Of a stretch of 64,000 bases of DNA, positions 1 to 64,000 are shown piece by piece (the stretch's first letter is position 1; each line of letters opens with the position of its first letter). Under the pieces are notes generated by a model. That model worked only from the letters and a program-made list of their open reading frames with translations. It was not told the DNA's origin and did no database searches. Origin of the DNA: Janibacter sp. Soil728 (GTDB taxonomy: Bacteria; Actinomycetota; Actinomycetes; Actinomycetales; Dermatophilaceae); assembly GCF_001428305.1 (NCBI RefSeq), contig NZ_LMRZ01000005.1, forward strand, positions 124,001-188,000. The letters run 5' to 3'. The position numbers were made by a program, and so were the translations under genes.

Positions 1-61
1 CCTCCTTGACGGCCTTGGCGAGCATGGGGTCGAGCACGAGGTCAGCAGGCAGCGGTGTCAC
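1..61 (-). CDS. ATP-dependent DNA ligase (LigC-like), N-terminal fragment
   Basis: A minus-strand frame opens with GTG at 61-59, just after an in-frame TGA, and runs off the window edge. The 20 visible residues include LDPMLAKAVKE. They resemble the N-terminus of actinobacterial ATP-dependent ligases of the LigC type, where a PMLAK motif lies about 10-15 residues from the start. Only the N-terminus is present, so no catalytic lysine can be seen. The identification rests on this short motif and is tentative. The gene is divergent from the hydrolase at 102, with about 40 bp between them. Confidence 0.45.
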   Translation of the reverse strand, partial: MTPLPADLVLDPMLAKAVKE

Positions 62-101
62 TCGTCACATTCTGCCCGTCCGGCAAGACTTTTGAGACGA
101 T

Positions 102-1274
102 GTGGGCGTGGCAAAGACGACGGGGGCCCAGAAGGCGCTGACGTACGGCTCGGTGGCCGTGGGCTCGGCGCTCGTCGGCGCAGGCTCGGTGTGGATGGGC
201 GGAGCGACCTACTTCGCCCGCAGGGTGCTCACGCCCGACCTCGTGCGCCCCGACGACACCCAGATCCACGTCATCCACTCCGACAGCCTCACCCTCTCGG
301 GTTCGCCCGACCTGCTCGTCCCCGGACGCTACGGACTCTGGCTGGACGGCGGTCGAGGCCATGCCCGGATCGGGGCGATGCTCGAGGTGGACCACCGTCG
401 CCAGACCGTGCGGCGGGAGCTGCTGGGTGTCGACTGCGGTGTGCTGCAACCGGGCTCGGCCCGCTTCAACGGCTACTACTACGGCGGCACCCCCGGATCC
501 GACCTCGGGCTCGCCTACGAGGACATTGCCGTCCCGACCGAGCTGGGCCCCATGCCGGCATGGGTGGTGCCGAGCGAGCACGGGGACGGGTCACGCTGGG
601 CGGTGCTCGTCCATGGTCGTGGCGCGCGTCGGCACGAGACCCTGCGCGCGCTCCCGGCGATGCACGCTGCCGGGTTGACCAGCCTCGTCCCGAGCTACCG
701 CAACGACGGCGACGCGCCGGTGGGTCCTGACGGCCGCTACAACCTGGGTCTGTCGGAGTGGCGCGACATCGAGGACGCCATCAAGCTCGCTCTCGCCCGT
801 GGGGCCCACGAGATCGTCCTCGTGGGTTGGTCGATGGGCGGCGCCATCGTGCTCCAGTTCCTCGACCGTTCGCCGCTGTCCTCGGTCGTCTCCCGGGCGG
901 TGCTCGACGGTCCTGTCGTCGACTGGGGCGATGTCCTGAAGCACCACGCGGCGATGCACCGGGTCCCGGCTGCGGTCGGCCACCTCGGCAGTGCCCTGAT
1001 GGGCCAGCACTGGGCCAAGCGTCTCGTCGGGGTCTCCGAGAGCGTCGACGTCGCACGGACCAACTGGGTCAAGCGCGCCGAGGAGCTCTCGCACCGGATC
1101 CTGCTCATCCACTCGCGCGATGACGAGTTCGTGCCCGTCGGACCCAGCGAGGCGCTCGCCTCCGCCCGGCCGGACCTGATCACCTTCGAGCCGTGGTCGC
1201 TCGCCCGTCACTGCAAGGAGTGGAATGTCGACCCCAGGCGCTGGGAGTCCGTCGTGACCGGGTTCGTGCGCTAG
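102..1274 (+). CDS. Alpha/beta hydrolase with N-terminal membrane anchor
   Basis: This 390-residue protein begins with GTG at 102; GTG at 108 is an alternative. A hydrophobic stretch at about residues 15-38 looks like a membrane anchor or uncleaved signal. The hydrolase core has the nucleophile elbow GWSMGG, with Ser near residue 244. The acid residue is probably in HSRDDEFVP (about 340) and the histidine in ARHCKEW near the C-terminus. This fits serine hydrolases of the alpha/beta fold. The substrate is unknown; related actinobacterial proteins are usually annotated simply as alpha/beta hydrolases. It stands alone, followed by a small membrane protein 73 bp downstream. Confidence 0.8.
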   Translation: MGVAKTTGAQKALTYGSVAVGSALVGAGSVWMGGATYFARRVLTPDLVRPDDTQIHVIHSDSLTLSGSPDLLVPGRYGLWLDGGRGHARIGAMLEVDHRRQTVRRELLGVDCGVLQPGSARFNGYYYGGTPGSDLGLAYEDIAVPTELGPMPAWVVPSEHGDGSRWAVLVHGRGARRHETLRALPAMHAAGLTSLVPSYRNDGDAPVGPDGRYNLGLSEWRDIEDAIKLALARGAHEIVLVGWSMGGAIVLQFLDRSPLSSVVSRAVLDGPVVDWGDVLKHHAAMHRVPAAVGHLGSALMGQHWAKRLVGVSESVDVARTNWVKRAEELSHRILLIHSRDDEFVPVGPSEALASARPDLITFEPWSLARHCKEWNVDPRRWESVVTGFVR

Positions 1275-1347
1275 TGGCTGCCCTTGGCCGTCGCGCGACG
1301 GTGACGCGTACGACGAGGTTCGTCGTCCAGTCTGGGGACGTGCCGCG

Positions 1348-1722
1348 ATGAAGGCCGCAGTGGGCTGCTTGGCGGTGGTCGCCCTGGCCTTCGTCCTCCT
1401 GCTTGGCCTGACCTTCTTCGTCATCTCCGACACCGAGGACCAGAGTGGTCTGAGCACGGAGGTCGACGTCACCGTCACCACGTCCGAGGAGAAGCGCAGG
1501 AGCAGCAGCGGTCACACGGTCGACTACGCCTATCGCATCGGGGCGCAGCGGTTCGTCAACCAGACGTGGATCACCAACACGGGCTGGATGCCCGGTGAGC
1601 CGCTGAGCGCGTGCGTGGACCCCGACGCGCCGGAGAGACACGCACTGCGCACGGACGGCACCGAGGTCTGCGGCGACGACTTCATCGCCTTCACCGTGGA
1701 GACCGCCGAGCCTGCTCGGTGA
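1348..1722 (+). CDS. Small membrane-anchored protein, DUF3592-like
   Basis: A 124-residue protein with one strong N-terminal transmembrane segment (about residues 3-26), followed by an extracytoplasmic domain. That domain contains a SGHTVDYAYRIG stretch and a CVDPDAPERH-like segment, the pattern of DUF3592 proteins (a small beta-domain with a Cys-x-Asp-P motif). No catalytic motif is visible. Its last 32 bp overlap the 3' end of the convergent reductase gene. A second, larger DUF3592-like protein lies at 43855. Function unknown. Confidence 0.65.
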   Translation: MKAAVGCLAVVALAFVLLLGLTFFVISDTEDQSGLSTEVDVTVTTSEEKRRSSSGHTVDYAYRIGAQRFVNQTWITNTGWMPGEPLSACVDPDAPERHALRTDGTEVCGDDFIAFTVETAEPAR

Positions 1723-2398
1723 GCGACGCGACCCGCCAGAGCCCGAGCAGCGTGCCGTCCTCCTCGAGCAGGTGCCGGCAGGTCAGGTCGACCTGGACGT
1801 CCGTGCCGTCGAGGATGCGCGGGTGCGCGGCCCGGCTCCCCCCGACCAGGTGAGGCGTCCACGACAGGCCCAGCTCGTCGACGAGCCCCGTGGCGACCAG
1901 CTCGGCCGCGAGAGTGGGACCCCCTTCGCACAGCACGTGGGGACCGAAGCTTGCCCGCGCCCTCTCGATGACCGCCGCCAGGTCCACGGTGTCCTCGCCG
2001 CACACCCAGATGCGCTCGTCCTCCTGCGCTCCCGAGGCGCGGGTCGTCGCCAGCACGATGCCGTCCTTGTCCCGGACCGACTCGGGTCGTTGGGCGCGGC
2101 GTGAGACGACGACCATCGGCGTGCGTGCCGGCCCGTACTCCTCCGCCCGCACCGTGCCCGCACCGACGAGCAGCACGTCCGCGGCTCGCCTCATGGCGGC
2201 GAAGCCCTGGTGGTCGGCCCCCGAGTTGATCGACCCGGACACCCCGTCGGGGCCGTTGGCCGCACCATCGAGCGTCGCGACGAAGTTCAGGCGCAGGAGC
2301 GCATCGGTGCTCGCATAGAGGGCGTCGATCTCGGCCTCACCGACGGTGGCGCCGGGCTGGACGTCGAAGGGAGCGTCGTCGGCCATGAGGATCCGCAT
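1691..2398 (-). CDS. RibD C-terminal-domain pyrimidine reductase family protein
   Basis: A 235-residue protein with the dihydrofolate-reductase-like fold of the RibD C-terminal domain. Visible features are LNFVATLDGAANG near residue 40, a GAGTVRAE segment and CEGGPTLAAEL near the C-terminus, which are the NADPH- and substrate-binding signatures of this family. It lacks the N-terminal deaminase domain of bifunctional RibD. It could therefore act as a stand-alone 5-amino-6-(5-phosphoribosylamino)uracil reductase, or as an unrelated reductase. The ATG at 2398 is chosen because the frame further upstream overlaps the divergent PPK2 gene. No riboflavin genes are nearby. Confidence 0.8.
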   Translation of the reverse strand: MRILMADDAPFDVQPGATVGEAEIDALYASTDALLRLNFVATLDGAANGPDGVSGSINSGADHQGFAAMRRAADVLLVGAGTVRAEEYGPARTPMVVVSRRAQRPESVRDKDGIVLATTRASGAQEDERIWVCGEDTVDLAAVIERARASFGPHVLCEGGPTLAAELVATGLVDELGLSWTPHLVGGSRAAHPRILDGTDVQVDLTCRHLLEEDGTLLGLWRVASLTEQARRSPR

Positions 2399-2446
2399 GA
2401 CGTCGAGTCTGCCCCAACCGGCCGTCCGGCTGACATGATGCGAGAC

Positions 2447-3325
2447 ATGGCCAAGCAAAAGAAGGCAGCCAAGAAGACGTCGACGTCCGCTCCCACCCCC
2501 TTCAGCGACGCGCTGCGCGTAGACCCCGGCACGGACCTCGCGGCGATCGACCCGCGCAGCACCCCGGGCTTCGAGGGGGACAAGGACGCCGGCAAGGAGG
2601 CGCTGGAGGCGCTCACCGAACCCGTCTCCGAGCTGCAGGAGCGGCTCTTCGCGGAGTCCCGCGCCGGTGGCACGCGCAGCATCCTGCTCGTCGTGCAGGG
2701 CATGGACACCTCGGGCAAGGGCGGGATCATGCGCCACGCCGTCGGTGCCGTCGACCCGCAGGGGGTGGCCATCACGAGTTTCAAGGCGCCGAGCGCGCAG
2801 GAGCAGAAGCACCCCTTCCTATGGCGCATCCGCAATGCCCTGCCGGATCCGGGGATGATCGGCGTCTTCGACCGCAGCCACTACGAGGACGTGCTCATCG
2901 TGCGCGTCCACGACCTCGTGCCCAGGGCCCAGTGGGCCCGCCGCTACGGGCAGATCAACACCTTCGAGCAGAGCGTCGTCGACGACGACACGACGATCAT
3001 CAAGGTGATGCTCCACATCAGCAAGGACGAGCAGAAGGCGCGCCTGACCGAGCGCCTGGACCGGCCGGACAAGCACTGGAAGTTCAACCCCGGCGACATC
3101 GACGAGCGCGAGCGTTGGGAGGACTACCAGGAGGCCTACCAGGCCGTCATCGACAAGTGCTCGACCGATGTCGCGCCCTGGTACGTCGTTCCCGCCGACC
3201 GCAAGTGGTTTGCCCGGCTCGCGGTGATGAACCTGCTCCACGAGCACCTCGCTGCCCTCGACCCGCAGTGGCCGAAGGCCGACTTCGATGTCGAGGAGCA
3301 GAAGGGGCGGCTCGAGAAGAGCTGA
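2447..3325 (+). CDS. Polyphosphate kinase 2 family protein
   Basis: A 292-residue PPK2-family phosphotransferase that transfers phosphate between polyphosphate and nucleotides. The Walker A motif GMDTSGKGG is at about 85-93 and the Walker B-like segment FDRSHYEDVL at 141-150. The C-terminal part carries the WYVVPADRKWFARL motif typical of PPK2. The length matches short single-domain PPK2 enzymes; the class (AMP- or ADP-phosphorylating) cannot be settled by reading. A lysine-rich N-terminus precedes the fold. ATG codons at 2435 and 2438 are alternative in-frame starts. The stop lies 4 bp before palindrome copy 1. Confidence 0.88.
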   Translation: MAKQKKAAKKTSTSAPTPFSDALRVDPGTDLAAIDPRSTPGFEGDKDAGKEALEALTEPVSELQERLFAESRAGGTRSILLVVQGMDTSGKGGIMRHAVGAVDPQGVAITSFKAPSAQEQKHPFLWRIRNALPDPGMIGVFDRSHYEDVLIVRVHDLVPRAQWARRYGQINTFEQSVVDDDTTIIKVMLHISKDEQKARLTERLDRPDKHWKFNPGDIDERERWEDYQEAYQAVIDKCSTDVAPWYVVPADRKWFARLAVMNLLHEHLAALDPQWPKADFDVEEQKGRLEKS

Positions 3326-3328
3326 CGA

Positions 3329-3354
3329 CCTGCATTGCCCTAGGGCAATGCAGG
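3329..3354. repeat. ALP-stop palindrome, copy 1 (putative bidirectional terminator)
   Basis: A perfect 26-bp palindrome: half-site CCTGCATTGCCCT followed by its exact reverse complement, centre CCTAGG. It lies between the convergent genes for PPK2 and the AidB-like protein and contains the stop codon (TAG) of the latter. Four more copies occur in this window, all between convergent genes. As RNA from either strand it would fold into a strong hairpin, but no T-run follows. Confidence 0.85.
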
Positions 3355-5016
3355 ATTTGAGCGGGTGATCGCGGTGGCGCCGGAGAGGGTCACCAAGCCG
3401 GCGTCGAGGGTGCCGAAGCTCGCGCCCGTGGCCCCGCCCAGGCGCGAGGCGACGAAGGCCTCGGCCATCTCGGCGGGGGAGTGCAGCACCATCAGGCTCG
3501 CCTGGAGGGTCAGGGCCAGTCGCTCGACGAGCCGTCGCGCACCCATCGCGATGTCGGCGCCGTCCAGGGCCGCCAGGCCTGCGCAGTCGCGTTCGAGATC
3601 GTCCAGCGCCGCGTCGAGCACCGACAGATGGCCACGGGCCGTCGAGGCCTCCTTGAGCAGCGCCATGAGCGACGCCGGCTCGCGGGAGATCGCCCGCAGG
3701 ACGTCGAGCGCGTTGACATTGCCCGAGCCCTCCCAGATCGAGTTGAGCGGCGCCTGGCGGTAGAGCCGGGCCATGCCGTGCTCCTCGACGTAGCCGTTGC
3801 CGCCGAGGCACTCCATCGCCTCCGCGACGAAGGGGGAGGTGCGCTTGCACACCCAGTACTTGCCCACCGCCACCCCCAGGCGGGTCAGCTCGGTGTCGCC
3901 CTCGTCGAGGGCGTGCGCCAGGCGCAGCCCGAGCAGCGTGGCCGCCTCCGACTCCAGCGCGAGATCGGTGAGCACATTGCGCATGAGCGGTTGGTCGACC
4001 AAGGTCGCCCCGAAGGCTCGTCGGTGGCTCGTGTGGTGCACCGCGCGCGTCAGTGCGGCGCGCATCGTCGCGGCGGAGCCGAGCACGCAGTCCAACCTGG
4101 TGGCGGAGACCATCTCGATGATCGTGCGGACCCCCCTTCCCTCCTCTCCGACGAGCGCACCCCAGGTGCCGTCGAGCTCGATCTCGGAGGAGGCGTTGGA
4201 GCGGTCGCCGAGCTTGTCCTTCAGGCGCTGCAGGGCGAAGGGGTTGCGGCTCCCGTCCTCGAGGACGCGCGGGACGAGGAAGCAGCTCGGGGCCGCCTCG
4301 GGTGAGGTCTTGGCCAGGACGAGGAAGACATCGCTCATCGGCGCGGAGCAGAACCACTTGTGGCCGGTGAGCCGGTAGGTGTCACCGGTGAGCGGTCCGC
4401 CGGGGGTGCGCACGGCGAGCGTCGAGTTGGCGCGCACGTCCGACCCGCCCTGCTTCTCGGTCATCCCCATGCCGGCGATGGCACCCGCCTTGGTCTGCAC
4501 CTCCCGCAACCCGAAGTCGTACTCCCGGGAGGCGAGCTTGCCCTCCCAGCGGACGGCGAGCTCGGGGGAGTGACGAAGGGCGGGGACCGCCGCGTTGGTC
4601 ATGGTGATGGGGCAGATGTGCCCCGGCTCGACCTGGCTCCAGGTGACGAATCCTGCGGCTCGCCGCACGTGTGCGCCACTGGCCGGCGGCTGGGTCCACG
4701 GCACGGCGGTCAGACCGGCGCCGGCGGCGACGCTCATCAGCTCGTGCCACGCCGGGTCGAACTCCACCTCGTCGACGCGGTGGCCCCACCTGTCGTGGGT
4801 GACCAACCGCGGGGTGTTGCGCTGGGCGAGATCGGCCCACTGCTCGGCGCGCGACGAACCGGCCAGCTCGCCGAGAGCGGTCAGCTCGGTGATCGCCTCG
4901 TTGCGCTGCGGCATCGGGACCCAGCGGGTCACCCCTTCACTCAGGACCGGATCGCTGCCGAAGACGTCGTGACCGCCGTACGGCGGGACCTGGTTGGTGA
5001 CCTCATGCGTGGACAT
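3340..5016 (-). CDS. aidB: AidB-like acyl-CoA dehydrogenase family protein
   Basis: A 558-residue flavoprotein of the acyl-CoA dehydrogenase superfamily in the AidB subgroup. It closely follows the known AidB pattern: an N-terminal region with RVDEVEFDPAWHELM, then PITMT, GMGMTEKQGGSDV (about 183-193), GHKWFCSAPMSD, RLKDKLGDRSNASSE, VAEAMECLGGNGYVEE and NSIWEGSGNVNALDVLR. AidB of E. coli is an alkylation-response flavoprotein of debated function. The ATG at 5016 begins the conserved N-terminus; the longer frame runs through tRNA DNA. The last codons and the TAG stop are supplied by palindrome copy 1, giving a NPALP C-terminus. Confidence 0.85.
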   Translation of the reverse strand: MSTHEVTNQVPPYGGHDVFGSDPVLSEGVTRWVPMPQRNEAITELTALGELAGSSRAEQWADLAQRNTPRLVTHDRWGHRVDEVEFDPAWHELMSVAAGAGLTAVPWTQPPASGAHVRRAAGFVTWSQVEPGHICPITMTNAAVPALRHSPELAVRWEGKLASREYDFGLREVQTKAGAIAGMGMTEKQGGSDVRANSTLAVRTPGGPLTGDTYRLTGHKWFCSAPMSDVFLVLAKTSPEAAPSCFLVPRVLEDGSRNPFALQRLKDKLGDRSNASSEIELDGTWGALVGEEGRGVRTIIEMVSATRLDCVLGSAATMRAALTRAVHHTSHRRAFGATLVDQPLMRNVLTDLALESEAATLLGLRLAHALDEGDTELTRLGVAVGKYWVCKRTSPFVAEAMECLGGNGYVEEHGMARLYRQAPLNSIWEGSGNVNALDVLRAISREPASLMALLKEASTARGHLSVLDAALDDLERDCAGLAALDGADIAMGARRLVERLALTLQASLMVLHSPAEMAEAFVASRLGGATGASFGTLDAGLVTLSGATAITRSNPALP

Positions 5017-5072
5017 GACCGCACGATACGGGCCGGGCCAGGGCACCCGGGAGGTGGTCGTCGTGCCCGGGT

Positions 5073-5100
5073 TTGGAATCTGAGGATGCTCTGGGCTAAT
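5073..5100 (+). promoter_or_regulatory. Candidate promoter of first tRNA pair
   Basis: TTGGAA at 5073-5078 and GCTAAT at 5095-5100 are spaced by 16 bp, about 40 bp upstream of the first tRNA. The pair resembles a sigma-70 type promoter. It is an AT-richer patch in otherwise GC-rich DNA. Inference from spacing only. Confidence 0.4.
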
Positions 5101-5139
5101 CTCACCCAGCGCAGGCACGCAGTGATGTGGGCCTCGAGT

Positions 5140-5212
5140 GCGGATGTAGCTCAGTTGGTAGAGCGCAACCTTGCCAAGGTTGAGGTCGCCGGTTCGAACC
5201 CGGTCATCCGCT
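5140..5212 (+). tRNA. tRNA-Gly (GCC), copy 1
   Basis: A full cloverleaf of 73 nt: acceptor GCGGATG pairs with CATCCGC, T-arm GGTTCGAACCC, anticodon loop TTGCCAA giving anticodon GCC. CCA is not encoded. It is identical to the tRNA at 5512. Confidence 0.97.
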
Positions 5213-5254
5213 CGGACGGAACCTTCCTCTCGCAGGAGGTGCCGGGTACACCCC

Positions 5255-5329
5255 GGGCGATTGGCGCAGCGGTAGCGCGCTTCCCTGACACGGAAGAGGT
5301 CACTGGTTCGATCCCAGTATCGCCCACCA
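5255..5329 (+). tRNA. tRNA-Val (GAC), copy 1
   Basis: Acceptor GGGCGAT pairs with ATCGCCC. The anticodon loop CTGACAC gives GAC (valine). The 3' ACCA is encoded in the DNA. The gene is 43 bp after tRNA-Gly copy 1 and identical to the tRNA at 5706. Confidence 0.96.
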
Positions 5330-5439
5330 GCACGATCACGGCTCCGAGCTCGCGACAGCGACCCGGGGCCTTTGTCGTCCACGGGCGCGGGCCCTCGGGG
5401 CCTGACCCGCGCAGCCGACGCCACGCCGAGTGGGCCCGG

Positions 5440-5468
5440 TTGGGAGAGACGCCTCTCGATGGGTTAAT
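5440..5468 (+). promoter_or_regulatory. Candidate promoter of second tRNA set
   Basis: TTGGGA at 5440-5445, a 17-bp spacer, then GTTAAT at 5463-5468, about 43 bp before the second tRNA-Gly. It resembles the candidate promoter before the first pair (TTGGAA/GCTAAT), so the promoter may have been duplicated with the tRNAs. Confidence 0.4.
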
Positions 5469-5511
5469 GTTTCTCCTCGTGCCCCGGTTGCGCAAAGCGA
5501 CCTGGGGACAC

Positions 5512-5584
5512 GCGGATGTAGCTCAGTTGGTAGAGCGCAACCTTGCCAAGGTTGAGGTCGCCGGTTCGAACCCGGTCATCCGCT
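5512..5584 (+). tRNA. tRNA-Gly (GCC), copy 2
   Basis: 73 nt, sequence-identical to the tRNA-Gly at 5140, with anticodon GCC in a TTGCCAA loop. It leads the second cluster Gly-Cys-Val, an arrangement common in actinobacteria. Confidence 0.97.
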
Positions 5585-5607
5585 CGCAAGGTGAGACCAC
5601 CTTCGGT

Positions 5608-5678
5608 GGTGGAGTGGCCGAGAGGCGAGGCAACGGCCTGCAAAGCCGTCTACACGGGTTCAAATCCCGTCTCCACCT
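5608..5678 (+). tRNA. tRNA-Cys (GCA)
   Basis: 71 nt: acceptor GGTGGAG pairs with CTCCACC, anticodon loop CTGCAAA gives GCA (cysteine), T-arm GGGTTCAAATCCC. CCA is not encoded. It lies 23 bp after tRNA-Gly copy 2. Confidence 0.96.
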
Positions 5679-5705
5679 CGACCATGCAGATCGTGTGCAT
5701 GACCT

Positions 5706-5780
5706 GGGCGATTGGCGCAGCGGTAGCGCGCTTCCCTGACACGGAAGAGGTCACTGGTTCGATCCCAGTATCGCCCACCA
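5706..5780 (+). tRNA. tRNA-Val (GAC), copy 2
   Basis: 75 nt with encoded CCA, identical to the tRNA-Val at 5255. It ends the Gly-Cys-Val cluster and is followed within 10 bp by a strong hairpin. Confidence 0.96.
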
Positions 5781-5788
5781 GCACGACG

Positions 5789-5822
5789 AGGCCCCGGCCC
5801 GCGGAGACGCGGACCGGGGCCT
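5789..5822. terminator. Hairpin terminator after tRNA cluster
   Basis: AGGCCCCGG-C-CCGCG and CGCGG-A-CCGGGGCCT form a 14-bp stem with one mismatch around a GAGA tetraloop. It sits between the tRNA-Val and the 3' end of the convergent dehydrogenase gene, so it could serve both strands. There is no clear T-run. Confidence 0.65.
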
Positions 5823-5842
5823 TCGTGCACTCTGGGTGGCTT

Positions 5843-7219
5843 CTACCGGGCGGCCACGCGCACGAGCTTGCGGTTGACGAACTCGTTCATCCCGTCGGCG
5901 GCGAGCTCGCGTCCGTAGCCGGAGCGCTTGACCCCTCCGAAGGGCAGACCCGGCATGGTCGTGCCGTGCTCGTTGACGTAGGCCATGCCGACGTCGAGTC
6001 GGGCCGCGACCTTCGCGGCCTGCTCCGGGTGATCGCTCCACACGGACCCCGACAGGCCGAAGGGGGAGTCGTTGGCCTGCTCCAGCGCCGCGTCGACGTC
6101 GGTCATCCGGTAGACCATCACCACGGGCCCGAAGAGCTCCTCGGTCCACGCGCGCATGTCCGGGGTGATGCCGGTGAGCACCGTCGGTGCGTAGAAGGCT
6201 CCGGCCCGATCAACTGGTTGTCCGCCGGTGTGGACCGTGGCTCCCTTGCCGACGGCGTCCTGGACCTGCTCGTCGAGGTCGTCGCGTGCCTGCGTGGTGG
6301 ACATCGGTCCCATCCGGGTGTCCTCGTCCAGCGGGTCCCCGACCACGGTCGCCTCGACGTGACGGGTCAGTGCCGCGACGAAGTCGTCGTGGATCGCGTC
6401 CGCCACGAACATCCGTTTGGGGGAGTTGCACGCCTGACCGCAGTTGGACAGGCGCGCCCGGGCAGCCGTCTTGGCCATCGCGTCGATGTCAGCGGCGTCG
6501 AGCACGATCATCGCGTCGGACCCGCCCAGCTCGAGCACCGACTTGGTGAGATTCTCACCGGCCGACCTGCCGACCGCAGCGCCGGCCTGCTCGCTGCCGG
6601 TGAGTGAGACGCCCTGCACCCGTGGGTCGGCGATGACGTCAGGGATGATCTTGCTCGACGCGAGCAGATTGATGAAGCCACCCTCTGGCAGACCTGCCTG
6701 CAGCAGGATCTCCTCCATGAGGGCATTGGACCCGGCGCAGATCCCCGCGTGCTTGAGCAGGATCGTGTTGCCGAGCATGAGGTTCGGGGCAGCGAAGCGA
6801 GCCACCTGGTAGTAGGGGTAGTTCCACGGCATGACGCCGAGCAGGACGCCGACCGGCTCCTTGCGGACGACGCTGCGCAGGGCGCCCTGGGCCTCGAGCT
6901 CTTCCTCGGCGAGCAGCTCGGGGCCGTGGTCGGCGTACCACCGGTAGATCGACCCGGCGAGCCGGGCCTCCCCCTTCGCCTCCTTCAGCGGCTTGCCCAT
7001 CTCGATGGCGATCGCGCGGGCCAGCTCGTCGGCGCGCTCGTCGTACAGGTCAGCGGCGCGGCGCAGGACCTGGGCCCGTTCGTCCAGCGGCCGCTCGCGC
7101 CACTGCTCGTAGGCGCGGTGCGCTCGCTCGACTGCCGCGAGGGCACCGGCCCGGTCGACCTCGTCGAAGGTGCGCTCGATCTCACCGGTGGTCGGGTTCT
7201 CGGTGCGGTAGTTCGACAT
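5843..7219 (-). CDS. gabD1: NAD(P)-dependent succinate-semialdehyde dehydrogenase (GabD1-like)
   Basis: A 458-residue aldehyde dehydrogenase. It shows the catalytic cysteine in NCGQACNSPKR (Cys about 264), the general-base glutamate in VLELGGSD (Glu about 230), the PWNYPYYQ substrate/cofactor segment and a C-terminal PFGGVKRSGYGRE. The short length and the GQxC context match the GabD1-type succinate-semialdehyde dehydrogenases of actinobacteria, which oxidise succinate semialdehyde to succinate; the exact substrate is not proven. The start MSNYRTENP at 7219 has a GGA-type ribosome site upstream, and the longer open frame beyond it is the shadow of the ATP-grasp gene. Confidence 0.8.
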   Translation of the reverse strand: MSNYRTENPTTGEIERTFDEVDRAGALAAVERAHRAYEQWRERPLDERAQVLRRAADLYDERADELARAIAIEMGKPLKEAKGEARLAGSIYRWYADHGPELLAEEELEAQGALRSVVRKEPVGVLLGVMPWNYPYYQVARFAAPNLMLGNTILLKHAGICAGSNALMEEILLQAGLPEGGFINLLASSKIIPDVIADPRVQGVSLTGSEQAGAAVGRSAGENLTKSVLELGGSDAMIVLDAADIDAMAKTAARARLSNCGQACNSPKRMFVADAIHDDFVAALTRHVEATVVGDPLDEDTRMGPMSTTQARDDLDEQVQDAVGKGATVHTGGQPVDRAGAFYAPTVLTGITPDMRAWTEELFGPVVMVYRMTDVDAALEQANDSPFGLSGSVWSDHPEQAAKVAARLDVGMAYVNEHGTTMPGLPFGGVKRSGYGRELAADGMNEFVNRKLVRVAAR

Positions 7220-7247
7220 GGAGTCCTCTCTTGGTGTTGGTCCAAGT

Positions 7248-7261
7248 GTGCCTCGAGGCAC
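7248..7261. promoter_or_regulatory. 14-bp palindrome in divergent promoter region
   Basis: GTGCCTCGAGGCAC is a perfect palindrome. It lies in the 129-bp gap between the divergent aldehyde dehydrogenase and ATP-grasp genes. A second imperfect dyad, CTTGG-N7-CCAAG, is at 7230-7246. Either could be an operator; no local regulator gene is evident. Confidence 0.3.
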
Positions 7262-7348
7262 TACCCCGGCCCTCTCAGCACATGCGCGCGCCCCGCATCG
7301 TCTCGACGTGCGGTGTGTGGAAGGAGGGAGAGTGGGTACGGGGGCCTC

Positions 7349-8647
7349 ATGACACGAAATGTCTTCGTCCTGGGCCTGACCCCCCTGCAACGAGAGGAGC
7401 TCGCCACCGTCCACGAGAGCGGTGACCTGCAGTTCCACGACCTGCTCGACCACGAGACCCTCGTCGAGACCGAGGAGATCGACTTCGACGCACTGCTCGA
7501 CCGGGCGCGCGCCCAGCTCGACGCCTTCGACGGGAGCGTCGACGCCATCGTCAGTCACTGGGACTTCCCGACCTCGGTGCTCGGGCCCGTGCTGGCCGCT
7601 GAGCGTGGGCTGCCCGCGCCGTCGCTGACGAGCCTGCTCAAGCTGGAGCACAAGTACTGGAGCCGGCTCGAGCAACGTCAGGCCGTGCCCGAGGTCGTGC
7701 CCGGCTTCGTGGCCTTCGACCCCTTCGCCGATGACGTCGCCGAGCAGATCGATCTCGACTTCCCCTACTGGGTCAAGCCGATCAAGGGCCACTCGTCCAA
7801 CCTCGGCTTCGAGATCAGGGACGATGCCGACCTCTTGGCGGCACTGGAGGAGATCCGTGCCGAGATCACCGATGTCGGAGACGCCTTCGACCAGGTGCTG
7901 GCGCGCGTCGACCTGCCCGAGGAGCTGCACGGTCTCGGTGGATCGGCGTGTCTCGCGGAGGAGATCATCACCGGCACGCAGTTCGCGCCCGAGGGGAGTG
8001 TGTCCGGGGGCCAGTTCGCCGTCCACGGCGTCGTGGACATGCTCAAGGCCGAGAGCGGGCTGAGCATCGAGCGGATCGACTACCCGGCGGCCACCGTGCC
8101 GGAGCACGTCCAGCAGCAGGCTCGCGACGTCACGGCCCGCCTGCTCGAGCACATCGGGTTCGACGACGGTTGCTTCAACTCCGAGTTCATGTGGGACGAG
8201 GAGCGCCAGGAGTTGCGCATCATCGAGGTCAACACCCGCATCTCGCAGTCGCACAGCGAGATGTTCGCCCTCGTCGACGGCCGGTCCAACCACCAGGTCG
8301 CCGTGGACGTCGCGCTGGGGCATGCACCCTGTATGCCGAAGGGGGACGGGGACCTCACCGTCGCCGCCCAGTACGTGGTGGCTCACGAGGGCGACGCGAT
8401 CGTCCGGGGGATCCCCGGCGACTCCGTGCTGGAGCAGATCGCCGAGCGGTACCCCGGGACCAGGATCACCTTTCCCGTCGCAGTGGGAGATCGCCTGTCC
8501 GAGCTCCCGCACCAGGACTCCTACCGCTACCTGCTGGCCATCGTCTACGTCGGTGCGCCCGACCGTGAGGCACTGCAGGAGCGGATCCACGACATCGAGC
8601 AGGTGCTGCAGTTCGACCTGGAGGACTGCAGCGAAGGGAGTGCATGA
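7349..8647 (+). CDS. ATP-grasp domain protein (carboxylate-amine ligase-like)
   Basis: A 432-residue protein with an ATP-grasp fold. The N-terminal third looks like a pre-ATP-grasp Rossmann-like domain. The ATP-grasp core contains FPYWVKPIKGHSSNLGF (about 140-156), a glutamate-rich hinge (CLAEEIITG) and the metal-binding end NSEFMWDEERQELRIIEVN with RISQSHSEMF. Such enzymes ligate a carboxylate to an amine or other nucleophile through an acyl phosphate; the substrate is unknown. The TGA stop is 4 bp before the ATG of the CocE-type hydrolase, which strongly suggests co-translation and a shared pathway. The start at 7349 is preceded by a purine-rich GGAGGGAG about 15 bp upstream. Confidence 0.82.
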   Translation: MTRNVFVLGLTPLQREELATVHESGDLQFHDLLDHETLVETEEIDFDALLDRARAQLDAFDGSVDAIVSHWDFPTSVLGPVLAAERGLPAPSLTSLLKLEHKYWSRLEQRQAVPEVVPGFVAFDPFADDVAEQIDLDFPYWVKPIKGHSSNLGFEIRDDADLLAALEEIRAEITDVGDAFDQVLARVDLPEELHGLGGSACLAEEIITGTQFAPEGSVSGGQFAVHGVVDMLKAESGLSIERIDYPAATVPEHVQQQARDVTARLLEHIGFDDGCFNSEFMWDEERQELRIIEVNTRISQSHSEMFALVDGRSNHQVAVDVALGHAPCMPKGDGDLTVAAQYVVAHEGDAIVRGIPGDSVLEQIAERYPGTRITFPVAVGDRLSELPHQDSYRYLLAIVYVGAPDREALQERIHDIEQVLQFDLEDCSEGSA

Positions 8648-8651
8648 GCGT

Positions 8652-10697
8652 ATGACGGCCACCACCATCGACACCGAGATCACGCACGAGGTGGAGACCG
8701 AGGAAAATGTCTTCATCCCCCTTCGCGACGGTCAACGCGTGGCAGCACGCCTGTGGCGACCGGCCGGGGAGGTAGGTCCGCTCCCGGCGGTCCTGGAGTA
8801 CATCCCCTACCGCAAGCGCGACCTGACCCGGGGGCGGGACGCCGTCAACCACCCCTACATCGCGGCGCACGGGTACGTGTGTGCCCGGGTGGACCTGCGC
8901 GGGAGCGGCGACTCCGACGGCGTGCTCGTCGACGAGTACCGCGAGCAGGAGCTGGAGGACGCCGAGGACGTCATCGCCTGGCTGGCCGAGCAGGACTGGT
9001 GCGACGGCAAGGTCGGCATGATGGGCATCTCCTGGGGCGGCTTCAACAGCCTCCAGGTGGCGGCCCGCCAGCCGCCCGCGCTCAAGGCGATCGTGAGCGC
9101 GTCCGCGACCGAGGACCTCTACGTCGACAACATGCACTACATGGGCGGTTGCCTGCTGGGGGACAACCTCTCCGAGGCGACGGTGATGCTCGCCTTCAAC
9201 AGCCTCCCGCCCGACCCCGCCATCGTCGGTGAGGGGTGGCGTGACATGTGGCTGGAGCGGCTACGGGGCAGCGGCCTGTGGCTCGACACCTGGCTCAGCC
9301 ACCAGTGGCGTGACGAGTACTGGCGGCCCGCCTCGGTCAGCGAGGACTACTCCGCGATCCAGTGCCCCGTCATGGCGGTCGGCGGCTGGGCCGACGGGTA
9401 CACCAATGCCATCTTCCGCCTGCTCGAGCATCTCGAGGTGCCGTGCCACGGCCTCATCGGTCCCTGGGGACACAAGTACCCCCACCTCGGGGTGCCCGGC
9501 CCGGCCATCGGCTTCCTGCAGGAGCTCGTTCGCTGGTGGGACCACTGGCTCAAGGACGAGGACACCGGGATCGACGAGGACCCGGCGCTGAGGGCCTGGA
9601 TGCAGGACAGCGTCCCCCCGCGAGCCTCCTACGAGGAACGGCCCGGACGATGGGTAGCCGAGGACCAGTGGCCCTCACCGCGCATCCACGAGCGGGAGTT
9701 CCGCCTGACCCGGGCAAGCCTGGCCGAGGGTGGCCAGAGTGACGAGGACGACGCGCCCCTCACCCTGAGGTCACCGCTCAGCGTGGGCATGTTCGCCGGC
9801 AAGTGGGCCTCCTACGCGGCCGTGCCCGACCTGCCGTACGACCAGCGCGAGGAGGACGGCGGGGCGCTCGTCTGGGAGAGCAGGCCGCTCACCGAGCAGA
9901 CCGAGGTCTTCGGTCTGCCGCGTCTGGAGGTCACGCTGTCGGCGGACCAGCCAGTGGCACAGGTGGCCGTCCGTCTGTCCGATGTCGCACCGTCCGGGGA
10001 GGCGACGCGCATCACCTACGGCGTGCTCAACCTCACCCATCGCACCTCCAGCACCCAGCCCGAGCCGCTCGTGCCGGGGCAGCGCTACGACGTCCAGGTG
10101 CCGCTCAACGGCGTGGCCCACTCGCTCCCCGCGGGGCACCGGCTGCGCCTGTCGGTGTCGACGTCCTACTGGCCCCTGGTGTGGCCCGCGCCGCGAGCGG
10201 CCGAGCTGACCATCCACCCCGCGGAGAGCGTCCTGAAGGTCCCGGTCCGGCCGCGGCAGGACGACGACGCGACGGAGTCCCCCTTCCACGAGCCGGCCAT
10301 GGCGCCGGAGGTGGAGACGACGATCCTCGAGCCGAGCGAGCACGACTGGCGGGTCACGCGAGACCTCGCCAGCGATGTCTCGACATTGGAGATCGTCAAC
10401 GACCAAGGTGCCTTCCGCATCGAGGAGACGGGGACGGTCATCCGTCGCTCGACGACCGAGTGGTACTCCTTCCGCTGGGACGACGTCACGTCCGTGCGGG
10501 GGGAGACGCGCACCGTCCGGCGGATCGAGCGTGATGACTGGCGCACCGAGGTCGTCACGCGCACGGTCCTCACGTGCACCGAGGACGACTTCATCATCCG
10601 CGCCGACCTCGATGCCTACGAGCTGGACGACGAGCGGGGCCACCGCCGCGTCCACTCCGAGAGCTGGGACCGGGTCATCGCCCGGGACCTCGTCTGA
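8652..10697 (+). CDS. CocE/NonD-family hydrolase (X-Pro dipeptidyl-peptidase-like)
   Basis: A 681-residue serine hydrolase of the CocE/NonD family. The nucleophile is in MMGISWGGF (Ser about 127). The first domain has the usual DLRGSGDSDG motif and a cap region. The jelly-roll domain typical of PepX-C follows (SLPAGHRLRLSVSTSYWPLVW). About 150 further residues form an acidic C-terminal extension that is longer than in cocaine esterase. Known members hydrolyse esters or amides, or peptides after proline. The gene is tightly coupled to the ATP-grasp gene (4-bp gap) and 14 bp ahead of an FAD/Rieske oxidoreductase. Substrate unknown. Confidence 0.85.
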   Translation: MTATTIDTEITHEVETEENVFIPLRDGQRVAARLWRPAGEVGPLPAVLEYIPYRKRDLTRGRDAVNHPYIAAHGYVCARVDLRGSGDSDGVLVDEYREQELEDAEDVIAWLAEQDWCDGKVGMMGISWGGFNSLQVAARQPPALKAIVSASATEDLYVDNMHYMGGCLLGDNLSEATVMLAFNSLPPDPAIVGEGWRDMWLERLRGSGLWLDTWLSHQWRDEYWRPASVSEDYSAIQCPVMAVGGWADGYTNAIFRLLEHLEVPCHGLIGPWGHKYPHLGVPGPAIGFLQELVRWWDHWLKDEDTGIDEDPALRAWMQDSVPPRASYEERPGRWVAEDQWPSPRIHEREFRLTRASLAEGGQSDEDDAPLTLRSPLSVGMFAGKWASYAAVPDLPYDQREEDGGALVWESRPLTEQTEVFGLPRLEVTLSADQPVAQVAVRLSDVAPSGEATRITYGVLNLTHRTSSTQPEPLVPGQRYDVQVPLNGVAHSLPAGHRLRLSVSTSYWPLVWPAPRAAELTIHPAESVLKVPVRPRQDDDATESPFHEPAMAPEVETTILEPSEHDWRVTRDLASDVSTLEIVNDQGAFRIEETGTVIRRSTTEWYSFRWDDVTSVRGETRTVRRIERDDWRTEVVTRTVLTCTEDDFIIRADLDAYELDDERGHRRVHSESWDRVIARDLV

Positions 10698-10711
10698 CCC
10701 AAGGAGCCAAC

Positions 10712-12199
10712 ATGACCTCGCTGTGGCGCGCACCCCGTGGACCTGCCAGCTCCGACGAACCGGTGGAGCGGTGCGACGACGTCGTCGTCGGCGCGGGCAT
10801 CACCGGTCTCGTCACCGCCCTCCTGCTCGCACGAGCGGGCCGCGACGTCGTCGTGCTCGAGGCACGCGACGCTGGGGCGGTGACGACCGGGCACAGCACC
10901 GCCAAGATCTCGCTGCTGCAGGGCACCCGCTACTCGCAGCTGCTGCGGCACCAGTCCGAGGAGGTCGTGGCCGGCTATGTCGAGGGCAACCGTGAGGGGC
11001 GTGACTGGCTGCTGCGGTACTGCGACGAGCAGGACGTGCCGTACCAGACCCGCCCCGCGGTGACCTATGCGGCGGACGCCGGGCGGGAGCTCGACCGGGC
11101 GCGGGCAGAGCTCGACGCCGCCTCGCGCATGGGCCTGCCCGTGCGCTGGGCGAGCGAGCTGGACGTGCCCTTCGAGCACGCGGGCGGGGTGGTCCTGGAC
11201 GGTCAGGCGCAGATCGACCCGATGGACCTCGTCGAAGCCCTCGTCGAGGACCTGCGCGCCCACGGAGGACGACTGGTCACGGGGGCCAGGGTCACCGGGA
11301 TGGGCCAGTCCATGCGTCCGGTCGTGCGGCACACCCGGGGCAGCACCCGATGCGACCAGGTCGTACTCGCCACGGGCACACCGGTGCTCGACCGTGGGGG
11401 CTACTTCGCCAAGGTCAGCGCCTCGCGCTCCTACTCCCTGTCCTTCGAGCACCCCAGCCCGCCGGAGCTGATGCTCATCTCGGCCGGCGGGCCGACCCGC
11501 TCCGTACGTGACGCCCCCGGGCCGATGCTGCTCGTGGGTGGCGAGGGTCATCCCGTCGGACGCGCCCGGTCCGAGCGGGAGCACGTCGACCGTCTGCGCG
11601 AGTGGACCGCCACCCACTTCCCCGACGCCGTGGAGACCCATGCCTGGTCGGCACAGGACTACCGCTCGCACGACGGCTTCCCCTTCGTCGGCAAGATGCC
11701 GCGCGGCATGGGCCACGTGCACGTCGCCACCGGCTTCGACAAGTGGGGGATGACCAACGGTGTCGCGGCGGCGCTCGACCTCAGCGCAAGCATCCTGGGT
11801 GGGCAGATGCCGTGGTCACGTCCCATCCACCGACGGATCAGCCGGCCCGCGGCGATGGCCCACCTCGTGGGCATGAACGCCAGTGTCGGACTGAGCCTCG
11901 TCACGCGGGCTGCCGGCGTGGCGCTGCACCCACTGCGTCCCGGAGCACCGGCGGAGGGCGAAGGGGAGGTCGGCCGGCGAGGGGTCGTCCCCGTCGCGCG
12001 CTCCACGGTCGATGGACGCAGCTGTGCGGTCTCCGCGCTGTGCACCCACCTCGGTGGGGTGGTCGAGTGGAATGACGCCGAGCAGAGCTGGGACTGCCCC
12101 CTGCACGGATCGCGGTTCGCGGCCACGGGCGAGGTGCTCGAAGGACCGGCGTCGCGACCGCTGCCCGAGCGGCGAATGCAGGACGGTGAGCAGGGGTAG
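10712..12199 (+). CDS. FAD-dependent oxidoreductase with C-terminal Rieske domain
   Basis: A 495-residue two-domain protein. The N-terminal part is a DAO-type FAD enzyme with the dinucleotide motif VVVGAGITGLVTALLLARAG (about 21-40) and a second GFDKWGMTNG segment where the isoalloxazine binds. The C-terminal domain is Rieske [2Fe-2S], with ligands Cys444-x-His446 and Cys462-x2-His465 in CTHLGG and CPLHGS. This fusion is known in bacteria, but the electron donor and substrate are not. A clear ribosome site AAGGAG precedes the ATG. It sits between the hydrolase and a catalase, suggesting a redox or detoxification role (inference). Confidence 0.85.
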   Translation: MTSLWRAPRGPASSDEPVERCDDVVVGAGITGLVTALLLARAGRDVVVLEARDAGAVTTGHSTAKISLLQGTRYSQLLRHQSEEVVAGYVEGNREGRDWLLRYCDEQDVPYQTRPAVTYAADAGRELDRARAELDAASRMGLPVRWASELDVPFEHAGGVVLDGQAQIDPMDLVEALVEDLRAHGGRLVTGARVTGMGQSMRPVVRHTRGSTRCDQVVLATGTPVLDRGGYFAKVSASRSYSLSFEHPSPPELMLISAGGPTRSVRDAPGPMLLVGGEGHPVGRARSEREHVDRLREWTATHFPDAVETHAWSAQDYRSHDGFPFVGKMPRGMGHVHVATGFDKWGMTNGVAAALDLSASILGGQMPWSRPIHRRISRPAAMAHLVGMNASVGLSLVTRAAGVALHPLRPGAPAEGEGEVGRRGVVPVARSTVDGRSCAVSALCTHLGGVVEWNDAEQSWDCPLHGSRFAATGEVLEGPASRPLPERRMQDGEQG

Positions 12200-12233
12200 T
12201 GCGTCAGCCCCCTTCGACCCACAGGAGAGATCC

Positions 12234-14468
12234 ATGAGCGCCGCCAACAAGCCTCACGACGACATCCCCGTCCCCGGCTCGCCGGGATCGGGCACGCCCA
12301 CGGTGGAGGAGCCGACCGAGCCGCGCGAGCCGCTTCCCCCGGCCGACGACCAGCAGCCCGTGGCGCCGATCTCACCGACGGGACGACCGAGCGGGGCCGA
12401 GGGCGACCGCGCGCAGGCGGGCGCGTACCTCACCACCGCACAGGGCGCTCGCCTGCGCGACACCGACCACTCGCTCAAGGCCGGAGAGCGCGGTCCGACG
12501 CTCCTGCAGGACCATCACCTGCGGGAGAAGATCACGCACTTCGACCACGAGCGCATCCCCGAGCGAGTGGTGCACGCCCGTGGTGCGGCCGCCCACGGCA
12601 CCTTCACCGGGTACGGCACCGGAGTCGGGGTCTGCCGCGCGGCCTTCCTCGGTGACGGGGTGGAGACGCCGGTCTTCACGCGCTTCTCCACCGTCGTCGG
12701 ATCGCGTGGATCGGCTGACGCGGTCCGTGACACCCGGGGGTTCGCGACGAAGTTCTACACCTCCGAGGGCACCTTCGACCTCGTCGGCAACAACATGCCG
12801 GTCTTCTTCATCCAGGACGCGATCAAGTTCCCCGACATCGTGCACGCTGCCAAGCCGCACCCGGACCGCGAGATCCCGCAGGCACAGAGCGCCCACGACA
12901 CCTTCTGGGACTTCGTCTCCTTGCACACCGAGGCCCAGCACCACGCGATCTGGCAGATGTCGGACCGGGCGATCCCGCGGTCCTACCGGATGATGGAGGG
13001 CTTCGGGATCCACACCTTCCGCCTCGTCAACGAGTCGGGGGAGACGAGCTTGGTGAAGTTCCACTGGAAGCCCAAGCTCGGGGTCCACTCCCTCGTGTGG
13101 GACGAGGCCCAGCTGGTCAACGGCGCCGACCCGGACTTCCACCGCCGCGACCTCGCGGACGCGATCGAGGCCGGCGCCTTCCCCGAGTGGGAGCTCGGCA
13201 TCCAGGTCATGCCGGACAGCGAGGACCAGACCTACAAGGGCATCGACCTGCTCGACCCGACGAAGCTGGTGCCTGAGGAGCTCGTGCCCGTCCAGACGAT
13301 CGGCAAGCTGCAGCTGAATGCGAACCCCACCAACTACTTCGCCGAGACCGAGCAGGTCGCCTTCCACCCCGGTCACCTCGTGCCCGGGATCGACGTCACC
13401 GACGACCCGCTGCTGCAGGGGCGGCTCTTCTCCTACCTCGACACCCAGATCAGCCGGCTCGGCGGACCGAACTTCGGCCAGATCCCGATCAACCGGCCGC
13501 ACGCCCCTGTCAACGACATGCTCCGCGACGGCATGCACCAGACCGCCGACCACGGTGGCGTCGCGCCCTACCGCCCCAACTCGCTGGACGGTGGCTGCCC
13601 CTTCCACGCGGGCACGCAGGACGCGCCCCTCATCGAGGTGCCGCAGGTGGTCGTGGGGGAGAAGTCCCGCACGGCCGCTGCCTCCTTCGACGACCACTTC
13701 AGCCAGGTCCGTCTCTTCTGGCTCAGCCTGACGGAGACCGAGCAGGACCACGTCGTCTCGGCGTACACCTTCGAGCTGGGCCGGTGCTACGAGCAGGCCA
13801 TCCGTGAGCGTCAGGTCGCTGCGCTGGCCCAGGTCGACGGCGAGCTGGCCGAGAGGGTGGCCCAGGGGCTCGGCCTCCCGTCGCCCGGGGCGCAGGACCT
13901 CGCAGAGGTCGAGCCCAGCCCAGCGCTCTCGCAGCTGGGCAAGGAGTGGCCGATCGACGGACGCACGGTCGGCATCGTGGTCGATGTCGATGTCGATGTC
14001 GATGCCGATCTCGCAGAGCTGTTCGAGGTGCGCGCCGCGATCCACGACGCCGGACTGGTCCCACTGGTCATCGCCCCCGTCGGTGGGATGCTCGGGAGCG
14101 GGAAGAAGGCCGTGCCCGTGCAGCGCACACTCCTCACCGCGCGGTCCGTCGAGCTCGACGCGCTGCTGCTCGTCGGGGCGCCGGGCGCCCAGGCGGATCC
14201 TCAGTCGGGCACCGATGCCCGGGCCTTCGATCCATCGGGTGCGGCGGGGAGCACGGCGATAGACCCGCGGCTGCAGCTGCTCGTGGCGGAGGCCTTCCGT
14301 CACGGCAAGGCCATCGGGGCCTGGGGCCCGGGCACCGATGCCGTTACGGCGCTGACCCCGGGAGGGGCTCCCGGCGTGGTCGCCGGGGAGGACGTCACCG
14401 ACGTCTGCGCCCAGCTGCTGACGCTGCTGGCCGGCCACCGGGTGTGGGAGCGGTTCGCGCCCGCATGA
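12234..14468 (+). CDS. katE: Large-subunit catalase (clade 2, HPII/KatE-like)
   Basis: A 744-residue monofunctional haem catalase that converts hydrogen peroxide to water and oxygen. Residue numbering fits E. coli HPII: catalytic His114 in [11 protein letters not shown], Asn187 in [10 protein letters not shown] and haem-ligand Tyr401 in [10 protein letters not shown] long polar N-terminal arm (about 75 residues) precedes the core. A C-terminal flavodoxin/DJ-1-like domain (about 575-744) is typical of large-subunit catalases. An AGGAGA ribosome site precedes the ATG at 12234. A run of hexamer repeats encodes an acidic DV-repeat at about 583-592, in the C-terminal domain. Confidence 0.95.
13980..14009 (+). 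repeat. Hexanucleotide repeat inside katE
   Basis: GTCGAT is repeated four times and followed by GCCGAT, giving an Asp-Val repeat in the catalase C-terminal domain. Because the unit is 6 bp, length changes keep the frame. It is a possible site of strain-to-strain length variation. Confidence 0.8.
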
Positions 14469-14527
14469 GTGCCGGCCGCCCGACCGGTCAGCGTGGTCAC
14501 GGCGGCCAGCACGTCGTCGACGGTGAT

Positions 14528-14585
14528 ACGCGACTCAGACCGACACGCGACTCAGACGGACACGCGACTCAGACGGACACGCGAC
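14528..14585. repeat. 17-bp tandem repeat (3.4 copies)
   Basis: The unit ACGCGACTCAGACGGAC starts at 14528, 14545 and 14562 (the first copy has one mismatch), with a partial unit at 14579. The repeat lies between the catalase and FUSC genes, and the FUSC stop codon is inside the third unit. Since 17 is not a multiple of 3, each unit shifts the frame. Confidence 0.85.
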
Positions 14586-15705
14586 GTGAGGCCGTGATGT
14601 CGTCGACGACGTCGCTGATGTGGATGGTGGAGTCGATGAGAGACCCGTACGCGAGCCAGTGGTCCTGGGACAGGTCCGTGGAGGACAGCTCGGCCACCAG
14701 CGACTCGAGCTCTGGACGTTGGCTCCGCGCCTCCTCTTCAGGATGCTCGAGCTGGTCGCCGAGGACCGCGAGGGCATGCAGCCACCGTGGGCAGAACTGC
14801 TCACTCCATCCGGTGTGCCCTCCCTTGGCCTGATCGATCGTCCGGGCGATGGCGCGGGTCTGCGCGATCCCCTCCTCGAGACGCAGGAGCAGGGCGGCGT
14901 AGTCGGAGGGACCGAGGTCTTGGGGCAGCCTGCGAGGATTGGCGAACCTGGCCTCGCGGGTGTGGCGTACGAGCTCCCAGGCCCGGCCGAGAGCGGCATC
15001 CGTCTGGCGCGACTGCTCGATCCAGCTCTGCGCATCCACATCCTTGCGGGAACCCACCTCGTCGGCCATGTTCCCGATGAGCGTGCCCAGGCGGCGGCAC
15101 ACCGAGTCGATCTGCTGGCGGGCGCTGAGGTCGTCCAAGGGCGCGACGAGCAGTGCGTTGACCACCAGACCGGCTGCCACGCCGATACCCGTCGCGGAGA
15201 GCCGGTCGACCAGCATGGGCGCCTGCTCCGCCTGCCCGGCGGTGATGACGAAGAGCGCCGTGGTCGCCACGGTGCTGCCCTCGTTGCGGATCGGCCGGAG
15301 CAGGCCGGCGAGCATCCCTACGAGCATGGCTGCGCCGAGGGCGATCGCGTTGTAGCCGGCCATCTCGACGACGAGATAGGAGACGAGGACCCCGAGCACC
15401 GTGGCGCCAACGACCTGGGCGCCGCGGGTCAGTGAGCGGTACACCGTGGCGTGGACCGTGAGCAGCGCCGTCCAGGGAGCCAGGAAGGCTGATCCGAGTC
15501 CCAGCAGGTCGTCGGCGACGAGCCAGGCAAGGACGCCGGCCACGACCGCTTTGACGATCTGCATGAGCTCGCCACGGGTCGCGGGCGAGCGCAGCGGCGG
15601 CATCACGGCGCTGGCGCGCGCCCACACTCGATCTTGCCTGTGCGGCGCGCGCCAAGAGCCTGCGCCGGGGGTGTCATGCGCGGGTCCCTGTCGGGGCGTT
15701 CTCAT
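14569..15705 (-). CDS. FUSC-family membrane protein (aromatic acid exporter-like)
   Basis: A 378-residue protein. It has a cytoplasmic N-terminus, about five to six hydrophobic segments between residues 45 and 195 (VVAGVLAWLVADDLLGL, VVGATVLGVLVSYLVV and others), then a long soluble helical C-terminal domain. This is the half-size FUSC/ArAE architecture seen in actinobacteria and linked in other bacteria to export of aromatic carboxylates. The ATG at 15705 is supported by a GGAGG ribosome site 4 bp upstream. The last few codons and the TGA lie within the 17-bp tandem repeat, so the C-terminus may be length-variable. Confidence 0.8.
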   Translation of the reverse strand: MRTPRQGPAHDTPGAGSWRAPHRQDRVWARASAVMPPLRSPATRGELMQIVKAVVAGVLAWLVADDLLGLGSAFLAPWTALLTVHATVYRSLTRGAQVVGATVLGVLVSYLVVEMAGYNAIALGAAMLVGMLAGLLRPIRNEGSTVATTALFVITAGQAEQAPMLVDRLSATGIGVAAGLVVNALLVAPLDDLSARQQIDSVCRRLGTLIGNMADEVGSRKDVDAQSWIEQSRQTDAALGRAWELVRHTREARFANPRRLPQDLGPSDYAALLLRLEEGIAQTRAIARTIDQAKGGHTGWSEQFCPRWLHALAVLGDQLEHPEEEARSQRPELESLVAELSSTDLSQDHWLAYGSLIDSTIHISDVVDDITASRRVSV

Positions 15706-15817
15706 GCCACCTCCACGTCTGGGTTCCCTCACCGGGTACCCCGGAGAGCCGGATCGCATGCGCCCGGGCCGCAGCGGCGTGTCGTTTGTCGGCGGGAGAG
15801 GAGGGTAGGACGCGAGC

Positions 15818-16429
15818 ATGAAGGCACTCATCCTGAACTGCACGCTCAAGCCGTCGCCCGAGCCGTCCAACACCCGGGCGCTGGCCGAGGAGGTCATCCA
15901 AGCGCTCACCGACCACGGCGTCGATGTCGATGTCCAGCGCGTCGTCGACCTGCACATCCCCTTCGGCGTCCAGAGCGACATGGGGGCGGGCGACGAGTGG
16001 CCGGCGGTCCGCGCCCAGATCGTGGCGAGCGACATCCTCGTCATCGCGACGCCCACGTGGCTGGGCCAGCCGGCGAGCGTGGCCAAGGTCGTCCTGGAGC
16101 GTCTGGACGCGATGATCAGCGAGACCGACGACGCCGGCGTCCCGCTGGCCTACAACAAGGTCGCCGGCGTCATCGTCACGGGCAACGAGGACGGTGCCCA
16201 CCACGTCATCGCCGAGGTGAGCGGAGGCCTGGCCGACATCGGCTTCACCATCCCCGGCCAGGCCTGGACGTACTGGAACATGGGCCCGGGCCCCGGACCG
16301 TCCTACACGGAGACCGACCACGGGCACGAGTGGTCACGGTCGACGGGTCGCACGATGGCGGCCAATCTCGTGGCCGTGGCCACCGCCCTGCAGCACCACC
16401 CCATCCCCGCGCCGCCCTCGAAGGGGTGA
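15818..16429 (+). CDS. Flavodoxin-like NAD(P)H-dependent oxidoreductase
   Basis: A 203-residue flavodoxin-fold protein. MKALILNCTLKPSPEPSNT at the N-terminus carries the phosphate-binding loop for FMN, and IATPTWLGQPASVAK (about 72-86) is the second FMN loop, as in the NADPH-dependent FMN reductase/WrbA group. The C-terminal histidine-rich segment is not distinctive. It probably reduces quinones or flavins. The ATG is preceded by GAGGAGGG-like purines about 12 bp upstream. It is divergent from the FUSC gene, with a 112-bp gap. Confidence 0.8.
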   Translation: MKALILNCTLKPSPEPSNTRALAEEVIQALTDHGVDVDVQRVVDLHIPFGVQSDMGAGDEWPAVRAQIVASDILVIATPTWLGQPASVAKVVLERLDAMISETDDAGVPLAYNKVAGVIVTGNEDGAHHVIAEVSGGLADIGFTIPGQAWTYWNMGPGPGPSYTETDHGHEWSRSTGRTMAANLVAVATALQHHPIPAPPSKG

Positions 16430-16474
16430 GCGCAGGGGCGGGCGCACTGCACCCCTCACCCACGCCCGGCACCC

Positions 16475-17149
16475 TCAGCTGGCGGCCAGGACGTCTCCGC
16501 CCTCGAGGACGGTCTGCGCCACCTCGTGGAGCTTGGTGTTGGTCTCGTTGGAGCGTCGGCGCAGGACCTCGAAGGCGCGGTTGAGGCTGAGGCCGTACCG
16601 CTCCATGAGGATGCCCTGCGCGGCACCGATCACCAGACGGTTCTGCAGGGCGCTGCGCAGCCCGGTGATCTCCCGTGCGAGGCCCAGGGCCACCGATGCC
16701 AGGCGCGCGTAGACCATGGCGCGGTCGATGGCGTCCTGGTCGAAACCGTCGACGGAGTCCGAGTACATGTTCAGGCTGGCGAGCCGGGGGGCGGAGTAGT
16801 CCAAGCGCACGCTCAGGGAGGAGCGCACACCGAGCTCATGCGCCGACACGGCCCACAGGGGCCAGCGCGCCTCGTGCTCGGTGTCGCGCACGAGGGCGAT
16901 CTCGTGCTCGCTCAGGACGGACAGGCACGGACCCTGGTCCATCTCGAACTGCAGCTCGTCGACGTGCTTGGCCGTGGGGTCGGTGCTCGCAGCGATCTCG
17001 ACGGTGGAGCCCTGACGGAGGAAGACGCTGCACATGGTGCAGCCGGGGATGTTCTTCACCGCCTCGGTCACGACCTGCTGCAGGGTGTAGTCCTCCTCGG
17101 GCTCCTGCGACAGGGCTTCGACGATGCGGGCCAGCTGATCGTTGTGCAT
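16475..17149 (-). CDS. GAF-ANTAR transcription antitermination regulator
   Basis: A 224-residue cytoplasmic protein with an N-terminal GAF sensor domain (about 20-155) and a C-terminal ANTAR domain (about 160-215: LVIGAAQGILMERYGLSLNR). ANTAR domains bind paired RNA hairpins and prevent transcription termination. The two GAF-domain cysteines in PGCTMCSVF could be redox-sensitive (inference). The family is abundant in actinobacteria. It lies next to a PRC-barrel-like protein and a general-stress-type sigma factor. Confidence 0.88.
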   Translation of the reverse strand: MHNDQLARIVEALSQEPEEDYTLQQVVTEAVKNIPGCTMCSVFLRQGSTVEIAASTDPTAKHVDELQFEMDQGPCLSVLSEHEIALVRDTEHEARWPLWAVSAHELGVRSSLSVRLDYSAPRLASLNMYSDSVDGFDQDAIDRAMVYARLASVALGLAREITGLRSALQNRLVIGAAQGILMERYGLSLNRAFEVLRRRSNETNTKLHEVAQTVLEGGDVLAAS

Positions 17150-17237
17150 GAGTCACCTATCGATGGGTCGACGCGTCGTGCTGATCAGAGCATGGCCGAT
17201 GGGAGGCCAAAGGTCACGCCCGGGTCCCGCCCAGGGC

Positions 17238-17555
17238 TCACCAGGCCAGGGACCAGTAGCGGCGCCAGCTCATCTCCTGGCTCGACCTCAGGTCGGTGGC
17301 CACGGTGGCCACCGGTGCGGAGCGCAGCACGTCGGCGCTGATCGGGGCGACGAGAGCGTGCTCCTCTTCGAGCACGAGCTGGAGCGGCAACGGTCGGTGG
17401 CGAGGGACGACTCCTCGCAGACGCACGACCAGCCACTGGGGATCCCTCGACTCCGCGTCGGAGAGGACGTCGCTGACCCGCCCGAGGAGGACGCCCCTGC
17501 GTGTGCGCACCGGCCGACCCAGGTACCTGCGCGCGGTGGCGAGTGGATCGGGCAC
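17238..17555 (-). CDS. PRC-barrel-like small protein
   Basis: A 105-residue protein starting at GTG 17555. RYLGRPVRTRRGVLLGRVSD near the N-terminus, followed by PQWLVVRLR, has the beta-strand spacing of a PRC-barrel domain, found in RimM and in stress proteins. A C-terminal basic and tryptophan-rich tail (SWRRYWSLAW) is unusual. The weak match and short length limit the call. It shares the stress-related context of the GAF-ANTAR and sigma-factor genes. Confidence 0.6.
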   Translation of the reverse strand: MPDPLATARRYLGRPVRTRRGVLLGRVSDVLSDAESRDPQWLVVRLRGVVPRHRPLPLQLVLEEEHALVAPISADVLRSAPVATVATDLRSSQEMSWRRYWSLAW

Positions 17556-17669
17556 GACATGACTTCCTGACCGAGGATGCGGTTCAACGCACGGTGGCTA
17601 CCCGGATGACAGGACATGCATGCACCGAGACCGCATCTGGGCACGTATCCGTTGCCCGCACCGATGACA

Positions 17670-17689
17670 TGTGCTTTGCTGTGAGCACA
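17670..17689. promoter_or_regulatory. Candidate operator upstream of sigma factor
   Basis: TGTGCT at 17670-17675 and AGCACA at 17684-17689 form a 6-bp inverted repeat with an 8-bp spacer. It lies about 54 bp before the sigma-factor start. Possible regulator site; no experimental support. Confidence 0.3.
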
Positions 17690-17742
17690 ACGACCGGCTC
17701 GAGACCGTGGCTGGGTGTGGCTCCTTTTTTGGAAGGCCCCCC

Positions 17743-18516
17743 ATGTCAACGATGTCGCAACCCGTCTTCGAGAGCCGTGACCACGAGGCGAGCGAGTTGC
17801 TCGCCAGGGCGTGTGAGCAGGTTGACCCCGCTGAGGCCAGTCGTCTGCGAGAGCAGGTCGTCGTCCGCAACCGCGGCCTCGCCATCGCGTTGGCCCGGCG
17901 CTTCGAGGGCCGAGGGATCGAGGGCGAGGACCTGGAACAGGTAGCCATGCTCGGTCTCGTCCTCGCCGCCCGGCGCTACCGGCCCGACCGCGGCCACGGC
18001 TTCACCGCCTTCGCGGCACCGACCATCAACGGAGAGCTGAAGCGATACTTCCGGGACCATGGCTGGGCCGTGCGCCCGCCGCGAGGTCTGCAGGAGCTGC
18101 ACCACGACGTGCGTGACGCCATCGCCCTGCTGCGGCAGGAGAAGCAACGCGAGGTCGGCGATGCCGAGGTGGCCGAAGAGCTCGGTGTCGACGTGCAGGC
18201 GGTGCGCGACGCACGCGCGGCCGGGGAGCGCTACCGGTCCTCATCGCTCGACGTACCCGTAGGTGCGGAGTCGTCCATGCCCTTGGCCGACACGCTCTCC
18301 TCGGACGAGGATCCCTACACCAGGTCGGTGACCCTGATCTCGCTCCGGGCGGCGATGAAGGATCTCGACGCGAGGGAGCGGCGGATCATCAGTCTGAGGT
18401 TCGGCGCCGATCTCACCCAGAAGGAGATCGGTGAGCGCGTCGGCGTCAGCCAGATGCAGGTCTCGAGGATCCTCACGAGCATCTGCACGCGCCTGCGCAC
18501 CCGGATCGAGGCCTGA
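17743..18516 (+). CDS. RNA polymerase sigma factor, SigF/SigB-type
   Basis: A 257-residue sigma-70-family protein with regions 2, 3 and 4. Region 2 includes VVVRNRGLAIALARRF and EGEDLEQVAMLGLVLAARRY. The APTINGELKRYFRDHGW and VRPPRG segments mark the SigF/SigB/SpoIIAC class. Region 4 includes RRIISLRFGADLTQKEIGERVGVSQMQVSRIL. Such factors usually direct general stress responses and are controlled by an anti-sigma factor, but no RsbW-type gene is adjacent. The start at 17743 (MSTMSQ) has a GGAAGG site upstream; ATG 17752 is an alternative. Confidence 0.9.
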   Translation: MSTMSQPVFESRDHEASELLARACEQVDPAEASRLREQVVVRNRGLAIALARRFEGRGIEGEDLEQVAMLGLVLAARRYRPDRGHGFTAFAAPTINGELKRYFRDHGWAVRPPRGLQELHHDVRDAIALLRQEKQREVGDAEVAEELGVDVQAVRDARAAGERYRSSSLDVPVGAESSMPLADTLSSDEDPYTRSVTLISLRAAMKDLDARERRIISLRFGADLTQKEIGERVGVSQMQVSRILTSICTRLRTRIEA

Positions 18517-18539
18517 CGGCGGGAGGTCGGGCCCCGCGG

Positions 18540-19394
18540 TCACCAGGTCCAGGCGAAGCCGAAGGCGCCGGGCCCAGCATCCTCCATGACGAGGGAGGCG
18601 CGATTCGCCTCGTCGAGCTGCACGACGTCGTGGAAGTGGAAGTCCTGGCCCGGGGGCCGCTCGATGCGGGTCACCTGTGCGGGCGCCGTCTCGAACTCCA
18701 CCGAGACGACGAGCGAGCGGGCCGTGTGCGGTGGTCCCCAGACGAAACCGTCGGAGTCGGCCAGGTGCGCTGTGGGATCGCTGTTGTCGTCGACCTGGTA
18801 GGCGTAGGCGTGCGTCTGGCCCTTGGCCAAGGAGCGGGGGAGTGCCACCTCGAAGACGGCGACATTGCTCTCGGGGAAGTCGCGTCGACTGCGCAGGCGA
18901 CAACCGAGCAGCGGAGTGAAGTCCAGGTCCGCGGCCATGGTCCCCTCGTCCCCGCTCTGCACGTTGAAGACCCGGTCCAGCCCGTCCTCGACGGCGACGA
19001 TGGACGAGTGGCACCAGGTGTGGACCAGGCGTCGATCAGCCGACACCCGGGTGCGCCACACCTGGCTGATGACGCGATAGCTGCCGAGCGTGGCGCGGGT
19101 GAGCGCATCGATGTGCTCGATCTCGCTCAGGTGCGGGTCGACGAGCAGCTGGTCGAAGCCTGCCTGCGGCGGCGTGGCCCAGGCATGCATGAACTCTGCC
19201 TGGGTCTCGGGCGACAGGCCCAAGGTGAGGACGAGCTGCTGCAGGGTGGCGATCTGCGGGGTGAGGATCTCGCCGCGCTCGAGTCCTCGGATCGTGCGCA
19301 CGCTGACCCCGGACAGGCGGCTCAAGCCGCTCTGCGTGTGTCCGCTCTCGCGTCGGAGCCGGTGGAGCCACGTGCCGCCAGGGGACTGTCTCAT
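18540..19394 (-). CDS. XRE-family transcriptional regulator
   Basis: A 284-residue protein with an N-terminal XRE helix-turn-helix (about 8-62: LRRESGHTQSGLSRLSGVS and TIRGLERGEILTP). The long C-terminal domain (about 75-284) contains repeated aromatic and acidic stretches such as DGFVWGPPHTARSLVVSVEFE. I do not recognise that domain, and it is not clearly the MmyB-like ligand domain. The start MRQSPGG at 19394 has AAGGTG about 6 bp upstream. It is divergent from pabB across a 226-bp gap containing a short hairpin (CCGTCCTC/GAGGACGG). Confidence 0.8.
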   Translation of the reverse strand: MRQSPGGTWLHRLRRESGHTQSGLSRLSGVSVRTIRGLERGEILTPQIATLQQLVLTLGLSPETQAEFMHAWATPPQAGFDQLLVDPHLSEIEHIDALTRATLGSYRVISQVWRTRVSADRRLVHTWCHSSIVAVEDGLDRVFNVQSGDEGTMAADLDFTPLLGCRLRSRRDFPESNVAVFEVALPRSLAKGQTHAYAYQVDDNSDPTAHLADSDGFVWGPPHTARSLVVSVEFETAPAQVTRIERPPGQDFHFHDVVQLDEANRASLVMEDAGPGAFGFAWTW

Positions 19395-19620
19395 GCCAAC
19401 ACCTTGCCTGAAACCCGCGGGCCCCGTCGTCACTTGCCCTGCCCCACAGTCGCGGAGGGACCGTCCTCGATGAGGACGGCCCCTCATTCCCTCGATCCCC
19501 GGAGCTCTCGCGGGTCAAGGTATTTCGCAGAGCCACGCGCGTGCCAGAGGGTGAGGTGAACTTGCCGTCAACTTGCCGCTGGGCAGCAGAAGGTCGGCGG
19601 AGTCCGCCTATCCTCAGCGC

Positions 19621-20643
19621 GTGGAGTTCGCGAGATTCGGCACGACGACGTGGTGCGACCCCGTCGAGGTCAGCCACGACCCGGCCGATCTCGAGTCCGG
19701 GTGCTGGGCCGTCGTACTCGACTTCGAGGGTGCCCTCACGGCCATCCGTTTCGCGCGTCGGGACGAAGGGGGAGACCCTCCCGGCGATCACACGCGCTGG
19801 CCGGCGGTCACTGGCTGGAGCTCGTCACTCGGGCGCTCGGCCTATGTCGCAGGAGTGCAGGAGATCCGCTCGCGGATCGCGTCCGGGAGCGTCTACCAGG
19901 TCAACCTCACGACGATGCTGCAGGCGCCGTTGCCCGAGGATGCCCGGCTGCCAGATCTGGCGGCGGTGCTCGCTCGAGGCAACCCCGCCCCCTTCGCCGG
20001 GGTCGTGCACGTCCCCTCGGCCGGGGTGGACCTCGTCACCGCGTCACCCGAGCGCTACCTGACCCGGGTCGGTGACCGATTGCAGTCCAGCCCGATCAAG
20101 GGGACCGCGCCGACCGCCGAGCAGATGCTCGCCAAGGACTTCGCGGAGAATGTCATGATCGTCGACCTCGTGCGCAACGACCTGCAGCACGTCTGCGAGC
20201 CGGGGAGCGTTGTGGTGCAACGGCTCTGCGCGCCCGAGGAGCACCCCGGCCTGGTCCACCTGGTCAGCGATGTCGCGGGCAACCTGCGTGCCGGGACGAC
20301 GTGGTCGGACGTGCTTGCCGCGAGCTTCCCTCCCGGGTCGGTCAGTGGTGCACCCAAGTCCAGCGCCCTCACCACCATCGCCGACCTCGAGCCGGTGCCC
20401 CGCGGTCCGTACTGCGGGGCCGTCGGGTGGATCGACGCCGAGCATCCCGCTGGTCCGCGCGGGGAACTCGCGGTGGGTATTCGCACGTTCTACGCGACGG
20501 TGGATCCCGACGGGGTGCGCCGGCTGCGCTTCGGCACCGGGGCGGGCATCACCTGGGCATCCGACCCCGAAGGGGAGTGGGCTGAGTGCGAGCTCAAGGC
20601 ACAGACCCTCATCGGGCTGGCATCTGGAAGAGTGGGGACATGA
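19621..20643 (+). CDS. pabB: Aminodeoxychorismate synthase component I (PabB)
   Basis: A 340-residue chorismate-binding enzyme that makes 4-amino-4-deoxychorismate for folate. It has the core family motifs SPIKGTAPT (about 157-165), DLVRNDL (about 180-186), FPPGSVSGAPK (about 236-246) and a GAGITWASDPEGEWAE C-terminus. It is shorter than full PabB because the N-terminal region is reduced, as in some actinobacteria. GTG 19621 is chosen because it begins the conserved VEFARFG segment. The stop overlaps the pabC start (ATGA), pointing to translational coupling. Confidence 0.87.
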   Translation: MEFARFGTTTWCDPVEVSHDPADLESGCWAVVLDFEGALTAIRFARRDEGGDPPGDHTRWPAVTGWSSSLGRSAYVAGVQEIRSRIASGSVYQVNLTTMLQAPLPEDARLPDLAAVLARGNPAPFAGVVHVPSAGVDLVTASPERYLTRVGDRLQSSPIKGTAPTAEQMLAKDFAENVMIVDLVRNDLQHVCEPGSVVVQRLCAPEEHPGLVHLVSDVAGNLRAGTTWSDVLAASFPPGSVSGAPKSSALTTIADLEPVPRGPYCGAVGWIDAEHPAGPRGELAVGIRTFYATVDPDGVRRLRFGTGAGITWASDPEGEWAECELKAQTLIGLASGRVGT

Positions 20644-21488
20644 GCAACGAGGTCAGGATCTGGGTCAACGGATCGCTCGTGGGGGAGGATCAGCCGGCAC
20701 TGGCGGCACTCGACCACGGCATCACCGTGGGTGACGGTGCCTTCGAGACGTGCAAGATCGTCGACGGCGAGGTCTTCGCGGCCGACCGTCACCTGGCGCG
20801 CATGGACCGCACTCTCGCCGGCCTCGGGCTGCCGTCCGTGGACCGCGCGCGGTTGCAGCAAGGCATCGGCGCCGTGCTGGCTGCCGGGGAGCAGATCCCC
20901 TTCGGGCGGCTGCGCTACACGATCACCGGCGGGCCGGGCCCCCTCGGTTCTGACCGAGGCGACCAGGGACAGACCTACATCGTCACGGCCACGGAGGTCA
21001 CCCCCTTCGCCGACAGCACCGCAGTGGCCACGGTCCCGTGGACCCGCAACTCGCGCGCTGCGACCGCCGGCCTGAAGACCACGTCCTACGCGGAGAACGT
21101 CATCGCCTTGGCGCACGCCAAGTCCAAGGGCGGGAGCGAGGCACTCTTCGCCAACGACCGTGACGAGCTGTGCGAGGGCACCGGGAGCAACATCTTCGTC
21201 GTCGTCGACGGTGTGCTGCGGACCCCGCCGCTCGAGAGTGCCTGCCTGGCCGGCATCACCCGCGAGCTGACGATCGAGTACGCCCGTGAGGTGGGCATCG
21301 ACATCGTCGAGGAGACGATGCCCTTCACCGTGCTCGAGTCCGCCGAGGAGGCCTTCCTCACCAGCAGCACGCGTGACGTCCAGCCGGTCCACGCCATCGA
21401 CGGTCGCCAGCTGGGTGCGCCGGGCCCGATCACGACCCGGGTGCGTGAGGCCTTCGCCAAGGCCTCAGCGTCGGACCTCAACCCCTGA
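20640..21488 (+). CDS. pabC: Aminodeoxychorismate lyase (class IV aminotransferase, PabC)
   Basis: A 282-residue PLP enzyme of fold type IV. It carries LDHGITVGDGAFET near the N-terminus and the PLP lysine in AGLKTTSYAENV (about 145-150). EGTGSNIFVV (about 180) and LTSSTRDVQPV near the C-terminus bind the cofactor phosphate. The overlap with pabB supports aminodeoxychorismate lyase, which releases pyruvate to give 4-aminobenzoate. A branched-chain or D-amino-acid aminotransferase is the alternative within the fold. Confidence 0.87.
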   Translation: MSNEVRIWVNGSLVGEDQPALAALDHGITVGDGAFETCKIVDGEVFAADRHLARMDRTLAGLGLPSVDRARLQQGIGAVLAAGEQIPFGRLRYTITGGPGPLGSDRGDQGQTYIVTATEVTPFADSTAVATVPWTRNSRAATAGLKTTSYAENVIALAHAKSKGGSEALFANDRDELCEGTGSNIFVVVDGVLRTPPLESACLAGITRELTIEYAREVGIDIVEETMPFTVLESAEEAFLTSSTRDVQPVHAIDGRQLGAPGPITTRVREAFAKASASDLNP

Positions 21489-21493
21489 GCCCC

Positions 21494-22072
21494 GTGGCGA
21501 CCACCGTGGGGGACGTGGACGTGGACACAGCTGCCGAGCACGCCGGGCAGGGCAAGGACGGGCAGGGGCGGCGCCGCTCCTACCGGGACATCCGTCGGGA
21601 GCAGCACGCGATCGTGCGCCAGGAGCTGCTCGACCGCTTCGGCAACGACGGCAGGATCGACCCGCACGAGGACCCGGTCGCCTGGCGCCGGGCGATTCGC
21701 ACCCATCCGGTGACCGGACCGGTGTACCGGATCGTCATCGCGATTCTCGGCCTGGCCCTGATCATCGCGGGCATCCCGATGATCCCGCTCATCGGTCCCG
21801 GGTGGGCAGTCATCTTCATCGGGCTCTTCCTGTGGAGCACCGAGTTCCTCTGGGCGCGACGCGTGACGCAGTTCGTCAAGGCGGAGGTCAAGGCCTTCGA
21901 CCAGTATGTGCGGGCGCTGCCGTGGAAGGCGAAGATCCCGATGCTCCTGCTGTCGGCGGCCTTCGGCTGGTTCTGCTTCTATCTCGCGCTGCTCGTCACC
22001 GGGGTGCCCGGATGGGCGCCGGACCAGGTGGAGGAGCTGCTGCTGCAGGTGCCCGGGTTGAGGGCCGCCTGA
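21494..22072 (+). CDS. TIGR02611/PGPGW-type transmembrane protein
   Basis: A 192-residue membrane protein. A charged N-terminal half (RRRSYRDIRREQHAIVRQELLDRF) precedes three hydrophobic segments at about 80-100, 105-120 and 150-172. The IPLIGPGWAVIFIGLFL loop matches the PGPGW motif that defines the family. Function unknown; the family is widespread in actinobacteria. GTG 21494 starts 5 bp after pabC, so it may belong to that transcript. Confidence 0.75.
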   Translation: MATTVGDVDVDTAAEHAGQGKDGQGRRRSYRDIRREQHAIVRQELLDRFGNDGRIDPHEDPVAWRRAIRTHPVTGPVYRIVIAILGLALIIAGIPMIPLIGPGWAVIFIGLFLWSTEFLWARRVTQFVKAEVKAFDQYVRALPWKAKIPMLLLSAAFGWFCFYLALLVTGVPGWAPDQVEELLLQVPGLRAA

Positions 22073-22179
22073 AGGGGGGCGCCCAGCCGACAGCAAGGAC
22101 GCTCCCTGAGGGGGGCGCCCAGCCGAGAGCAAGGACGCTCCCTGAGGGGGTCGCCCAGCCGACAGCAAGGACGCTCCCT
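22071..22179. repeat. 36-bp tandem repeat (three units)
   Basis: Three units of 37, 36 and 36 bp begin at 22071, 22108 and 22144. Each reads GAGGGGGGCGCCCAGCCG, then A(C/G)AGC, then AAGGACGCTCCCT, with only a few differences. A short hairpin GGTTGC/GCAACC follows at about 22182-22196. The repeat starts inside the stop codon of the PGPGW protein gene and fills the gap before tRNA-Val. It is minisatellite-like, with no gene in it. Confidence 0.85.
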
Positions 22180-22217
22180 GAGGTTGCGCAGCAACCGTCT
22201 CGAAGGGGTGGAGGCGA

Positions 22218-22248
22218 TTGGCACCAACGAGGGGCAGCCGGGTACTCT
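22218..22248 (+). promoter_or_regulatory. Candidate promoter of tRNA-Val(CAC)
   Basis: TTGGCA at 22218-22223 and TACTCT at 22243-22248 (spacer 19 bp) lie about 43 bp upstream of the tRNA. The TAnnnT -10 box is typical of high-GC actinobacteria. The spacing is long, so confidence is limited. Confidence 0.4.
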
Positions 22249-22290
22249 GCTCAGGTTGCCCGGCCGGGACGCTGGCCCGGGGAGCACCAT

Positions 22291-22364
22291 GGACGTATAG
22301 CTCAGTTGGTTAGAGCGTTCGCTTCACACGCGAAAGGTCAGGGGTTCGAGTCCCTTTACGTCCA
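22291..22364 (+). tRNA. tRNA-Val (CAC)
   Basis: 74 nt: acceptor GGACGTA pairs with TACGTCC, anticodon loop TTCACAC gives CAC (valine, codon GUG). CCA is not encoded. Confidence 0.96.
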
Positions 22365-22370
22365 CCGACA

Positions 22371-22415
22371 CGAAAGCCCCAGACTCTGCAGAAGACGCAG
22401 AGTCTGGGGCTTTCG
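22371..22415 (+). terminator. Hairpin terminator after tRNA-Val
   Basis: CGAAAGCCCCAGACTCTGC pairs perfectly with its reverse complement ending at 22415, a 19-bp stem around a 7-nt loop, with TTTCGTC on the 3' side. It is a strong rho-independent-like structure 6 bp after the tRNA. Confidence 0.85.
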
Positions 22416-22518
22416 TCGTGCGCGGCTCGGTTGTCGGGGGTCGGTGGCAGTGTGGTCTTGAGGCGACAGCAGGGGTGGTGGGGCGGCGGAGAAGTTGTCC
22501 CCACCCCTCTTGAATCAT

Positions 22519-22534
22519 TCGAACACATGTACTA
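22519..22534 (+). promoter_or_regulatory. Degenerate LexA (SOS) box candidate
   Basis: TCGAAC-ACAT-GTACTA lies 28 bp before the DUF222 gene start, in an AT-rich patch. The actinobacterial SOS box is TCGAAC-N4-GTTCGA. The left half is perfect and the right half is decayed. Some 13E12-type genes are DNA-damage induced, which makes the position meaningful. Confidence 0.4.
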
Positions 22535-22822
22535 ATTTTGAAGTAGCGAAGGGGGGGCGCGATGACCGATCAGGGGACGACCAGCACGGCGGGTGAGTCT
22601 GTGGTCGGTGGCGCGCTGCCTGATCGTCTTGCTGCTGCTCTGGGGGTGTTGAGCGGGGCTCGTGCGGAGGGGTTGTCGGAGGCGGAGCTGTTGCAGGTCG
22701 TGACGGTGTGCGAGGCGACGAAGGGGGCGGCTGCCGCGTTGCAGGCTCGCGCGACCGCTCGGTTTGTCGAGGACCGCGACGCGAGGGTGGCGCAGGACCG
22801 TGCGGATGGTGTGGTCTCGGCG

Positions 22823-22998
22823 CGTGAGGCGTCGTGTCGTCGTCGGGGTGCGCGGGCGGAGCTGGCGTTGGCGCGGCGGTGCGCGCCGGGTCAGGCGGAT
22901 CGGCATGTGGCGTGAGGCGTCGTGTCGTCGTCGGGGTGCGCGGGCGGAGCTGGCGTTGGCGCGGCGGTGCGCGCCGGGTCAGGCGGATCGGCATGTGG
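22823..22998 (+). repeat. 88-bp direct tandem duplication in DUF222 gene
   Basis: Bases 22823-22910 are repeated exactly at 22911-22998. Only one flanking base (G) is shared at the junction. Since 88 is not a multiple of 3, it shifts the frame by +1. Confidence 0.95.
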
Positions 22999-23284
22999 GG
23001 TTGGCGAAGGCGCTGGTGCACGACTTGCCGCATACGATGGCAGCGTTGACCAGTGGTGAGTTGAGTGAGTGGCGAGCGACGATCGTGGCTCGGGAGACTG
23101 CGTGCTTGTCGCACGATGATCGTGTGGAGGCCGACCGCAGGTTGGCGGGGTGCTTGACGTCGGTGGGGGATCGGGAGCTGGCGGCTGCGGCGCATCGGGC
23201 GAGTGCGGATCTGGATGCGGAGGCGTTGGTGCGTCGGCGTCGTAGGGCGGTGGCGTCGAGGAGTGTGAGTGTGCGGCCGGCGGC

Positions 23285-23436
23285 GGATGGGATGGCGTGG
23301 TTGAGCGTGCTGGGCCCGTTGCAGGATGTGGTCGGTGCGTTTGCGGCGTTGAAGAAGGCCGGATGGGATGGCGTGGTTGAGCGTGCTGGGCCCGTTGCAG
23401 GATGTGGTCGGTGCGTTTGCGGCGTTGAAGAAGGCC
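23285..23436 (+). repeat. 76-bp direct tandem duplication in DUF222 gene
   Basis: Bases 23285-23360 are repeated exactly at 23361-23436. One flanking base (C) is shared at the junction. Since 76 is not a multiple of 3, it shifts the frame by a further +1. Confidence 0.95.
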
Positions 23437-24322
23437 GAGCAGTCCCGCTACGTCGCCACCGGCGACCCTCAGGTTGATGCGGCGCGTGCGGCGGACGAGC
23501 GGGGGCGTGGGGCGTGGATGGCGGACACCGCGTTGGAGCTGTTGTCGGGGCGGGCTGAGGGGCAGGTGCAGCCGGTCGAGGTGGCTCTGGTGATGCGTGA
23601 GGAAGCGATCGTGCGCACCGGCGAAAGCTCTGGCGCTGATGCTGGCTCGGTGTTCTTCCGCCGCGGCGCTACCGGCGCTGGTGACCGGGATGAGGTTGAG
23701 GTCCCGGGGTGGGGTGCGATGCCCGGGGAGATGGCTCGTGAGCACCTGCTGCGTCTGTGTGACGCCGGGACCGCGACGTGGTTGCGGCGGTTGTGGACCG
23801 CGCCTGGTGGGAGCGACCTGGTGGCGATGGACTCGAAGCGGCGGCTGTTCAGCGGGGTGCTACGCCAGCTGGTGCAGCTGCGGGACGCGACCTGCCGGGT
23901 CCCGTTCTGCGACGCACCGATCCGCGACATCGACCACGTCAGCCCGCACGCGCGAGGGGGTGAAACCTCCGCGGCGAACGCGTTGGGTGGGTGTCAGGGA
24001 CACAACCTGGTCAAGGAGGCTCCCGGTTGGCGGGCCGAGGTCACCTCGACCGGCCTGGATCCCGGCGGCGGCCCCCACGAGGCCACTCTCACGACACCGA
24101 CCGGCAGCGAGTACACCTGCACCGCACCACCCTTGCTGGGGCATGGACGTCCACCCGCACCCGCCCGGGAGCGCCGGCGTCCATTCGACACCACGAGGTC
24201 ACCGATCGAGGTGCACTTCGAGGGACTCCTCGGGGCTGCATAGGTCACTGCCATCGAAAGCTTGACCACAGAAGCGGCCCCATCCACAACCGACGTCAGG
24301 ACCCACCTAGACTCGCCGGACC

Positions 24323-25435
24323 ATGGACAACATCAGCTGGGTCGAGGACGGCGCCGATCGGTTGACCGAGTGGCACTCCGAGAGCGGTGCCCCTGCCCCG
24401 ACCAAGGTCGTCGTGGCCGATGACGCACTGACTGCGGACACCGCGATGCGGATGGTGCGCTCCGGGAGCGTGATCCTCTGGCGCGGCGACTACCACAACG
24501 CGCGACAGCTGCTGAAGGCTCTGGATCGTCGCGTGCAGCGACGCACTGCCCAGCGTGAGCGCGGCGGCGTGACCTTCGCCGGGCACCGGACCGTGCGCAC
24601 CGAGCGCGCCACCCTCCTGGGCCGACTGGTCGTCGAGCTCGACGCCGATCACTCGCTCGACCTGCGACGCGCCCCCGACGTCCGTGAGGCATGCACCGCT
24701 GCCTATGGCGGGCCGAGCAGCAAGGTCATCGCCCTCACCGAGCTCCTCGGGGTCATCGGTGCCCACCAGTGGCAGACGAAGGGCGTGCACGTCCCGGGGC
24801 TGGGGGAGAGCGTCCATCCCGGCTACGGCGTCTTCTCGCCCGTGCGGGGCGAGTACGTCGACCTGGTCGTCAACGCACCCTTGAGTGACCCCTTTCCGCG
24901 GACCGCCTTCGACCTCGGCACCGGCACCGGTGTCCTGGCAGCCGTCCTGGCTCGCAGGGGTATCGGTCGCGTCGTGGCCACCGACATCAACCCGCGTGCC
25001 GTGGCCAGCGCCGCTGACAATGCAGCGCGCCTCGGGGTCGAGGAGTGGGTGAGCGTCGTCGAGGCGGACCTGTACCCGCGGGGTCGCGCCGATCTCATCG
25101 TGTGCAACCCCCCGTGGCTGCCGGGCGAGCCGACCTCCGCCCTCGAGGCCGGCATCTACGACCCCGGCTCCGACATGCTTCGCCGGTTCCTCAGCGGACT
25201 CGCCGATCACCTCGAGCCGGGGGGCGAAGGGTGGCTGGTCCTGTCAGACCTCGCCGAGCGGCTCGGGATGCGCACCCACGAGGAACTGCTCGGTTGGATC
25301 ACCGATGCCGGGCTGGGCGTCGTCGACCGGCTCGAGACGGTGCCCAGGCATGGACGGGCAAGCGACGCCAAGGACGCGCTCCACGAGGCCCGTCGAGGTG
25401 AGATCACCTCGCTGTGGCGTCTCAGGCGGTCCTGA
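24323..25435 (+). CDS. SAM-dependent methyltransferase (HemK/RlmG-like)
   Basis: A 370-residue protein with an N-terminal domain of about 180 residues and a C-terminal class I methyltransferase. FDLGTGTGVLAAVLAR (about 194-209) is the SAM loop. DLIVCNPPWLPGE (about 256-268) contains the NPPW catalytic motif of enzymes that methylate amide or ring nitrogens of RNA or protein (RsmC, RlmG and PrmC groups). The two-domain layout resembles rRNA guanine-N2 methyltransferases, but the target is not known. Its end overlaps the convergent cysteine desulfurase gene by 14 bp. Confidence 0.82.
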   Translation: MDNISWVEDGADRLTEWHSESGAPAPTKVVVADDALTADTAMRMVRSGSVILWRGDYHNARQLLKALDRRVQRRTAQRERGGVTFAGHRTVRTERATLLGRLVVELDADHSLDLRRAPDVREACTAAYGGPSSKVIALTELLGVIGAHQWQTKGVHVPGLGESVHPGYGVFSPVRGEYVDLVVNAPLSDPFPRTAFDLGTGTGVLAAVLARRGIGRVVATDINPRAVASAADNAARLGVEEWVSVVEADLYPRGRADLIVCNPPWLPGEPTSALEAGIYDPGSDMLRRFLSGLADHLEPGGEGWLVLSDLAERLGMRTHEELLGWITDAGLGVVDRLETVPRHGRASDAKDALHEARRGEITSLWRLRRS

Positions 25436-26546
25436 CCGCCTCGATGATCGAGGTGGCCGCGTGCTCGATCTCGGTCTGCGTCGTCCCCCTGCCCAGGCTC
25501 AGCCGCAGGGCACCGAGAGCCGTGTCGTGGTCGATCCCCATCGCCAGCAGGGCCGCTGACGGGGTGTGGGTACTGGCATGACACGCGCTGCCGGTGGAGG
25601 CCGACAGGCCGCTCATCGACTCGAGCAGCTGCGCGCTGACGTGACCCGGAACGGCCACCATGAGGGTGTTGGGGAGGCAGTGCTCCACGGGTGAGACCCG
25701 GACGAGGTCCGGGACGGCGGCGACCAGCCGGTCCCACAGCAGGTCGCGCAGGGCACGCTGCCGGGCCGCCTCGGTCTGCAGCAGGCGACCGGCGAGCTCG
25801 GCGGCCGTGCCGAGCCCGACGATGCTGGCCACGTCCTCGGTCCCGGGGCGGATGCCCCCTTCCTGGCCGCCGCCGCGCAGTACCGGAGCCAGCCGGGTGC
25901 CACGACGCACGTACAGGGCACCGACCCCCTTCGGCCCGTAGAGCTTGTGCCCTGCGATGGACAGCAGGTCCACGTCGAGGTCGTCGACCGCGACCGGGAC
26001 CTTGCCGACGGACTGGGCGGCGTCGGCATGCACGACGCCTCCGGCCGCGTGGATGCGCTCGGCGAACTCGGCCATCGGCTGGAGCGCGCCGGTCTCGTTG
26101 TGCGCCAGGATCAGCGTGCCCAACCCGACGCGGCCTGAGGGCAGCTCGTCGCTGCGGACCCGGCACTCGACGTCGACCGGCTGCTCCAGGACGACCCACC
26201 CGTGCTGGGCGGCGAGGTGGGCCAACGGCTCCATGGTCGCTGGGTGCTCGATCGCAGAGGTCACTGCCACATGGGTCGTGGCGACGGCAGCGCTGCCCCG
26301 GATGGCCAGGTTGTTGGACTCGGTGCCTCCGGAGGTGAAGACGACCTCGTCGGCGTGGGCGCCGATCACGGCAGCGACTTGCTCACGGGCCCGGTCGACG
26401 GCAACGCGCGCCGTGCGGCCCTGGGGTGACGCGCTCGACGGGTTGCCGAAGTGCTGCGTGAGGTAGGGCCACATCGCGTCCGCGACCTCTCTCGCGATCG
26501 GGGTCGTGGCGTTGTGGTCGAGGTACGCGGCAGCGTGGTCGCTCAT
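25422..26546 (-). CDS. Cysteine desulfurase (NifS/IscS-like)
   Basis: A 374-residue PLP enzyme that takes sulfur from cysteine for Fe-S clusters or thiolated t[16 protein letters not shown] is at the N-terminus, the PLP lysine is in [17 protein letters not shown] (about 194-210) and the catalytic cysteine is in [10 protein letters not shown] (about 320-330). The length matches NifS-type class I enzymes. The ATG at 26546 has a GGAGG ribosome site. In related actinobacteria this gene is commonly next to the tRNA 2-thiouridylase gene mnmA, but that gene is not in this window. Confidence 0.9.
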
Positions 26547-26577
26547 ACCTCCATCCTGCCTGCGCGATGATGACGTC

Positions 26578-27417
26578 ATGCCCCGCACCCGCCCCTTCGC
26601 CCAGGTCGACGTCTTCGGTTCACAGCCCTACCGCGGCAACCCGCTCGCGGTCATCGTCGACGCCGAGGATCTGACCGACGAGCAGATGCAACGCGTCGCA
26701 CTGTGGAGCAACCTCTCCGAGACCTCCTTCGTCCTGCCGCCCACGACCAGCGCCGCGGACTACCGGGTGCGCATCTTCACCCCATCCCGGGAGCTTCCCT
26801 TCGCCGGGCATCCGACGCTCGGCACGGCGCATGCTTGGCTCGAGCACGGTGGTGTCCCTCGTGCGGAGGGCGGCGTGGTGCAGGAGTGCGCTGCGGGCCT
26901 CATCGAGGTGCGAAGGGGGAAGACCGGCCTGGCCTTCGCTGCGCCACCGATCGTGCGTGGGGGACTCGTCGACGACGCAGACCTCCGGAGCATCTGCACG
27001 GGGCTGGGCATCGGACGTGAAGCCGTCGTGTCCCACCAATGGGTCGACAACGGACCCGGCTGGGTGGCGATCCGGCTCGCGTCCGCCGATGACGTCCTGG
27101 CTCTCGAGCCGGACTGGTCACGGCTGCGGGGGTGCAAGCTGGGGTTGGTCGGGTTCCACCCCTCTGGGAGCGAAGTGCTCTACGAGACCCGCGCACTGGT
27201 CGGCGACCTGGCCGTCGAGGACCCGGTCACGGGCAGCCTCAACGCGAGCATCGCCCAGTGGCTGATCGGCACCGGGGAAGCGCCGCAGCGATATACCGCG
27301 ACCCAGGGGAGCAAGGTCGGTCGCGAGGGTCTCGTCACCATCGATGGCGACGACGACGGGACGGTCTGGGTCGGCGGGGCGACCACCACCCTGGTCCGGG
27401 GCACCATCAGCCTGTGA
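26578..27417 (+). CDS. PhzF-family isomerase/epimerase
   Basis: A 279-residue PhzF-like protein with the two-fold repeated diaminopimelate epimerase fold. [20 protein letters not shown] is at the N-terminus, the proposed catalytic Glu is in [12 protein letters not shown] (about 44-55), and [12 protein letters not shown] (about 77-88) and [15 protein letters not shown] near the C-terminus are family signatures. PhzF acts in phenazine synthesis, but most homologues, and probably this one, act outside it; no phenazine genes are nearby. It is divergent from the desulfurase with only 31 bp between them. Confidence 0.88.
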
Positions 27418-27432
27418 CCGTAGGCTGGCGGT

Positions 27433-27666
27433 ATGCCTCGCATCGTGACCGACCAGAAGACGCGCGTCGTCAGCGCTCCCGTGGCGATCATCGTCGCCAT
27501 CCTCTCCGCCGGCTACATGCTGCCGTGGGCGATCGCCGCCGTGCGCGGCACGCACAACGCGTGGTCGGTGTTCTGGGTCAACCTGCTCCTGGGCTGGACC
27601 GTCGTCGGTTGGGTCGTCGCCCTGGTCATGTCGATCAAGGAGCACCGCATCCTGCAGGTGCGCTGA
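27433..27666 (+). CDS. Small membrane protein, superinfection-immunity-like (Imm_superinfect)
   Basis: A 77-residue protein with two hydrophobic helices (about 15-36 and 43-66). The pattern YMLPWAIAAVRGTHN followed by FWVNLLLGWTVVGWVVALVMS fits the Imm_superinfect family, named after phage T4 Imm, which blocks DNA injection by a second phage. Chromosomal homologues are common and their role is unproven. It starts 15 bp after the PhzF gene and may be co-transcribed with it. Confidence 0.72.
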   Translation: MPRIVTDQKTRVVSAPVAIIVAILSAGYMLPWAIAAVRGTHNAWSVFWVNLLLGWTVVGWVVALVMSIKEHRILQVR

Positions 27667-27737
27667 CCCGCATCTCCTTGAGGTCGCGCGGTCAACCCGG
27701 TTGGTGAGGACGCCGCGATGGGGAAGGATCCCCCTTC

Positions 27738-29423
27738 GTGGGACATGTTGATGTGACCGGAGTCCGATACGAGCTCTCTGACGGGCGGGTGCTGCTCGAC
27801 GAGGTCTCCTTCCGCGTCGGCGAGGGAGCCAAGGTCGCGCTCGTGGGGGCCAACGGCGCGGGCAAGACCACCCTCATGCGCATCATCACCGGCGAGCTGA
27901 CACCGCACGCCGGCGCGGTCGCCCGCACCGGTGGGCTCGGCATCATGCGCCAGCACGTCGGGGCCGGGCTGGGGGAGACGCCCACCGTCGCCGATCTGCT
28001 GATGTCGGTCTCTCCCAAGGCCGTCCGAGCCGCCGCTGCCGAGGTCGACCGACTCGAGCTGCGCCTGATGGAGACCGAGGACGAGCGCACCCAGATGCAG
28101 TACGCGACGGCGCTGTCCGACTACGGCGACGCGGGCGGCTACGACCAAGAGGTCGTCTGGGACGTGTGCACGATCGCCGGTCTCGGTGTCCCCTTCGAGC
28201 GGTGCAAGTACCGCGAGCTGTCGACCCTCTCCGGTGGCGAGCAAAAGCGGCTCGTCCTCGAGTACCTGCTGCGCGGGCCCGACGAGGTGCTCCTGCTCGA
28301 CGAGCCCGACAACTACCTCGACGTCCCGGGCAAGATCTGGATGGAGGAGCAGATCCGTGCCTCGGACAAGACGATCCTCTACATCAGCCACGACCGTGAG
28401 CTGCTCGCCAACACCGCGACCCGCGTCGTCACCGTCGAGCTCGGCAGCGCCGGCAACCGGGTGTGGACGCACCCGGGCGGCTTCGGCAGCTACCACGATG
28501 CCCGGCAGGAGCGCTTCGCCCGTTTCGAGGAGCTGCGCAAGCGCTGGGACGAGGAGCGCGCCAAGCTCAAGGCGCTCGTGCTCATGTACAGGCAGAAGGC
28601 CAAGTACAACTCCGACATGGCCACGCGCTACCAGTCGGCACAGACCCGGTTGGCGCGCTTCGAGTCCGAGGGGCCGCCGAGCGAGCAGCCTCGCGAGCAG
28701 AAGGTCACGATGCGCCTTCACGGCGGCCGCACCGGCAAGCGCGCCGTCGTCTGCGAGCGGCTCGAGCTGACGGGTCTCATGCAGCCCTTCGACCTGGAGG
28801 TCTGGTACGGCGAGCGGGTGGCCGTTCTCGGGTCCAACGGATCCGGCAAGTCACACTTCCTGCGGCTGCTCGCCGCCGGTGGCACCGACCCGGAGATGGA
28901 CAACCTGCCGGTCGGTGAAGCCGTCATCGCGCCCGTCGCCCACACCGGTCTGGCCCGGCTCGGCGCGCGAGTGCGCCCTGGCTGGTTCGTGCAGACCCAC
29001 GAGCACCCGGAGCTGATCGGTCGCACCCTGCTGGCGATCCTGCACCGCGGTGATGACCACCGCTCCGGTCTGGGGCGCGAGGCCGCCAGCCGGGTGCTCG
29101 ACCGCTACGAGCTGGCCCACCAGGGCGAGCAGGTCTTCGAGTCACTGTCGGGTGGTCAGCAGGCGCGCTTCCAGATCCTGCTGCTCGAGCTGTCCGGCGC
29201 CACCCTGCTGCTGCTCGACGAGCCCACCGACAACCTCGACGTCGAGTCCGCCGAGGCGCTCGAAGAGGGCTTGGATGCCTTCGAGGGGACGGTCCTCGCC
29301 GTCACTCACGACCGCTGGTTCGCCCGGGACTTCGACCGTTACCTCGTCTACGGGGCGGACGGTCGGGTGCGGGAGACCGACGGCCCCGTCTGGGACGAAG
29401 GGCGGGTCGCCCGCGCACGCTGA
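27738..29423 (+). CDS. ABC-F family ATPase
   Basis: A 561-residue soluble protein with two ATP-binding cassettes and no membrane domain. The first cassette has GANGAGKTT (about 36-44), LSGGEQKR (about 165) and a LLLDEPDNYLD Walker B. The second has GSNGSGKSH (about 366), LSGGQQAR (about 472) and LLLDEPTDNLD. The linker between them (about 240-310) is highly charged, as in ABC-F translation factors that enter the ribosomal E site. Some members give antibiotic resistance and others are housekeeping; which applies is unclear. GTG 27738 is the earliest start and directly follows a GAAGGATCC stretch. Confidence 0.88.
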   Translation: MGHVDVTGVRYELSDGRVLLDEVSFRVGEGAKVALVGANGAGKTTLMRIITGELTPHAGAVARTGGLGIMRQHVGAGLGETPTVADLLMSVSPKAVRAAAAEVDRLELRLMETEDERTQMQYATALSDYGDAGGYDQEVVWDVCTIAGLGVPFERCKYRELSTLSGGEQKRLVLEYLLRGPDEVLLLDEPDNYLDVPGKIWMEEQIRASDKTILYISHDRELLANTATRVVTVELGSAGNRVWTHPGGFGSYHDARQERFARFEELRKRWDEERAKLKALVLMYRQKAKYNSDMATRYQSAQTRLARFESEGPPSEQPREQKVTMRLHGGRTGKRAVVCERLELTGLMQPFDLEVWYGERVAVLGSNGSGKSHFLRLLAAGGTDPEMDNLPVGEAVIAPVAHTGLARLGARVRPGWFVQTHEHPELIGRTLLAILHRGDDHRSGLGREAASRVLDRYELAHQGEQVFESLSGGQQARFQILLLELSGATLLLLDEPTDNLDVESAEALEEGLDAFEGTVLAVTHDRWFARDFDRYLVYGADGRVRETDGPVWDEGRVARAR

Positions 29424-29437
29424 GGTGCACCCCACCC

Positions 29438-31381
29438 TCAGAACTCGGCGAGGTCGGCCATCATCTCGGTGGTCAGCCAGGCGTCGGGGATGCCGAATCC
29501 ACCGACGAGGGTGGCAGCATGCGGACGCAGCTCGCCGCACAGCTGGTTGACTCGCGCCACGACTCCCTTCGACTGGCTGGAGCTGAGACGGCCGTGCTCG
29601 ATGAACCACGCCCGGTCGGCCTCGACGGTGCTGAAGACGAAGAGGTCGCAGACCAGGTCGAGCAGGTCGCGACCGGGCCCGTCGGGCGCCTCGTTGATGG
29701 CGGTGACGAAGGCCTCGAGCATGATCCGGTCGACGTGGGCACGGGCTGCGTCGAGGAGGTGGTCCTGTGCCTCGTTGAACACCTTGAAGGCGTCGGCGTC
29801 GTCATCACCGGCCCTGCGCAGGCGCATCGCCAGCGTCTCGGTGAGGTGCGACTCGCGGTCCTCGAAGAAGGCGAGCTGGCCGCCCCGGTCGAGCAGGGCG
29901 TCGTCGCCGTCCTTGCCCGGGGCACCCGAGATCAGGCGCTGGATGAGCGAGCCACCGATGGTGCGCTCGATGACCGAGGTGGTCACCTGGCGAGCGCCGA
30001 AGAGGATCGCGCGTCGGGTGTCGAGCTCCTGGAAGTCGCTCTTGTACTCGGTGAGCATGCCCTTGGCCACGAGCTGGAGCAGGACGGTGTTGTCGCCCTC
30101 GAAGGTCGTGAAGACGTCGGTGTCCGCCTTGAGGTCGGCGAACCGGTTGAGCGCCATGTAGCCGGCGCCGCCGCAGGCCTCGCGGCAGACCTGGATCGTG
30201 TCGGTCGCATGCTCGGTGGTGATCGCCTTGAGCCCGGCCGCGCGTGCCTCGAGCTCGCGCTGCTCGCCGTCGTCGGTGATGTCACCTGAGTTGATGGCCG
30301 CCAGCTTCTCCACCAGGGCGTTCTGCGCCAAGGCCAGCGCGTAGGACTTCGCCAGACGCGGGAGGAGCTTGCGCTGGTGGGCGCGGTAGTCGAGCACGAC
30401 GACCTCGTGCTCGCCGTCGGGGTAGTGGAACTGCGTGCGCTGCAGGCCGTAGCGGACGGCGATCGTCAGCGCGCTACGGGCGGCTGCCCCCGCGCCGGCA
30501 GCAACCGTGACCCGTCCGCGGACGAGAGTGCCGAGCATGGTGAAGAAGCGGCGGTTGATGCTCTCGATGGGGGAGGAGTAGCGGCCCTCGTCGTCGATGT
30601 CGCCGTACTTGCCCAGCAGGTTGGCGCGTGGAACCCGGACCTGGTCGAACATCAGCCGGCCGTTGTCGACGCCCAGCAGTCCCATCTTGGCCCCGCAGTC
30701 ACTGATCGTCACCCCCTGCATCGGGCGGCCGGCATCGTCACGGATCGGCACGAGGACGCAGTGGACACCCTGGCTCGCGCCGCCGACGACCAGCTGGGCG
30801 AAGACGGCGGCCAACCGGCCGTCCCGGGCGGCGCCCCCGATGTAGTCCTTGCGAGCAGCAGGCGAAGGGGAGTGGATCACCAGCTCGTCCGTCTCGGGGT
30901 CGTGCGTGGCGGTCGTGAGGATCGACTGCACGTCGGAGCCGTGACCCGTCTCGGTCATCGCGAAGCACCCCGGGATGGACAGGTCCGCCATGCTCGGGAG
31001 GTAGCGCTCGTGGTGTCGCTCGGTCCCGAGGTTGACGATGGCCCCGCCGAAGAGGCCGAACTGCACGCCAGCCTTGACGAAGACCGACAGGTCACCGTGC
31101 CCGATCATCTCCAGACCGGTGACCGATGCGCCGACGTCGCCGGTGCCCCCGACGGACTCCGGGAGGGTGGCGTGCACCAGCTCCGTCGTGCTCAGCGCAG
31201 CGACGAGGTCCAGGGTGCGCTGACGGTGCTCGTCCAGATCCAGTCGCAGGTCGGGCTGCGCGACGGGGAAGCGCTCATCGGCACGCAGCTCCTGCCTGAT
31301 GGCCTCCCACCGCCCGTCGAGGACGGTCCGGATCTGCTCGGCGACTGGGTCCTTGATCTGCTCGGCGCTCATGTCTCGCAT
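29438..31381 (-). CDS. Acyl-CoA oxidase/dehydrogenase-like protein
   Basis: A 647-residue flavoprotein with acyl-CoA oxidase length and layout. It has CFAMTETGHGSDVQS (about 134-148), a central domain with ESINRRFFTMLGTLVRGRV, and CREACGGAGYMALNRF followed by TTFEGDNTVLLQLVAK (the oxidase-type catalytic Glu region), then a C-terminal helical domain. It probably carries out alpha-beta dehydrogenation of an acyl-CoA. It is the last gene of a five-gene minus-strand operon. The ATG at 31381 is taken, and ATG 31372 is equally possible; neither has a strong ribosome site. Confidence 0.85.
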   Translation of the reverse strand: MRDMSAEQIKDPVAEQIRTVLDGRWEAIRQELRADERFPVAQPDLRLDLDEHRQRTLDLVAALSTTELVHATLPESVGGTGDVGASVTGLEMIGHGDLSVFVKAGVQFGLFGGAIVNLGTERHHERYLPSMADLSIPGCFAMTETGHGSDVQSILTTATHDPETDELVIHSPSPAARKDYIGGAARDGRLAAVFAQLVVGGASQGVHCVLVPIRDDAGRPMQGVTISDCGAKMGLLGVDNGRLMFDQVRVPRANLLGKYGDIDDEGRYSSPIESINRRFFTMLGTLVRGRVTVAAGAGAAARSALTIAVRYGLQRTQFHYPDGEHEVVVLDYRAHQRKLLPRLAKSYALALAQNALVEKLAAINSGDITDDGEQRELEARAAGLKAITTEHATDTIQVCREACGGAGYMALNRFADLKADTDVFTTFEGDNTVLLQLVAKGMLTEYKSDFQELDTRRAILFGARQVTTSVIERTIGGSLIQRLISGAPGKDGDDALLDRGGQLAFFEDRESHLTETLAMRLRRAGDDDADAFKVFNEAQDHLLDAARAHVDRIMLEAFVTAINEAPDGPGRDLLDLVCDLFVFSTVEADRAWFIEHGRLSSSQSKGVVARVNQLCGELRPHAATLVGGFGIPDAWLTTEMMADLAEF

Positions 31382-31429
31382 CGTCGCAGATCAGGCCAGC
31401 ACGTGGGCGCCGGAGGCGTCCTCGCGGCG

Positions 31430-32679
31430 TCACTGCGGGATGCGGATCACTCCCGGCGGCAGCTCGGGCGTGCTGCCGAGCTCGGTGCGCGCCAGGGATC
31501 GCAGGTGGACCTCGTCGGGGCCGTCGAAGAGGCGCATGGCGCGGTGCCAGGCGTACATCGCCGACAGCGGCGTCACGTCGGTCATGCCCGCTCCACCGTG
31601 GACCTGGATCGCGCGGTCGATGACCCGGGTGGCAGCGCGGGGTACGGCCACCTTGGCCATGGCGACGAGGTGCCGGGCCGCGCGGTTGCCCTCGGTGTCG
31701 ATGACCTGGCAGGCCTGGTGGCAGATCAGGCGCGCCTGGGTGATCTCCAGCCGCGACTCGGCGATCTGCTGCTGGACGACGCCCTGATCGCTCAGCGGCC
31801 CGCCGAAGGCGACGCGACTCGTGGCACGGGCCACCAGCAGCGCCAGGGCGCGCTCGGCAGCGCCGAGTGCCCGCATGCAGTGGTGGATGCGGCCCGGGCC
31901 GAGTCGCATCTGGGCCGCGGCGAAGCCGCCGCCCTCGTCACCGAGGAGGTTGGTGACCGGGACGCGCACATCGGTGAACTCGACGAGGGCGTGGCCGTGC
32001 TGGTCGTGGTGGCCGAAGACGGGCAGGTCACGCACGATCCGCACCCCTGGGGTGTCGGTGGGGACGAGCACCATGGACTGCTGTCGGTGGGTCTCGGCGT
32101 CGGGGTGGGTGCGTCCCATGACGACGAGGACCTGGCACCTCGGGTCCATGGCGCCGCTGGTCCACCACTTGCGACCGTTGATGACATAGGTGTCGCCGTC
32201 GCGCTCGATGCTCGTGCGGATGTTGGTGGCGTCGCTGCTCGCGACATCCGGCTCGGTCATCGCGAAGGCCGAGCGGACACGGCCGTCCAGCAGCGGCTCG
32301 AGCCAGTCCCGCTGCTGCTGCGGGGTACCCACGAGGTGGAGCAGCTCCATGTTGCCGGTGTCCGGGGCGGCACCGTTGATGGCCTCCGGTCCCAGCTCCA
32401 GGCTCCACCCCGCGAGCTCGGCGATGGGTGCGTACTCGAGCTGGGTCAGTCCCGATTCTGCGGGCAAGAAGGTGTTCCACAGGCCGAGCTGCTTGGCTCG
32501 CGACTTCAGCTCCTCCAGCACGGGCGGTGGGTCGTGCAGGTCACCCTGGGCTCGCTGGCTCGCGTAGGTCGCCTCCGCGGGAAGGACCTCGTCGCGCATG
32601 AAGCGCGCTGCATCGTGATGCGCAGCTGCTCGGCACGCTCGGAGGGCTGGGGCAGTGGTAGGGGTGCGCTGTTGGTCAT
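31430..32679 (-). CDS. ACAD11-like acyl-CoA dehydrogenase with apparent N-terminal frameshift
   Basis: The catalytic part shows ACAD motifs: FAMTEPDVASSDATN, INGRKWWTSGAMDP and VHGGAGMTDVTPLS. The C-terminus has FDGPDEVHLRSLA, a signature shared with ACAD10/ACAD11-type enzymes. A natural start, ATG 32679, lies 8 bp after the kinase stop with a GAGGA site and gives MTNSAPLPLPQPSERAEQL. That frame meets the enzyme frame only if two bases are removed from GCGCGC at 32603-32608, which would give MQRFMRDEVLPAEA and 415 residues. As sequenced, translation could begin at ATG 32599 (389 residues), losing the first helix. This is a real mutation or a sequencing error. Confidence 0.78.
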
Positions 32680-32687
32680 CGTCGTCC

Positions 32688-33740
32688 TCAGGGGTGGTGG
32701 CTGGCGAAGGCGGCTGCGGCGGAGTCGAGGAGGTGAGGGACGAGCGGACCGAGTCGGTCGAACCCGTCACCCATGGTCAGTCCCTCGTCGTGGCGGTGGC
32801 GGATCCCCTCGAAGATCGCCGCGATCTTGTAGAAGGCGAAACCGAGGTACCAGTCGAGCTCGCTCAGATCAAGGTCGGACGCCTCCGCGTAGGCGTCCAC
32901 CAGCGCCTCGCGTCCCGGGTAGCCGCGAACGTCGCCGGGGTGCGCGGCGACCGGAGAGTCGAGGCCCCGCATGCCGTCCCACCACACAAGCGTGGAGGCG
33001 ATGTCGGCCAGCGGGTCCCCGCGGGTGGCCATCTCCCAGTCCAGGACCGCGACGATCTCCTCCTGATCGCCGACGACGACATTGTCCAGTCGGTAGTCGC
33101 CGTGGACGAGTCGCGTGCGCTGCGTCGTCGGCAGGCGGTGGCGAAGGGAGGCCGCAACCTCCTCGAAGCGGGCCTGCAGGGGTGCGTCGATGGAGGCCAC
33201 CTGTCGCAGCCACCGGTCGAGCTGTCGCTCGAGATACCCGTCAGCGCGCCCGAGCTCACCCAGGCCCACGTCGTCGGGAACGACGGCGTGCAGCTCGGCA
33301 AGCGTCTGCATCAGGTGTCGCGTCAGGCTCTGCGGGTGCGCCACGGAGGCGAGCTGTTCGTGATCCCTCAGGACCTCCCCTTCGGCGAAGCCCATGACGA
33401 AGAAGGGCGCCCCCACGATGGCCTCGCCCGCGGGGCCGGCCAGGTGCACCGGTCGCGGGACGGGGACCGCGGAGGCGTGGAGCGCGTCGATCATGCGGAA
33501 CTCGCGCCCCATGTCATGGGCGCTCTCGAGGACCAAGCCCAGCGGTGGTCGCCGCAGGACCCAGCGACGCTCACCGTCGGTGAGCAGGTAGGTGAGGTTG
33601 GAGCGGCCGCCCGAGATCAGCGATGCCTGCAGTGGGGCATCGCTGATCTCGCTCACCTGCTCGCGGAGGTACGGACCGAGCCGGCGAAGGGGGAGTCCCG
33701 GCAGATCGCCGACCGTCGGCGTTGTCGTCGGCTCAGCCAC
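32688..33740 (-). CDS. APH-type phosphotransferase (ACAD11 kinase-domain-like, LvaA-like)
   Basis: A 350-residue protein kinase-like phosphotransferase. SGGRSNLTYLL (nucleotide loop, about 43-53), VLRRPP (Lys/Arg position), LVHGDYRLDNVVV (catalytic Asp, about 212-224) and LDWEMATRGDPLADI (metal-binding Asp) match the aminoglycoside phosphotransferase fold. The pattern follows the N-terminal kinase half of human ACAD10/ACAD11 and bacterial LvaA, which phosphorylate 4-hydroxyacyl-CoAs. The adjacent dehydrogenase makes this reading more likely than antibiotic resistance. GTG 33740 overlaps the upstream ligase stop by 8 bp. Confidence 0.85.
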   Translation of the reverse strand: MAEPTTTPTVGDLPGLPLRRLGPYLREQVSEISDAPLQASLISGGRSNLTYLLTDGERRWVLRRPPLGLVLESAHDMGREFRMIDALHASAVPVPRPVHLAGPAGEAIVGAPFFVMGFAEGEVLRDHEQLASVAHPQSLTRHLMQTLAELHAVVPDDVGLGELGRADGYLERQLDRWLRQVASIDAPLQARFEEVAASLRHRLPTTQRTRLVHGDYRLDNVVVGDQEEIVAVLDWEMATRGDPLADIASTLVWWDGMRGLDSPVAAHPGDVRGYPGREALVDAYAEASDLDLSELDWYLGFAFYKIAAIFEGIRHRHDEGLTMGDGFDRLGPLVPHLLDSAAAAFASHHP

Positions 33741-35379
33741 GAAGCTGCCTGCGCAGGATCTTGCCCGTCACCGTCTTGGGGAGCTCCTCGATGATCTCGA
33801 GCTGGCGAGGGTACTTGTAGGCCGCCATCCGCTCCTTGCAGAAGGCGATGATCTCCTCCGGCTCCACGTGCTGGCCCTGGCGGAGGCTGATGAAGGCCTT
33901 GACGGTCTCGCCCCGCTTGTCGTCGGGGACGCCGATGACGGCCGCTTCGCGGACTGCCGGATGCTCGGCGAGCACGTCCTCGACCTCGCGCGGCCAGACC
34001 TTGTAGCCCGACGCGTTGATCATGTCCTTCTTGCGGTCGACGATGAAGATCCAGCCGTCCTCGTTCATGAACCCGACGTCCCCGCTGTGCAGTGCTCCGC
34101 CGGGCAGGGACGCCGCGGTCTCCTCGGGCTTGTTCCAGTAGCCCGCGACGACCTGCGGACCCTCGGCGACGATCTCGCCGATCTCGCCGAGGGGGACGTC
34201 ATTGCCGTCGTCGTCCTGGATGCGCACGATCGTCGAGGGCACTGGCGCGCCGACCGAGAGCGCGCCTGACGCGGGGTCGACCGGTGAGGCCGACCCGAAG
34301 GGGGTGAGCGTCATGGGGCTGGTCGTCTCGGTGAGCCCATAGGCGTTGTGCACCTGGCGTCCCGTCGCCTCCCGGAACCGACGCTCGGCCGTGGGTGAGA
34401 TCGCCGCCCCGCCCGAGTAGACCGTCTGCAGCGACGCGAAGTGGTCCTCGGTGACATCGGGGTGATCGAGCAGCGCGTTGAAGGCAGTGATCGCCCCGAT
34501 CGTGCACGTCGGACGGTGCCGCGTCAGGGTGTCGAGGATGACCCCGGGCTCGAAGCGGTAGGCCAGCACAAGGGGCATCGGCGCCAGGAGGCTGACGGCG
34601 ATGTGCCCGATGAGACCGGTGATGTGGAAGAGCGGTGCGATGGCCAGCACCGAGCCGCCGGGGGCGAACTTCGCACAGTCGCGATAGACCATGGCGGTGA
34701 AGACGACATTGCCATGGGTGTTCATCGCTCCCTTCGGTTGTCCGGTGGTCCCCGAGGTGTAGGTGAGGAAGGCGATGTCCTGCGCCGTCGGACTGACCGG
34801 CGGAGGTGTCTGACCGCGGTGACGGTCCATGAGGTCTGCCAGATCGGTCGTACCGTCGTGACGGGCGCGGGTGCTGCCGACGAAGAGCCGCTCGTCCGCC
34901 TCGCTCTGGTACTCGAGCTCGCTCGTCGTCAGGACCAGACGCACGGTGGACTCCGGGACGACGTGGCGGGCGACCTCGTCGTAGAGCCCCTCCTGGGACA
35001 GCAGGACGGTGGCCCCGGAGTCCTTGAGGAGGTATGTCAGCTCTCGTTCGCGACTCATCGGGTTGATCGACACGAGCATCCCGCCGGCCTTCCACGCGGC
35101 GATCATCGCGATGACGAACTGCGGGATGTTCTGCAGGTAGACGGCCAACCGGTCACCAGGTGCGAACCCTTCGGTCAGCAGACCGCAGGCCAGGGCATCG
35201 CTCAGCTCGTCCAGCTCACCCCGACTGAGGACGCCATCGAAGTACTTGACGGCATCCCCGTCGGGATCGGACCCGACGCCCGCCCTGAACATGTCCAGCG
35301 CGGAGGGGTGCTCAAGCTCCATCGTGGCGGTCTGGTCTCCGTACAGGCCCAGCCACGGCTTGTCGTCGTACGACGTCAT
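33733..35379 (-). CDS. AMP-dependent acyl-CoA ligase
   Basis: A 548-residue adenylate-forming enzyme. It carries FLTYTSGTTGQPKGAMNTHG (about 209-228, P-loop), YGLTETTSPMTL, LHSGDVGFMNEDGWIFIVDRKKDMI (hinge region) and the catalytic lysine in TVTGKILRRQL at the C-terminus. It activates a carboxylic acid with ATP and CoA. The chain length is not evident. It is the second gene of the catabolic operon, 7 bp after the cyclase stop and overlapping the kinase start. Confidence 0.88.
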   Translation of the reverse strand: MTSYDDKPWLGLYGDQTATMELEHPSALDMFRAGVGSDPDGDAVKYFDGVLSRGELDELSDALACGLLTEGFAPGDRLAVYLQNIPQFVIAMIAAWKAGGMLVSINPMSRERELTYLLKDSGATVLLSQEGLYDEVARHVVPESTVRLVLTTSELEYQSEADERLFVGSTRARHDGTTDLADLMDRHRGQTPPPVSPTAQDIAFLTYTSGTTGQPKGAMNTHGNVVFTAMVYRDCAKFAPGGSVLAIAPLFHITGLIGHIAVSLLAPMPLVLAYRFEPGVILDTLTRHRPTCTIGAITAFNALLDHPDVTEDHFASLQTVYSGGAAISPTAERRFREATGRQVHNAYGLTETTSPMTLTPFGSASPVDPASGALSVGAPVPSTIVRIQDDDGNDVPLGEIGEIVAEGPQVVAGYWNKPEETAASLPGGALHSGDVGFMNEDGWIFIVDRKKDMINASGYKVWPREVEDVLAEHPAVREAAVIGVPDDKRGETVKAFISLRQGQHVEPEEIIAFCKERMAAYKYPRQLEIIEELPKTVTGKILRRQLRG

Positions 35380-35386
35380 CGCCGCC

Positions 35387-36343
35387 TCACTTGATGACGA
35401 TGGGGTTCACGGGCGAGCCGCTGCCCCGGTCGACCTTGAGGGGCGCAGCCGCGTAGAAGACCTCGTAGACGCCGTCCTCGGCGCAGTCCGCCGCGAGGGC
35501 TTCGAGGTCGACGATCTCCGTGAAGGCGATCCCGAGGTTGCGCATGAGGGCGTTGTGGAGCGTGAGGGCAACTCCGGTGTCGGGATCCGTGGTGACCTCG
35601 TTGGCGATGGTGTCCGTGACGAGGTTGGGGATCTCCATGTCGGCGAACCACTGGACCAGCTCCGGGCTGTACTGCAGGCCCGGCTCGCAGAAGTCCTCGT
35701 AGAACGCGTCACCGAGCTTGTGGAAGAGGGCGAGGTAGTTGGTGCGGATGATGATGATGTCGCGCTTGCGCAGCTCGACACCCTGCTTCGCCGCGCAGGC
35801 GAGGAGGTCGTCGTGGGTGTAGGTCTCGGCCGACTCCAGGTAGTCCTTGCCGAGGAAGCGAGCCATGTCCAGCAGGACGGCCCGGCCCACGACCCCACGG
35901 TCGGCGATCGGCCGGACGCTTGCCTTGTCCATGCCACCGACCGTGGTCCGTGCGTCGTAGCCGTTCCACAGCTTGCCGCCGTACCAGACGTGACCGAGAG
36001 CGTCGTACTGCGTCGACCCCTGGAGGAAGGCCTCGATCTTGTCGTCGGCGTAGTGCAGACCCCCGGGGAAGGCCGGTGCGTCGTCGGAGTCCCAGGTGGA
36101 CTCGTCGAGGAGCTGGGTGCGAACGGCTGGCTTGCGGCTGGGCCAGACCGGGTCACCCTTGGGGTCGCCGATGAGTCGCTGGATGGGGAAGACCTTGCCG
36201 CTGCGGATGAGTCCGGCGGCGGCGATGACCTGCTCGGGCCCGAGGTAGTTCAGGCTGCCCACCTCGTCGTCCGGCCCCCACTTGCCCCAGTTCGACGGGG
36301 AGTCCTTGAGCAGGTCGGTCAGGTCGGGTGCAGGGTTGGTCAT
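35387..36343 (-). CDS. Cyclase-family metal-dependent hydrolase (PF04199-like)
   Basis: A 318-residue protein of the cyclase/kynurenine-formamidase-like group. The N-terminal NWGKWGPDDEVGSLNYLGP and the central DALGHVWYGGKLWNGYDA, RGVVGRAVLLDMARFLG and KRDIIIIRTNYLAL match large members of this family. Members hydrolyse cyclic amides or formamides (for example isatin hydrolase and formamidase), and some may open lactones. It probably provides the ring-opening or first step of the operon (inference). MTNPAPD at 36343 is supported by AAGGAG 8 bp upstream. It is divergent from the XRE-TetR regulator. Confidence 0.82.
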   Translation of the reverse strand: MTNPAPDLTDLLKDSPSNWGKWGPDDEVGSLNYLGPEQVIAAAGLIRSGKVFPIQRLIGDPKGDPVWPSRKPAVRTQLLDESTWDSDDAPAFPGGLHYADDKIEAFLQGSTQYDALGHVWYGGKLWNGYDARTTVGGMDKASVRPIADRGVVGRAVLLDMARFLGKDYLESAETYTHDDLLACAAKQGVELRKRDIIIIRTNYLALFHKLGDAFYEDFCEPGLQYSPELVQWFADMEIPNLVTDTIANEVTTDPDTGVALTLHNALMRNLGIAFTEIVDLEALAADCAEDGVYEVFYAAAPLKVDRGSGSPVNPIVIK

Positions 36344-36423
36344 GACGTCTCCTTGAGCGATGGAAATATCGAACAATCACTAGGTTCAGGTGCAGACATG
36401 ACTACCGTGCTATCAGGGTCTAC

Positions 36424-36434
36424 CGTTGTCAACG
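36424..36434. promoter_or_regulatory. Candidate operator: CGTTG-T-CAACG dyad
   Basis: An 11-bp dyad with a one-base centre in the 131-bp gap between the catabolic operon and the XRE-TetR regulator. It lies 8 bp from a second, longer dyad at 36442, so the two may be paired sites for a two-headed regulator (inference). Confidence 0.4.
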
Positions 36435-36441
36435 ATGACTC

Positions 36442-36460
36442 TGTTCAGCGGATCTGAACA
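36442..36460. promoter_or_regulatory. Candidate operator: TGTTCAG-N5-CTGAACA
   Basis: A perfect 7-bp inverted repeat with a 5-bp spacer that ends 14 bp before the regulator start codon and about 100 bp upstream of the divergent operon. The position suits autorepression and control of the catabolic operon by the adjacent regulator. Confidence 0.5.
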
Positions 36461-36474
36461 CGGGAGGAAGGGAG

Positions 36475-37386
36475 GTGGTCCGGGTGCTGGAGGGTGCGGC
36501 GGTGTCACTCCACCGGACGTCGATGGGCCGCGCCGTGCGCGAGCTGAGGCATCGGCGGGGCCTGACGGTGCGGCAGCTGGCGCACCAGATCGGCGTGAGC
36601 ATCGGCACCGTCAGTGCGATCGAGAACGGCCGCGTCGGCATCTCGTCCGAGCGTGTCGTGACCCTGGCCGACGCGCTCGGTGTGCGTGCTGATCGCCTGC
36701 TCGTCGGCATCGCGGAACCGATCCGTGACGAGCGCTGGGGTGTCGCCGCGGGGGACTCCGCGCAGGCGGGTGTGGGGGACTGGCGTCACTACGAGCCACT
36801 CGAGCTGCACCCTGCGCTGAGAGGTGCGCTGGCGAGCTTTCTCGAGCTGGGCTACCACGGGTCGACGATGCGCGGCGTGGCCGAGCGCGCCGGCCTCTCG
36901 GTCGCCGGTCTCTATCACCACTACTCGAGCAAGCAGCAGCTCCTCGTGACGATCCTCGACACGACGATGGAAGAGCTGCAGCTGCGCACCACTGCGGCCG
37001 TCGCGACGACGGACGACCCGTGGACCCGCTTCGCTGTCCTCGTCGAGTGCCAGGCGCTCTTCCACAGCCACCGGCGCGAGCTGGGCTTCATCGGCGCGAC
37101 CGAGATGCGCAGCCTGGCGGGGCCGGCACGCGAGCGGATCGCTCACGCGCGCCGAGAGGAGCAGGCTCGGATCGACTCCGAGGTCCTGGCCGGCTGCCTG
37201 AACGGGGCCTTCGGCACGCCCCGTCCTCGAGAGGCGGCTCGGGCCGTGGTGACGATGTGCACCGCCATCCCGCAGTGGTACCGGCACGGTGGGGACTCAT
37301 CGCCGGAGCAGGTCGCTGCCTCCTATGTCGACTTCGCTCTCGACCTCGTGCAGTGCGACCCGGCCAAGCGGCCCCAGGGCGACTGA
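36475..37386 (+). CDS. XRE-TetR fusion transcriptional regulator
   Basis: A 303-residue protein with two DNA-binding domains. An XRE helix-turn-helix occupies about 17-75 (LTVRQLAHQIGVSIGTVSAIENG). A TetR helix-turn-helix follows at about 110-158 (STMRGVAERAGLSVAGLYHHYSSKQQLL). A TetR-type ligand-binding helical domain fills the rest. Such fusions are uncommon relative to single-domain forms. It is divergent from the cyclase-ligase-kinase-dehydrogenase operon and probably senses its substrate or a CoA ester. GTG 36475 follows a GGGAGGAAGG site; ATG 36523 would lose no domain. Its stop is 44 bp before palindrome copy 2a. Confidence 0.85.
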   Translation: MVRVLEGAAVSLHRTSMGRAVRELRHRRGLTVRQLAHQIGVSIGTVSAIENGRVGISSERVVTLADALGVRADRLLVGIAEPIRDERWGVAAGDSAQAGVGDWRHYEPLELHPALRGALASFLELGYHGSTMRGVAERAGLSVAGLYHHYSSKQQLLVTILDTTMEELQLRTTAAVATTDDPWTRFAVLVECQALFHSHRRELGFIGATEMRSLAGPARERIAHARREEQARIDSEVLAGCLNGAFGTPRPREAARAVVTMCTAIPQWYRHGGDSSPEQVAASYVDFALDLVQCDPAKRPQGD

Positions 37387-37429
37387 CTCGGCCGCCGGAC
37401 ACCTACGCGACGGTGGTGTCGATCCACTG

Positions 37430-37453
37430 CTGCATTGCCCTAGGGCAATGCAG
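37430..37453. repeat. ALP-stop palindrome, copy 2a
   Basis: A perfect 24-bp palindrome (half-site CTGCATTGCCCT) between the convergent XRE-TetR and TetR genes. Its centre is 41 bp from that of copy 2b. The spacer begins ACGAACGG, as does the spacer of the other tandem pair at 52.5 kb. Confidence 0.88.
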
Positions 37454-37468
37454 ACGAACGGCAACGAA

Positions 37469-37496
37469 ACCTGCATTGCCCTAGGGCAATGCAGGT
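37469..37496. repeat. ALP-stop palindrome, copy 2b
   Basis: A perfect 28-bp palindrome: the 24-bp core plus two flanking pairs (half-site ACCTGCATTGCCCT). Its last base is the last base of the TetR stop codon. Unlike three other gene ends at these elements, the TetR frame stops at the edge and not at the inner TAG. Confidence 0.88.
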
Positions 37497-38170
37497 CAGT
37501 CGGAGGGGCGCTTCCAGGCGATCTTGATGCCGGACCACGCGAGGTTGGTCAGCTGGTCGGTGAGCTCCTCACGGGAGAAGTCCCCGGCGAGGCCGACGAG
37601 CCAGGCATCGGCGCCGGCACGGACCAGGCCGACGAGGGAATGGCCCCACAGGCGGGCAGGTGCCGGGTCATTGCCCCGGTCGACGAAGGCGGCCGCGATG
37701 AGGTCGCTGATCTGACCAGCCATCCTGCCGGTCGCGTTGGCGACTGCCTCGGCGGCGTTGCCGGACGTGGTGCCGCCGACGATGGGGGCGGAGACGATGA
37801 AGCGGTAGAGCTCGGGGTCGCGCTCGACGAGCTGGAGATAGGCGTCGATCGCCGCACGGATGACCGCCTGTGGGTCGAGGTCGAGGGCGCTCAGGCCCGC
37901 ACCCTTGGTGTTCTGCCCGAGGACCGTGCCGATGTCGCGCAGGATCAGCTCGTCGACGCGATCAGCAACCGCCTGGTAGAGGCCGTGCCGGTCGGTGAAG
38001 TGACGGTAGAAGACCGTCTTGGAGGTCCCTGCCTCGGAGGCGATCTCGTCCATGCCCACAGAAGCGCCCCGCGTGCGGATGGTGCGGATCGCCGATTCGA
38101 CGAGCGTCTTGCGTCGCTCTTGACGATGCGCCTCCCAGCGGGCGCTGCGGCCGTCGGTGGTGGTGCTCAC
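37496..38170 (-). CDS. TetR-family transcriptional regulator
   Basis: A 224-residue regulator. The helix-turn-helix is at about 25-68 (VGMDEIASEAGTSKTVFYRHFTDRHGLYQAV). The C-terminal ligand domain has several helices, with RFIVSAPIVGG and ARLWGHSLVGLVRAGADAWLVG. It is divergent from the thiolase operon, and a 35-bp inverted repeat lies between them starting 7 bp upstream of its GTG. It probably represses itself and the operon and is released by an acyl-CoA (inference from position). GTG 38170 gives the usual TetR length. Confidence 0.87.
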   Translation of the reverse strand: MSTTTDGRSARWEAHRQERRKTLVESAIRTIRTRGASVGMDEIASEAGTSKTVFYRHFTDRHGLYQAVADRVDELILRDIGTVLGQNTKGAGLSALDLDPQAVIRAAIDAYLQLVERDPELYRFIVSAPIVGGTTSGNAAEAVANATGRMAGQISDLIAAAFVDRGNDPAPARLWGHSLVGLVRAGADAWLVGLAGDFSREELTDQLTNLAWSGIKIAWKRPSD

Positions 38171-38177
38171 AATGCTC

Positions 38178-38212
38178 GACGGTAGCAGGTACTGACGGTA
38201 CCTGCTACCGTC
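38178..38212. promoter_or_regulatory. 35-bp inverted-repeat operator of TetR/fadA region
   Basis: Arms of 15 bp (GACGGTAGCAGGTAC and its exact reverse complement) are separated by TGACG. GACGGTA occurs twice on the plus strand. The site overlaps the expected -35 region of the thiolase operon promoter and is adjacent to the TetR start, fitting repression in both directions. Confidence 0.75.
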
Positions 38213-38219
38213 CGTATCG

Positions 38220-38225
38220 TATAAG
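38220..38225 (+). promoter_or_regulatory. -10 element of thiolase operon promoter
   Basis: TATAAG lies 7 bp downstream of the 35-bp operator and about 70 bp before the thiolase start. It is a good -10 match. No clear -35 is visible because the operator occupies that position. Confidence 0.5.
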
Positions 38226-38295
38226 TGCACGGATGGGACCAGGGCCACACGCCCTGGTCCCGAATCGACTCCAACTCACGACCAGGAGACCTGTG

Positions 38296-39585
38296 GTGGC
38301 TAACAACCTGCCGCGTCGTGCTGCCGTTCTCGGTGGCAACCGCATCCCCTTCGCCCGCCAGTTCGGCCCGTACGCCGAGGCGTCCAACCAGGACATGTTC
38401 ACTGCTGCCCTGGACGGCCTCGTCGCCCGGTACAACCTCGGTGGCAAGCACCTCGACGAGGTCGTCGGCGGTGCGGTCATCAAGCACTCCCGCGACTTCA
38501 ACCTCACCCGTGAGGCGGTCCTCGGCTCCGCCCTCGCACCGACCACCAGCGCCTACGACCTCCAGCAGGCGTGTGGCACCGGCCTCGAGGCCGCCATCCT
38601 CGTCTCCAACAAGATCAAGCTCGGCCAGATCGAGGCGGGCGTCGCCGGCGGCGTCGACACTGCGTCCGACGCACCGATCATGGTGACCGAGTCGCTGCGC
38701 AAGAAGCTGCTCAAGGTCAACCGCGCGAAGGGCGGCAAGGCCCAGGTCCTCGCCCTGGCCAGGATCCGCCCGACCGACATCGGCATCTCCACGCCGGCCA
38801 ATGTCGAGCCGCGCACCGGTCTGTCGATGGGCGACCACATGGCCATCACGGCCAAGAAGTGGGGCATCACGCGCGAGGCGCAGGACGAGCTGGCCATGAA
38901 GAGCCATCACAACCTCGCGCGTGCCTACGACGAGGGCTTCCAGGACGACCTCATGACCAGCTTCATGGGTGTCTCCCGGGACCAGAACCTGCGTGCCGAC
39001 TCCTCGATGGAGAAGCTCGCCAAGCTCAAGCCGGCCTTCGGCAAGGGCGACGACGCGACGATGACCGCCGGCAACTCCACCCCGCTGACCGACGGTGCGT
39101 CCGTCGTGCTGCTGGGCTCCGACGAGTGGGCGGCCGAGCAGGGTCTGACCCCGCTCGCCTACTTCGTCGACGGTCAGGCCGCCGCGGTGGACTACGTCCA
39201 CGGCGCCGAGGGTCTGCTCATGGCCCCCGCCTACGCCATCCCGCGCATGCTCGAGCGTCAGGGCCTCACCCTCCAGGACTTCGACTACTACGAGATCCAC
39301 GAGGCATTCGCCGCTACCGTGCTGTCCACGCTCAAGGCGTGGGAGAACGACGAGTGGTGCCGCGAGAAGCTGGGCAGTGACGGCGCGCTCGGCTCCATCG
39401 ACCGCGACAAGCTCAACGTCAACGGCTCCTCGCTGGCTGCCGGTCACCCCTTCGCCGCCACCGGCGGCCGGATCGTGGCCTCCCTGTCGAAGATGCTCCA
39501 CGCCAAGGGCGCGGGCAGCCGCGGCCTGATCTCCATCTGCGCCGCAGGTGGACAGGGCGTCGTGGCCATCCTCGAAGGCGCCTGA
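38296..39585 (+). CDS. Acetyl-CoA C-acyltransferase (thiolase, FadA2/FadI-like)
   Basis: A 429-residue thiolase. The nucleophilic cysteine is in LQQACGTGLEA (Cys about 93), the active-site His in SLAAGHPFAATGG and the second cysteine in ISICAAGGQGV near the C-terminus; NEAF-like IHEAFAATV is also present. The long loop and gene order (thiolase, large FabG, MaoC dehydratase) match FadA2 of mycobacteria. It cleaves 3-ketoacyl-CoA or condenses acyl-CoAs. GTG 38296 is 7 bp after an AGGAG site; GTG 38293 is directly upstream. Confidence 0.88.
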   Translation: MANNLPRRAAVLGGNRIPFARQFGPYAEASNQDMFTAALDGLVARYNLGGKHLDEVVGGAVIKHSRDFNLTREAVLGSALAPTTSAYDLQQACGTGLEAAILVSNKIKLGQIEAGVAGGVDTASDAPIMVTESLRKKLLKVNRAKGGKAQVLALARIRPTDIGISTPANVEPRTGLSMGDHMAITAKKWGITREAQDELAMKSHHNLARAYDEGFQDDLMTSFMGVSRDQNLRADSSMEKLAKLKPAFGKGDDATMTAGNSTPLTDGASVVLLGSDEWAAEQGLTPLAYFVDGQAAAVDYVHGAEGLLMAPAYAIPRMLERQGLTLQDFDYYEIHEAFAATVLSTLKAWENDEWCREKLGSDGALGSIDRDKLNVNGSSLAAGHPFAATGGRIVASLSKMLHAKGAGSRGLISICAAGGQGVVAILEGA

Positions 39586-39618
39586 GCCTTCCCCGACCTT
39601 TTTTCAAGGAGAACCCAC

Positions 39619-40956
39619 ATGGGATTCGAGTACGGCAAGTTCGTCAGCTCCGGTCTGGGCAAGCAGATCGCCAACACCCTCGGTCTCCCGCGGCCGACCA
39701 CCCTGCGTCGCCACAAGGCAGGTGCCCCGCTCATCAACGGTGCGGTGCTCCTGGCCGGCCACGGTGACGCTCCCGTCGCTGCTGTGCTGACCGAGGTCCT
39801 GTCCGCCGACGGGGTGCAGATCGCCACGTCGCCGTCGACCTCGGTCGCCGGTGTCATCGTCGACATGACCCAGGCCAGGACGCCGGCCGACCTGGAGACC
39901 CTCCGCGGGATCCTCGCCCCGGCCCTGAAGACCCTCGCCCCCACGGGCCGGGTCATCGTCATCGGCCGTCCGGTCGCGGACACCGACGACGTCGCCCAGG
40001 CCGCGGCCCGCCGCGCCCTCGAGGGCATCGTCCGCTCCGTCGGCAAGGAGATGCGTGCCGGTGGCACGGCCAACATGGTCTACGTCGCCGAAGGCGCGGA
40101 CGCCAACGCCGAGGCCACGGTCCGTTTCTTCCTCTCCGGGCGCTCCGCCTACGTCTCCGCGCAGGTCGTGCACGTCGGTGACGCGGTCGCCGACATCGAG
40201 CTGCCGCAGAGCTGGGACGCCCCGCTCGAGGGCAAGGTCGCCGTCGTCACCGGTGCCGCTCGCGGCATCGGCGCGGCCATCGCCGAGGTCCTCGCCCGCG
40301 ACGGCGCGACCGTCGTCTGCGTCGACATCCCTGCCGCCGGCGGTCCACTGGCCGCGGTGGCCAACAAGATCGGTGGCACCGCATTGCAGGTCGACGTCAC
40401 GGCCGAGGACGCGGGCACCAAGATCGTCGAGCACGCCGCGCAGCTGCACGGTGGCTTCGACATCGTCGTGCACAACGCCGGCATCACCCGGGACAAGCTC
40501 CTGGTCAACACCGACGCCGACCGCTGGGGCTCGGTCCTCAACGTCAACCTGCTGTCGATCCTGAAGATGAACGAGGCGCTCGTCCCGGCGATCAACGAGG
40601 GTGGGCACATCGTCAACGTCTCGTCCATCGCGGGCATCGCGGGCAACCGCGGTCAGGCCAACTACGGTGCGAGCAAGGCCGGCGTCATCGGCATGACCTC
40701 GAGCCTGGCCAAGGACCCGCAGGTGCTCGCCAAGGGCATCACCGTCAACGCGGTCGCCCCGGGCTTCATCGAGACCGAGATGACGGCCAAGATCCCGCTC
40801 GCGACCCGCGAGATCGGTCGCCTGACCAACTCCCTCTCGCAGGGTGGTCAGCCGGTCGACGTCGCCGAGACGATCGGCTGGTTCGCCTGGGACAGCAACC
40901 GCGCCGTCACGGGTGACACCGTGCGCGTGTGCGGTCAGATGATCCTGGGCGCCTGA
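39619..40956 (+). CDS. fabG4: High-molecular-weight 3-oxoacyl-reductase (FabG4-like)
   Basis: A 445-residue short-chain dehydrogenase with an extra N-terminal flavodoxin-like domain of about 200 residues. The C-terminal SDR has VVTGAARGIGAAIAEVLA (about 211-228), VHNAGITRDKLL, the catalytic Ser in NVSSIAGIAG and YGASKAG (Tyr/Lys). FabG4 of M. tuberculosis has the same two-domain length and reduces 3-oxoacyl-CoA using NADH. An AAGGAGA site precedes the ATG. The stop overlaps the MaoC start (TGATG), so the genes are translationally coupled. Confidence 0.9.
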   Translation: MGFEYGKFVSSGLGKQIANTLGLPRPTTLRRHKAGAPLINGAVLLAGHGDAPVAAVLTEVLSADGVQIATSPSTSVAGVIVDMTQARTPADLETLRGILAPALKTLAPTGRVIVIGRPVADTDDVAQAAARRALEGIVRSVGKEMRAGGTANMVYVAEGADANAEATVRFFLSGRSAYVSAQVVHVGDAVADIELPQSWDAPLEGKVAVVTGAARGIGAAIAEVLARDGATVVCVDIPAAGGPLAAVANKIGGTALQVDVTAEDAGTKIVEHAAQLHGGFDIVVHNAGITRDKLLVNTDADRWGSVLNVNLLSILKMNEALVPAINEGGHIVNVSSIAGIAGNRGQANYGASKAGVIGMTSSLAKDPQVLAKGITVNAVAPGFIETEMTAKIPLATREIGRLTNSLSQGGQPVDVAETIGWFAWDSNRAVTGDTVRVCGQMILGA

Positions 40957-41801
40957 TGGCCGTCAAGACCGTCAAGAGCATCCCGGCGCTCGGCCCGATC
41001 TATGCCAAGGCCGCCCTGCCCGGCAAGAGCCCGGGCAAGGACCTGCCGGACACGCAGCTGCGGCTGGCCGGCCACGCGGTCGACCGGAGCGACCTGCTCG
41101 CGTACCAGCGGATCTGCGGCTTCAACAACAGTGACGTGCTGCCGCACACCTACCCGCACGTCGTGGGCTTCCCGCTGCAGATGCAGCTCATGGCGGGCAA
41201 GGGGTTCCCCCTGCCCCTCATGGGTCTGGTCCACGTCGAGAACGTCATCACGGTCCACCGTGAGATCCGCTTCGACGAGGCGCTGGACATCACCGTGTCG
41301 GCGGACAACCTGCGTGCCCACCCCAAGGGCAAGGTCGTCGACCTCGTCACCGAGGTGGACGTCGACGGGGAGCGGGTCTGGGAGGGTCGCTCGACCTATC
41401 TCGCACGCGGTCGCGGCGACGCCGGGGCCGAGCGCGGTGAGCAGCCGCCGACGATCCCGACCGGGCAGGCAGCGGCGAGGTGGAGCCTGCCGGGCGGCCT
41501 CGGTCGCACCTACGGACTCGCCTCCGGCGACATCAACCCGATCCACATGAGCGCCGTCACGGCCAAGGCGATGGGCTTCCCCAAGGCCATCGCGCACGGC
41601 ATGTGGACCTATGCCCGAGTCCTCGGTGCGATCGGTCCCGTGACCAGCGGTCCGTGCACGAGCCACGTGTGGTTCAAGAAGCCGGTCCTGCTCCCGGGCA
41701 AGGTCGACTTCGTCATCGACAAGAGCGGTGACCAGGTCGTTGCGGGTCTGCGCAGCTCGCGCAAGCCCGAGACAGAGCACCTGGTGCTCAGCCTGAGCTG
41801 A
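40956..41801 (+). CDS. MaoC-family (R)-specific hydratase/dehydratase (HtdX-like)
   Basis: A 281-residue double hot-dog protein. The catalytic hydratase-2 motif is in YGLASGDINPIHMSAVTAKAMGF (in two parts, about 190-213), followed by IAHGMWTYARVLG. The N-terminal hot-dog (about 30-150) lacks the catalytic residues and is probably structural. It hydrates trans-2-enoyl-CoA or dehydrates 3-hydroxyacyl-CoA. With the FabG4-like reductase and the thiolase it forms a three-step fatty-acyl module like fadA2-fabG4-htdX. Confidence 0.87.
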   Translation: MAVKTVKSIPALGPIYAKAALPGKSPGKDLPDTQLRLAGHAVDRSDLLAYQRICGFNNSDVLPHTYPHVVGFPLQMQLMAGKGFPLPLMGLVHVENVITVHREIRFDEALDITVSADNLRAHPKGKVVDLVTEVDVDGERVWEGRSTYLARGRGDAGAERGEQPPTIPTGQAAARWSLPGGLGRTYGLASGDINPIHMSAVTAKAMGFPKAIAHGMWTYARVLGAIGPVTSGPCTSHVWFKKPVLLPGKVDFVIDKSGDQVVAGLRSSRKPETEHLVLSLS

Positions 41802-41813
41802 TCTCGGCTGTGT

Positions 41814-41850
41814 CGAAGGCCCGTGTCCCGCAAGGAGACACGGGCCTTCG
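41814..41850. terminator. Hairpin terminator after thiolase operon
   Basis: CGAAGGCCCGTGTC pairs perfectly with its reverse complement ending at 41850, a 14-bp stem with a 9-nt loop, 12 bp after the MaoC gene. The expected 3' T-run is short. Confidence 0.75.
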
Positions 41851-41910
41851 GCGTGCCCCTGCCGCATCGGTGTGTGGCGCGTGTCACATGTGGCTGCCAT
41901 GCTTGACGGC

Positions 41911-42276
41911 ATGGCACACGGAGACATCACCCACATCGACATCCCGGTCGCCGACATGCAGACGGCCACGACCTTCTACAGCGGGCTCTTCGGCTGGCAG
42001 ATCGCGGAGATCCCCGGCTACGAGGGCTATCCCATGTGGCAGGCGCCCAACAAGATCAGCGGCGGCGGGCTGGCACCGCGAGGCGACGGCTTCGAGCACC
42101 CACGCTCCTATGTCGAGGTCGACTCGATCGACGACACGCTGGCCAAGGCCACGGCGTCCGGGGGCTCGGTCGTCATGGACAAGTCGCCGATCTCCGAGAC
42201 CAGCTGGTTCGCCGTCCTCGCCGACCCCGATGGCAACCACATCGGGCTCTACGAGGGCACCACCGACGCGGGCTGA
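41911..42276 (+). CDS. VOC-family (glyoxalase/bleomycin-resistance-like) protein
   Basis: A 121-residue vicinal-oxygen-chelate protein with the paired beta-alpha-beta-beta-beta modules. ITHIDIPVADMQTATTFYSGLFGW is the first module (in two parts, about 6-29), and VLADPDGNHIGLYEGT near the C-terminus carries the metal-ligand Glu region. Substrate unknown. ATG 41911 is chosen over upstream ATGs because homologous domains begin at the HIDIP strand. The 3' end overlaps the convergent MOSC gene by 28 bp. Confidence 0.82.
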   Translation: MAHGDITHIDIPVADMQTATTFYSGLFGWQIAEIPGYEGYPMWQAPNKISGGGLAPRGDGFEHPRSYVEVDSIDDTLAKATASGGSVVMDKSPISETSWFAVLADPDGNHIGLYEGTTDAG

Positions 42277-43016
42277 CCCTCGCCCTCCTCGCCGTGCTCG
42301 GCAGTGACCGGGTCGCCGGTCCGGACCGTGCCCGGCACGAGCACGTCCGCGTCCACACCGAACGGGAGCAGCCCGACCGGGCGCGGCCGGCCCGCCAGGG
42401 TGGCCAGATGCGTCCGGTCGAGTCGTCCGGTCGTCGGGTCGAGGTCGATGACCCGGCACCGGGGGATGGCCGCGCGCACGCGCACCACGGCTCCACCCAT
42501 CGCCAGCACCGTGCCCGGGGCGGGGTCGCGCTCGGCGTCGATGGTGAAGGTGGCGCGGAAGCGTTCGGACTCCGGCTCGGACAAGGACGCGAGGGCGCTC
42601 GTCGTGACGATCGAGACGGGCGCGCCGTAGACGACCTCACCGGGACGGCGCGTGCGCGCCAGGCGCACCTCGCGTCCCAGATGGCGCCCCAGGAGCTGCG
42701 CATGGCGTGAGGCCATGATCTCGAGCCGGGCGTCACGCCCCCAGTAGTCGCTCACGAGCTCCTCGCCGGTGGTGCCGGGGACCTCGGAGACGACACCCTG
42801 CCCGGGGGCGCCGACCGTGAGGGTCGACCCGTCCCACGCTGCGTCGACGAGGAGCATCCGCGGGTTGTCGACCGTGCGCAGGACGTGGGGCCGGTCGGCC
42901 TCGACCAGGCAGAAGACGCGGTCGCCCACCGGTCCTTGGCGTTCGAGCGCCACCTGATCGAGCTGGGCGTGGCGGGCGCCCTTGAGCGGGGTGAGGCCGA
43001 TCCGGGTGACGTGCAT
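42249..43016 (-). CDS. MOSC-domain protein
   Basis: A 255-residue protein with an N-terminal MOSC_N barrel (VTRIGLTPLKGARHAQLDQ, VGDRVFCLVEADRPHVL) and a C-terminal MOSC domain (PVSIVTTSALASL, RFRATFTIDAE, RCRVIDLDPTTGRLD). MOSC proteins handle sulfur or molybdenum cofactor; examples are mARC N-oxide reductases and MOCOS. The usual catalytic Cys appears to be the one in PRCRVIDLD. The role here is not known. Confidence 0.83.
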   Translation of the reverse strand: MHVTRIGLTPLKGARHAQLDQVALERQGPVGDRVFCLVEADRPHVLRTVDNPRMLLVDAAWDGSTLTVGAPGQGVVSEVPGTTGEELVSDYWGRDARLEIMASRHAQLLGRHLGREVRLARTRRPGEVVYGAPVSIVTTSALASLSEPESERFRATFTIDAERDPAPGTVLAMGGAVVRVRAAIPRCRVIDLDPTTGRLDRTHLATLAGRPRPVGLLPFGVDADVLVPGTVRTGDPVTAEHGEEGEGQPASVVPS

Positions 43017-43067
43017 GCCTCAGTCAACCAGTCGGTGCCGGCCCGCTCGGTTTGGCATGCTCGCACC

Positions 43068-43847
43068 ATGGAGCCGACAGAGATCACCTTCAGCGGAACG
43101 GGCGGCGAGACCCTCGTGGGGACCCTCGACATGCCACCCAAGGAGCCCGAGGGGTACGCCCTGATGGCGCACTGCTTCACCGGTGGTCGCCGGCACCCGG
43201 CGACGAGGAGGGTCTCCAGGGCGCTGTGCGAGCGGGGCCTGGCCGTCCTGCGCTTCGACTTCACCGGTTTCGGCGACTCGGGCGGGGAGTTCGCGGAGTC
43301 GACATTCTCGTCCAATGTCGCGGACATCGTCCTCGCGGCCGACTGGCTGCGAGCTCACCACGGGGCGCCCTCTCTCCTGGTGGGTCACTCGCTCGGTGGC
43401 GCCGCGGTCATCGCGGCGGCCGGGCGCATCCCTGAGGTGGCGGCACTGGCCACCATCGGTGCGCCGGACGACCCCGCGCACGTCGCGCACCTCTTCGCGT
43501 CGGTCGTCCCCGAGGTCGAGCGGGAGGGGCGCGCGGAGGTGCTGCTCGGTGGCCAGCGGGTCGTCGTGGGTCGCGAGTTCCTCGAGGACATCCGGTCGGT
43601 CGACGTCGACGAGCAGGCCGCCCGGCTCGGGAGGCCCCTCCTCATCCTCCACTCGCCGCAGGACGAGGTCGTCGAGCTCGCCAACGCCGAGGGGCTCTAC
43701 CGCGCAGCGAAGCACCCGAAGTCCTTCATCAGCCTCGACGGGGCCGACCACCTGCTCACCGGTGCCCGGGACGCCGCGCGGGCCGCCCAGCTGATCGCCG
43801 CCTGGGCCGACCCCTACCTACCGGGTTTCACGCCGGAGATCGACTGA
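43068..43847 (+). CDS. Alpha/beta hydrolase
   Basis: A 259-residue soluble hydrolase. Its nucleophile is in LLVGHSLGGAAVI (Ser about 107), the acid in LILHSPQDEVVELANA and the His in LDGADHLLTG. ALMAHCFTGGRRHPATRR near the N-terminus, with RVSRALCERGLAVLRFDFTG (in two parts), matches the alpha/beta hydrolases often paired with OsmC proteins. No OsmC domain is fused or adjacent here. It is divergent from the MOSC gene with 51 bp between them. Confidence 0.83.
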   Translation: MEPTEITFSGTGGETLVGTLDMPPKEPEGYALMAHCFTGGRRHPATRRVSRALCERGLAVLRFDFTGFGDSGGEFAESTFSSNVADIVLAADWLRAHHGAPSLLVGHSLGGAAVIAAAGRIPEVAALATIGAPDDPAHVAHLFASVVPEVEREGRAEVLLGGQRVVVGREFLEDIRSVDVDEQAARLGRPLLILHSPQDEVVELANAEGLYRAAKHPKSFISLDGADHLLTGARDAARAAQLIAAWADPYLPGFTPEID

Positions 43848-43854
43848 GCCGACG

Positions 43855-44580
43855 ATGTCGATCGATCGACTCCCCACCCGCATCGCCAGACGGCTGCGTC
43901 GAGACTTCGGCTCGGAGGCCGAACGGCTCGCGGTCGAGATCTGCGTGGTCGGTCGCACGGAGCGGGAGCAGGCTGCTCTCCTGCTCGTCGCCGACGGTGA
44001 CGAAGGGCGCTTGGAGGCGGCCTTCGAGCTGGCCCGTCTGGATGTCCGGGACCTCCTGATGGACGCCGGGCTGGCCGACGAGCGCTGGCCCGAGCGGCTC
44101 GACCACCTCCTCGGCCGCACCTCGAGCCCTCCCGCCGGGCCGACGCGGGAGTGGCGCCGGCTCCGCGCGGTCCTCCTCGTCCTGGTCGTGGCGCCGGCGG
44201 CGCTCTTCTTCGTCGTCGGGATCCCACTGCTCCTCGCCGACGACTACCGCGACGCGACTGCTCGGGTGGCCTCGACGACGGGTGTGGTCCTCGAGCAGCG
44301 AGGCGGATGGTCGAAGGGAGGCCGTCGCCACGTCTGCACCTACGCGTACGTCGTCGCCGGCACCAACCGCACCGGTGCGTCCGAGTGCAGCGGCGACGAC
44401 CGGGCCGGGGACGAGGTCACCGTCCGTTACGACCCGCAGGACCCGGCGAGCTCCGACCTGGGCGGCAGCGACCGCACCGGGCTCGTCATGGGGCTCGCCG
44501 CGGTCGCGGGGTGCCTCGCGGTCTTCGCGGTCCACGTCGCCCGCGGCCACCGACGGCGCGGACGTAGGCTGCGGTCATGA
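43855..44580 (+). CDS. DUF3592-like membrane protein
   Basis: A 241-residue protein. The first 95 residues are soluble, with two helical charged segments. Two transmembrane helices at about 103-126 and 212-232 flank an external domain with VCTYAYVVAGTNRTGASECSGDD and VTVRYDPQDPASSDL (each in two parts), the DUF3592 pattern. Function unknown. It begins 7 bp after the hydrolase and overlaps the downstream peptidase start (ATGA), so all three genes are probably one transcript. Confidence 0.65.
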   Translation: MSIDRLPTRIARRLRRDFGSEAERLAVEICVVGRTEREQAALLLVADGDEGRLEAAFELARLDVRDLLMDAGLADERWPERLDHLLGRTSSPPAGPTREWRRLRAVLLVLVVAPAALFFVVGIPLLLADDYRDATARVASTTGVVLEQRGGWSKGGRRHVCTYAYVVAGTNRTGASECSGDDRAGDEVTVRYDPQDPASSDLGGSDRTGLVMGLAAVAGCLAVFAVHVARGHRRRGRRLRS

Positions 44581-45902
44581 GCGAGATCACCGCGCCCGAG
44601 CAGGAGGTCGTGCGCATCTGCCGCGACCTGCTGCGCATCGACACGAGCAACTACGGCCCCGGCCAGGACGGTCCGGGGGAGCGCGAGGCTGCCGACTACG
44701 TCGTCGCCCAGCTGCGCGAGGTCGGCCTCGAACCGCAGGTCTTCGAGTCCGAGCCCGGCCGCACGACCGTCTCCGTCCGCGTCCCCGGCGCCGACCGAGA
44801 GCGGGGCGCGCTGTGCATCCACGGCCACCTCGACGTCGTGCCGGCCAATGCCGAGGACTGGAGCGTTCCCCCCTTCGACGGGGTGGAACGCGACGGCTGC
44901 CTCTGGGGACGGGGCGCGGTCGACATGAAGGACATGGTCGCCATGATGCTCGCGTGCGTACGGCAGCTCGCCCGCACCGAGACCGTGCCGCCGCGGGACC
45001 TGCTCTTCGTCTTCTTCGCCGACGAGGAGGCCGGGGGAGTCCTCGGCAGCCAGTTCATGATCAAGGAGCACCCCGAGGTCTTCGAGGGGGTCACCGAGGC
45101 GATCAGCGAGGTCGGCGGCTACAGCGTCACCGTCGAGGACGCGCAGGGCCTGCCGCACCGGGCCTACCTGCTGCAGACCGCGGAGAAGGGGATTGCCTGG
45201 CTGCACCTCGAGGCCAAGGGCACCGCGGGCCACGGGTCCGTCCCGACGTCCGACAACCCGATCGTCCATCTGGCCGAGGCGATCTCGCGGATCGACGCCC
45301 ACAAGTGGCCCCGCGAGTTCATCGTCTCCGTGCGCGGTCTGCTCGACGGGCTCTCCGAGATCACCGGTGTCGGCTACAGCGACGAGGATGCAGAGGCACT
45401 CCTCGAGCGCATCGGCCCGGCTGCCGGCTTCGTGCGAGGGGCGCTGCAGGACACGGCCAATGTGACGATGCTCGACGCCGGGTACAAGCACAATGTCATC
45501 CCGCAGACCGCTTCGGCGGCACTGGACTGCCGTTTCCTCCCCGGCCACGAGGAGGACCTCATGTCGACCATCCGCGAGCTGGCCGGCGAGCACGTCGAGG
45601 TCGTCGTGGACCACAGGGACATCTCGCTGGACTCCCCCTTCGAGGGGGACCTGGTCGACCGGATGCAGGCCGCGCTTCTGGCGGAGGACCCGGAGGCGTC
45701 GATCTTGCCGTACTGCCTCTCCGGTGGGACGGACAACAAGGCGCTGTCGACGATCGGCGTCACCGGTTACGGGTTCGCGCCGCTGCGCCTGCCCGCCGAT
45801 CTCGACTTCGCCCCCATGTTCCACGGCATCGACGAACGAGTGCCCCTGGAGTCGCTGGAGTTCGGCGCCAAGGTGCTGTGGCGTCTCGTCGAGGACTGCT
45901 GA
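44577..45902 (+). CDS. M20-family metallopeptidase
   Basis: A 441-residue di-zinc peptidase/deacylase. Metal ligands are in HGHLDVVP (about 82-89), GRGAVDMKD (about 113-121) and ADEEAGG (general-base Glu about 149); a His ligand is expected near the C-terminal MFHGIDERV. A dimerisation domain lies in the middle (about 200-310). The sequence fits the actinobacterial M20/M25/M40 group that removes single residues from dipeptides or N-acyl amino acids. Substrate unknown. Confidence 0.87.
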   Translation: MSEITAPEQEVVRICRDLLRIDTSNYGPGQDGPGEREAADYVVAQLREVGLEPQVFESEPGRTTVSVRVPGADRERGALCIHGHLDVVPANAEDWSVPPFDGVERDGCLWGRGAVDMKDMVAMMLACVRQLARTETVPPRDLLFVFFADEEAGGVLGSQFMIKEHPEVFEGVTEAISEVGGYSVTVEDAQGLPHRAYLLQTAEKGIAWLHLEAKGTAGHGSVPTSDNPIVHLAEAISRIDAHKWPREFIVSVRGLLDGLSEITGVGYSDEDAEALLERIGPAAGFVRGALQDTANVTMLDAGYKHNVIPQTASAALDCRFLPGHEEDLMSTIRELAGEHVEVVVDHRDISLDSPFEGDLVDRMQAALLAEDPEASILPYCLSGGTDNKALSTIGVTGYGFAPLRLPADLDFAPMFHGIDERVPLESLEFGAKVLWRLVEDC

Positions 45903-45926
45903 GGGCGGGTCGGCAGACGGGCGGAC

Positions 45927-46136
45927 TCAGCGCGACGGGAGGGTCGGCGGGCGCGGGACCCGAATGATCTTTCGTCGCAACCAGGCCCTCTCGATCCCGC
46001 TGAGATAGACGACTGTGCGGTGCAGCTCCCAGTGGCCGTACTCGGCGTGGTCGGTCAGCTCTTGGCGGATGGCAGCGCGTCCAGCGCCCCTGGGGAACTG
46101 GATGGTGCGGAACTCGTACTCGGGCATCAGTGCCAT
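45927..46136 (-). CDS. DUF5703 family protein
   Basis: A 69-residue protein matching small conserved actinobacterial proteins that begin with a PEYEFRTI-like strand and continue with RAAIRQELTDHAEYGHWELHR and a basic RRKIIRVPRP tail. ATG 46127 (MPEYEF) is an alternative and perhaps better start. Function unknown. It is convergent with the peptidase and divergent from the acidic protein 29 bp away. Confidence 0.65.
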   Translation of the reverse strand: MALMPEYEFRTIQFPRGAGRAAIRQELTDHAEYGHWELHRTVVYLSGIERAWLRRKIIRVPRPPTLPSR

Positions 46137-46165
46137 TGTGGCCCAAGGGCTGTAGCGTCAGGCCC

Positions 46166-46501
46166 ATGAGCGACCCGCGCCCCGCACTCAACCAGCTGAT
46201 CGCCGCCTTCGAGCGCCACCTCGAAGCCTCCTCCCAGCGTCGTGGCGAGGACGACCCGACGGTTGTCGCCGCCTACGAGGACCTGGCCGATGCCTTCGAG
46301 GCCTACGACGACGCCCTCCACGACGCGACCGGTGAGATGACGCCCCTTGTCGTCGTCGACGAGCAGTTCATGGTCGATGACGACGACGATGATGACTCTG
46401 ACGACGACTCGGATGACGACTACGACGACGACTCGGAGGACGACCAGACCTACTCCGGTCTGGACGGCGAGGACTACGACTCGGACGAGTCCAAGCGCTG
46501 A
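46166..46501 (+). CDS. Conserved acidic protein with Asp-rich tail
   Basis: A 111-residue protein. The N-terminal half (PRPALNQLIAAFERHLEA and DLADAFEAYDDALHD) is a predicted helical region conserved in actinobacteria, where it has sometimes been labelled a primosomal protein without evidence. The C-terminal third is almost entirely Asp, Ser and Glu, encoded by GAC/GAT runs at about 46374-46440. It could be flexible and metal- or cation-binding. No catalytic motif seen. Confidence 0.65.
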   Translation: MSDPRPALNQLIAAFERHLEASSQRRGEDDPTVVAAYEDLADAFEAYDDALHDATGEMTPLVVVDEQFMVDDDDDDDSDDDSDDDYDDDSEDDQTYSGLDGEDYDSDESKR

Positions 46502-46523
46502 GCCCCACCGGCCACGGTCCGAC

Positions 46524-47528
46524 TCACAGCCAGCCGGACCGCTTGAAGAGCCGGTAGAGCACGAGGCACAGCAGAGCCATCGCCAGCAGGGCGAGCGGGT
46601 AGCCGTAGTAGAACTCGCCATCACCGACGTGCACGCTCAGGGACAGCTCGGGCATGCCCTCGAAGTTCATCCCGTAGACACCGGCGATCATCGTCGCGAG
46701 CGCAGCCATCGCGGCCCACGCCGAGATCTTGCGCATGTCCTGGTTCTGCTGGACCCCGACCTGGGCGAGGTGGGCGCTCAGGACGTCGGACAGCAGCCGG
46801 TCCTGCGACTCGGTGTTGTCGTTGACGAGCGACAGGTGGTCGAACACGTCGCGGAAGAGCAGCCGGAGCTCCTCGCCGGGTACGGGGGTCGTGGGTCCGA
46901 CGAGCTGTGACAGCGGTCGGGCGAGCGGCTGCGCGGCTCGCTTGAACTCCAGGACCTCACGCTTGAGCGCGTAGATGTCACTGGTGTCGACGGTACGGCC
47001 GGAGGAGAAGACACTCGACTCGATCTCGTCGAGGTCGATCTGCAGCTCGTCCTCGATCTCGAGGTACTGGTCGACGACGAAGTCGATGATGGCGTGGAAG
47101 ACGCCCCACGGCCCGTGTCGCAGCGCGCCGTGGCCGTGCTCCTCGAGCCGGCTGCGCAGTCCTGCGAGGGGGCCGGCCTCGCCACGCCGGACGGTCACGA
47201 TGTAGTCGGGACCGACGAAGACCATGAGCTCCCCGGACTCCACGTCAGAGGTGGCCTCGACGTAGCGCAGCGGCCGCAGGACGACGAAGTGCACATCGCC
47301 GTAGCGCTCGATCTTGGGTCGTTGGTCGCCCTTGACCGAGTCCTCGACGGCGAGCCGGTGCAGGCCGAGCGCCCCTGAGACCTGGTCGAACGACTCCGCG
47401 GAGGGATCGCGCATGCCGATCCACAGGAAGTCCTGCGAGTCGCTCGCGCGGATCTCCTCGAGGGTTTGCCCGATGTCCTCGCAGGGCTGGCGGTGTCCTG
47501 CGCTGTAGCGGGCCTGGTCGACGATCAT
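46524..47528 (-). CDS. corA: CorA-family magnesium/cobalt transporter
   Basis: A 334-residue CorA-type channel. The large cytoplasmic N-terminal domain has RPKIERYGDVHFVVLRPL and a long stalk helix. Two C-terminal membrane helices follow, with the selectivity motif YGMNF between them (about 290-294) and a basic end RLFKRSGWL. It mediates divalent cation uptake. The start at 47528 gives a normal length. It is divergent from the phosphatase gene at 47578. Confidence 0.9.
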   Translation of the reverse strand: MIVDQARYSAGHRQPCEDIGQTLEEIRASDSQDFLWIGMRDPSAESFDQVSGALGLHRLAVEDSVKGDQRPKIERYGDVHFVVLRPLRYVEATSDVESGELMVFVGPDYIVTVRRGEAGPLAGLRSRLEEHGHGALRHGPWGVFHAIIDFVVDQYLEIEDELQIDLDEIESSVFSSGRTVDTSDIYALKREVLEFKRAAQPLARPLSQLVGPTTPVPGEELRLLFRDVFDHLSLVNDNTESQDRLLSDVLSAHLAQVGVQQNQDMRKISAWAAMAALATMIAGVYGMNFEGMPELSLSVHVGDGEFYYGYPLALLAMALLCLVLYRLFKRSGWL

Positions 47529-47577
47529 CCCGGCATCGTCTCAGGCCCACTCGGGTCGGGCGCCTAAGGTGGTTGGC

Positions 47578-48294
47578 GTGGCGTACTGCATCCTCATCCG
47601 GCACGGGCGGTCGACCGCCAACACCCAAGGTGTCCTCGCGGGCTGGACGGAGGGTGTCGCCCTCGACGAGACCGGGATCGAGCAGGCCGCAGCGCTCGTC
47701 GACCGGCTCGACGGCACGCCCCTCGTGCACCTCGCGACCTCACCGCTCCAACGGTGCCGCGAGACGGCCGAGCCTCTGCTCGGTGCCCACGGCCTCGGGG
47801 CCCAGGTCCACGAAGGCCTGGGGGAGTGCCGCTACGGGGCGTGGACCGGCCGCTCGCTGAAGGAGCTCGTCAAGGAGCCGCTGTGGCGCACCGTCCAGGA
47901 CACCCCGAGCAAGGCCGTCTTCCCCGATGGCGAGACCTTCCCGGGGGAGTCGATCGCCGCGATGGCCGAGCGAGCCGTCGCGGCGATCCGTGAGATCGAC
48001 GCGGCGGTCAGCAAGGAGCACGGCGCGCACGCCGTCTGGGCGGCGGTCAGCCACGGTGACGTCATCAAGTCGATCATCGCCGACGCGGTGGGTACGCCGC
48101 TCGACGACTTCCAGCGCGTGCACGTCGACCCGGCTTCGATCTCCGTCGTGCACTACACGCAGTCGCGCCCGATGCTCTTGCGCAGCAACGACACCGGGAG
48201 CTCCTCCCTTCGTCCGCCGGTGCCGACGGCAGAGTCCACGACGGGCGGGGACGCCGCGGTCGGCGGGGGCGCGGGGCTAGGGTCGGGGTCATGA
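47578..48294 (+). CDS. Histidine phosphatase, MSMEG_4193 family
   Basis: A 238-residue phosphoglycerate-mutase-like phosphatase. The phospho-histidine motif LIRHGRSTANTQG is at about 5-17, and the second catalytic His is in VWAAVSHGDVIK. The C-terminal 40 residues are low-complexity and glycine-rich. In actinobacteria this family is consistently the first gene of a cluster with DUF3090 and SCO1664-type genes, as here. GTG 47578 begins the conserved AYCILIRHG. The stop overlaps the DUF3090 start (ATGA). Confidence 0.87.
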   Translation: MAYCILIRHGRSTANTQGVLAGWTEGVALDETGIEQAAALVDRLDGTPLVHLATSPLQRCRETAEPLLGAHGLGAQVHEGLGECRYGAWTGRSLKELVKEPLWRTVQDTPSKAVFPDGETFPGESIAAMAERAVAAIREIDAAVSKEHGAHAVWAAVSHGDVIKSIIADAVGTPLDDFQRVHVDPASISVVHYTQSRPMLLRSNDTGSSSLRPPVPTAESTTGGDAAVGGGAGLGSGS

Positions 48295-48818
48295 CCGTCG
48301 TCGAGTTCGACCCTCCGGAGCGCTTCGTGCTGGGCACGGTGGGCCCCGCCGGACAGCGCACCTTCTTCCTCCAGGCCAGCGACGGCACGCGCCGCGTGCA
48401 GGTCGCCCTCGAGAAGTTGCACGCGCAGGTGCTAGCGGAGCGGATTGGTGAGCTGCTCGACCAGGTCGCCGGGCGGGAGGCCACGATCGCTGCCGCGGCC
48501 GCAGCGGCGGACAACGCCCCGCTGGACACGCCCATCTCCGAGGACTTCCGGGTCAGCGCACTCGCGCTGTCCTGGGACGACGACCGGCACGTCGTGCTCA
48601 TCGAGGCGCACGACCACGACCCCGATGAGATCGACGAGCTCGACCCGACGCAGGAGCACAGCACCTTGCGTGCCTGGCTCCCGCCCGCCCAGGCCCGCGC
48701 CTTCGCCCGCCGCTGCGAGACCGTCGTGCGCGCCGGACGACCGCCCTGCCCCTTCTGCGGCGGTCCGGTCGACGAGAGCGGGCACATCTGTCCCCGAGCC
48801 AACGGCTACAAGCGCTGA
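48291..48818 (+). CDS. DUF3090 family protein
   Basis: A 175-residue conserved actinobacterial protein (DUF3090/TIGR03847 pattern). The N-terminal strands FDPPERFVLGTVGPAGQRTF (in two parts) and VALEKLHAQVLAERI are followed by a C-terminal zinc ribbon CPFCGGPVDESGHICP, whose Cys-x2-Cys could bind zinc with the later Cys/His. Role unknown. It is overlapped by the phosphatase gene and sits 3 bp before the SCO1664-type gene, indicating one operon. Confidence 0.85.
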   Translation: MTVVEFDPPERFVLGTVGPAGQRTFFLQASDGTRRVQVALEKLHAQVLAERIGELLDQVAGREATIAAAAAAADNAPLDTPISEDFRVSALALSWDDDRHVVLIEAHDHDPDEIDELDPTQEHSTLRAWLPPAQARAFARRCETVVRAGRPPCPFCGGPVDESGHICPRANGYKR

Positions 48819-48821
48819 CCC

Positions 48822-49610
48822 GTGGGTACGCCCCCTTCCCTCGCCGCCGGTGAGCTCGTCATCCTCGGCCGTCACCCGCTCGCGAGCAATGTCGTGCTCG
48901 TCGGTGAGGTGCGTCGTGCCGGCGCGCCCGCGGTGACGGTCGCCTACAAGCCCGTGGACGGGGAGCGCCCGCTCTGGGACTTCCCCGACGGCACCCTGGC
49001 TGCCCGCGAGGTCGCGGCGGCGCGGATCAGTGATCTCGGGGGCTTCGACCTCGTGCCCGAGACGGTCTGGCGCGACGGTCCGGCCGGTCCCGGAGCGGTG
49101 CAGCGATGGATCGGCGAGGTGACCAGCCTGTGCCCTACGCCGGTCGCCGTGACCCCGCCCCACGCCGTCCCCGCCGGCAACCTCGTGGTCCTGGAGGGCG
49201 AGGACGAAGGGGGCGCCCCCCTCCACCTCTCGCACCCCGACGACCCTCGCCTGCGATCGATGGCCGTCCTGGATGCGGTCCTCAACAACTCTGACCGCAA
49301 GGGTGGTCACCTCCTGCTCCACGACGGCCGCCTCTGGGGGATCGACCACGGGGTGGGGCTGAGCGCCGAGCCCAAGCTGCGCACGGTGCTGTGGGGGTGG
49401 GCCGGTGAGCCGATCCCGCAGGAGGATCTGGCCCGGCTCACCCGTCTGGCAGGAGCGCTGGAGCGCGAAGACGTGGTCGCCGAGCTCGGTGTCCTGCTCA
49501 CCTCCCTCGAGGTGGATGCCCTGGGCGCGCGGGCGGAGTCCCTGCTGACGGCAGGCACGCACCCTGAGCCCTCCGGGGAGTGGCCAGCCATCCCGTGGCC
49601 ACCGCTGTGA
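48822..49610 (+). CDS. SCO1664-family protein (PI3/4-kinase-like fold)
   Basis: A 262-residue protein matching the SCO1664/TIGR03843 family. The segment LDAVLNNSDRKGGHLLL (about 150-166) followed by LWGIDHGVGL (about 172-181) resembles the catalytic and metal loops (HxD/N and DHG) of phosphatidylinositol 3/4-kinase-like folds. VAYKPVDGERPLWDFP near residue 45 may supply the ATP-binding lysine. Kinase activity is not established. It is conserved next to mshC, which starts 23 bp downstream. Confidence 0.82.
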   Translation: MGTPPSLAAGELVILGRHPLASNVVLVGEVRRAGAPAVTVAYKPVDGERPLWDFPDGTLAAREVAAARISDLGGFDLVPETVWRDGPAGPGAVQRWIGEVTSLCPTPVAVTPPHAVPAGNLVVLEGEDEGGAPLHLSHPDDPRLRSMAVLDAVLNNSDRKGGHLLLHDGRLWGIDHGVGLSAEPKLRTVLWGWAGEPIPQEDLARLTRLAGALEREDVVAELGVLLTSLEVDALGARAESLLTAGTHPEPSGEWPAIPWPPL

Positions 49611-49633
49611 CCGGGACCTCGTAGGCTGTCCGC

Positions 49634-50875
49634 GTGAGAGCCTGGCCGACCCCCAACCTTCCCGTCATCCCCGGAGAGCCCATCTCCCTTCGCCTGCATG
49701 ATGTGGCGCGCGGTGAGGTGGCACCGGTCGAGGCTGCCGACCCCGCCCGCCTCTACGTCTGTGGCGTGACGCCCTACGACACCACCCACATGGGCCATGC
49801 TGCGACCTATGTGACCTTCGACCTCGTGGGCCGCGCGCTGCGGGACGGCGGCCGAGCGGTCACCTACGTGCAAAATGTCACCGATGTCGACGACCCGCTC
49901 TTCGAGCGCGCCGCTCGCGACGGCGTCGACTGGCGGGACCTGGGCCAGGACCAGATCGCCCTCTTCCTCGAGGACATGACCGCGCTCGGCGTGATCCCGC
50001 CGGAGCACTTCATGGGTGTCATGGAGTCGATGCCCGTGATCATCGACGCCGTGCAGGGGCTCGTCGACCGTGGTGTCACCTACGAGGTCGTCGAGGACGG
50101 GATCCGTGACACCTATCTCGACCTGGCCGCAGCAGGAGGCCTCGGGGAGCTGAGCCACCTCAGCCGCGAGACCATGCTCGAGTTCTCTGCCGAGCGAGGC
50201 GGAGACCCGCAGCGCACCGGCAAGCGCGACCCTCTCGACCCGATGCTGTGGCGCGGTGAGCGTGACGGCGAGCCCGCTTGGGACGCAGGCGCGCTCGGCC
50301 GTGGCCGACCCGGTTGGCACATCGAGTGCACGGCGATCGCGATGGAGCACCTCGGTGACCGCATCGACGTGCAGGGCGGCGGCACCGACCTCGTCTTCCC
50401 CCATCACGAGATGTCGGTCGTGCAGGCCGAGGCGCTCACGGGGGAACGGCCCTTCGCGGCGCACACGACGCACCAGGCGATGGTCGCCTACGACGGCGAG
50501 AAGATGAGCAAGTCCAAGGGCAACCTCGTGCGCGTCTCGACGCTGCGCGGCCAGGGCGTGGACCCGATGGCGATCCGGCTCGTGCTGCTGGCGCACCACT
50601 ACCGCGGTGAGTGGGAGTGGACCGACGCCGACCTGACGACGGCGCAGGAGCGACTCGCGCGCTGGCGCTCTGGGCTGTCGACCGACGGCGGCCCTGACGC
50701 GAGTGAGGCTGTCGCCGCAGTGCGCGCTGCGCTGGCCGATGACCTCGACACCCCGACGGCGCTGGCGGCCGTCGATGCGTGGGCGGAGCGGTCGCTCAGC
50801 TCTGGTGGCGACGTGCGCTCAGCACCCGGCGAGCTCGCCCGGGCGATCGACGCGCTGCTGGGCATCCGCCTCTGA
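49634..50875 (+). CDS. mshC: Mycothiol ligase MshC
   Basis: A 413-residue class I tRNA-synthetase-like ligase that joins cysteine to 1-D-myo-inosityl 2-amino-2-deoxy-glucopyranoside, the third enzyme step of mycothiol synthesis. It has LYVCGVTPYDTTHMGHA (zinc Cys and HIGH-type motif, about 36-52), GWHIECTAIAM (zinc ligand region), FPHHEMS and the KMSKS-type EKMSKSKGN (about 290). The N-terminal MRAWPTPNLPVIPG and absence of the cysteinyl-tRNA synthetase anticodon domain separate it from CysS. GTG 49634 starts at the conserved MRAW. Confidence 0.94.
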   Translation: MRAWPTPNLPVIPGEPISLRLHDVARGEVAPVEAADPARLYVCGVTPYDTTHMGHAATYVTFDLVGRALRDGGRAVTYVQNVTDVDDPLFERAARDGVDWRDLGQDQIALFLEDMTALGVIPPEHFMGVMESMPVIIDAVQGLVDRGVTYEVVEDGIRDTYLDLAAAGGLGELSHLSRETMLEFSAERGGDPQRTGKRDPLDPMLWRGERDGEPAWDAGALGRGRPGWHIECTAIAMEHLGDRIDVQGGGTDLVFPHHEMSVVQAEALTGERPFAAHTTHQAMVAYDGEKMSKSKGNLVRVSTLRGQGVDPMAIRLVLLAHHYRGEWEWTDADLTTAQERLARWRSGLSTDGGPDASEAVAAVRAALADDLDTPTALAAVDAWAERSLSSGGDVRSAPGELARAIDALLGIRL

Positions 50876-50907
50876 GGCGCTGACCCGGCCCGGCACTCGT
50901 CGGCGGG

Positions 50908-51765
50908 TCAGGTGGGGCCAGCGGTGTCGCCGCCTCGGCGGCGCAGGTAGCGCTCGAACTCCTTGGCGATCGCGTCGCCACTGGCCTCGGGCAGCTCAGA
51001 GGTGTCCTGCGCGCTCTCGAGCGCGGAGACGTACTCGGCGACGTCCTCGTCGGTGCTGGCGAGCTCATCGACTCCGCGCTCCCAGGCACGGGTCTCGTCC
51101 TCGAGCTCGCCGTGCTCGATGACCGTGTCGAGGAGGTCCTCGAGCTGGACGAGCAGGGCGAGCGATGCCTTGGGGCAGGGGACCTGCGAGGCATAGTGCG
51201 GAACGGCCGCCCAGGCGGAGATCGAGATCATCTCGGCCTGCACCGCCCCGTCCGCGACCACGCCGGTGATGCCGGTGGGGCCCTCGTAGCGCGCCGGCTC
51301 GAGCTCGTGACGGTAGGCGGTGGCCTCGTCCTCGCTGGAGCAGGTGACGGGGATCGGCCGCGTGTGGGCGACATCGGCCAGCAGGGCCCCCAGAGTGATC
51401 ACCGTCGTCACGCCGTGGGAGGCCGCGAGGTCGAGGATCTCGGCCGTGAAGGCCCGCCAGCGGAAGGAGGGCTCGATCCCCGTCACGAGGAGCACGTCCC
51501 GACCCAGGCTGTCGGGCGAGGCGAGCAGGATGCGGGTGGTGTTCCAGTGGAGGCCACGCCCCTGGCCCTGGTTGATGACCCGGGGTCGGGTGACCTGGAA
51601 GTCGTAGTAGTCCTCGGGATCGACTGCAGCCACGGTCTCGGCGTCCCAGAGGTCGCCCAGGTGCTCGATGACCCGTGAGGCGGCCTCGCCGGCGTCGTTC
51701 CAGCCCTCGAAGGCACAGATCATCACGGGGTCGTGCAGCTCGGGCAGGTCCTCGATCTCGATCAC
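50908..51765 (-). CDS. PAC2-family protein
   Basis: A 285-residue protein of the PAC2 group (PF09754), related to eukaryotic proteasome assembly chaperone 2. MICAFEGWNDAGEAASRVIEHL (in two parts, about 15-36), LVTGIEPSFRWRAF and ITLGALLADVAHTRPIPVT are family signatures. Its function in actinobacteria is unknown, but it commonly sits near proteasome and mshC genes, as here. GTG 51765 begins IEIEDLPEL. It is divergent from the HAD gene with 35 bp between starts. Confidence 0.85.
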   Translation of the reverse strand: MIEIEDLPELHDPVMICAFEGWNDAGEAASRVIEHLGDLWDAETVAAVDPEDYYDFQVTRPRVINQGQGRGLHWNTTRILLASPDSLGRDVLLVTGIEPSFRWRAFTAEILDLAASHGVTTVITLGALLADVAHTRPIPVTCSSEDEATAYRHELEPARYEGPTGITGVVADGAVQAEMISISAWAAVPHYASQVPCPKASLALLVQLEDLLDTVIEHGELEDETRAWERGVDELASTDEDVAEYVSALESAQDTSELPEASGDAIAKEFERYLRRRGGDTAGPT

Positions 51766-51800
51766 ACCCACCAGCCTACGTCGGGCTACCGTGTGGCCTT

Positions 51801-52511
51801 GTGAGCACTGTGAGCCCCGCGCCGAAGTCGCGCGATCTGCCGGCAGCCGTCCTGTGGGACATGGACGGCACCCTCGTCGACACGGAGCCCTACTGGATGC
51901 GTGCCGAGCACGAGCTCGTCGAGGAGTTCGGGGGGACTTGGACCCACGACCTGGCCATCCAGCTCGTCGGCAACCCGTTGCTCGTCTCGGCACAGTTCAT
52001 CCTCGATCACTCACCGGTCGACCTCACTCCTGAGGAGGTCGTCCACCGGCTCCAGTCGCGGGTCATCGAGCAGATCGCCGACGAGGTGCCGTGGCGACCC
52101 GGGGCCCGCGAGCTGCTGGCCGCCTGCCGCGAGGCGGACATCCCCTCGGCGCTGGTGACGATGTCGTGGACGGACCTGGCGCAGGCCGTCGTCGACGCGA
52201 CCGACCCCGGCTCCTTCGGTCTCGTGGTCTCGGGTGACCTCGTCACCCACGGCAAGCCGCACCCTGAGCCGTACCTGACGGCTGCTGCCCAGCTGGGCGT
52301 CGAGCCCGCCGCCTGCGTCGCCATCGAGGACTCGCCGACGGGTGTCCGCTCGGCCGTCGCCGCAGGCGTGCCGACCCTGGCCGTCCCGCACGTCGTCGAG
52401 GTCCCGGCCATCGACGGCGCGGTGCCGCTGACCACGCTGGTGGGGGTCACCCCCTTCGACCTCGTCCCACTCGCCACCGGCGCGCACGAACCCACGTCTG
52501 CATTGCCCTAG
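51801..52511 (+). CDS. HAD-family phosphatase
   Basis: A 236-residue HAD hydrolase of the phosphoglycolate/sugar-phosphatase type. Motif I is in LWDMDGTLVDTEPYW (about 19-33), motif II is the MSW region, the motif III lysine is in THGKPHPEPYL and motif IV is in AIEDSPTGVRSA. A small helical cap lies between motifs I and II. Substrate unknown. The C-terminus HEPTSALP and the TAG stop come from palindrome copy 3a, so the present C-terminus was probably set by insertion or evolution of that element (inference). Confidence 0.86.
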   Translation: MSTVSPAPKSRDLPAAVLWDMDGTLVDTEPYWMRAEHELVEEFGGTWTHDLAIQLVGNPLLVSAQFILDHSPVDLTPEEVVHRLQSRVIEQIADEVPWRPGARELLAACREADIPSALVTMSWTDLAQAVVDATDPGSFGLVVSGDLVTHGKPHPEPYLTAAAQLGVEPAACVAIEDSPTGVRSAVAAGVPTLAVPHVVEVPAIDGAVPLTTLVGVTPFDLVPLATGAHEPTSALP

Positions 52512-52524
52512 GGCAATGCAGACG
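52495..52524. repeat. ALP-stop palindrome, copy 3a
   Basis: A perfect 30-bp palindrome: the 24-bp core plus CGT...ACG flanks. It contains the HAD gene stop (TAG at 52509-52511) at its centre. The following spacer begins ACGAACGG, the same eight bases that follow copy 2a. Confidence 0.88.
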
Positions 52525-52544
52525 AACGGTACGTGGGAGGGCCG

Positions 52545-52566
52545 TGCATTGCCCTAGGGCAATGCA
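52545..52566. repeat. ALP-stop palindrome, copy 3b
   Basis: A perfect 22-bp palindrome (half-site TGCATTGCCCT), centre 46 bp from copy 3a. It contains the stop codon of the RecB-type nuclease gene on the minus strand. Confidence 0.88.
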
Positions 52567-53407
52567 GAGGAAGGGGGAGTGCCGGCTTCGGCGGTCACCC
52601 GGGCCTCGGGGGTGATGATCTCGATCGTCTCGGGCAGCTCCGGGGGAGTCCCGCCGAAGGCGGGGCAGAGCGCCTTGAAGTCGCACCACCCGCACAGCTT
52701 CGTCGGGTTGGGACGGAAGTCGCGTGCCGCCACCGCCTGCTCGATCGCTGCCCACACCGCGCGGACATTGCGCTCCAGCGCCAGCAGGTCGGCCTCGTCA
52801 GGGACATAGCGGATGACCGTTCCGTCCTTGAGGTAGACCAGCTGCAGCAGATCCGGGACCCGGCCGGTGCGGCGCCAGATGACGAGGCCGTAGAACTTCA
52901 TCTGGAAGAGCGCCTTGCCCTCGAAGCCGGCAGCCGGCGTGCGCCCCGTCTTGTAGTCGACGACGCGCACCTCCCCGGTGGGGGCGACGTCCAGCCGGTC
53001 GATGATGCCGCGCAGGACCAGCCCGTCGACCTCGGTCTCTACCTTGACCTCACGTTGAGAGGGCTCGAGTCTCGACGGATCCTCGAGGGTGAACCATCGG
53101 TCGACGAGCTTCTCGGCAGCGGCAAACCACGACTCCTCGCTGAGCGAGGCATCGTCGGCCAGCATCTCCGCCAGCTCGGGCCGCTCGGCGACCAGTGCGG
53201 CCCACTGACCCGGCACGAGTGCCCGCGCTGCCTCGGGCGTGCGCTCGGCCGCGGGCAGCTCGAAGATCTCCTCGAGCACGGCGTGCACGAGCGTCCCGCG
53301 AGCTGCCGCCGGTGACGGTGCCTCCTCGAGGCGGTCGATCGTGCGGAAGCGAAACTTCAGCGGGCACTGCTTGAAGTCAGCAGCCCGTGAGGGGGAGAGC
53401 GCGGCCC

Positions 53408-53411
<4 letters not shown>
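52554..53411 (-). CDS. RecB-family exonuclease (Cas4-like PD-(D/E)XK nuclease)
   Basis: A 285-residue nuclease. An N-terminal [16 protein letters not shown] contains the first Fe-S cysteine. [16 protein letters not shown] follows, and the catalytic Asp and Lys are in [10 protein letters not shown] (about 150). The C-terminal [13 protein letters not shown] supplies three more cysteines, so a [4Fe-4S] cluster is likely. This is the stand-alone RecB/AddB-C-like family seen in actinobacteria near metH and proteasome genes. GTG 53411 overlaps the metH stop (GTGA). The C-terminus PPSSALP and TAG derive from palindrome copy 3b. Confidence 0.87.
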
Positions 53412-57130
<3,719 letters not shown>

Positions 57131-57205
57131 CGTGAAGATCCTGTCGAAGGGGGCGGAGTGCGCCTTCATTATCCCCACCAAGGTCTCTCGCCTAAGGTCA
57201 GGTCC

Positions 57206-59349
<2,144 letters not shown>

Positions 59350-59408
59350 GCAGACGCGAGAGACTTGCAGGGAGCGCCGTCACCACGGCGGGAAGGGAGC
59401 ACACGTCC

Positions 59409-61070
59409 ATGACCACCGACCCCACCCCCCAGGACGTGCGGGCACTGCAGGACAAGCTGACGCACCAGCAGTCGCAGATGTCGACCGTGGCCTCCCAGAA
59501 CGAGCGCCTCGTGCGCACGCTCAAGGACGCCCGGCAGCAGATCGTCTCCCTTCGTGAGGAGATCGAGCGTCTGGCCCAGCCCCCTTCGTCGTATGCGGTG
59601 ATCGTCGACGTCCACGAGAGCGACAACACGGTCGACGTGCTCTCCGGCGGACGCAAGATGCACGTGGCCGTCTCCCCGGCAGTCGAGCCGGGCGAGCTCG
59701 GCGTCGGTCGCGAGGTGCGACTCAACGAGGCGATGAATGTTGTCTCCGTCCACGCCGAGGACGTCGCCGGCGAGGTCGTGGTCGTCAAGGAGGTCCTCGA
59801 CGAGGACCGCCTGCTCGTGATCATGCGCCAGGACGAGGAGCGGGTCGTGCGCCGCGGCAGCCGCGTCACCGGCAAGCAGGTCCGTGTCGGCGATGCCGTG
59901 CTCGTCGACCAGCGCAGCAACATCGCGGTCGAGCGGATCCCTCGGGCAGAGGTCGCCGACCTCGTCCTCGAGGAGGTCCCTGACCTCGACTACGACGACA
60001 TCGGTGGGCTCAGCGCGCAGATCGAGGCGATCCGCGACAGTGTCGAGCTGCCCTACCTGCACGCAGACCTCTACGAGCGTCACCAGCTCAAGGCGCCGAA
60101 GGGGGTCCTGCTCTACGGTCCTCCCGGCAACGGCAAGACGATGATCGCCAAGGCCGTCGCGGCATCGCTGGCGCGCAAGGTCGCCGAGCGCACGGGACAG
60201 GAGAGCGCGACGGCGTACTTCCTCAACATCAAGGGCCCGGAGCTGCTCAACAAGTACGTCGGCGAGACCGAGCGGCACATCCGGCTGATCTTCCACCGTG
60301 CCCGCGAGAAGTCGAGCGACGGCACCCCCGTGGTCGTCTTCTTCGACGAGATGGACAGCCTCTTCCGCACCCGTGGGTCCGGCGTCTCGTCCGACGTCGA
60401 GACGACGATCGTGCCGCAGCTGCTCGCCGAGATCGACGGCGTCGAGGGCCTGGACAATGTCATCGTCATCGGCGCGACCAATCGCGAGGACATGATCGAC
60501 CCCGCGATCCTGCGCCCCGGCCGGCTCGACGTGAAGATCAAGATCGAGCGGCCGGACGCCGAGGGTGCGCGCGACATCTTCAGCAAGTACCTCACCGCCG
60601 ACCTGCCGCTGCACCCCGAGGACCTCGAGGAGCACGACGGCGATCGTCAGGCCACGGTCCAGGGCATGATCGACGCCGCGGTGGAGCACATGTACGCGGA
60701 GTCGGATGCCAACCAGTTCCTCGAGGTCACCTACCAGGGTGGCGACAAGGAGGTCCTGTACTTCAAGGACTTCAACTCCGGCGCGATGATCCAGAACATC
60801 GTCGACCGCTCCAAGAAGGCTGCGATCAAGGACTTCCTCACCACGGGCATCGAAGGTGTCCGCGTCGGCCACGTCCTCGACGCGTGCATCGCGGAGTTCA
60901 AGGAGAACGAGGACCTGCCCAACACGACCAACCCCGACGACTGGGCGAGGATCTCGGGCAAGAAGGGCGAGCGGATCGTCTACATCCGCACGCTCATCGG
61001 CGGCAAGACCGGGGGCACCGAGCCCGGCCGCTCGATCGACACCGGATCACGGACCGGCCAGTACCTCTAG
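59409..61070 (+). CDS. arc: Proteasome-associated AAA ATPase (ARC/Mpa)
   Basis: A 553-residue hexameric ATPase that captures pupylated proteins and feeds them to the 20S proteasome. It has an N-terminal coiled coil (about 12-55), then two OB domains (about 60-190). The AAA module has Walker A GPPGNGKT (237-244) and Walker [12 protein letters not shown]. The C-terminus TGQYL carries the Gln-Tyr-Leu tail that docks into the proteasome alpha ring. Its stop TAG shares CTAG with the convergent DUF3054 stop. The start has a GGAGC site upstream. Confidence 0.95.
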
Positions 61071-61666
61071 GACTCGTCCTCGGGGGTGCGCGGCTGCCGG
61101 ACACCCAGCTCGCCGGCGATCCTCTCCCGGTCTGCGGGCGGCACCACGCCCCGTCCGGGGGCGGCCTCGCGAGGTCCGGTGAGCTCCTCCAGCCCCAAGG
61201 GGTCACCCACCTCGGTGTGCTCCATCGGTGGGTGCACACGTCCGCGTCCGGTCCCGTTCGGGCGGGCCGGCTCCGGACGACGACGGTCGACGGCCCACAC
61301 CAGGAGCCGCCACCCGACGAGCGTCGCGCCGAGGAAGATCGTCGCGACGATGACGAAGGGGAGCGCCGTCCCCTGGCCGACCATGTCGCGCAGCGCCATC
61401 CCGCCGAAGACCGTGGCGATCCACACGGTCACCCCGTGCCACAGCCGCGTCGGCCAGGCGCGGCTCGACAAGGCGACGACGGTCCACCCGATGGCCAGGC
61501 CGGCCATGAAGGGCCAGGCCGTGTCCCACCAGCCGGCGGGGTCCAGCGGCTCCGCGTGGGTGCGTCGCCCGATGAGGGTGAAGACGGCCACGACGAGCAC
61601 GTCGAGACCTGCGGCCAGGGCCGTGCGCCGGCCCGGCGAGCCCAGGCGCTCGTCCCGCTCACGCAC
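61067..61666 (-). CDS. DUF3054 membrane protein
   Basis: A 199-residue protein with four hydrophobic helices between about residues 15 and 122. [19 protein letters not shown] and [20 protein letters not shown] (each part of one helix) match DUF3054, an actinobacterial and archaeal membrane family of unknown role. The soluble C-terminal 75 residues are proline- and glycine-rich. GTG 61666 overlaps the upstream hydrolase stop. Its TAG stop overlaps that of the proteasome ATPase by 4 bp. Confidence 0.78.
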
Positions 61667-62663
61667 CGGGGGTGCTCCCGAGCAGGTGTCGACGGATCTC
61701 GGTGACGAGCTCGTGGCGGCTCTGGGCACCGGAGCGCGCCACCCCGGGGAAGCTGGCGAACCCGTGCGGCAGCCCGACGTAGTTGGTGGCACGCACCTCG
61801 ACGCCCGCTGCCCGCAGCACCTCGGCGTAGCGCAGCCCGTCGTCGCGGATCGGGTCGAGGTCGGCGGTCTGGACGAGGGCCGGGGCCACGCCGGTGGCGT
61901 CGCCGAAGAGCGGGGAGACGATCGGGTCGTCGGCCCGGACCGCGTCCGGCTGCTCGCCGAGGTAGTGGGCGCGGAAGGCGAGGACCTTCGCCTTGGAGAG
62001 GATCGCGCCCTCGGCGTGCTCGTCGATCGAGGGCGAGGCCAGCGTGAGGTCGGTCGCGGGGTAGATCAGCGCCTGGTGGCGGATGACCGGCTCGCCGTCG
62101 ACCGTTCGCAGGTCCCGCAGCTGTTGCGCGACGACCGCCGACAGGTTGCCACCGGCCGAGTCGCCGCAGAGCGCGATCCGGGTGGCGTCGGCGCCGCGCT
62201 GAGGCTCCTCGTGCAGCCACCGGGTCACGTCGACGGCGTCGTGGGCCGCGACGGGCGCCCGGTGCTCCGGTGCCATCCGGTAGTCCACGCTCACGACGAG
62301 TGCGTCGAGCTCGGCCGCCAGGTGGGTGCACAGCGGGTCGTACATCGGGGTGTTGCCCTGCACCCACCCACCGCCGTGGAGGTAGACGACGACCGGACGT
62401 CCCGCCCTTCGCGTCACCGGTGTGTACCAGCGAAGGGGGATGCTCGCCCCATCACGTGCCGGCGCGCTCCCTTCGTCGATCGTCACCCGCGGCGAGACGC
62501 GGCCGGTGATCCAGGAGAAGGGGGGCGAGGTCGGGAAGACCTTGGCCCGCGCCTCGAGGATGTCCTCGTGCGTCGCGTCGAGGATCGACCCACGACCGCC
62601 GTTGTCGAGGTAGGTGGTGAGCACGCCGAGGAGCGGCGACAGACCGGGGTAGGGGCGCTTCAT
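61659..62663 (-). CDS. HSL-family alpha/beta hydrolase, copy A
   Basis: A 334-residue esterase/lipase of the hormone-sensitive-lipase family. The oxyanion motif is in VYLHGGGWVQGN (about 93-104), the nucleophile in LCGDSAGGNLSAV (Ser about 168), the acid in QTADLDPIRDDG and the His in VGLPHGFASFPG. The N-terminal 60 residues form a helical cap. It is translationally coupled to its neighbour (ATGA overlap), with which it shares the whole fold, so the pair arose by tandem gene duplication (inference). Substrate unknown. Confidence 0.88.
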   Translation of the reverse strand: MKRPYPGLSPLLGVLTTYLDNGGRGSILDATHEDILEARAKVFPTSPPFSWITGRVSPRVTIDEGSAPARDGASIPLRWYTPVTRRAGRPVVVYLHGGGWVQGNTPMYDPLCTHLAAELDALVVSVDYRMAPEHRAPVAAHDAVDVTRWLHEEPQRGADATRIALCGDSAGGNLSAVVAQQLRDLRTVDGEPVIRHQALIYPATDLTLASPSIDEHAEGAILSKAKVLAFRAHYLGEQPDAVRADDPIVSPLFGDATGVAPALVQTADLDPIRDDGLRYAEVLRAAGVEVRATNYVGLPHGFASFPGVARSGAQSRHELVTEIRRHLLGSTPGA

Positions 62664-63631
62664 CAGGACTCCTGGTGCAGGTGGTGGGTGACTTCGGCGA
62701 CGAGCTCGTCGAGTGCCGCGTGGGCGGCCGGGGCGAACCCCGGGAAGGAGATGAAGCCGTGCGGCGCGCCGCGATAGGTCGTCGCGCGCACCTCGACGCC
62801 GGCGTCCTGCAGGGCCGCGGCATAGGCCAACCCGTCAGGACGAAGGGGGTCGTGCTCGGCGGTCTGGACGAGCGCCGGTGGGAGACCGGCGAGCTCGCCG
62901 AGGGCAGGGGAGAGGAGCGGGTCGCGGTCGTCGCCCTCGTCGCCGAGGTAGAGGCTGCGGAAGGAACGCATCATGTCCGGCGTCAGCAGGACGAAACGTC
63001 GGTCGGCCTCCTGGAGCGCCTCGACCTCGCGCTCGGTGAGGTCGGGCGCCGGGTAGATCAGGGCCTGGTGTCGCAGTCCGGCGAAACCGGCGTCGCGCAG
63101 CTGCTGGGCCACCGCGGCTGCCAGGTTGCCGCCAGCCGAGTCACCGGTGACCCCGACGGAGTCGGCGCGGGCGCCCAGCTCGGTGGCGTGCTCGATGGCC
63201 CAGTGGGTCGCGTCGAGGCAGTCGTTGACGGCCAGGGGAGCACGGTGCTCGGGGGCCATCCGGTAGGCGACGGTGACGACGACGACCTGCGCCCGTGCCG
63301 CGACCGCTGTGCACCACGGGTCGTAGATGCCGATGTTGCCGATGACGAAGCCGCCACCGTGGAAGTGCACGAGCAGCGGTATGGGGCCGCTCGCGCCCTC
63401 CGGCCGGTGCACCCGGACCTTGAGCTCGTACCCGTCGCGCGCGGTGATCCGTCGTGAGGTCGACGTGACACCAGGGGTGGGCGTGCCCAGGACCCACGTG
63501 TACGGCCGTCGCATCGGCATGTTGCCGCGCATCCGGGACAGCTCAGCGGGCGTCATCTCCTCCGCGATTGCCGCCGACCGGGTGAGTCGGTCGAGCAGGC
63601 GCGTGCGCCATGGCATCCAAGGTCTCGTCAC
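62663..63631 (-). CDS. HSL-family alpha/beta hydrolase, copy B
   Basis: A 322-residue paralogue of the downstream hydrolase. The oxyanion motif is in VHFHGGGFVIGN (about 86-97), the nucleophile in VTGDSAGGNLAAAV, the acid in QTAEHDPLRPDG and the His in RGAPHGFISFPG. GTG 63631 is used; ATG 63616 (MPWRTRL) is an equally good start. Both hydrolases share PALVQTA and YRMAPEHRAP. It is divergent from dop with about 100 bp between them. Confidence 0.87.
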   Translation of the reverse strand: MTRPWMPWRTRLLDRLTRSAAIAEEMTPAELSRMRGNMPMRRPYTWVLGTPTPGVTSTSRRITARDGYELKVRVHRPEGASGPIPLLVHFHGGGFVIGNIGIYDPWCTAVAARAQVVVVTVAYRMAPEHRAPLAVNDCLDATHWAIEHATELGARADSVGVTGDSAGGNLAAAVAQQLRDAGFAGLRHQALIYPAPDLTEREVEALQEADRRFVLLTPDMMRSFRSLYLGDEGDDRDPLLSPALGELAGLPPALVQTAEHDPLRPDGLAYAAALQDAGVEVRATTYRGAPHGFISFPGFAPAAHAALDELVAEVTHHLHQES

Positions 63632-63730
63632 GGCCCCATTCCAGCATGTCGCACCCACCTCCGGGTGGAGGTGTACGCGCCGATGAATGGCCCGCGCGTC
63701 CCCCTCCACCGCGCGACCTAGGCTGAGGGC

Positions 63731-64000
63731 ATGAGCGTGCGTCGGGTCATGGGCATCGAGACGGAGTACGGGATCGCGGTGCCGGGGCAGCCCTGGGCCA
63801 ACCCGATGGCGGCGTCGGGGGAGGTCGTGACGGCCTACGCCCGCGCGCACGGGCTGCGGGCGGGCCACGGCGCCTGGGACTACAGCGACGAGCACCCGCT
63901 GGTCGACGCGCGAGGGTTCGAGATGCCGCGGGCGCGGGCCCACATCTCCCAGCTGACCGATGCCGAGGACCCGTCCTTGGCCAATGTCGTCCTCGCCAAC
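63731..64000 (+). CDS. dop: Pup deamidase/depupylase Dop, 5' part
   Basis: The first 90 codons of Dop, cut by the window end. VRRVMGIETEYGIAVPG is the ATP-binding glutamate motif of the Dop/PafA (carboxylate-amine ligase-like) family. ANPMAASGEVVTAYA, DYSDEHPLVDARGFE and SLANVVLAN match Dop rather than PafA. Dop converts the C-terminal Gln of Pup to Glu and also removes Pup from proteins. In related genomes pup and the proteasome genes usually follow. Confidence 0.92.
   Translation, partial: MSVRRVMGIETEYGIAVPGQPWANPMAASGEVVTAYARAHGLRAGHGAWDYSDEHPLVDARGFEMPRARAHISQLTDAEDPSLANVVLAN

Follow-up and report, generated by a model that had tools for sequence, protein, structure and literature searches.

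A 64-kb stretch of Janibacter DNA (hereafter the window) carries the same perfect palindrome at three loci, and raises the question of what such a site does and how it came to be repeated. A first-pass annotation had described five palindromes, perfect over at least 22 bp and confined to the ends of convergent genes, and had proposed three roles: ending transcription in both directions as a T-less terminator, binding a protein, or being a small mobile palindrome. The count was borne out, as the 22-bp core TGCATTGCCCTAGGGCAATGCA occurs in exactly five copies, and the limits of the extended pairing (22 to 30 bp) proved correct on recheck. No sixth match lies within three mismatches of the core in the 64 kb, and 100 dinucleotide shuffles of the window yielded no match at all. 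The half-site TGCATTGCC has 10 exact copies in the window, all inside the five palindromes; a DNA uptake sequence was rejected because the window holds no lone exact half-sites. An Rfam search of the window found no family at the palindromes, its sole matches being six tRNAs, and viral contigs held no exact match to the palindrome. The sites and the genes beside them are listed below.

2435..3325, + strand: PPK2 polyphosphate kinase gene (PF03976), left of site 1
3329..3354 (core 3331-3352), no strand: palindromic site 1, dialect A, 26 bp perfect
3340..5016, - strand: AidB-like acyl-CoA dehydrogenase gene (PF18158, PF00441), right of site 1 and ending in it
3340..3342, - strand: TAG stop of the AidB-like acyl-CoA dehydrogenase gene, at the centre of site 1; protein ends NPALP
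36475..37386, + strand: HTH + TetR regulator gene (profile match), left of site 2
37430..37453 (core 37431-37452), no strand: palindromic site 2, 24 bp perfect
37469..37496 (core 37472-37493), no strand: palindromic site 3, 28 bp perfect, 41 bp from site 2
37496..38170, - strand: TetR regulator gene (profile match), right of site 3
51810..52511, + strand: HAD hydrolase gene (profile match), left of site 4 and ending in it
52495..52524 (core 52499-52520), no strand: palindromic site 4, 30 bp perfect
52509..52511, + strand: TAG stop of the HAD hydrolase gene, inside site 4; protein ends TSALP
52545..52566 (same as core), no strand: palindromic site 5, 22 bp perfect, 46 bp from site 4
52554..53411, - strand: PD-(D/E)XK superfamily gene (PDDEXK_1, PF12705), right of site 5 and ending in it
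52554..52556, - strand: TAG stop of the PD-(D/E)XK superfamily gene, inside site 5; protein ends SSALP

With gene orientations called by a home-made gene caller, all three clusters in the window lie between facing genes, as had been claimed. Half of the flanking genes (3/6) terminate within a palindrome with the ending Ala-Leu-Pro-stop, encoded by GCA TTG CCC TAG, and some stop codons come from the CTAG at the centre of the palindrome. The PD-(D/E)XK gene beside site 5 is distinct from the candidate partner gene with a nuclease domain that is described below.

The genome containing the window (G000) holds 24 exact copies of the core and 142 copies within three mismatches, those 24 included; a reversed-pattern control gave no match in G000. 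In a contiguous 400-kb sample of this genome, 8 of 19 clusters are convergent, and the others occupy tandem or divergent gaps or stand in frame inside genes (4). Confinement to convergent ends, true of the three clusters in the window, was therefore dropped as a rule. What stands is an excess, since 8 of 15 intergenic clusters in the sample are convergent compared with 57 of 365 junctions (Fisher P 0.001); the enrichment for which the first-pass annotation had proposed a genome check is present without being exclusive. Over four species, with the window included, the corresponding counts are 33 of 65 intergenic clusters and 267 of 1548 junctions. Intragenic positions account for 13 of 78 dispersed clusters, with in-frame copies in SelB-, HrpB- and ABC-transporter-type genes. 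The number of copies varies greatly among Janibacter species.

Other species of the genus carry different sequences on one common scaffold, GCA-NNN-SC-NNNN-GS-NNN-TGC, and the five palindromes represent the dialect of one species within a family of pseudo-palindromic sites of about 22 bp dispersed in Janibacter genomes. Scaffold matches exceed those in triplet shuffles in G000 (58 versus 10.8), G061 (83 versus 9.8), G063 (56 versus 7.2), G059 (48 versus 8.0), G064 (24 versus 0.8), G054 (19 versus 1.4) and G066 (9 versus 1.2). Spacings between sites in the other species are often about 31, 42, 52 or 63 bp, and phasing at 10.5 bp is strong in G063 (R 0.97, 14 spacings) and G059 (R 0.88, 16 spacings), values reached by none of 2000 uniform draws. 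The fit in G000 is loose (R 0.52, best period 12.9). In a syntenic stretch of the close relative G061, an array of dialect B stands at 7 of 12 testable dialect-A loci, where about 0.6-1.4 would be expected. Comparison of the G000 and G061 loci gave no case of an insertion accompanied by a duplicated target. At one locus G000 is nearly empty (3 bp versus 122 bp in G061, and no duplication is evident), and the other loci differ over whole intervals.

A candidate partner for these sites lies outside the window at G000 contig C1:798854-799798, where pairs of palindromic sites flank a gene for a protein of about 310 amino acids that combines an AbiEi-like winged helix with a Vsr/DUF559-type nuclease domain. 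Among close homologues, defined as at least 44% identical to the G000 protein (n=10), sites occur within 350 bp of the gene in all ten and on both sides in nine; in G061 the gene has a single array, which lies on the promoter side. Measured from the approximate start, the closest site on the start-codon side is about 70-165 bp away in 10/10. For seven of the ten (G000, G066, G059, G063, G061, G064 and G053), the flanking dialect is the one dispersed in the same species. The G057 and G058 homologues are also flanked, with 1 and 0 copies, respectively, of the flanking dialect in the 80 kb sampled, and a second G053 copy, whose flanking dialect was not counted elsewhere, falls outside the seven. 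As a control, 111 G000 genes with lengths of 750-1200 bp were compared; a 12-mer common to both flanks occurs in 9, and the partner gene alone shares more than two. The association between gene and sites is thus observed.

The three AbiEi models of PADLOC each match 9 of the 10 homologues at E<=0.01, and the AbiEi_4 profile matches four at this threshold, G000 not among them. The MTES_1575 profile matches all ten at E<=0.01, with the G000 score below the curated cut-off, and the DUF559 profile matches six, with G000 above the cut-off. Residues E212, D242, E253, D255 and K259, which we take to be those of the nuclease, are invariant in 10/10. A sequence search of the PDB gave nothing significant for this protein; the weakest of three non-significant matches, the mobile intron protein 3r3p (E 0.47), covers the nuclease domain. 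Viral contigs gave 63 pattern matches and 0 by tblastn, so that no relative was confirmed there; phage records had none, and plasmids gave two weak matches of about 30% identity. Among the more distant matches in the genus (n=42), 20 have a locus and 18 of these a measurable length; at least five 12-mers are common to both flanks in 14 of the 18. In a tree of the homologues two paralogue rows (G054p and G059p) had very long branches, a sign of probable mis-extraction, and the tree was set aside. An initial reading that these paralogues have no flanking sites of any kind was wrong, as it holds for the GCA-N3 scaffold only, and the wider protein family may likewise disperse other sites.

We give roughly even weight, for and against, to the proposal that the sites are REP-like elements bound, and perhaps spread, by this protein. 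The reader would be a dimeric chromosomal protein that recognizes half-sites through its winged helix-turn-helix, while the nuclease domain would make a cut or nick and repair would copy clusters of sites to new places. Copies would survive only at harmless positions, namely in-frame linkers and the 3′ ends of genes, above all where genes converge, and stop codons and perhaps transcript ends would be side effects. This would be a REP-like selfish site system with a nuclease as driver in place of the RAYT transposase, and the evidence favours two of the three roles first proposed, protein-binding site and small mobile palindrome, in combination. More tentatively, and at somewhat less than an even chance, the palindrome would be the recognition site of a solitary AbiEi-like winged-helix/Vsr-family nuclease that spreads it through the chromosome; the specificity would drift or be swapped by gene replacement, and the set of sites would then be overwritten in the new dialect. 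In favour of the REP-like proposal, the G061 and G000 proteins are 53% identical although the DNA blocks to their left and right are 91-95% identical, the most similar protein pair (G057/G064, 81%) has a common dialect, and protein and dialect similarity correlate (Mantel rho 0.32; 148 of 10000 permutations as high).

That the sites are T-less, bidirectional hairpin terminators retained at gene ends is unlikely. The convergent excess over four species would suit it, the folds of the copies in G000, G059, G063 and G054 are more stable than those of random 40-mers, and G000 and G063 show covariation at several outer positions of the stem. However, dialect B of G061 folds worse than random (-9.7 and -10.4 versus -12.4 kcal/mol) and the G064 set, which like that of G054 includes all scaffold matches, hardly better (-13.1 and -12.2 versus -11.1 kcal/mol), so termination is unlikely to be the shared function. 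Outer covariation is absent in G059, changes in the core lack compensation in G000 and G063, and a terminator requires no common stem sequence. As a general account termination fails on the in-frame intragenic copies, the two poorly folding dialects and the lack of a T tract beyond the stem (mean 1.0-2.6 T per 10 nt versus 1.4-1.5 genomic); copies at convergent ends may incidentally end transcripts. Less improbable, though still doubtful, is that the AbiEi-like protein is a repressor or chromosome organizer, with operators at its own gene, a regulon or architectural array elsewhere and no part for the nuclease domain in spread. The precedent, in the available text of PMC3985639, is the winged-helix AbiEi of Streptococcus agalactiae, which binds two inverted repeats upstream of its own operon and thereby represses it. 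The constant start-side site, the single promoter-side array of G061 and the retention of sites at orthologous loci despite a change of dialect, as expected of a functional set, all agree with this reading. Against it, nine of ten homologues have downstream sites too, 46 of 78 dispersed clusters are convergent or intragenic and so have no promoter side, and copy number differs widely within the genus.

Classical REP/BIME elements, either moved by the Y1 HUH transposase RAYT or of the CGTC-tagged group without a known transposase, are a very improbable identity for these sites. The available text of PMC3733652 describes REPs as small palindromes, often paired, at convergent or unidirectional gene ends, with TAG stops and in-frame copies, and the Janibacter sites, as 20-40 bp palindromes in many copies, match those traits. 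The same text places the RAYT gene of the GTAG group between repeats, but the sites here flank a different gene, and Y1_Tnp (PF01797) has no match in G000 at E 0.001 (the control matched in 5 of 14 genomes), which led us to reject RAYT as the mover. The unpaired end tag is also wanting: CGTC adjoins the core in a minority of G000 copies (9/37, five one-sided) and in 1/34, 0/34 and 0/75 copies in G059, G063 and G061, and GTAG/CTAC, the central tetranucleotide of the G059 dialect, lies beside the core in none of these four genomes. Unlike REPs, the Janibacter sites share one scaffold with replaceable triplets, with near-helical spacing in two species.

Rickettsia palindromic elements (RPE) also sit in frame within coding genes, a likeness that we compared by description only; the Janibacter sites differ in their phased arrays and linked candidate protein. 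RPE-6 and RPE-4 are equated with CGTC REPs in the available text of PMC3733652. The partner protein departs from AbiEi in its C-terminal half, which matches the DUF559/MTES_1575 nuclease profiles, and in having sites usually on both sides of the gene as well as dispersed. By profile, its nuclease domain is related to Vsr-like DUF559 nucleases and EDxHD homing endonucleases. Insertion of a homing gene disrupts its own recognition site, whereas the partner gene stands beside intact sites. Caulobacter VsrA, which has a DUF559 domain, is reported in the available text of PMC12907096 to elicit an SOS response in cells without a methyltransferase.

Several observations weigh against the proposed nuclease-driven spread. 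An active nuclease facing more than 100 uncut sites needs a protection step, and none was found. The promoter-side array of G061 is operator-like, and the G063 and G059 proteins are 69% identical, yet their dialects differ. Three species have dispersed copies but no detected close homologue: in G054 (dialects E and A) the best match reaches 36%, the assembly of G065 (dialect B) is 79% complete, and A copies are few in G060. The near absence of the flanking dialect from the 80 kb sampled in G057 and G058, the uncounted dialect of the second G053 copy, the loose helical fit in G000 and the lack of target-duplicating insertions among the loci compared also count against it.

Small palindromes in dispersed copies are generally linked to a RAYT or parent transposase, or their partner is not known. 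Among the matches listed in a search of the open-access literature, there was no description of these repeats or of the link between gene and repeat. A gene flanked by sites mostly of the genome-dispersed dialect provides a testable partner for small palindromes, and suggests what winged-helix/DUF559 proteins, a poorly understood group, may do. The dialects constitute a natural series of changes in protein-DNA specificity, and the sites are a case of small repeats rewriting gene ends, stop codons and protein linkers.

Five copies of a perfect palindrome had been reported in the window by the first-pass annotation, and all five exact copies of the 22-bp sequence TGCATTGCCCTAGGGCAATGCA were found where it had placed them (3329-3354, 37430-37453, 37469-37496, 52495-52524 and 52545-52566). 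No other site in the window matches TGCATTGCCCTAGGGCAATGCA with three or fewer mismatches, and 100 shuffles yielded none. The copies form three loci, each located between converging genes as called with a home-made gene caller:

PPK2 gene / AidB-like acyl-CoA dehydrogenase gene
HTH-TetR gene / TetR gene
HAD hydrolase gene / PD-(D/E)XK-superfamily gene

Three of these six genes terminate within the palindrome, reading GCA TTG CCC TAG (...Ala-Leu-Pro-stop); because the palindrome is centred on CTAG, a TAG codon is available on both strands. Some copies in this genome (e.g. window 37431-37461) carry a 9-bp extension, CCGTTCGTC/GACGAACGG, on one or both sides. A cluster of five tRNA genes on the + strand (window 5140-5777) is flanked by genes called on the opposite strand.

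The genome containing the window (G000; 3.64 Mb, 10 contigs) has 24 exact copies of the 22-mer, 142 copies at up to three mismatches (the 24 included) and 92 copies of the stem GCATTGCC-NNNN-GGCAATGC, with 0 matches to the reversed-pattern control for each search. Among 186 genomes of the family, 5 have the exact 22-mer, every one of them Janibacter; named records that carry it belong to J. terrae, J. anophelis and J. limosus. The stem occurs in 7 of 16 genomes of the genus and in 3 of 396 sampled from the order, two of them Janibacter and the third with a single copy.

Genomic placement was assessed in one contiguous 400-kb stretch of G000 (contig C1:500001-900000), again with a home-made gene caller. 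Its 19 clusters are convergent (8), tandem (5), divergent (2) or intragenic (4), so that the proposed confinement to convergent gene ends holds within the window (3 of 3 loci) and breaks down in this sample (8 of 19). Enrichment at such ends is seen across four species plus the window: the 78 pooled clusters comprise 13 within genes and 65 between genes, the latter lying in 33 convergent, 25 tandem and 7 divergent gaps, compared with a convergent share of 267 among 1548 junctions (excess among intergenic clusters, P 2e-9). Depletion from divergent junctions in the same set is not significant (P 0.12). In-frame intragenic copies in G000 reside in genes for a SelB-type factor (LHSPMAMRGNAHSPRAMPVG), an HrpB-type helicase (GLHSPRAMQG) and two ABC transporters (Pfam ABC domains), which we take to be CydC and CydD; one of these two has four tandem copies (HSPMAMQED...). 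Gaps and linkers of G000 and of another Janibacter genome, G061, also contain a different dispersed family, CCCTGAGGAG...GTCTCGAAGGG, whose middle part varies; in G061 it once forms an in-frame tandem array in a CydC-type linker. Its loci are:

G000 C1:671138-671206 (L064)
G000 C1:790949-791018 (L070)
G061 C1:148632-148759 (L119)

Orthologous loci in other Janibacter species hold repeats different from those of G000, and we refer to these species-specific versions as dialects, that of G000 being dialect A. Counting repeats de novo, we obtained dialect B in G061 (GCAYGACCTYAAGGARATGC), with 75 copies per 400 kb grouped in 18 clusters; D in G063 (GCARRACCCTAGGGTYYTGC), with 34 copies in 20 clusters; E in G054 (GCATYTCCCCGGGGARATGC) and F in G064 (GCARGAGCCTAAGCAGYTGC), at 10 and 22 per 80 kb, respectively; and a further dialect in G053 (8 per 80 kb). 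Foreign dialects are present as minor copies (e.g. 5 of B in G000, 3 of A in G061 and 8 of A in G063), and two G054 arrays contain both A and E copies, spaced exactly 42 bp apart. Of the 186 genomes of the family, 6 contain the exact dialect-B pattern, and each of these is a Janibacter; across the single contig of G061 its matches show a strand imbalance, with 91 forward and 44 reverse. The dialects share the scaffold GCA-NNN-SC-NNNN-GS-NNN-TGC, which the sites of G053 and G058 fit only in part. Scaffold matches, set against triplet shuffles, number 58 versus 10.8 in G000, 83 versus 9.8 in G061, 56 versus 7.2 in G063, 48 versus 8.0 in G059, 24 versus 0.8 in G064, 19 versus 1.4 in G054, 9 versus 1.2 in G066, 6 versus 1.2 in G060, 4 versus 0.4 in G052, 5 versus 2.4 in G053, 2 versus 1.8 in G055, 2 versus 1.2 in G056, 4 versus 1.0 in G057 and 3 versus 2.0 in G058, counts that are descriptive and not an independent test, as the scaffold was derived from the same data.

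Dialects also turn over at corresponding positions. G000 and G061 are syntenic over ~270 kb, in aligned blocks mostly 87-95% identical, and at 7 of the 12 dialect-A loci in this stretch (147214, 233119, 238920, 280974, 287249, 300374 and 353199) the orthologous G061 interval, 1.6 kb long in the case of 280974, holds a dialect-B array. Loci 298742 and 299863 share an enlarged, partly rearranged interval with 300374 and were left out of the seven (nine if included); the G061 intervals of 150683, 285567 and 339450 lack a dialect-B array. The rough expectation is 0.6-1.4, depending on the number of positions deemed available (P 3e-5 or smaller).

Covariation is seen at several outer stem positions of G000 (12-14) and G063 (12, 13, 17, 18 and 20), with 2-16 of 500 shuffles scoring as high, and at none of G059. 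Core variation is uncompensated at position 5 in G000 and positions 6 and 7 in G063; at core position 5 of G059, both sides are changed in 2 of 34 copies. Compared with random 40-mers, dialect B folds worse and the G064 set hardly better. Given this folding and the uneven covariation, a hairpin is not a property common to the dialects. Separate hairpins, CGAAGGGGG...CCCCCTTCG, are scattered over several positions of G000 C1:500001-900000 and are perhaps ordinary terminators; in most Janibacter species sampled, CCCCCTTCG is one of the most frequent 12- or 14-mers.

Centre-to-centre spacings are 32, 42-43 and 52 bp in G063 (n = 14) and 31-32 and 41-45 bp in G059 (n = 16), giving Rayleigh R values at 10.5 bp of 0.97 and 0.88, respectively, reached by 0 of 2000 uniform draws. 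They are 30-34 bp in 52 of 57 cases in G061, and 28, 32, 41-43, 62 and 84 bp in G064 (n = 14). G000 gives weak support for helical phasing because R is only 0.52 and the best-fitting period is 12.9; the best R among periods 10, 10.5 and 11 is 0.57, with 1 of 2000 draws as high. The G061 arrays look like tandem duplications. The spacers of G063 pairs are unlike one another in sequence, and therefore most pairs are not straightforward copies of a single dimer. Spacing by whole helical turns points to a protein that reads double-stranded DNA.

Examination of genes located between site clusters identified a candidate partner gene (G000 C1:798854-799798), encoding an AbiEi-like winged helix and a Vsr/DUF559-type nuclease domain, and homologous proteins turned up in three species. 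Ten close homologues, spread over nine species (G000, G066, G063, G059, G057, G064, G061, G058 and, with two, G053), emerged from a search of the genus, which detected none in G054, G060 or G065 despite their dispersed copies. All ten match the MTES_1575 REase profile at E<=0.01, the G000 protein falling under the family's curated cut-off; PMC3710099 describes this domain as a Vsr-fold REase. The DUF559 profile matches six, AbiEi_4 four, and each of three PADLOC AbiEi models nine. Palindromic sites flank all ten genes, on both sides in nine; the G061 gene has its array solely on the promoter side. At seven loci the flanking dialect is the one dispersed in the same species; in the 80 kb sampled it has few dispersed copies for G057 and none for G058, and for the second copy in G053 they are uncounted. 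Protein and half-site distances are correlated (Mantel rho 0.32, n = 10, a value reached in 148 of 10000 permutations), with G063 as a misfit. The G061 protein, 53% identical to that of G000, is closest to that of G058 (61%), and these two genomes have the half-site GCATCTCC in common. In an alignment of the proteins (A1), the pair of winged-helix residues flanked by S30 and D33 differs by group (GH with dialects A and D, RR in G061 and G058, AH in G057 and G064, and in G053 DR in one copy and DT in the other) and, judging from the alignment, may be specificity residues.

The second G053 copy (L229) lies between inverted repeats that hold the palindrome and a second one (CCCTCACCGTGCAAGGTGAGGG) and that resemble transposon ends. 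Distant homologues (L237, L239, L226, L225 and L235) have other common flanking repeats, such as TTCTCGGGTCACCCGA and AGGCGAGGTTTCTC, which are similar across several species. A DDE_Tnp_1_4 transposase gene between two dialect-B arrays (G061 C1:330449-331828) may have inserted into an array of sites.

The nearest known kind of system is REP-RAYT, which the palindromes resemble in behaviour, and CGTC next to the core in 9 of 37 G000 copies makes membership marginally more likely. The palindromes lack two features of that kind that were tested, an end tag carried by copies in general and, in G000, a Y1 transposase; they are not classed with it, and it is very improbable that they are classical REP/BIME elements. 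The data establish the site family with its scaffold, phasing in two species, dialect turnover and the association with the gene. Recognition of the sites by the candidate protein is probable. Their spread by its nuclease domain is a more tentative proposal, for which we infer the order of events and the protection of uncut sites. Alternatively, the protein might bind the sites as a repressor or organiser with no nuclease-driven spread, a rather unlikely reading to which the promoter-side confinement of the G061 array lends support. Because of that array, and because a species' own dialect flanks only seven of the ten loci, we lower to about even our confidence in the explanation that we favour overall, namely that these are REP-like sites bound, and perhaps spread, by a protein with AbiEi-like and nuclease domains.
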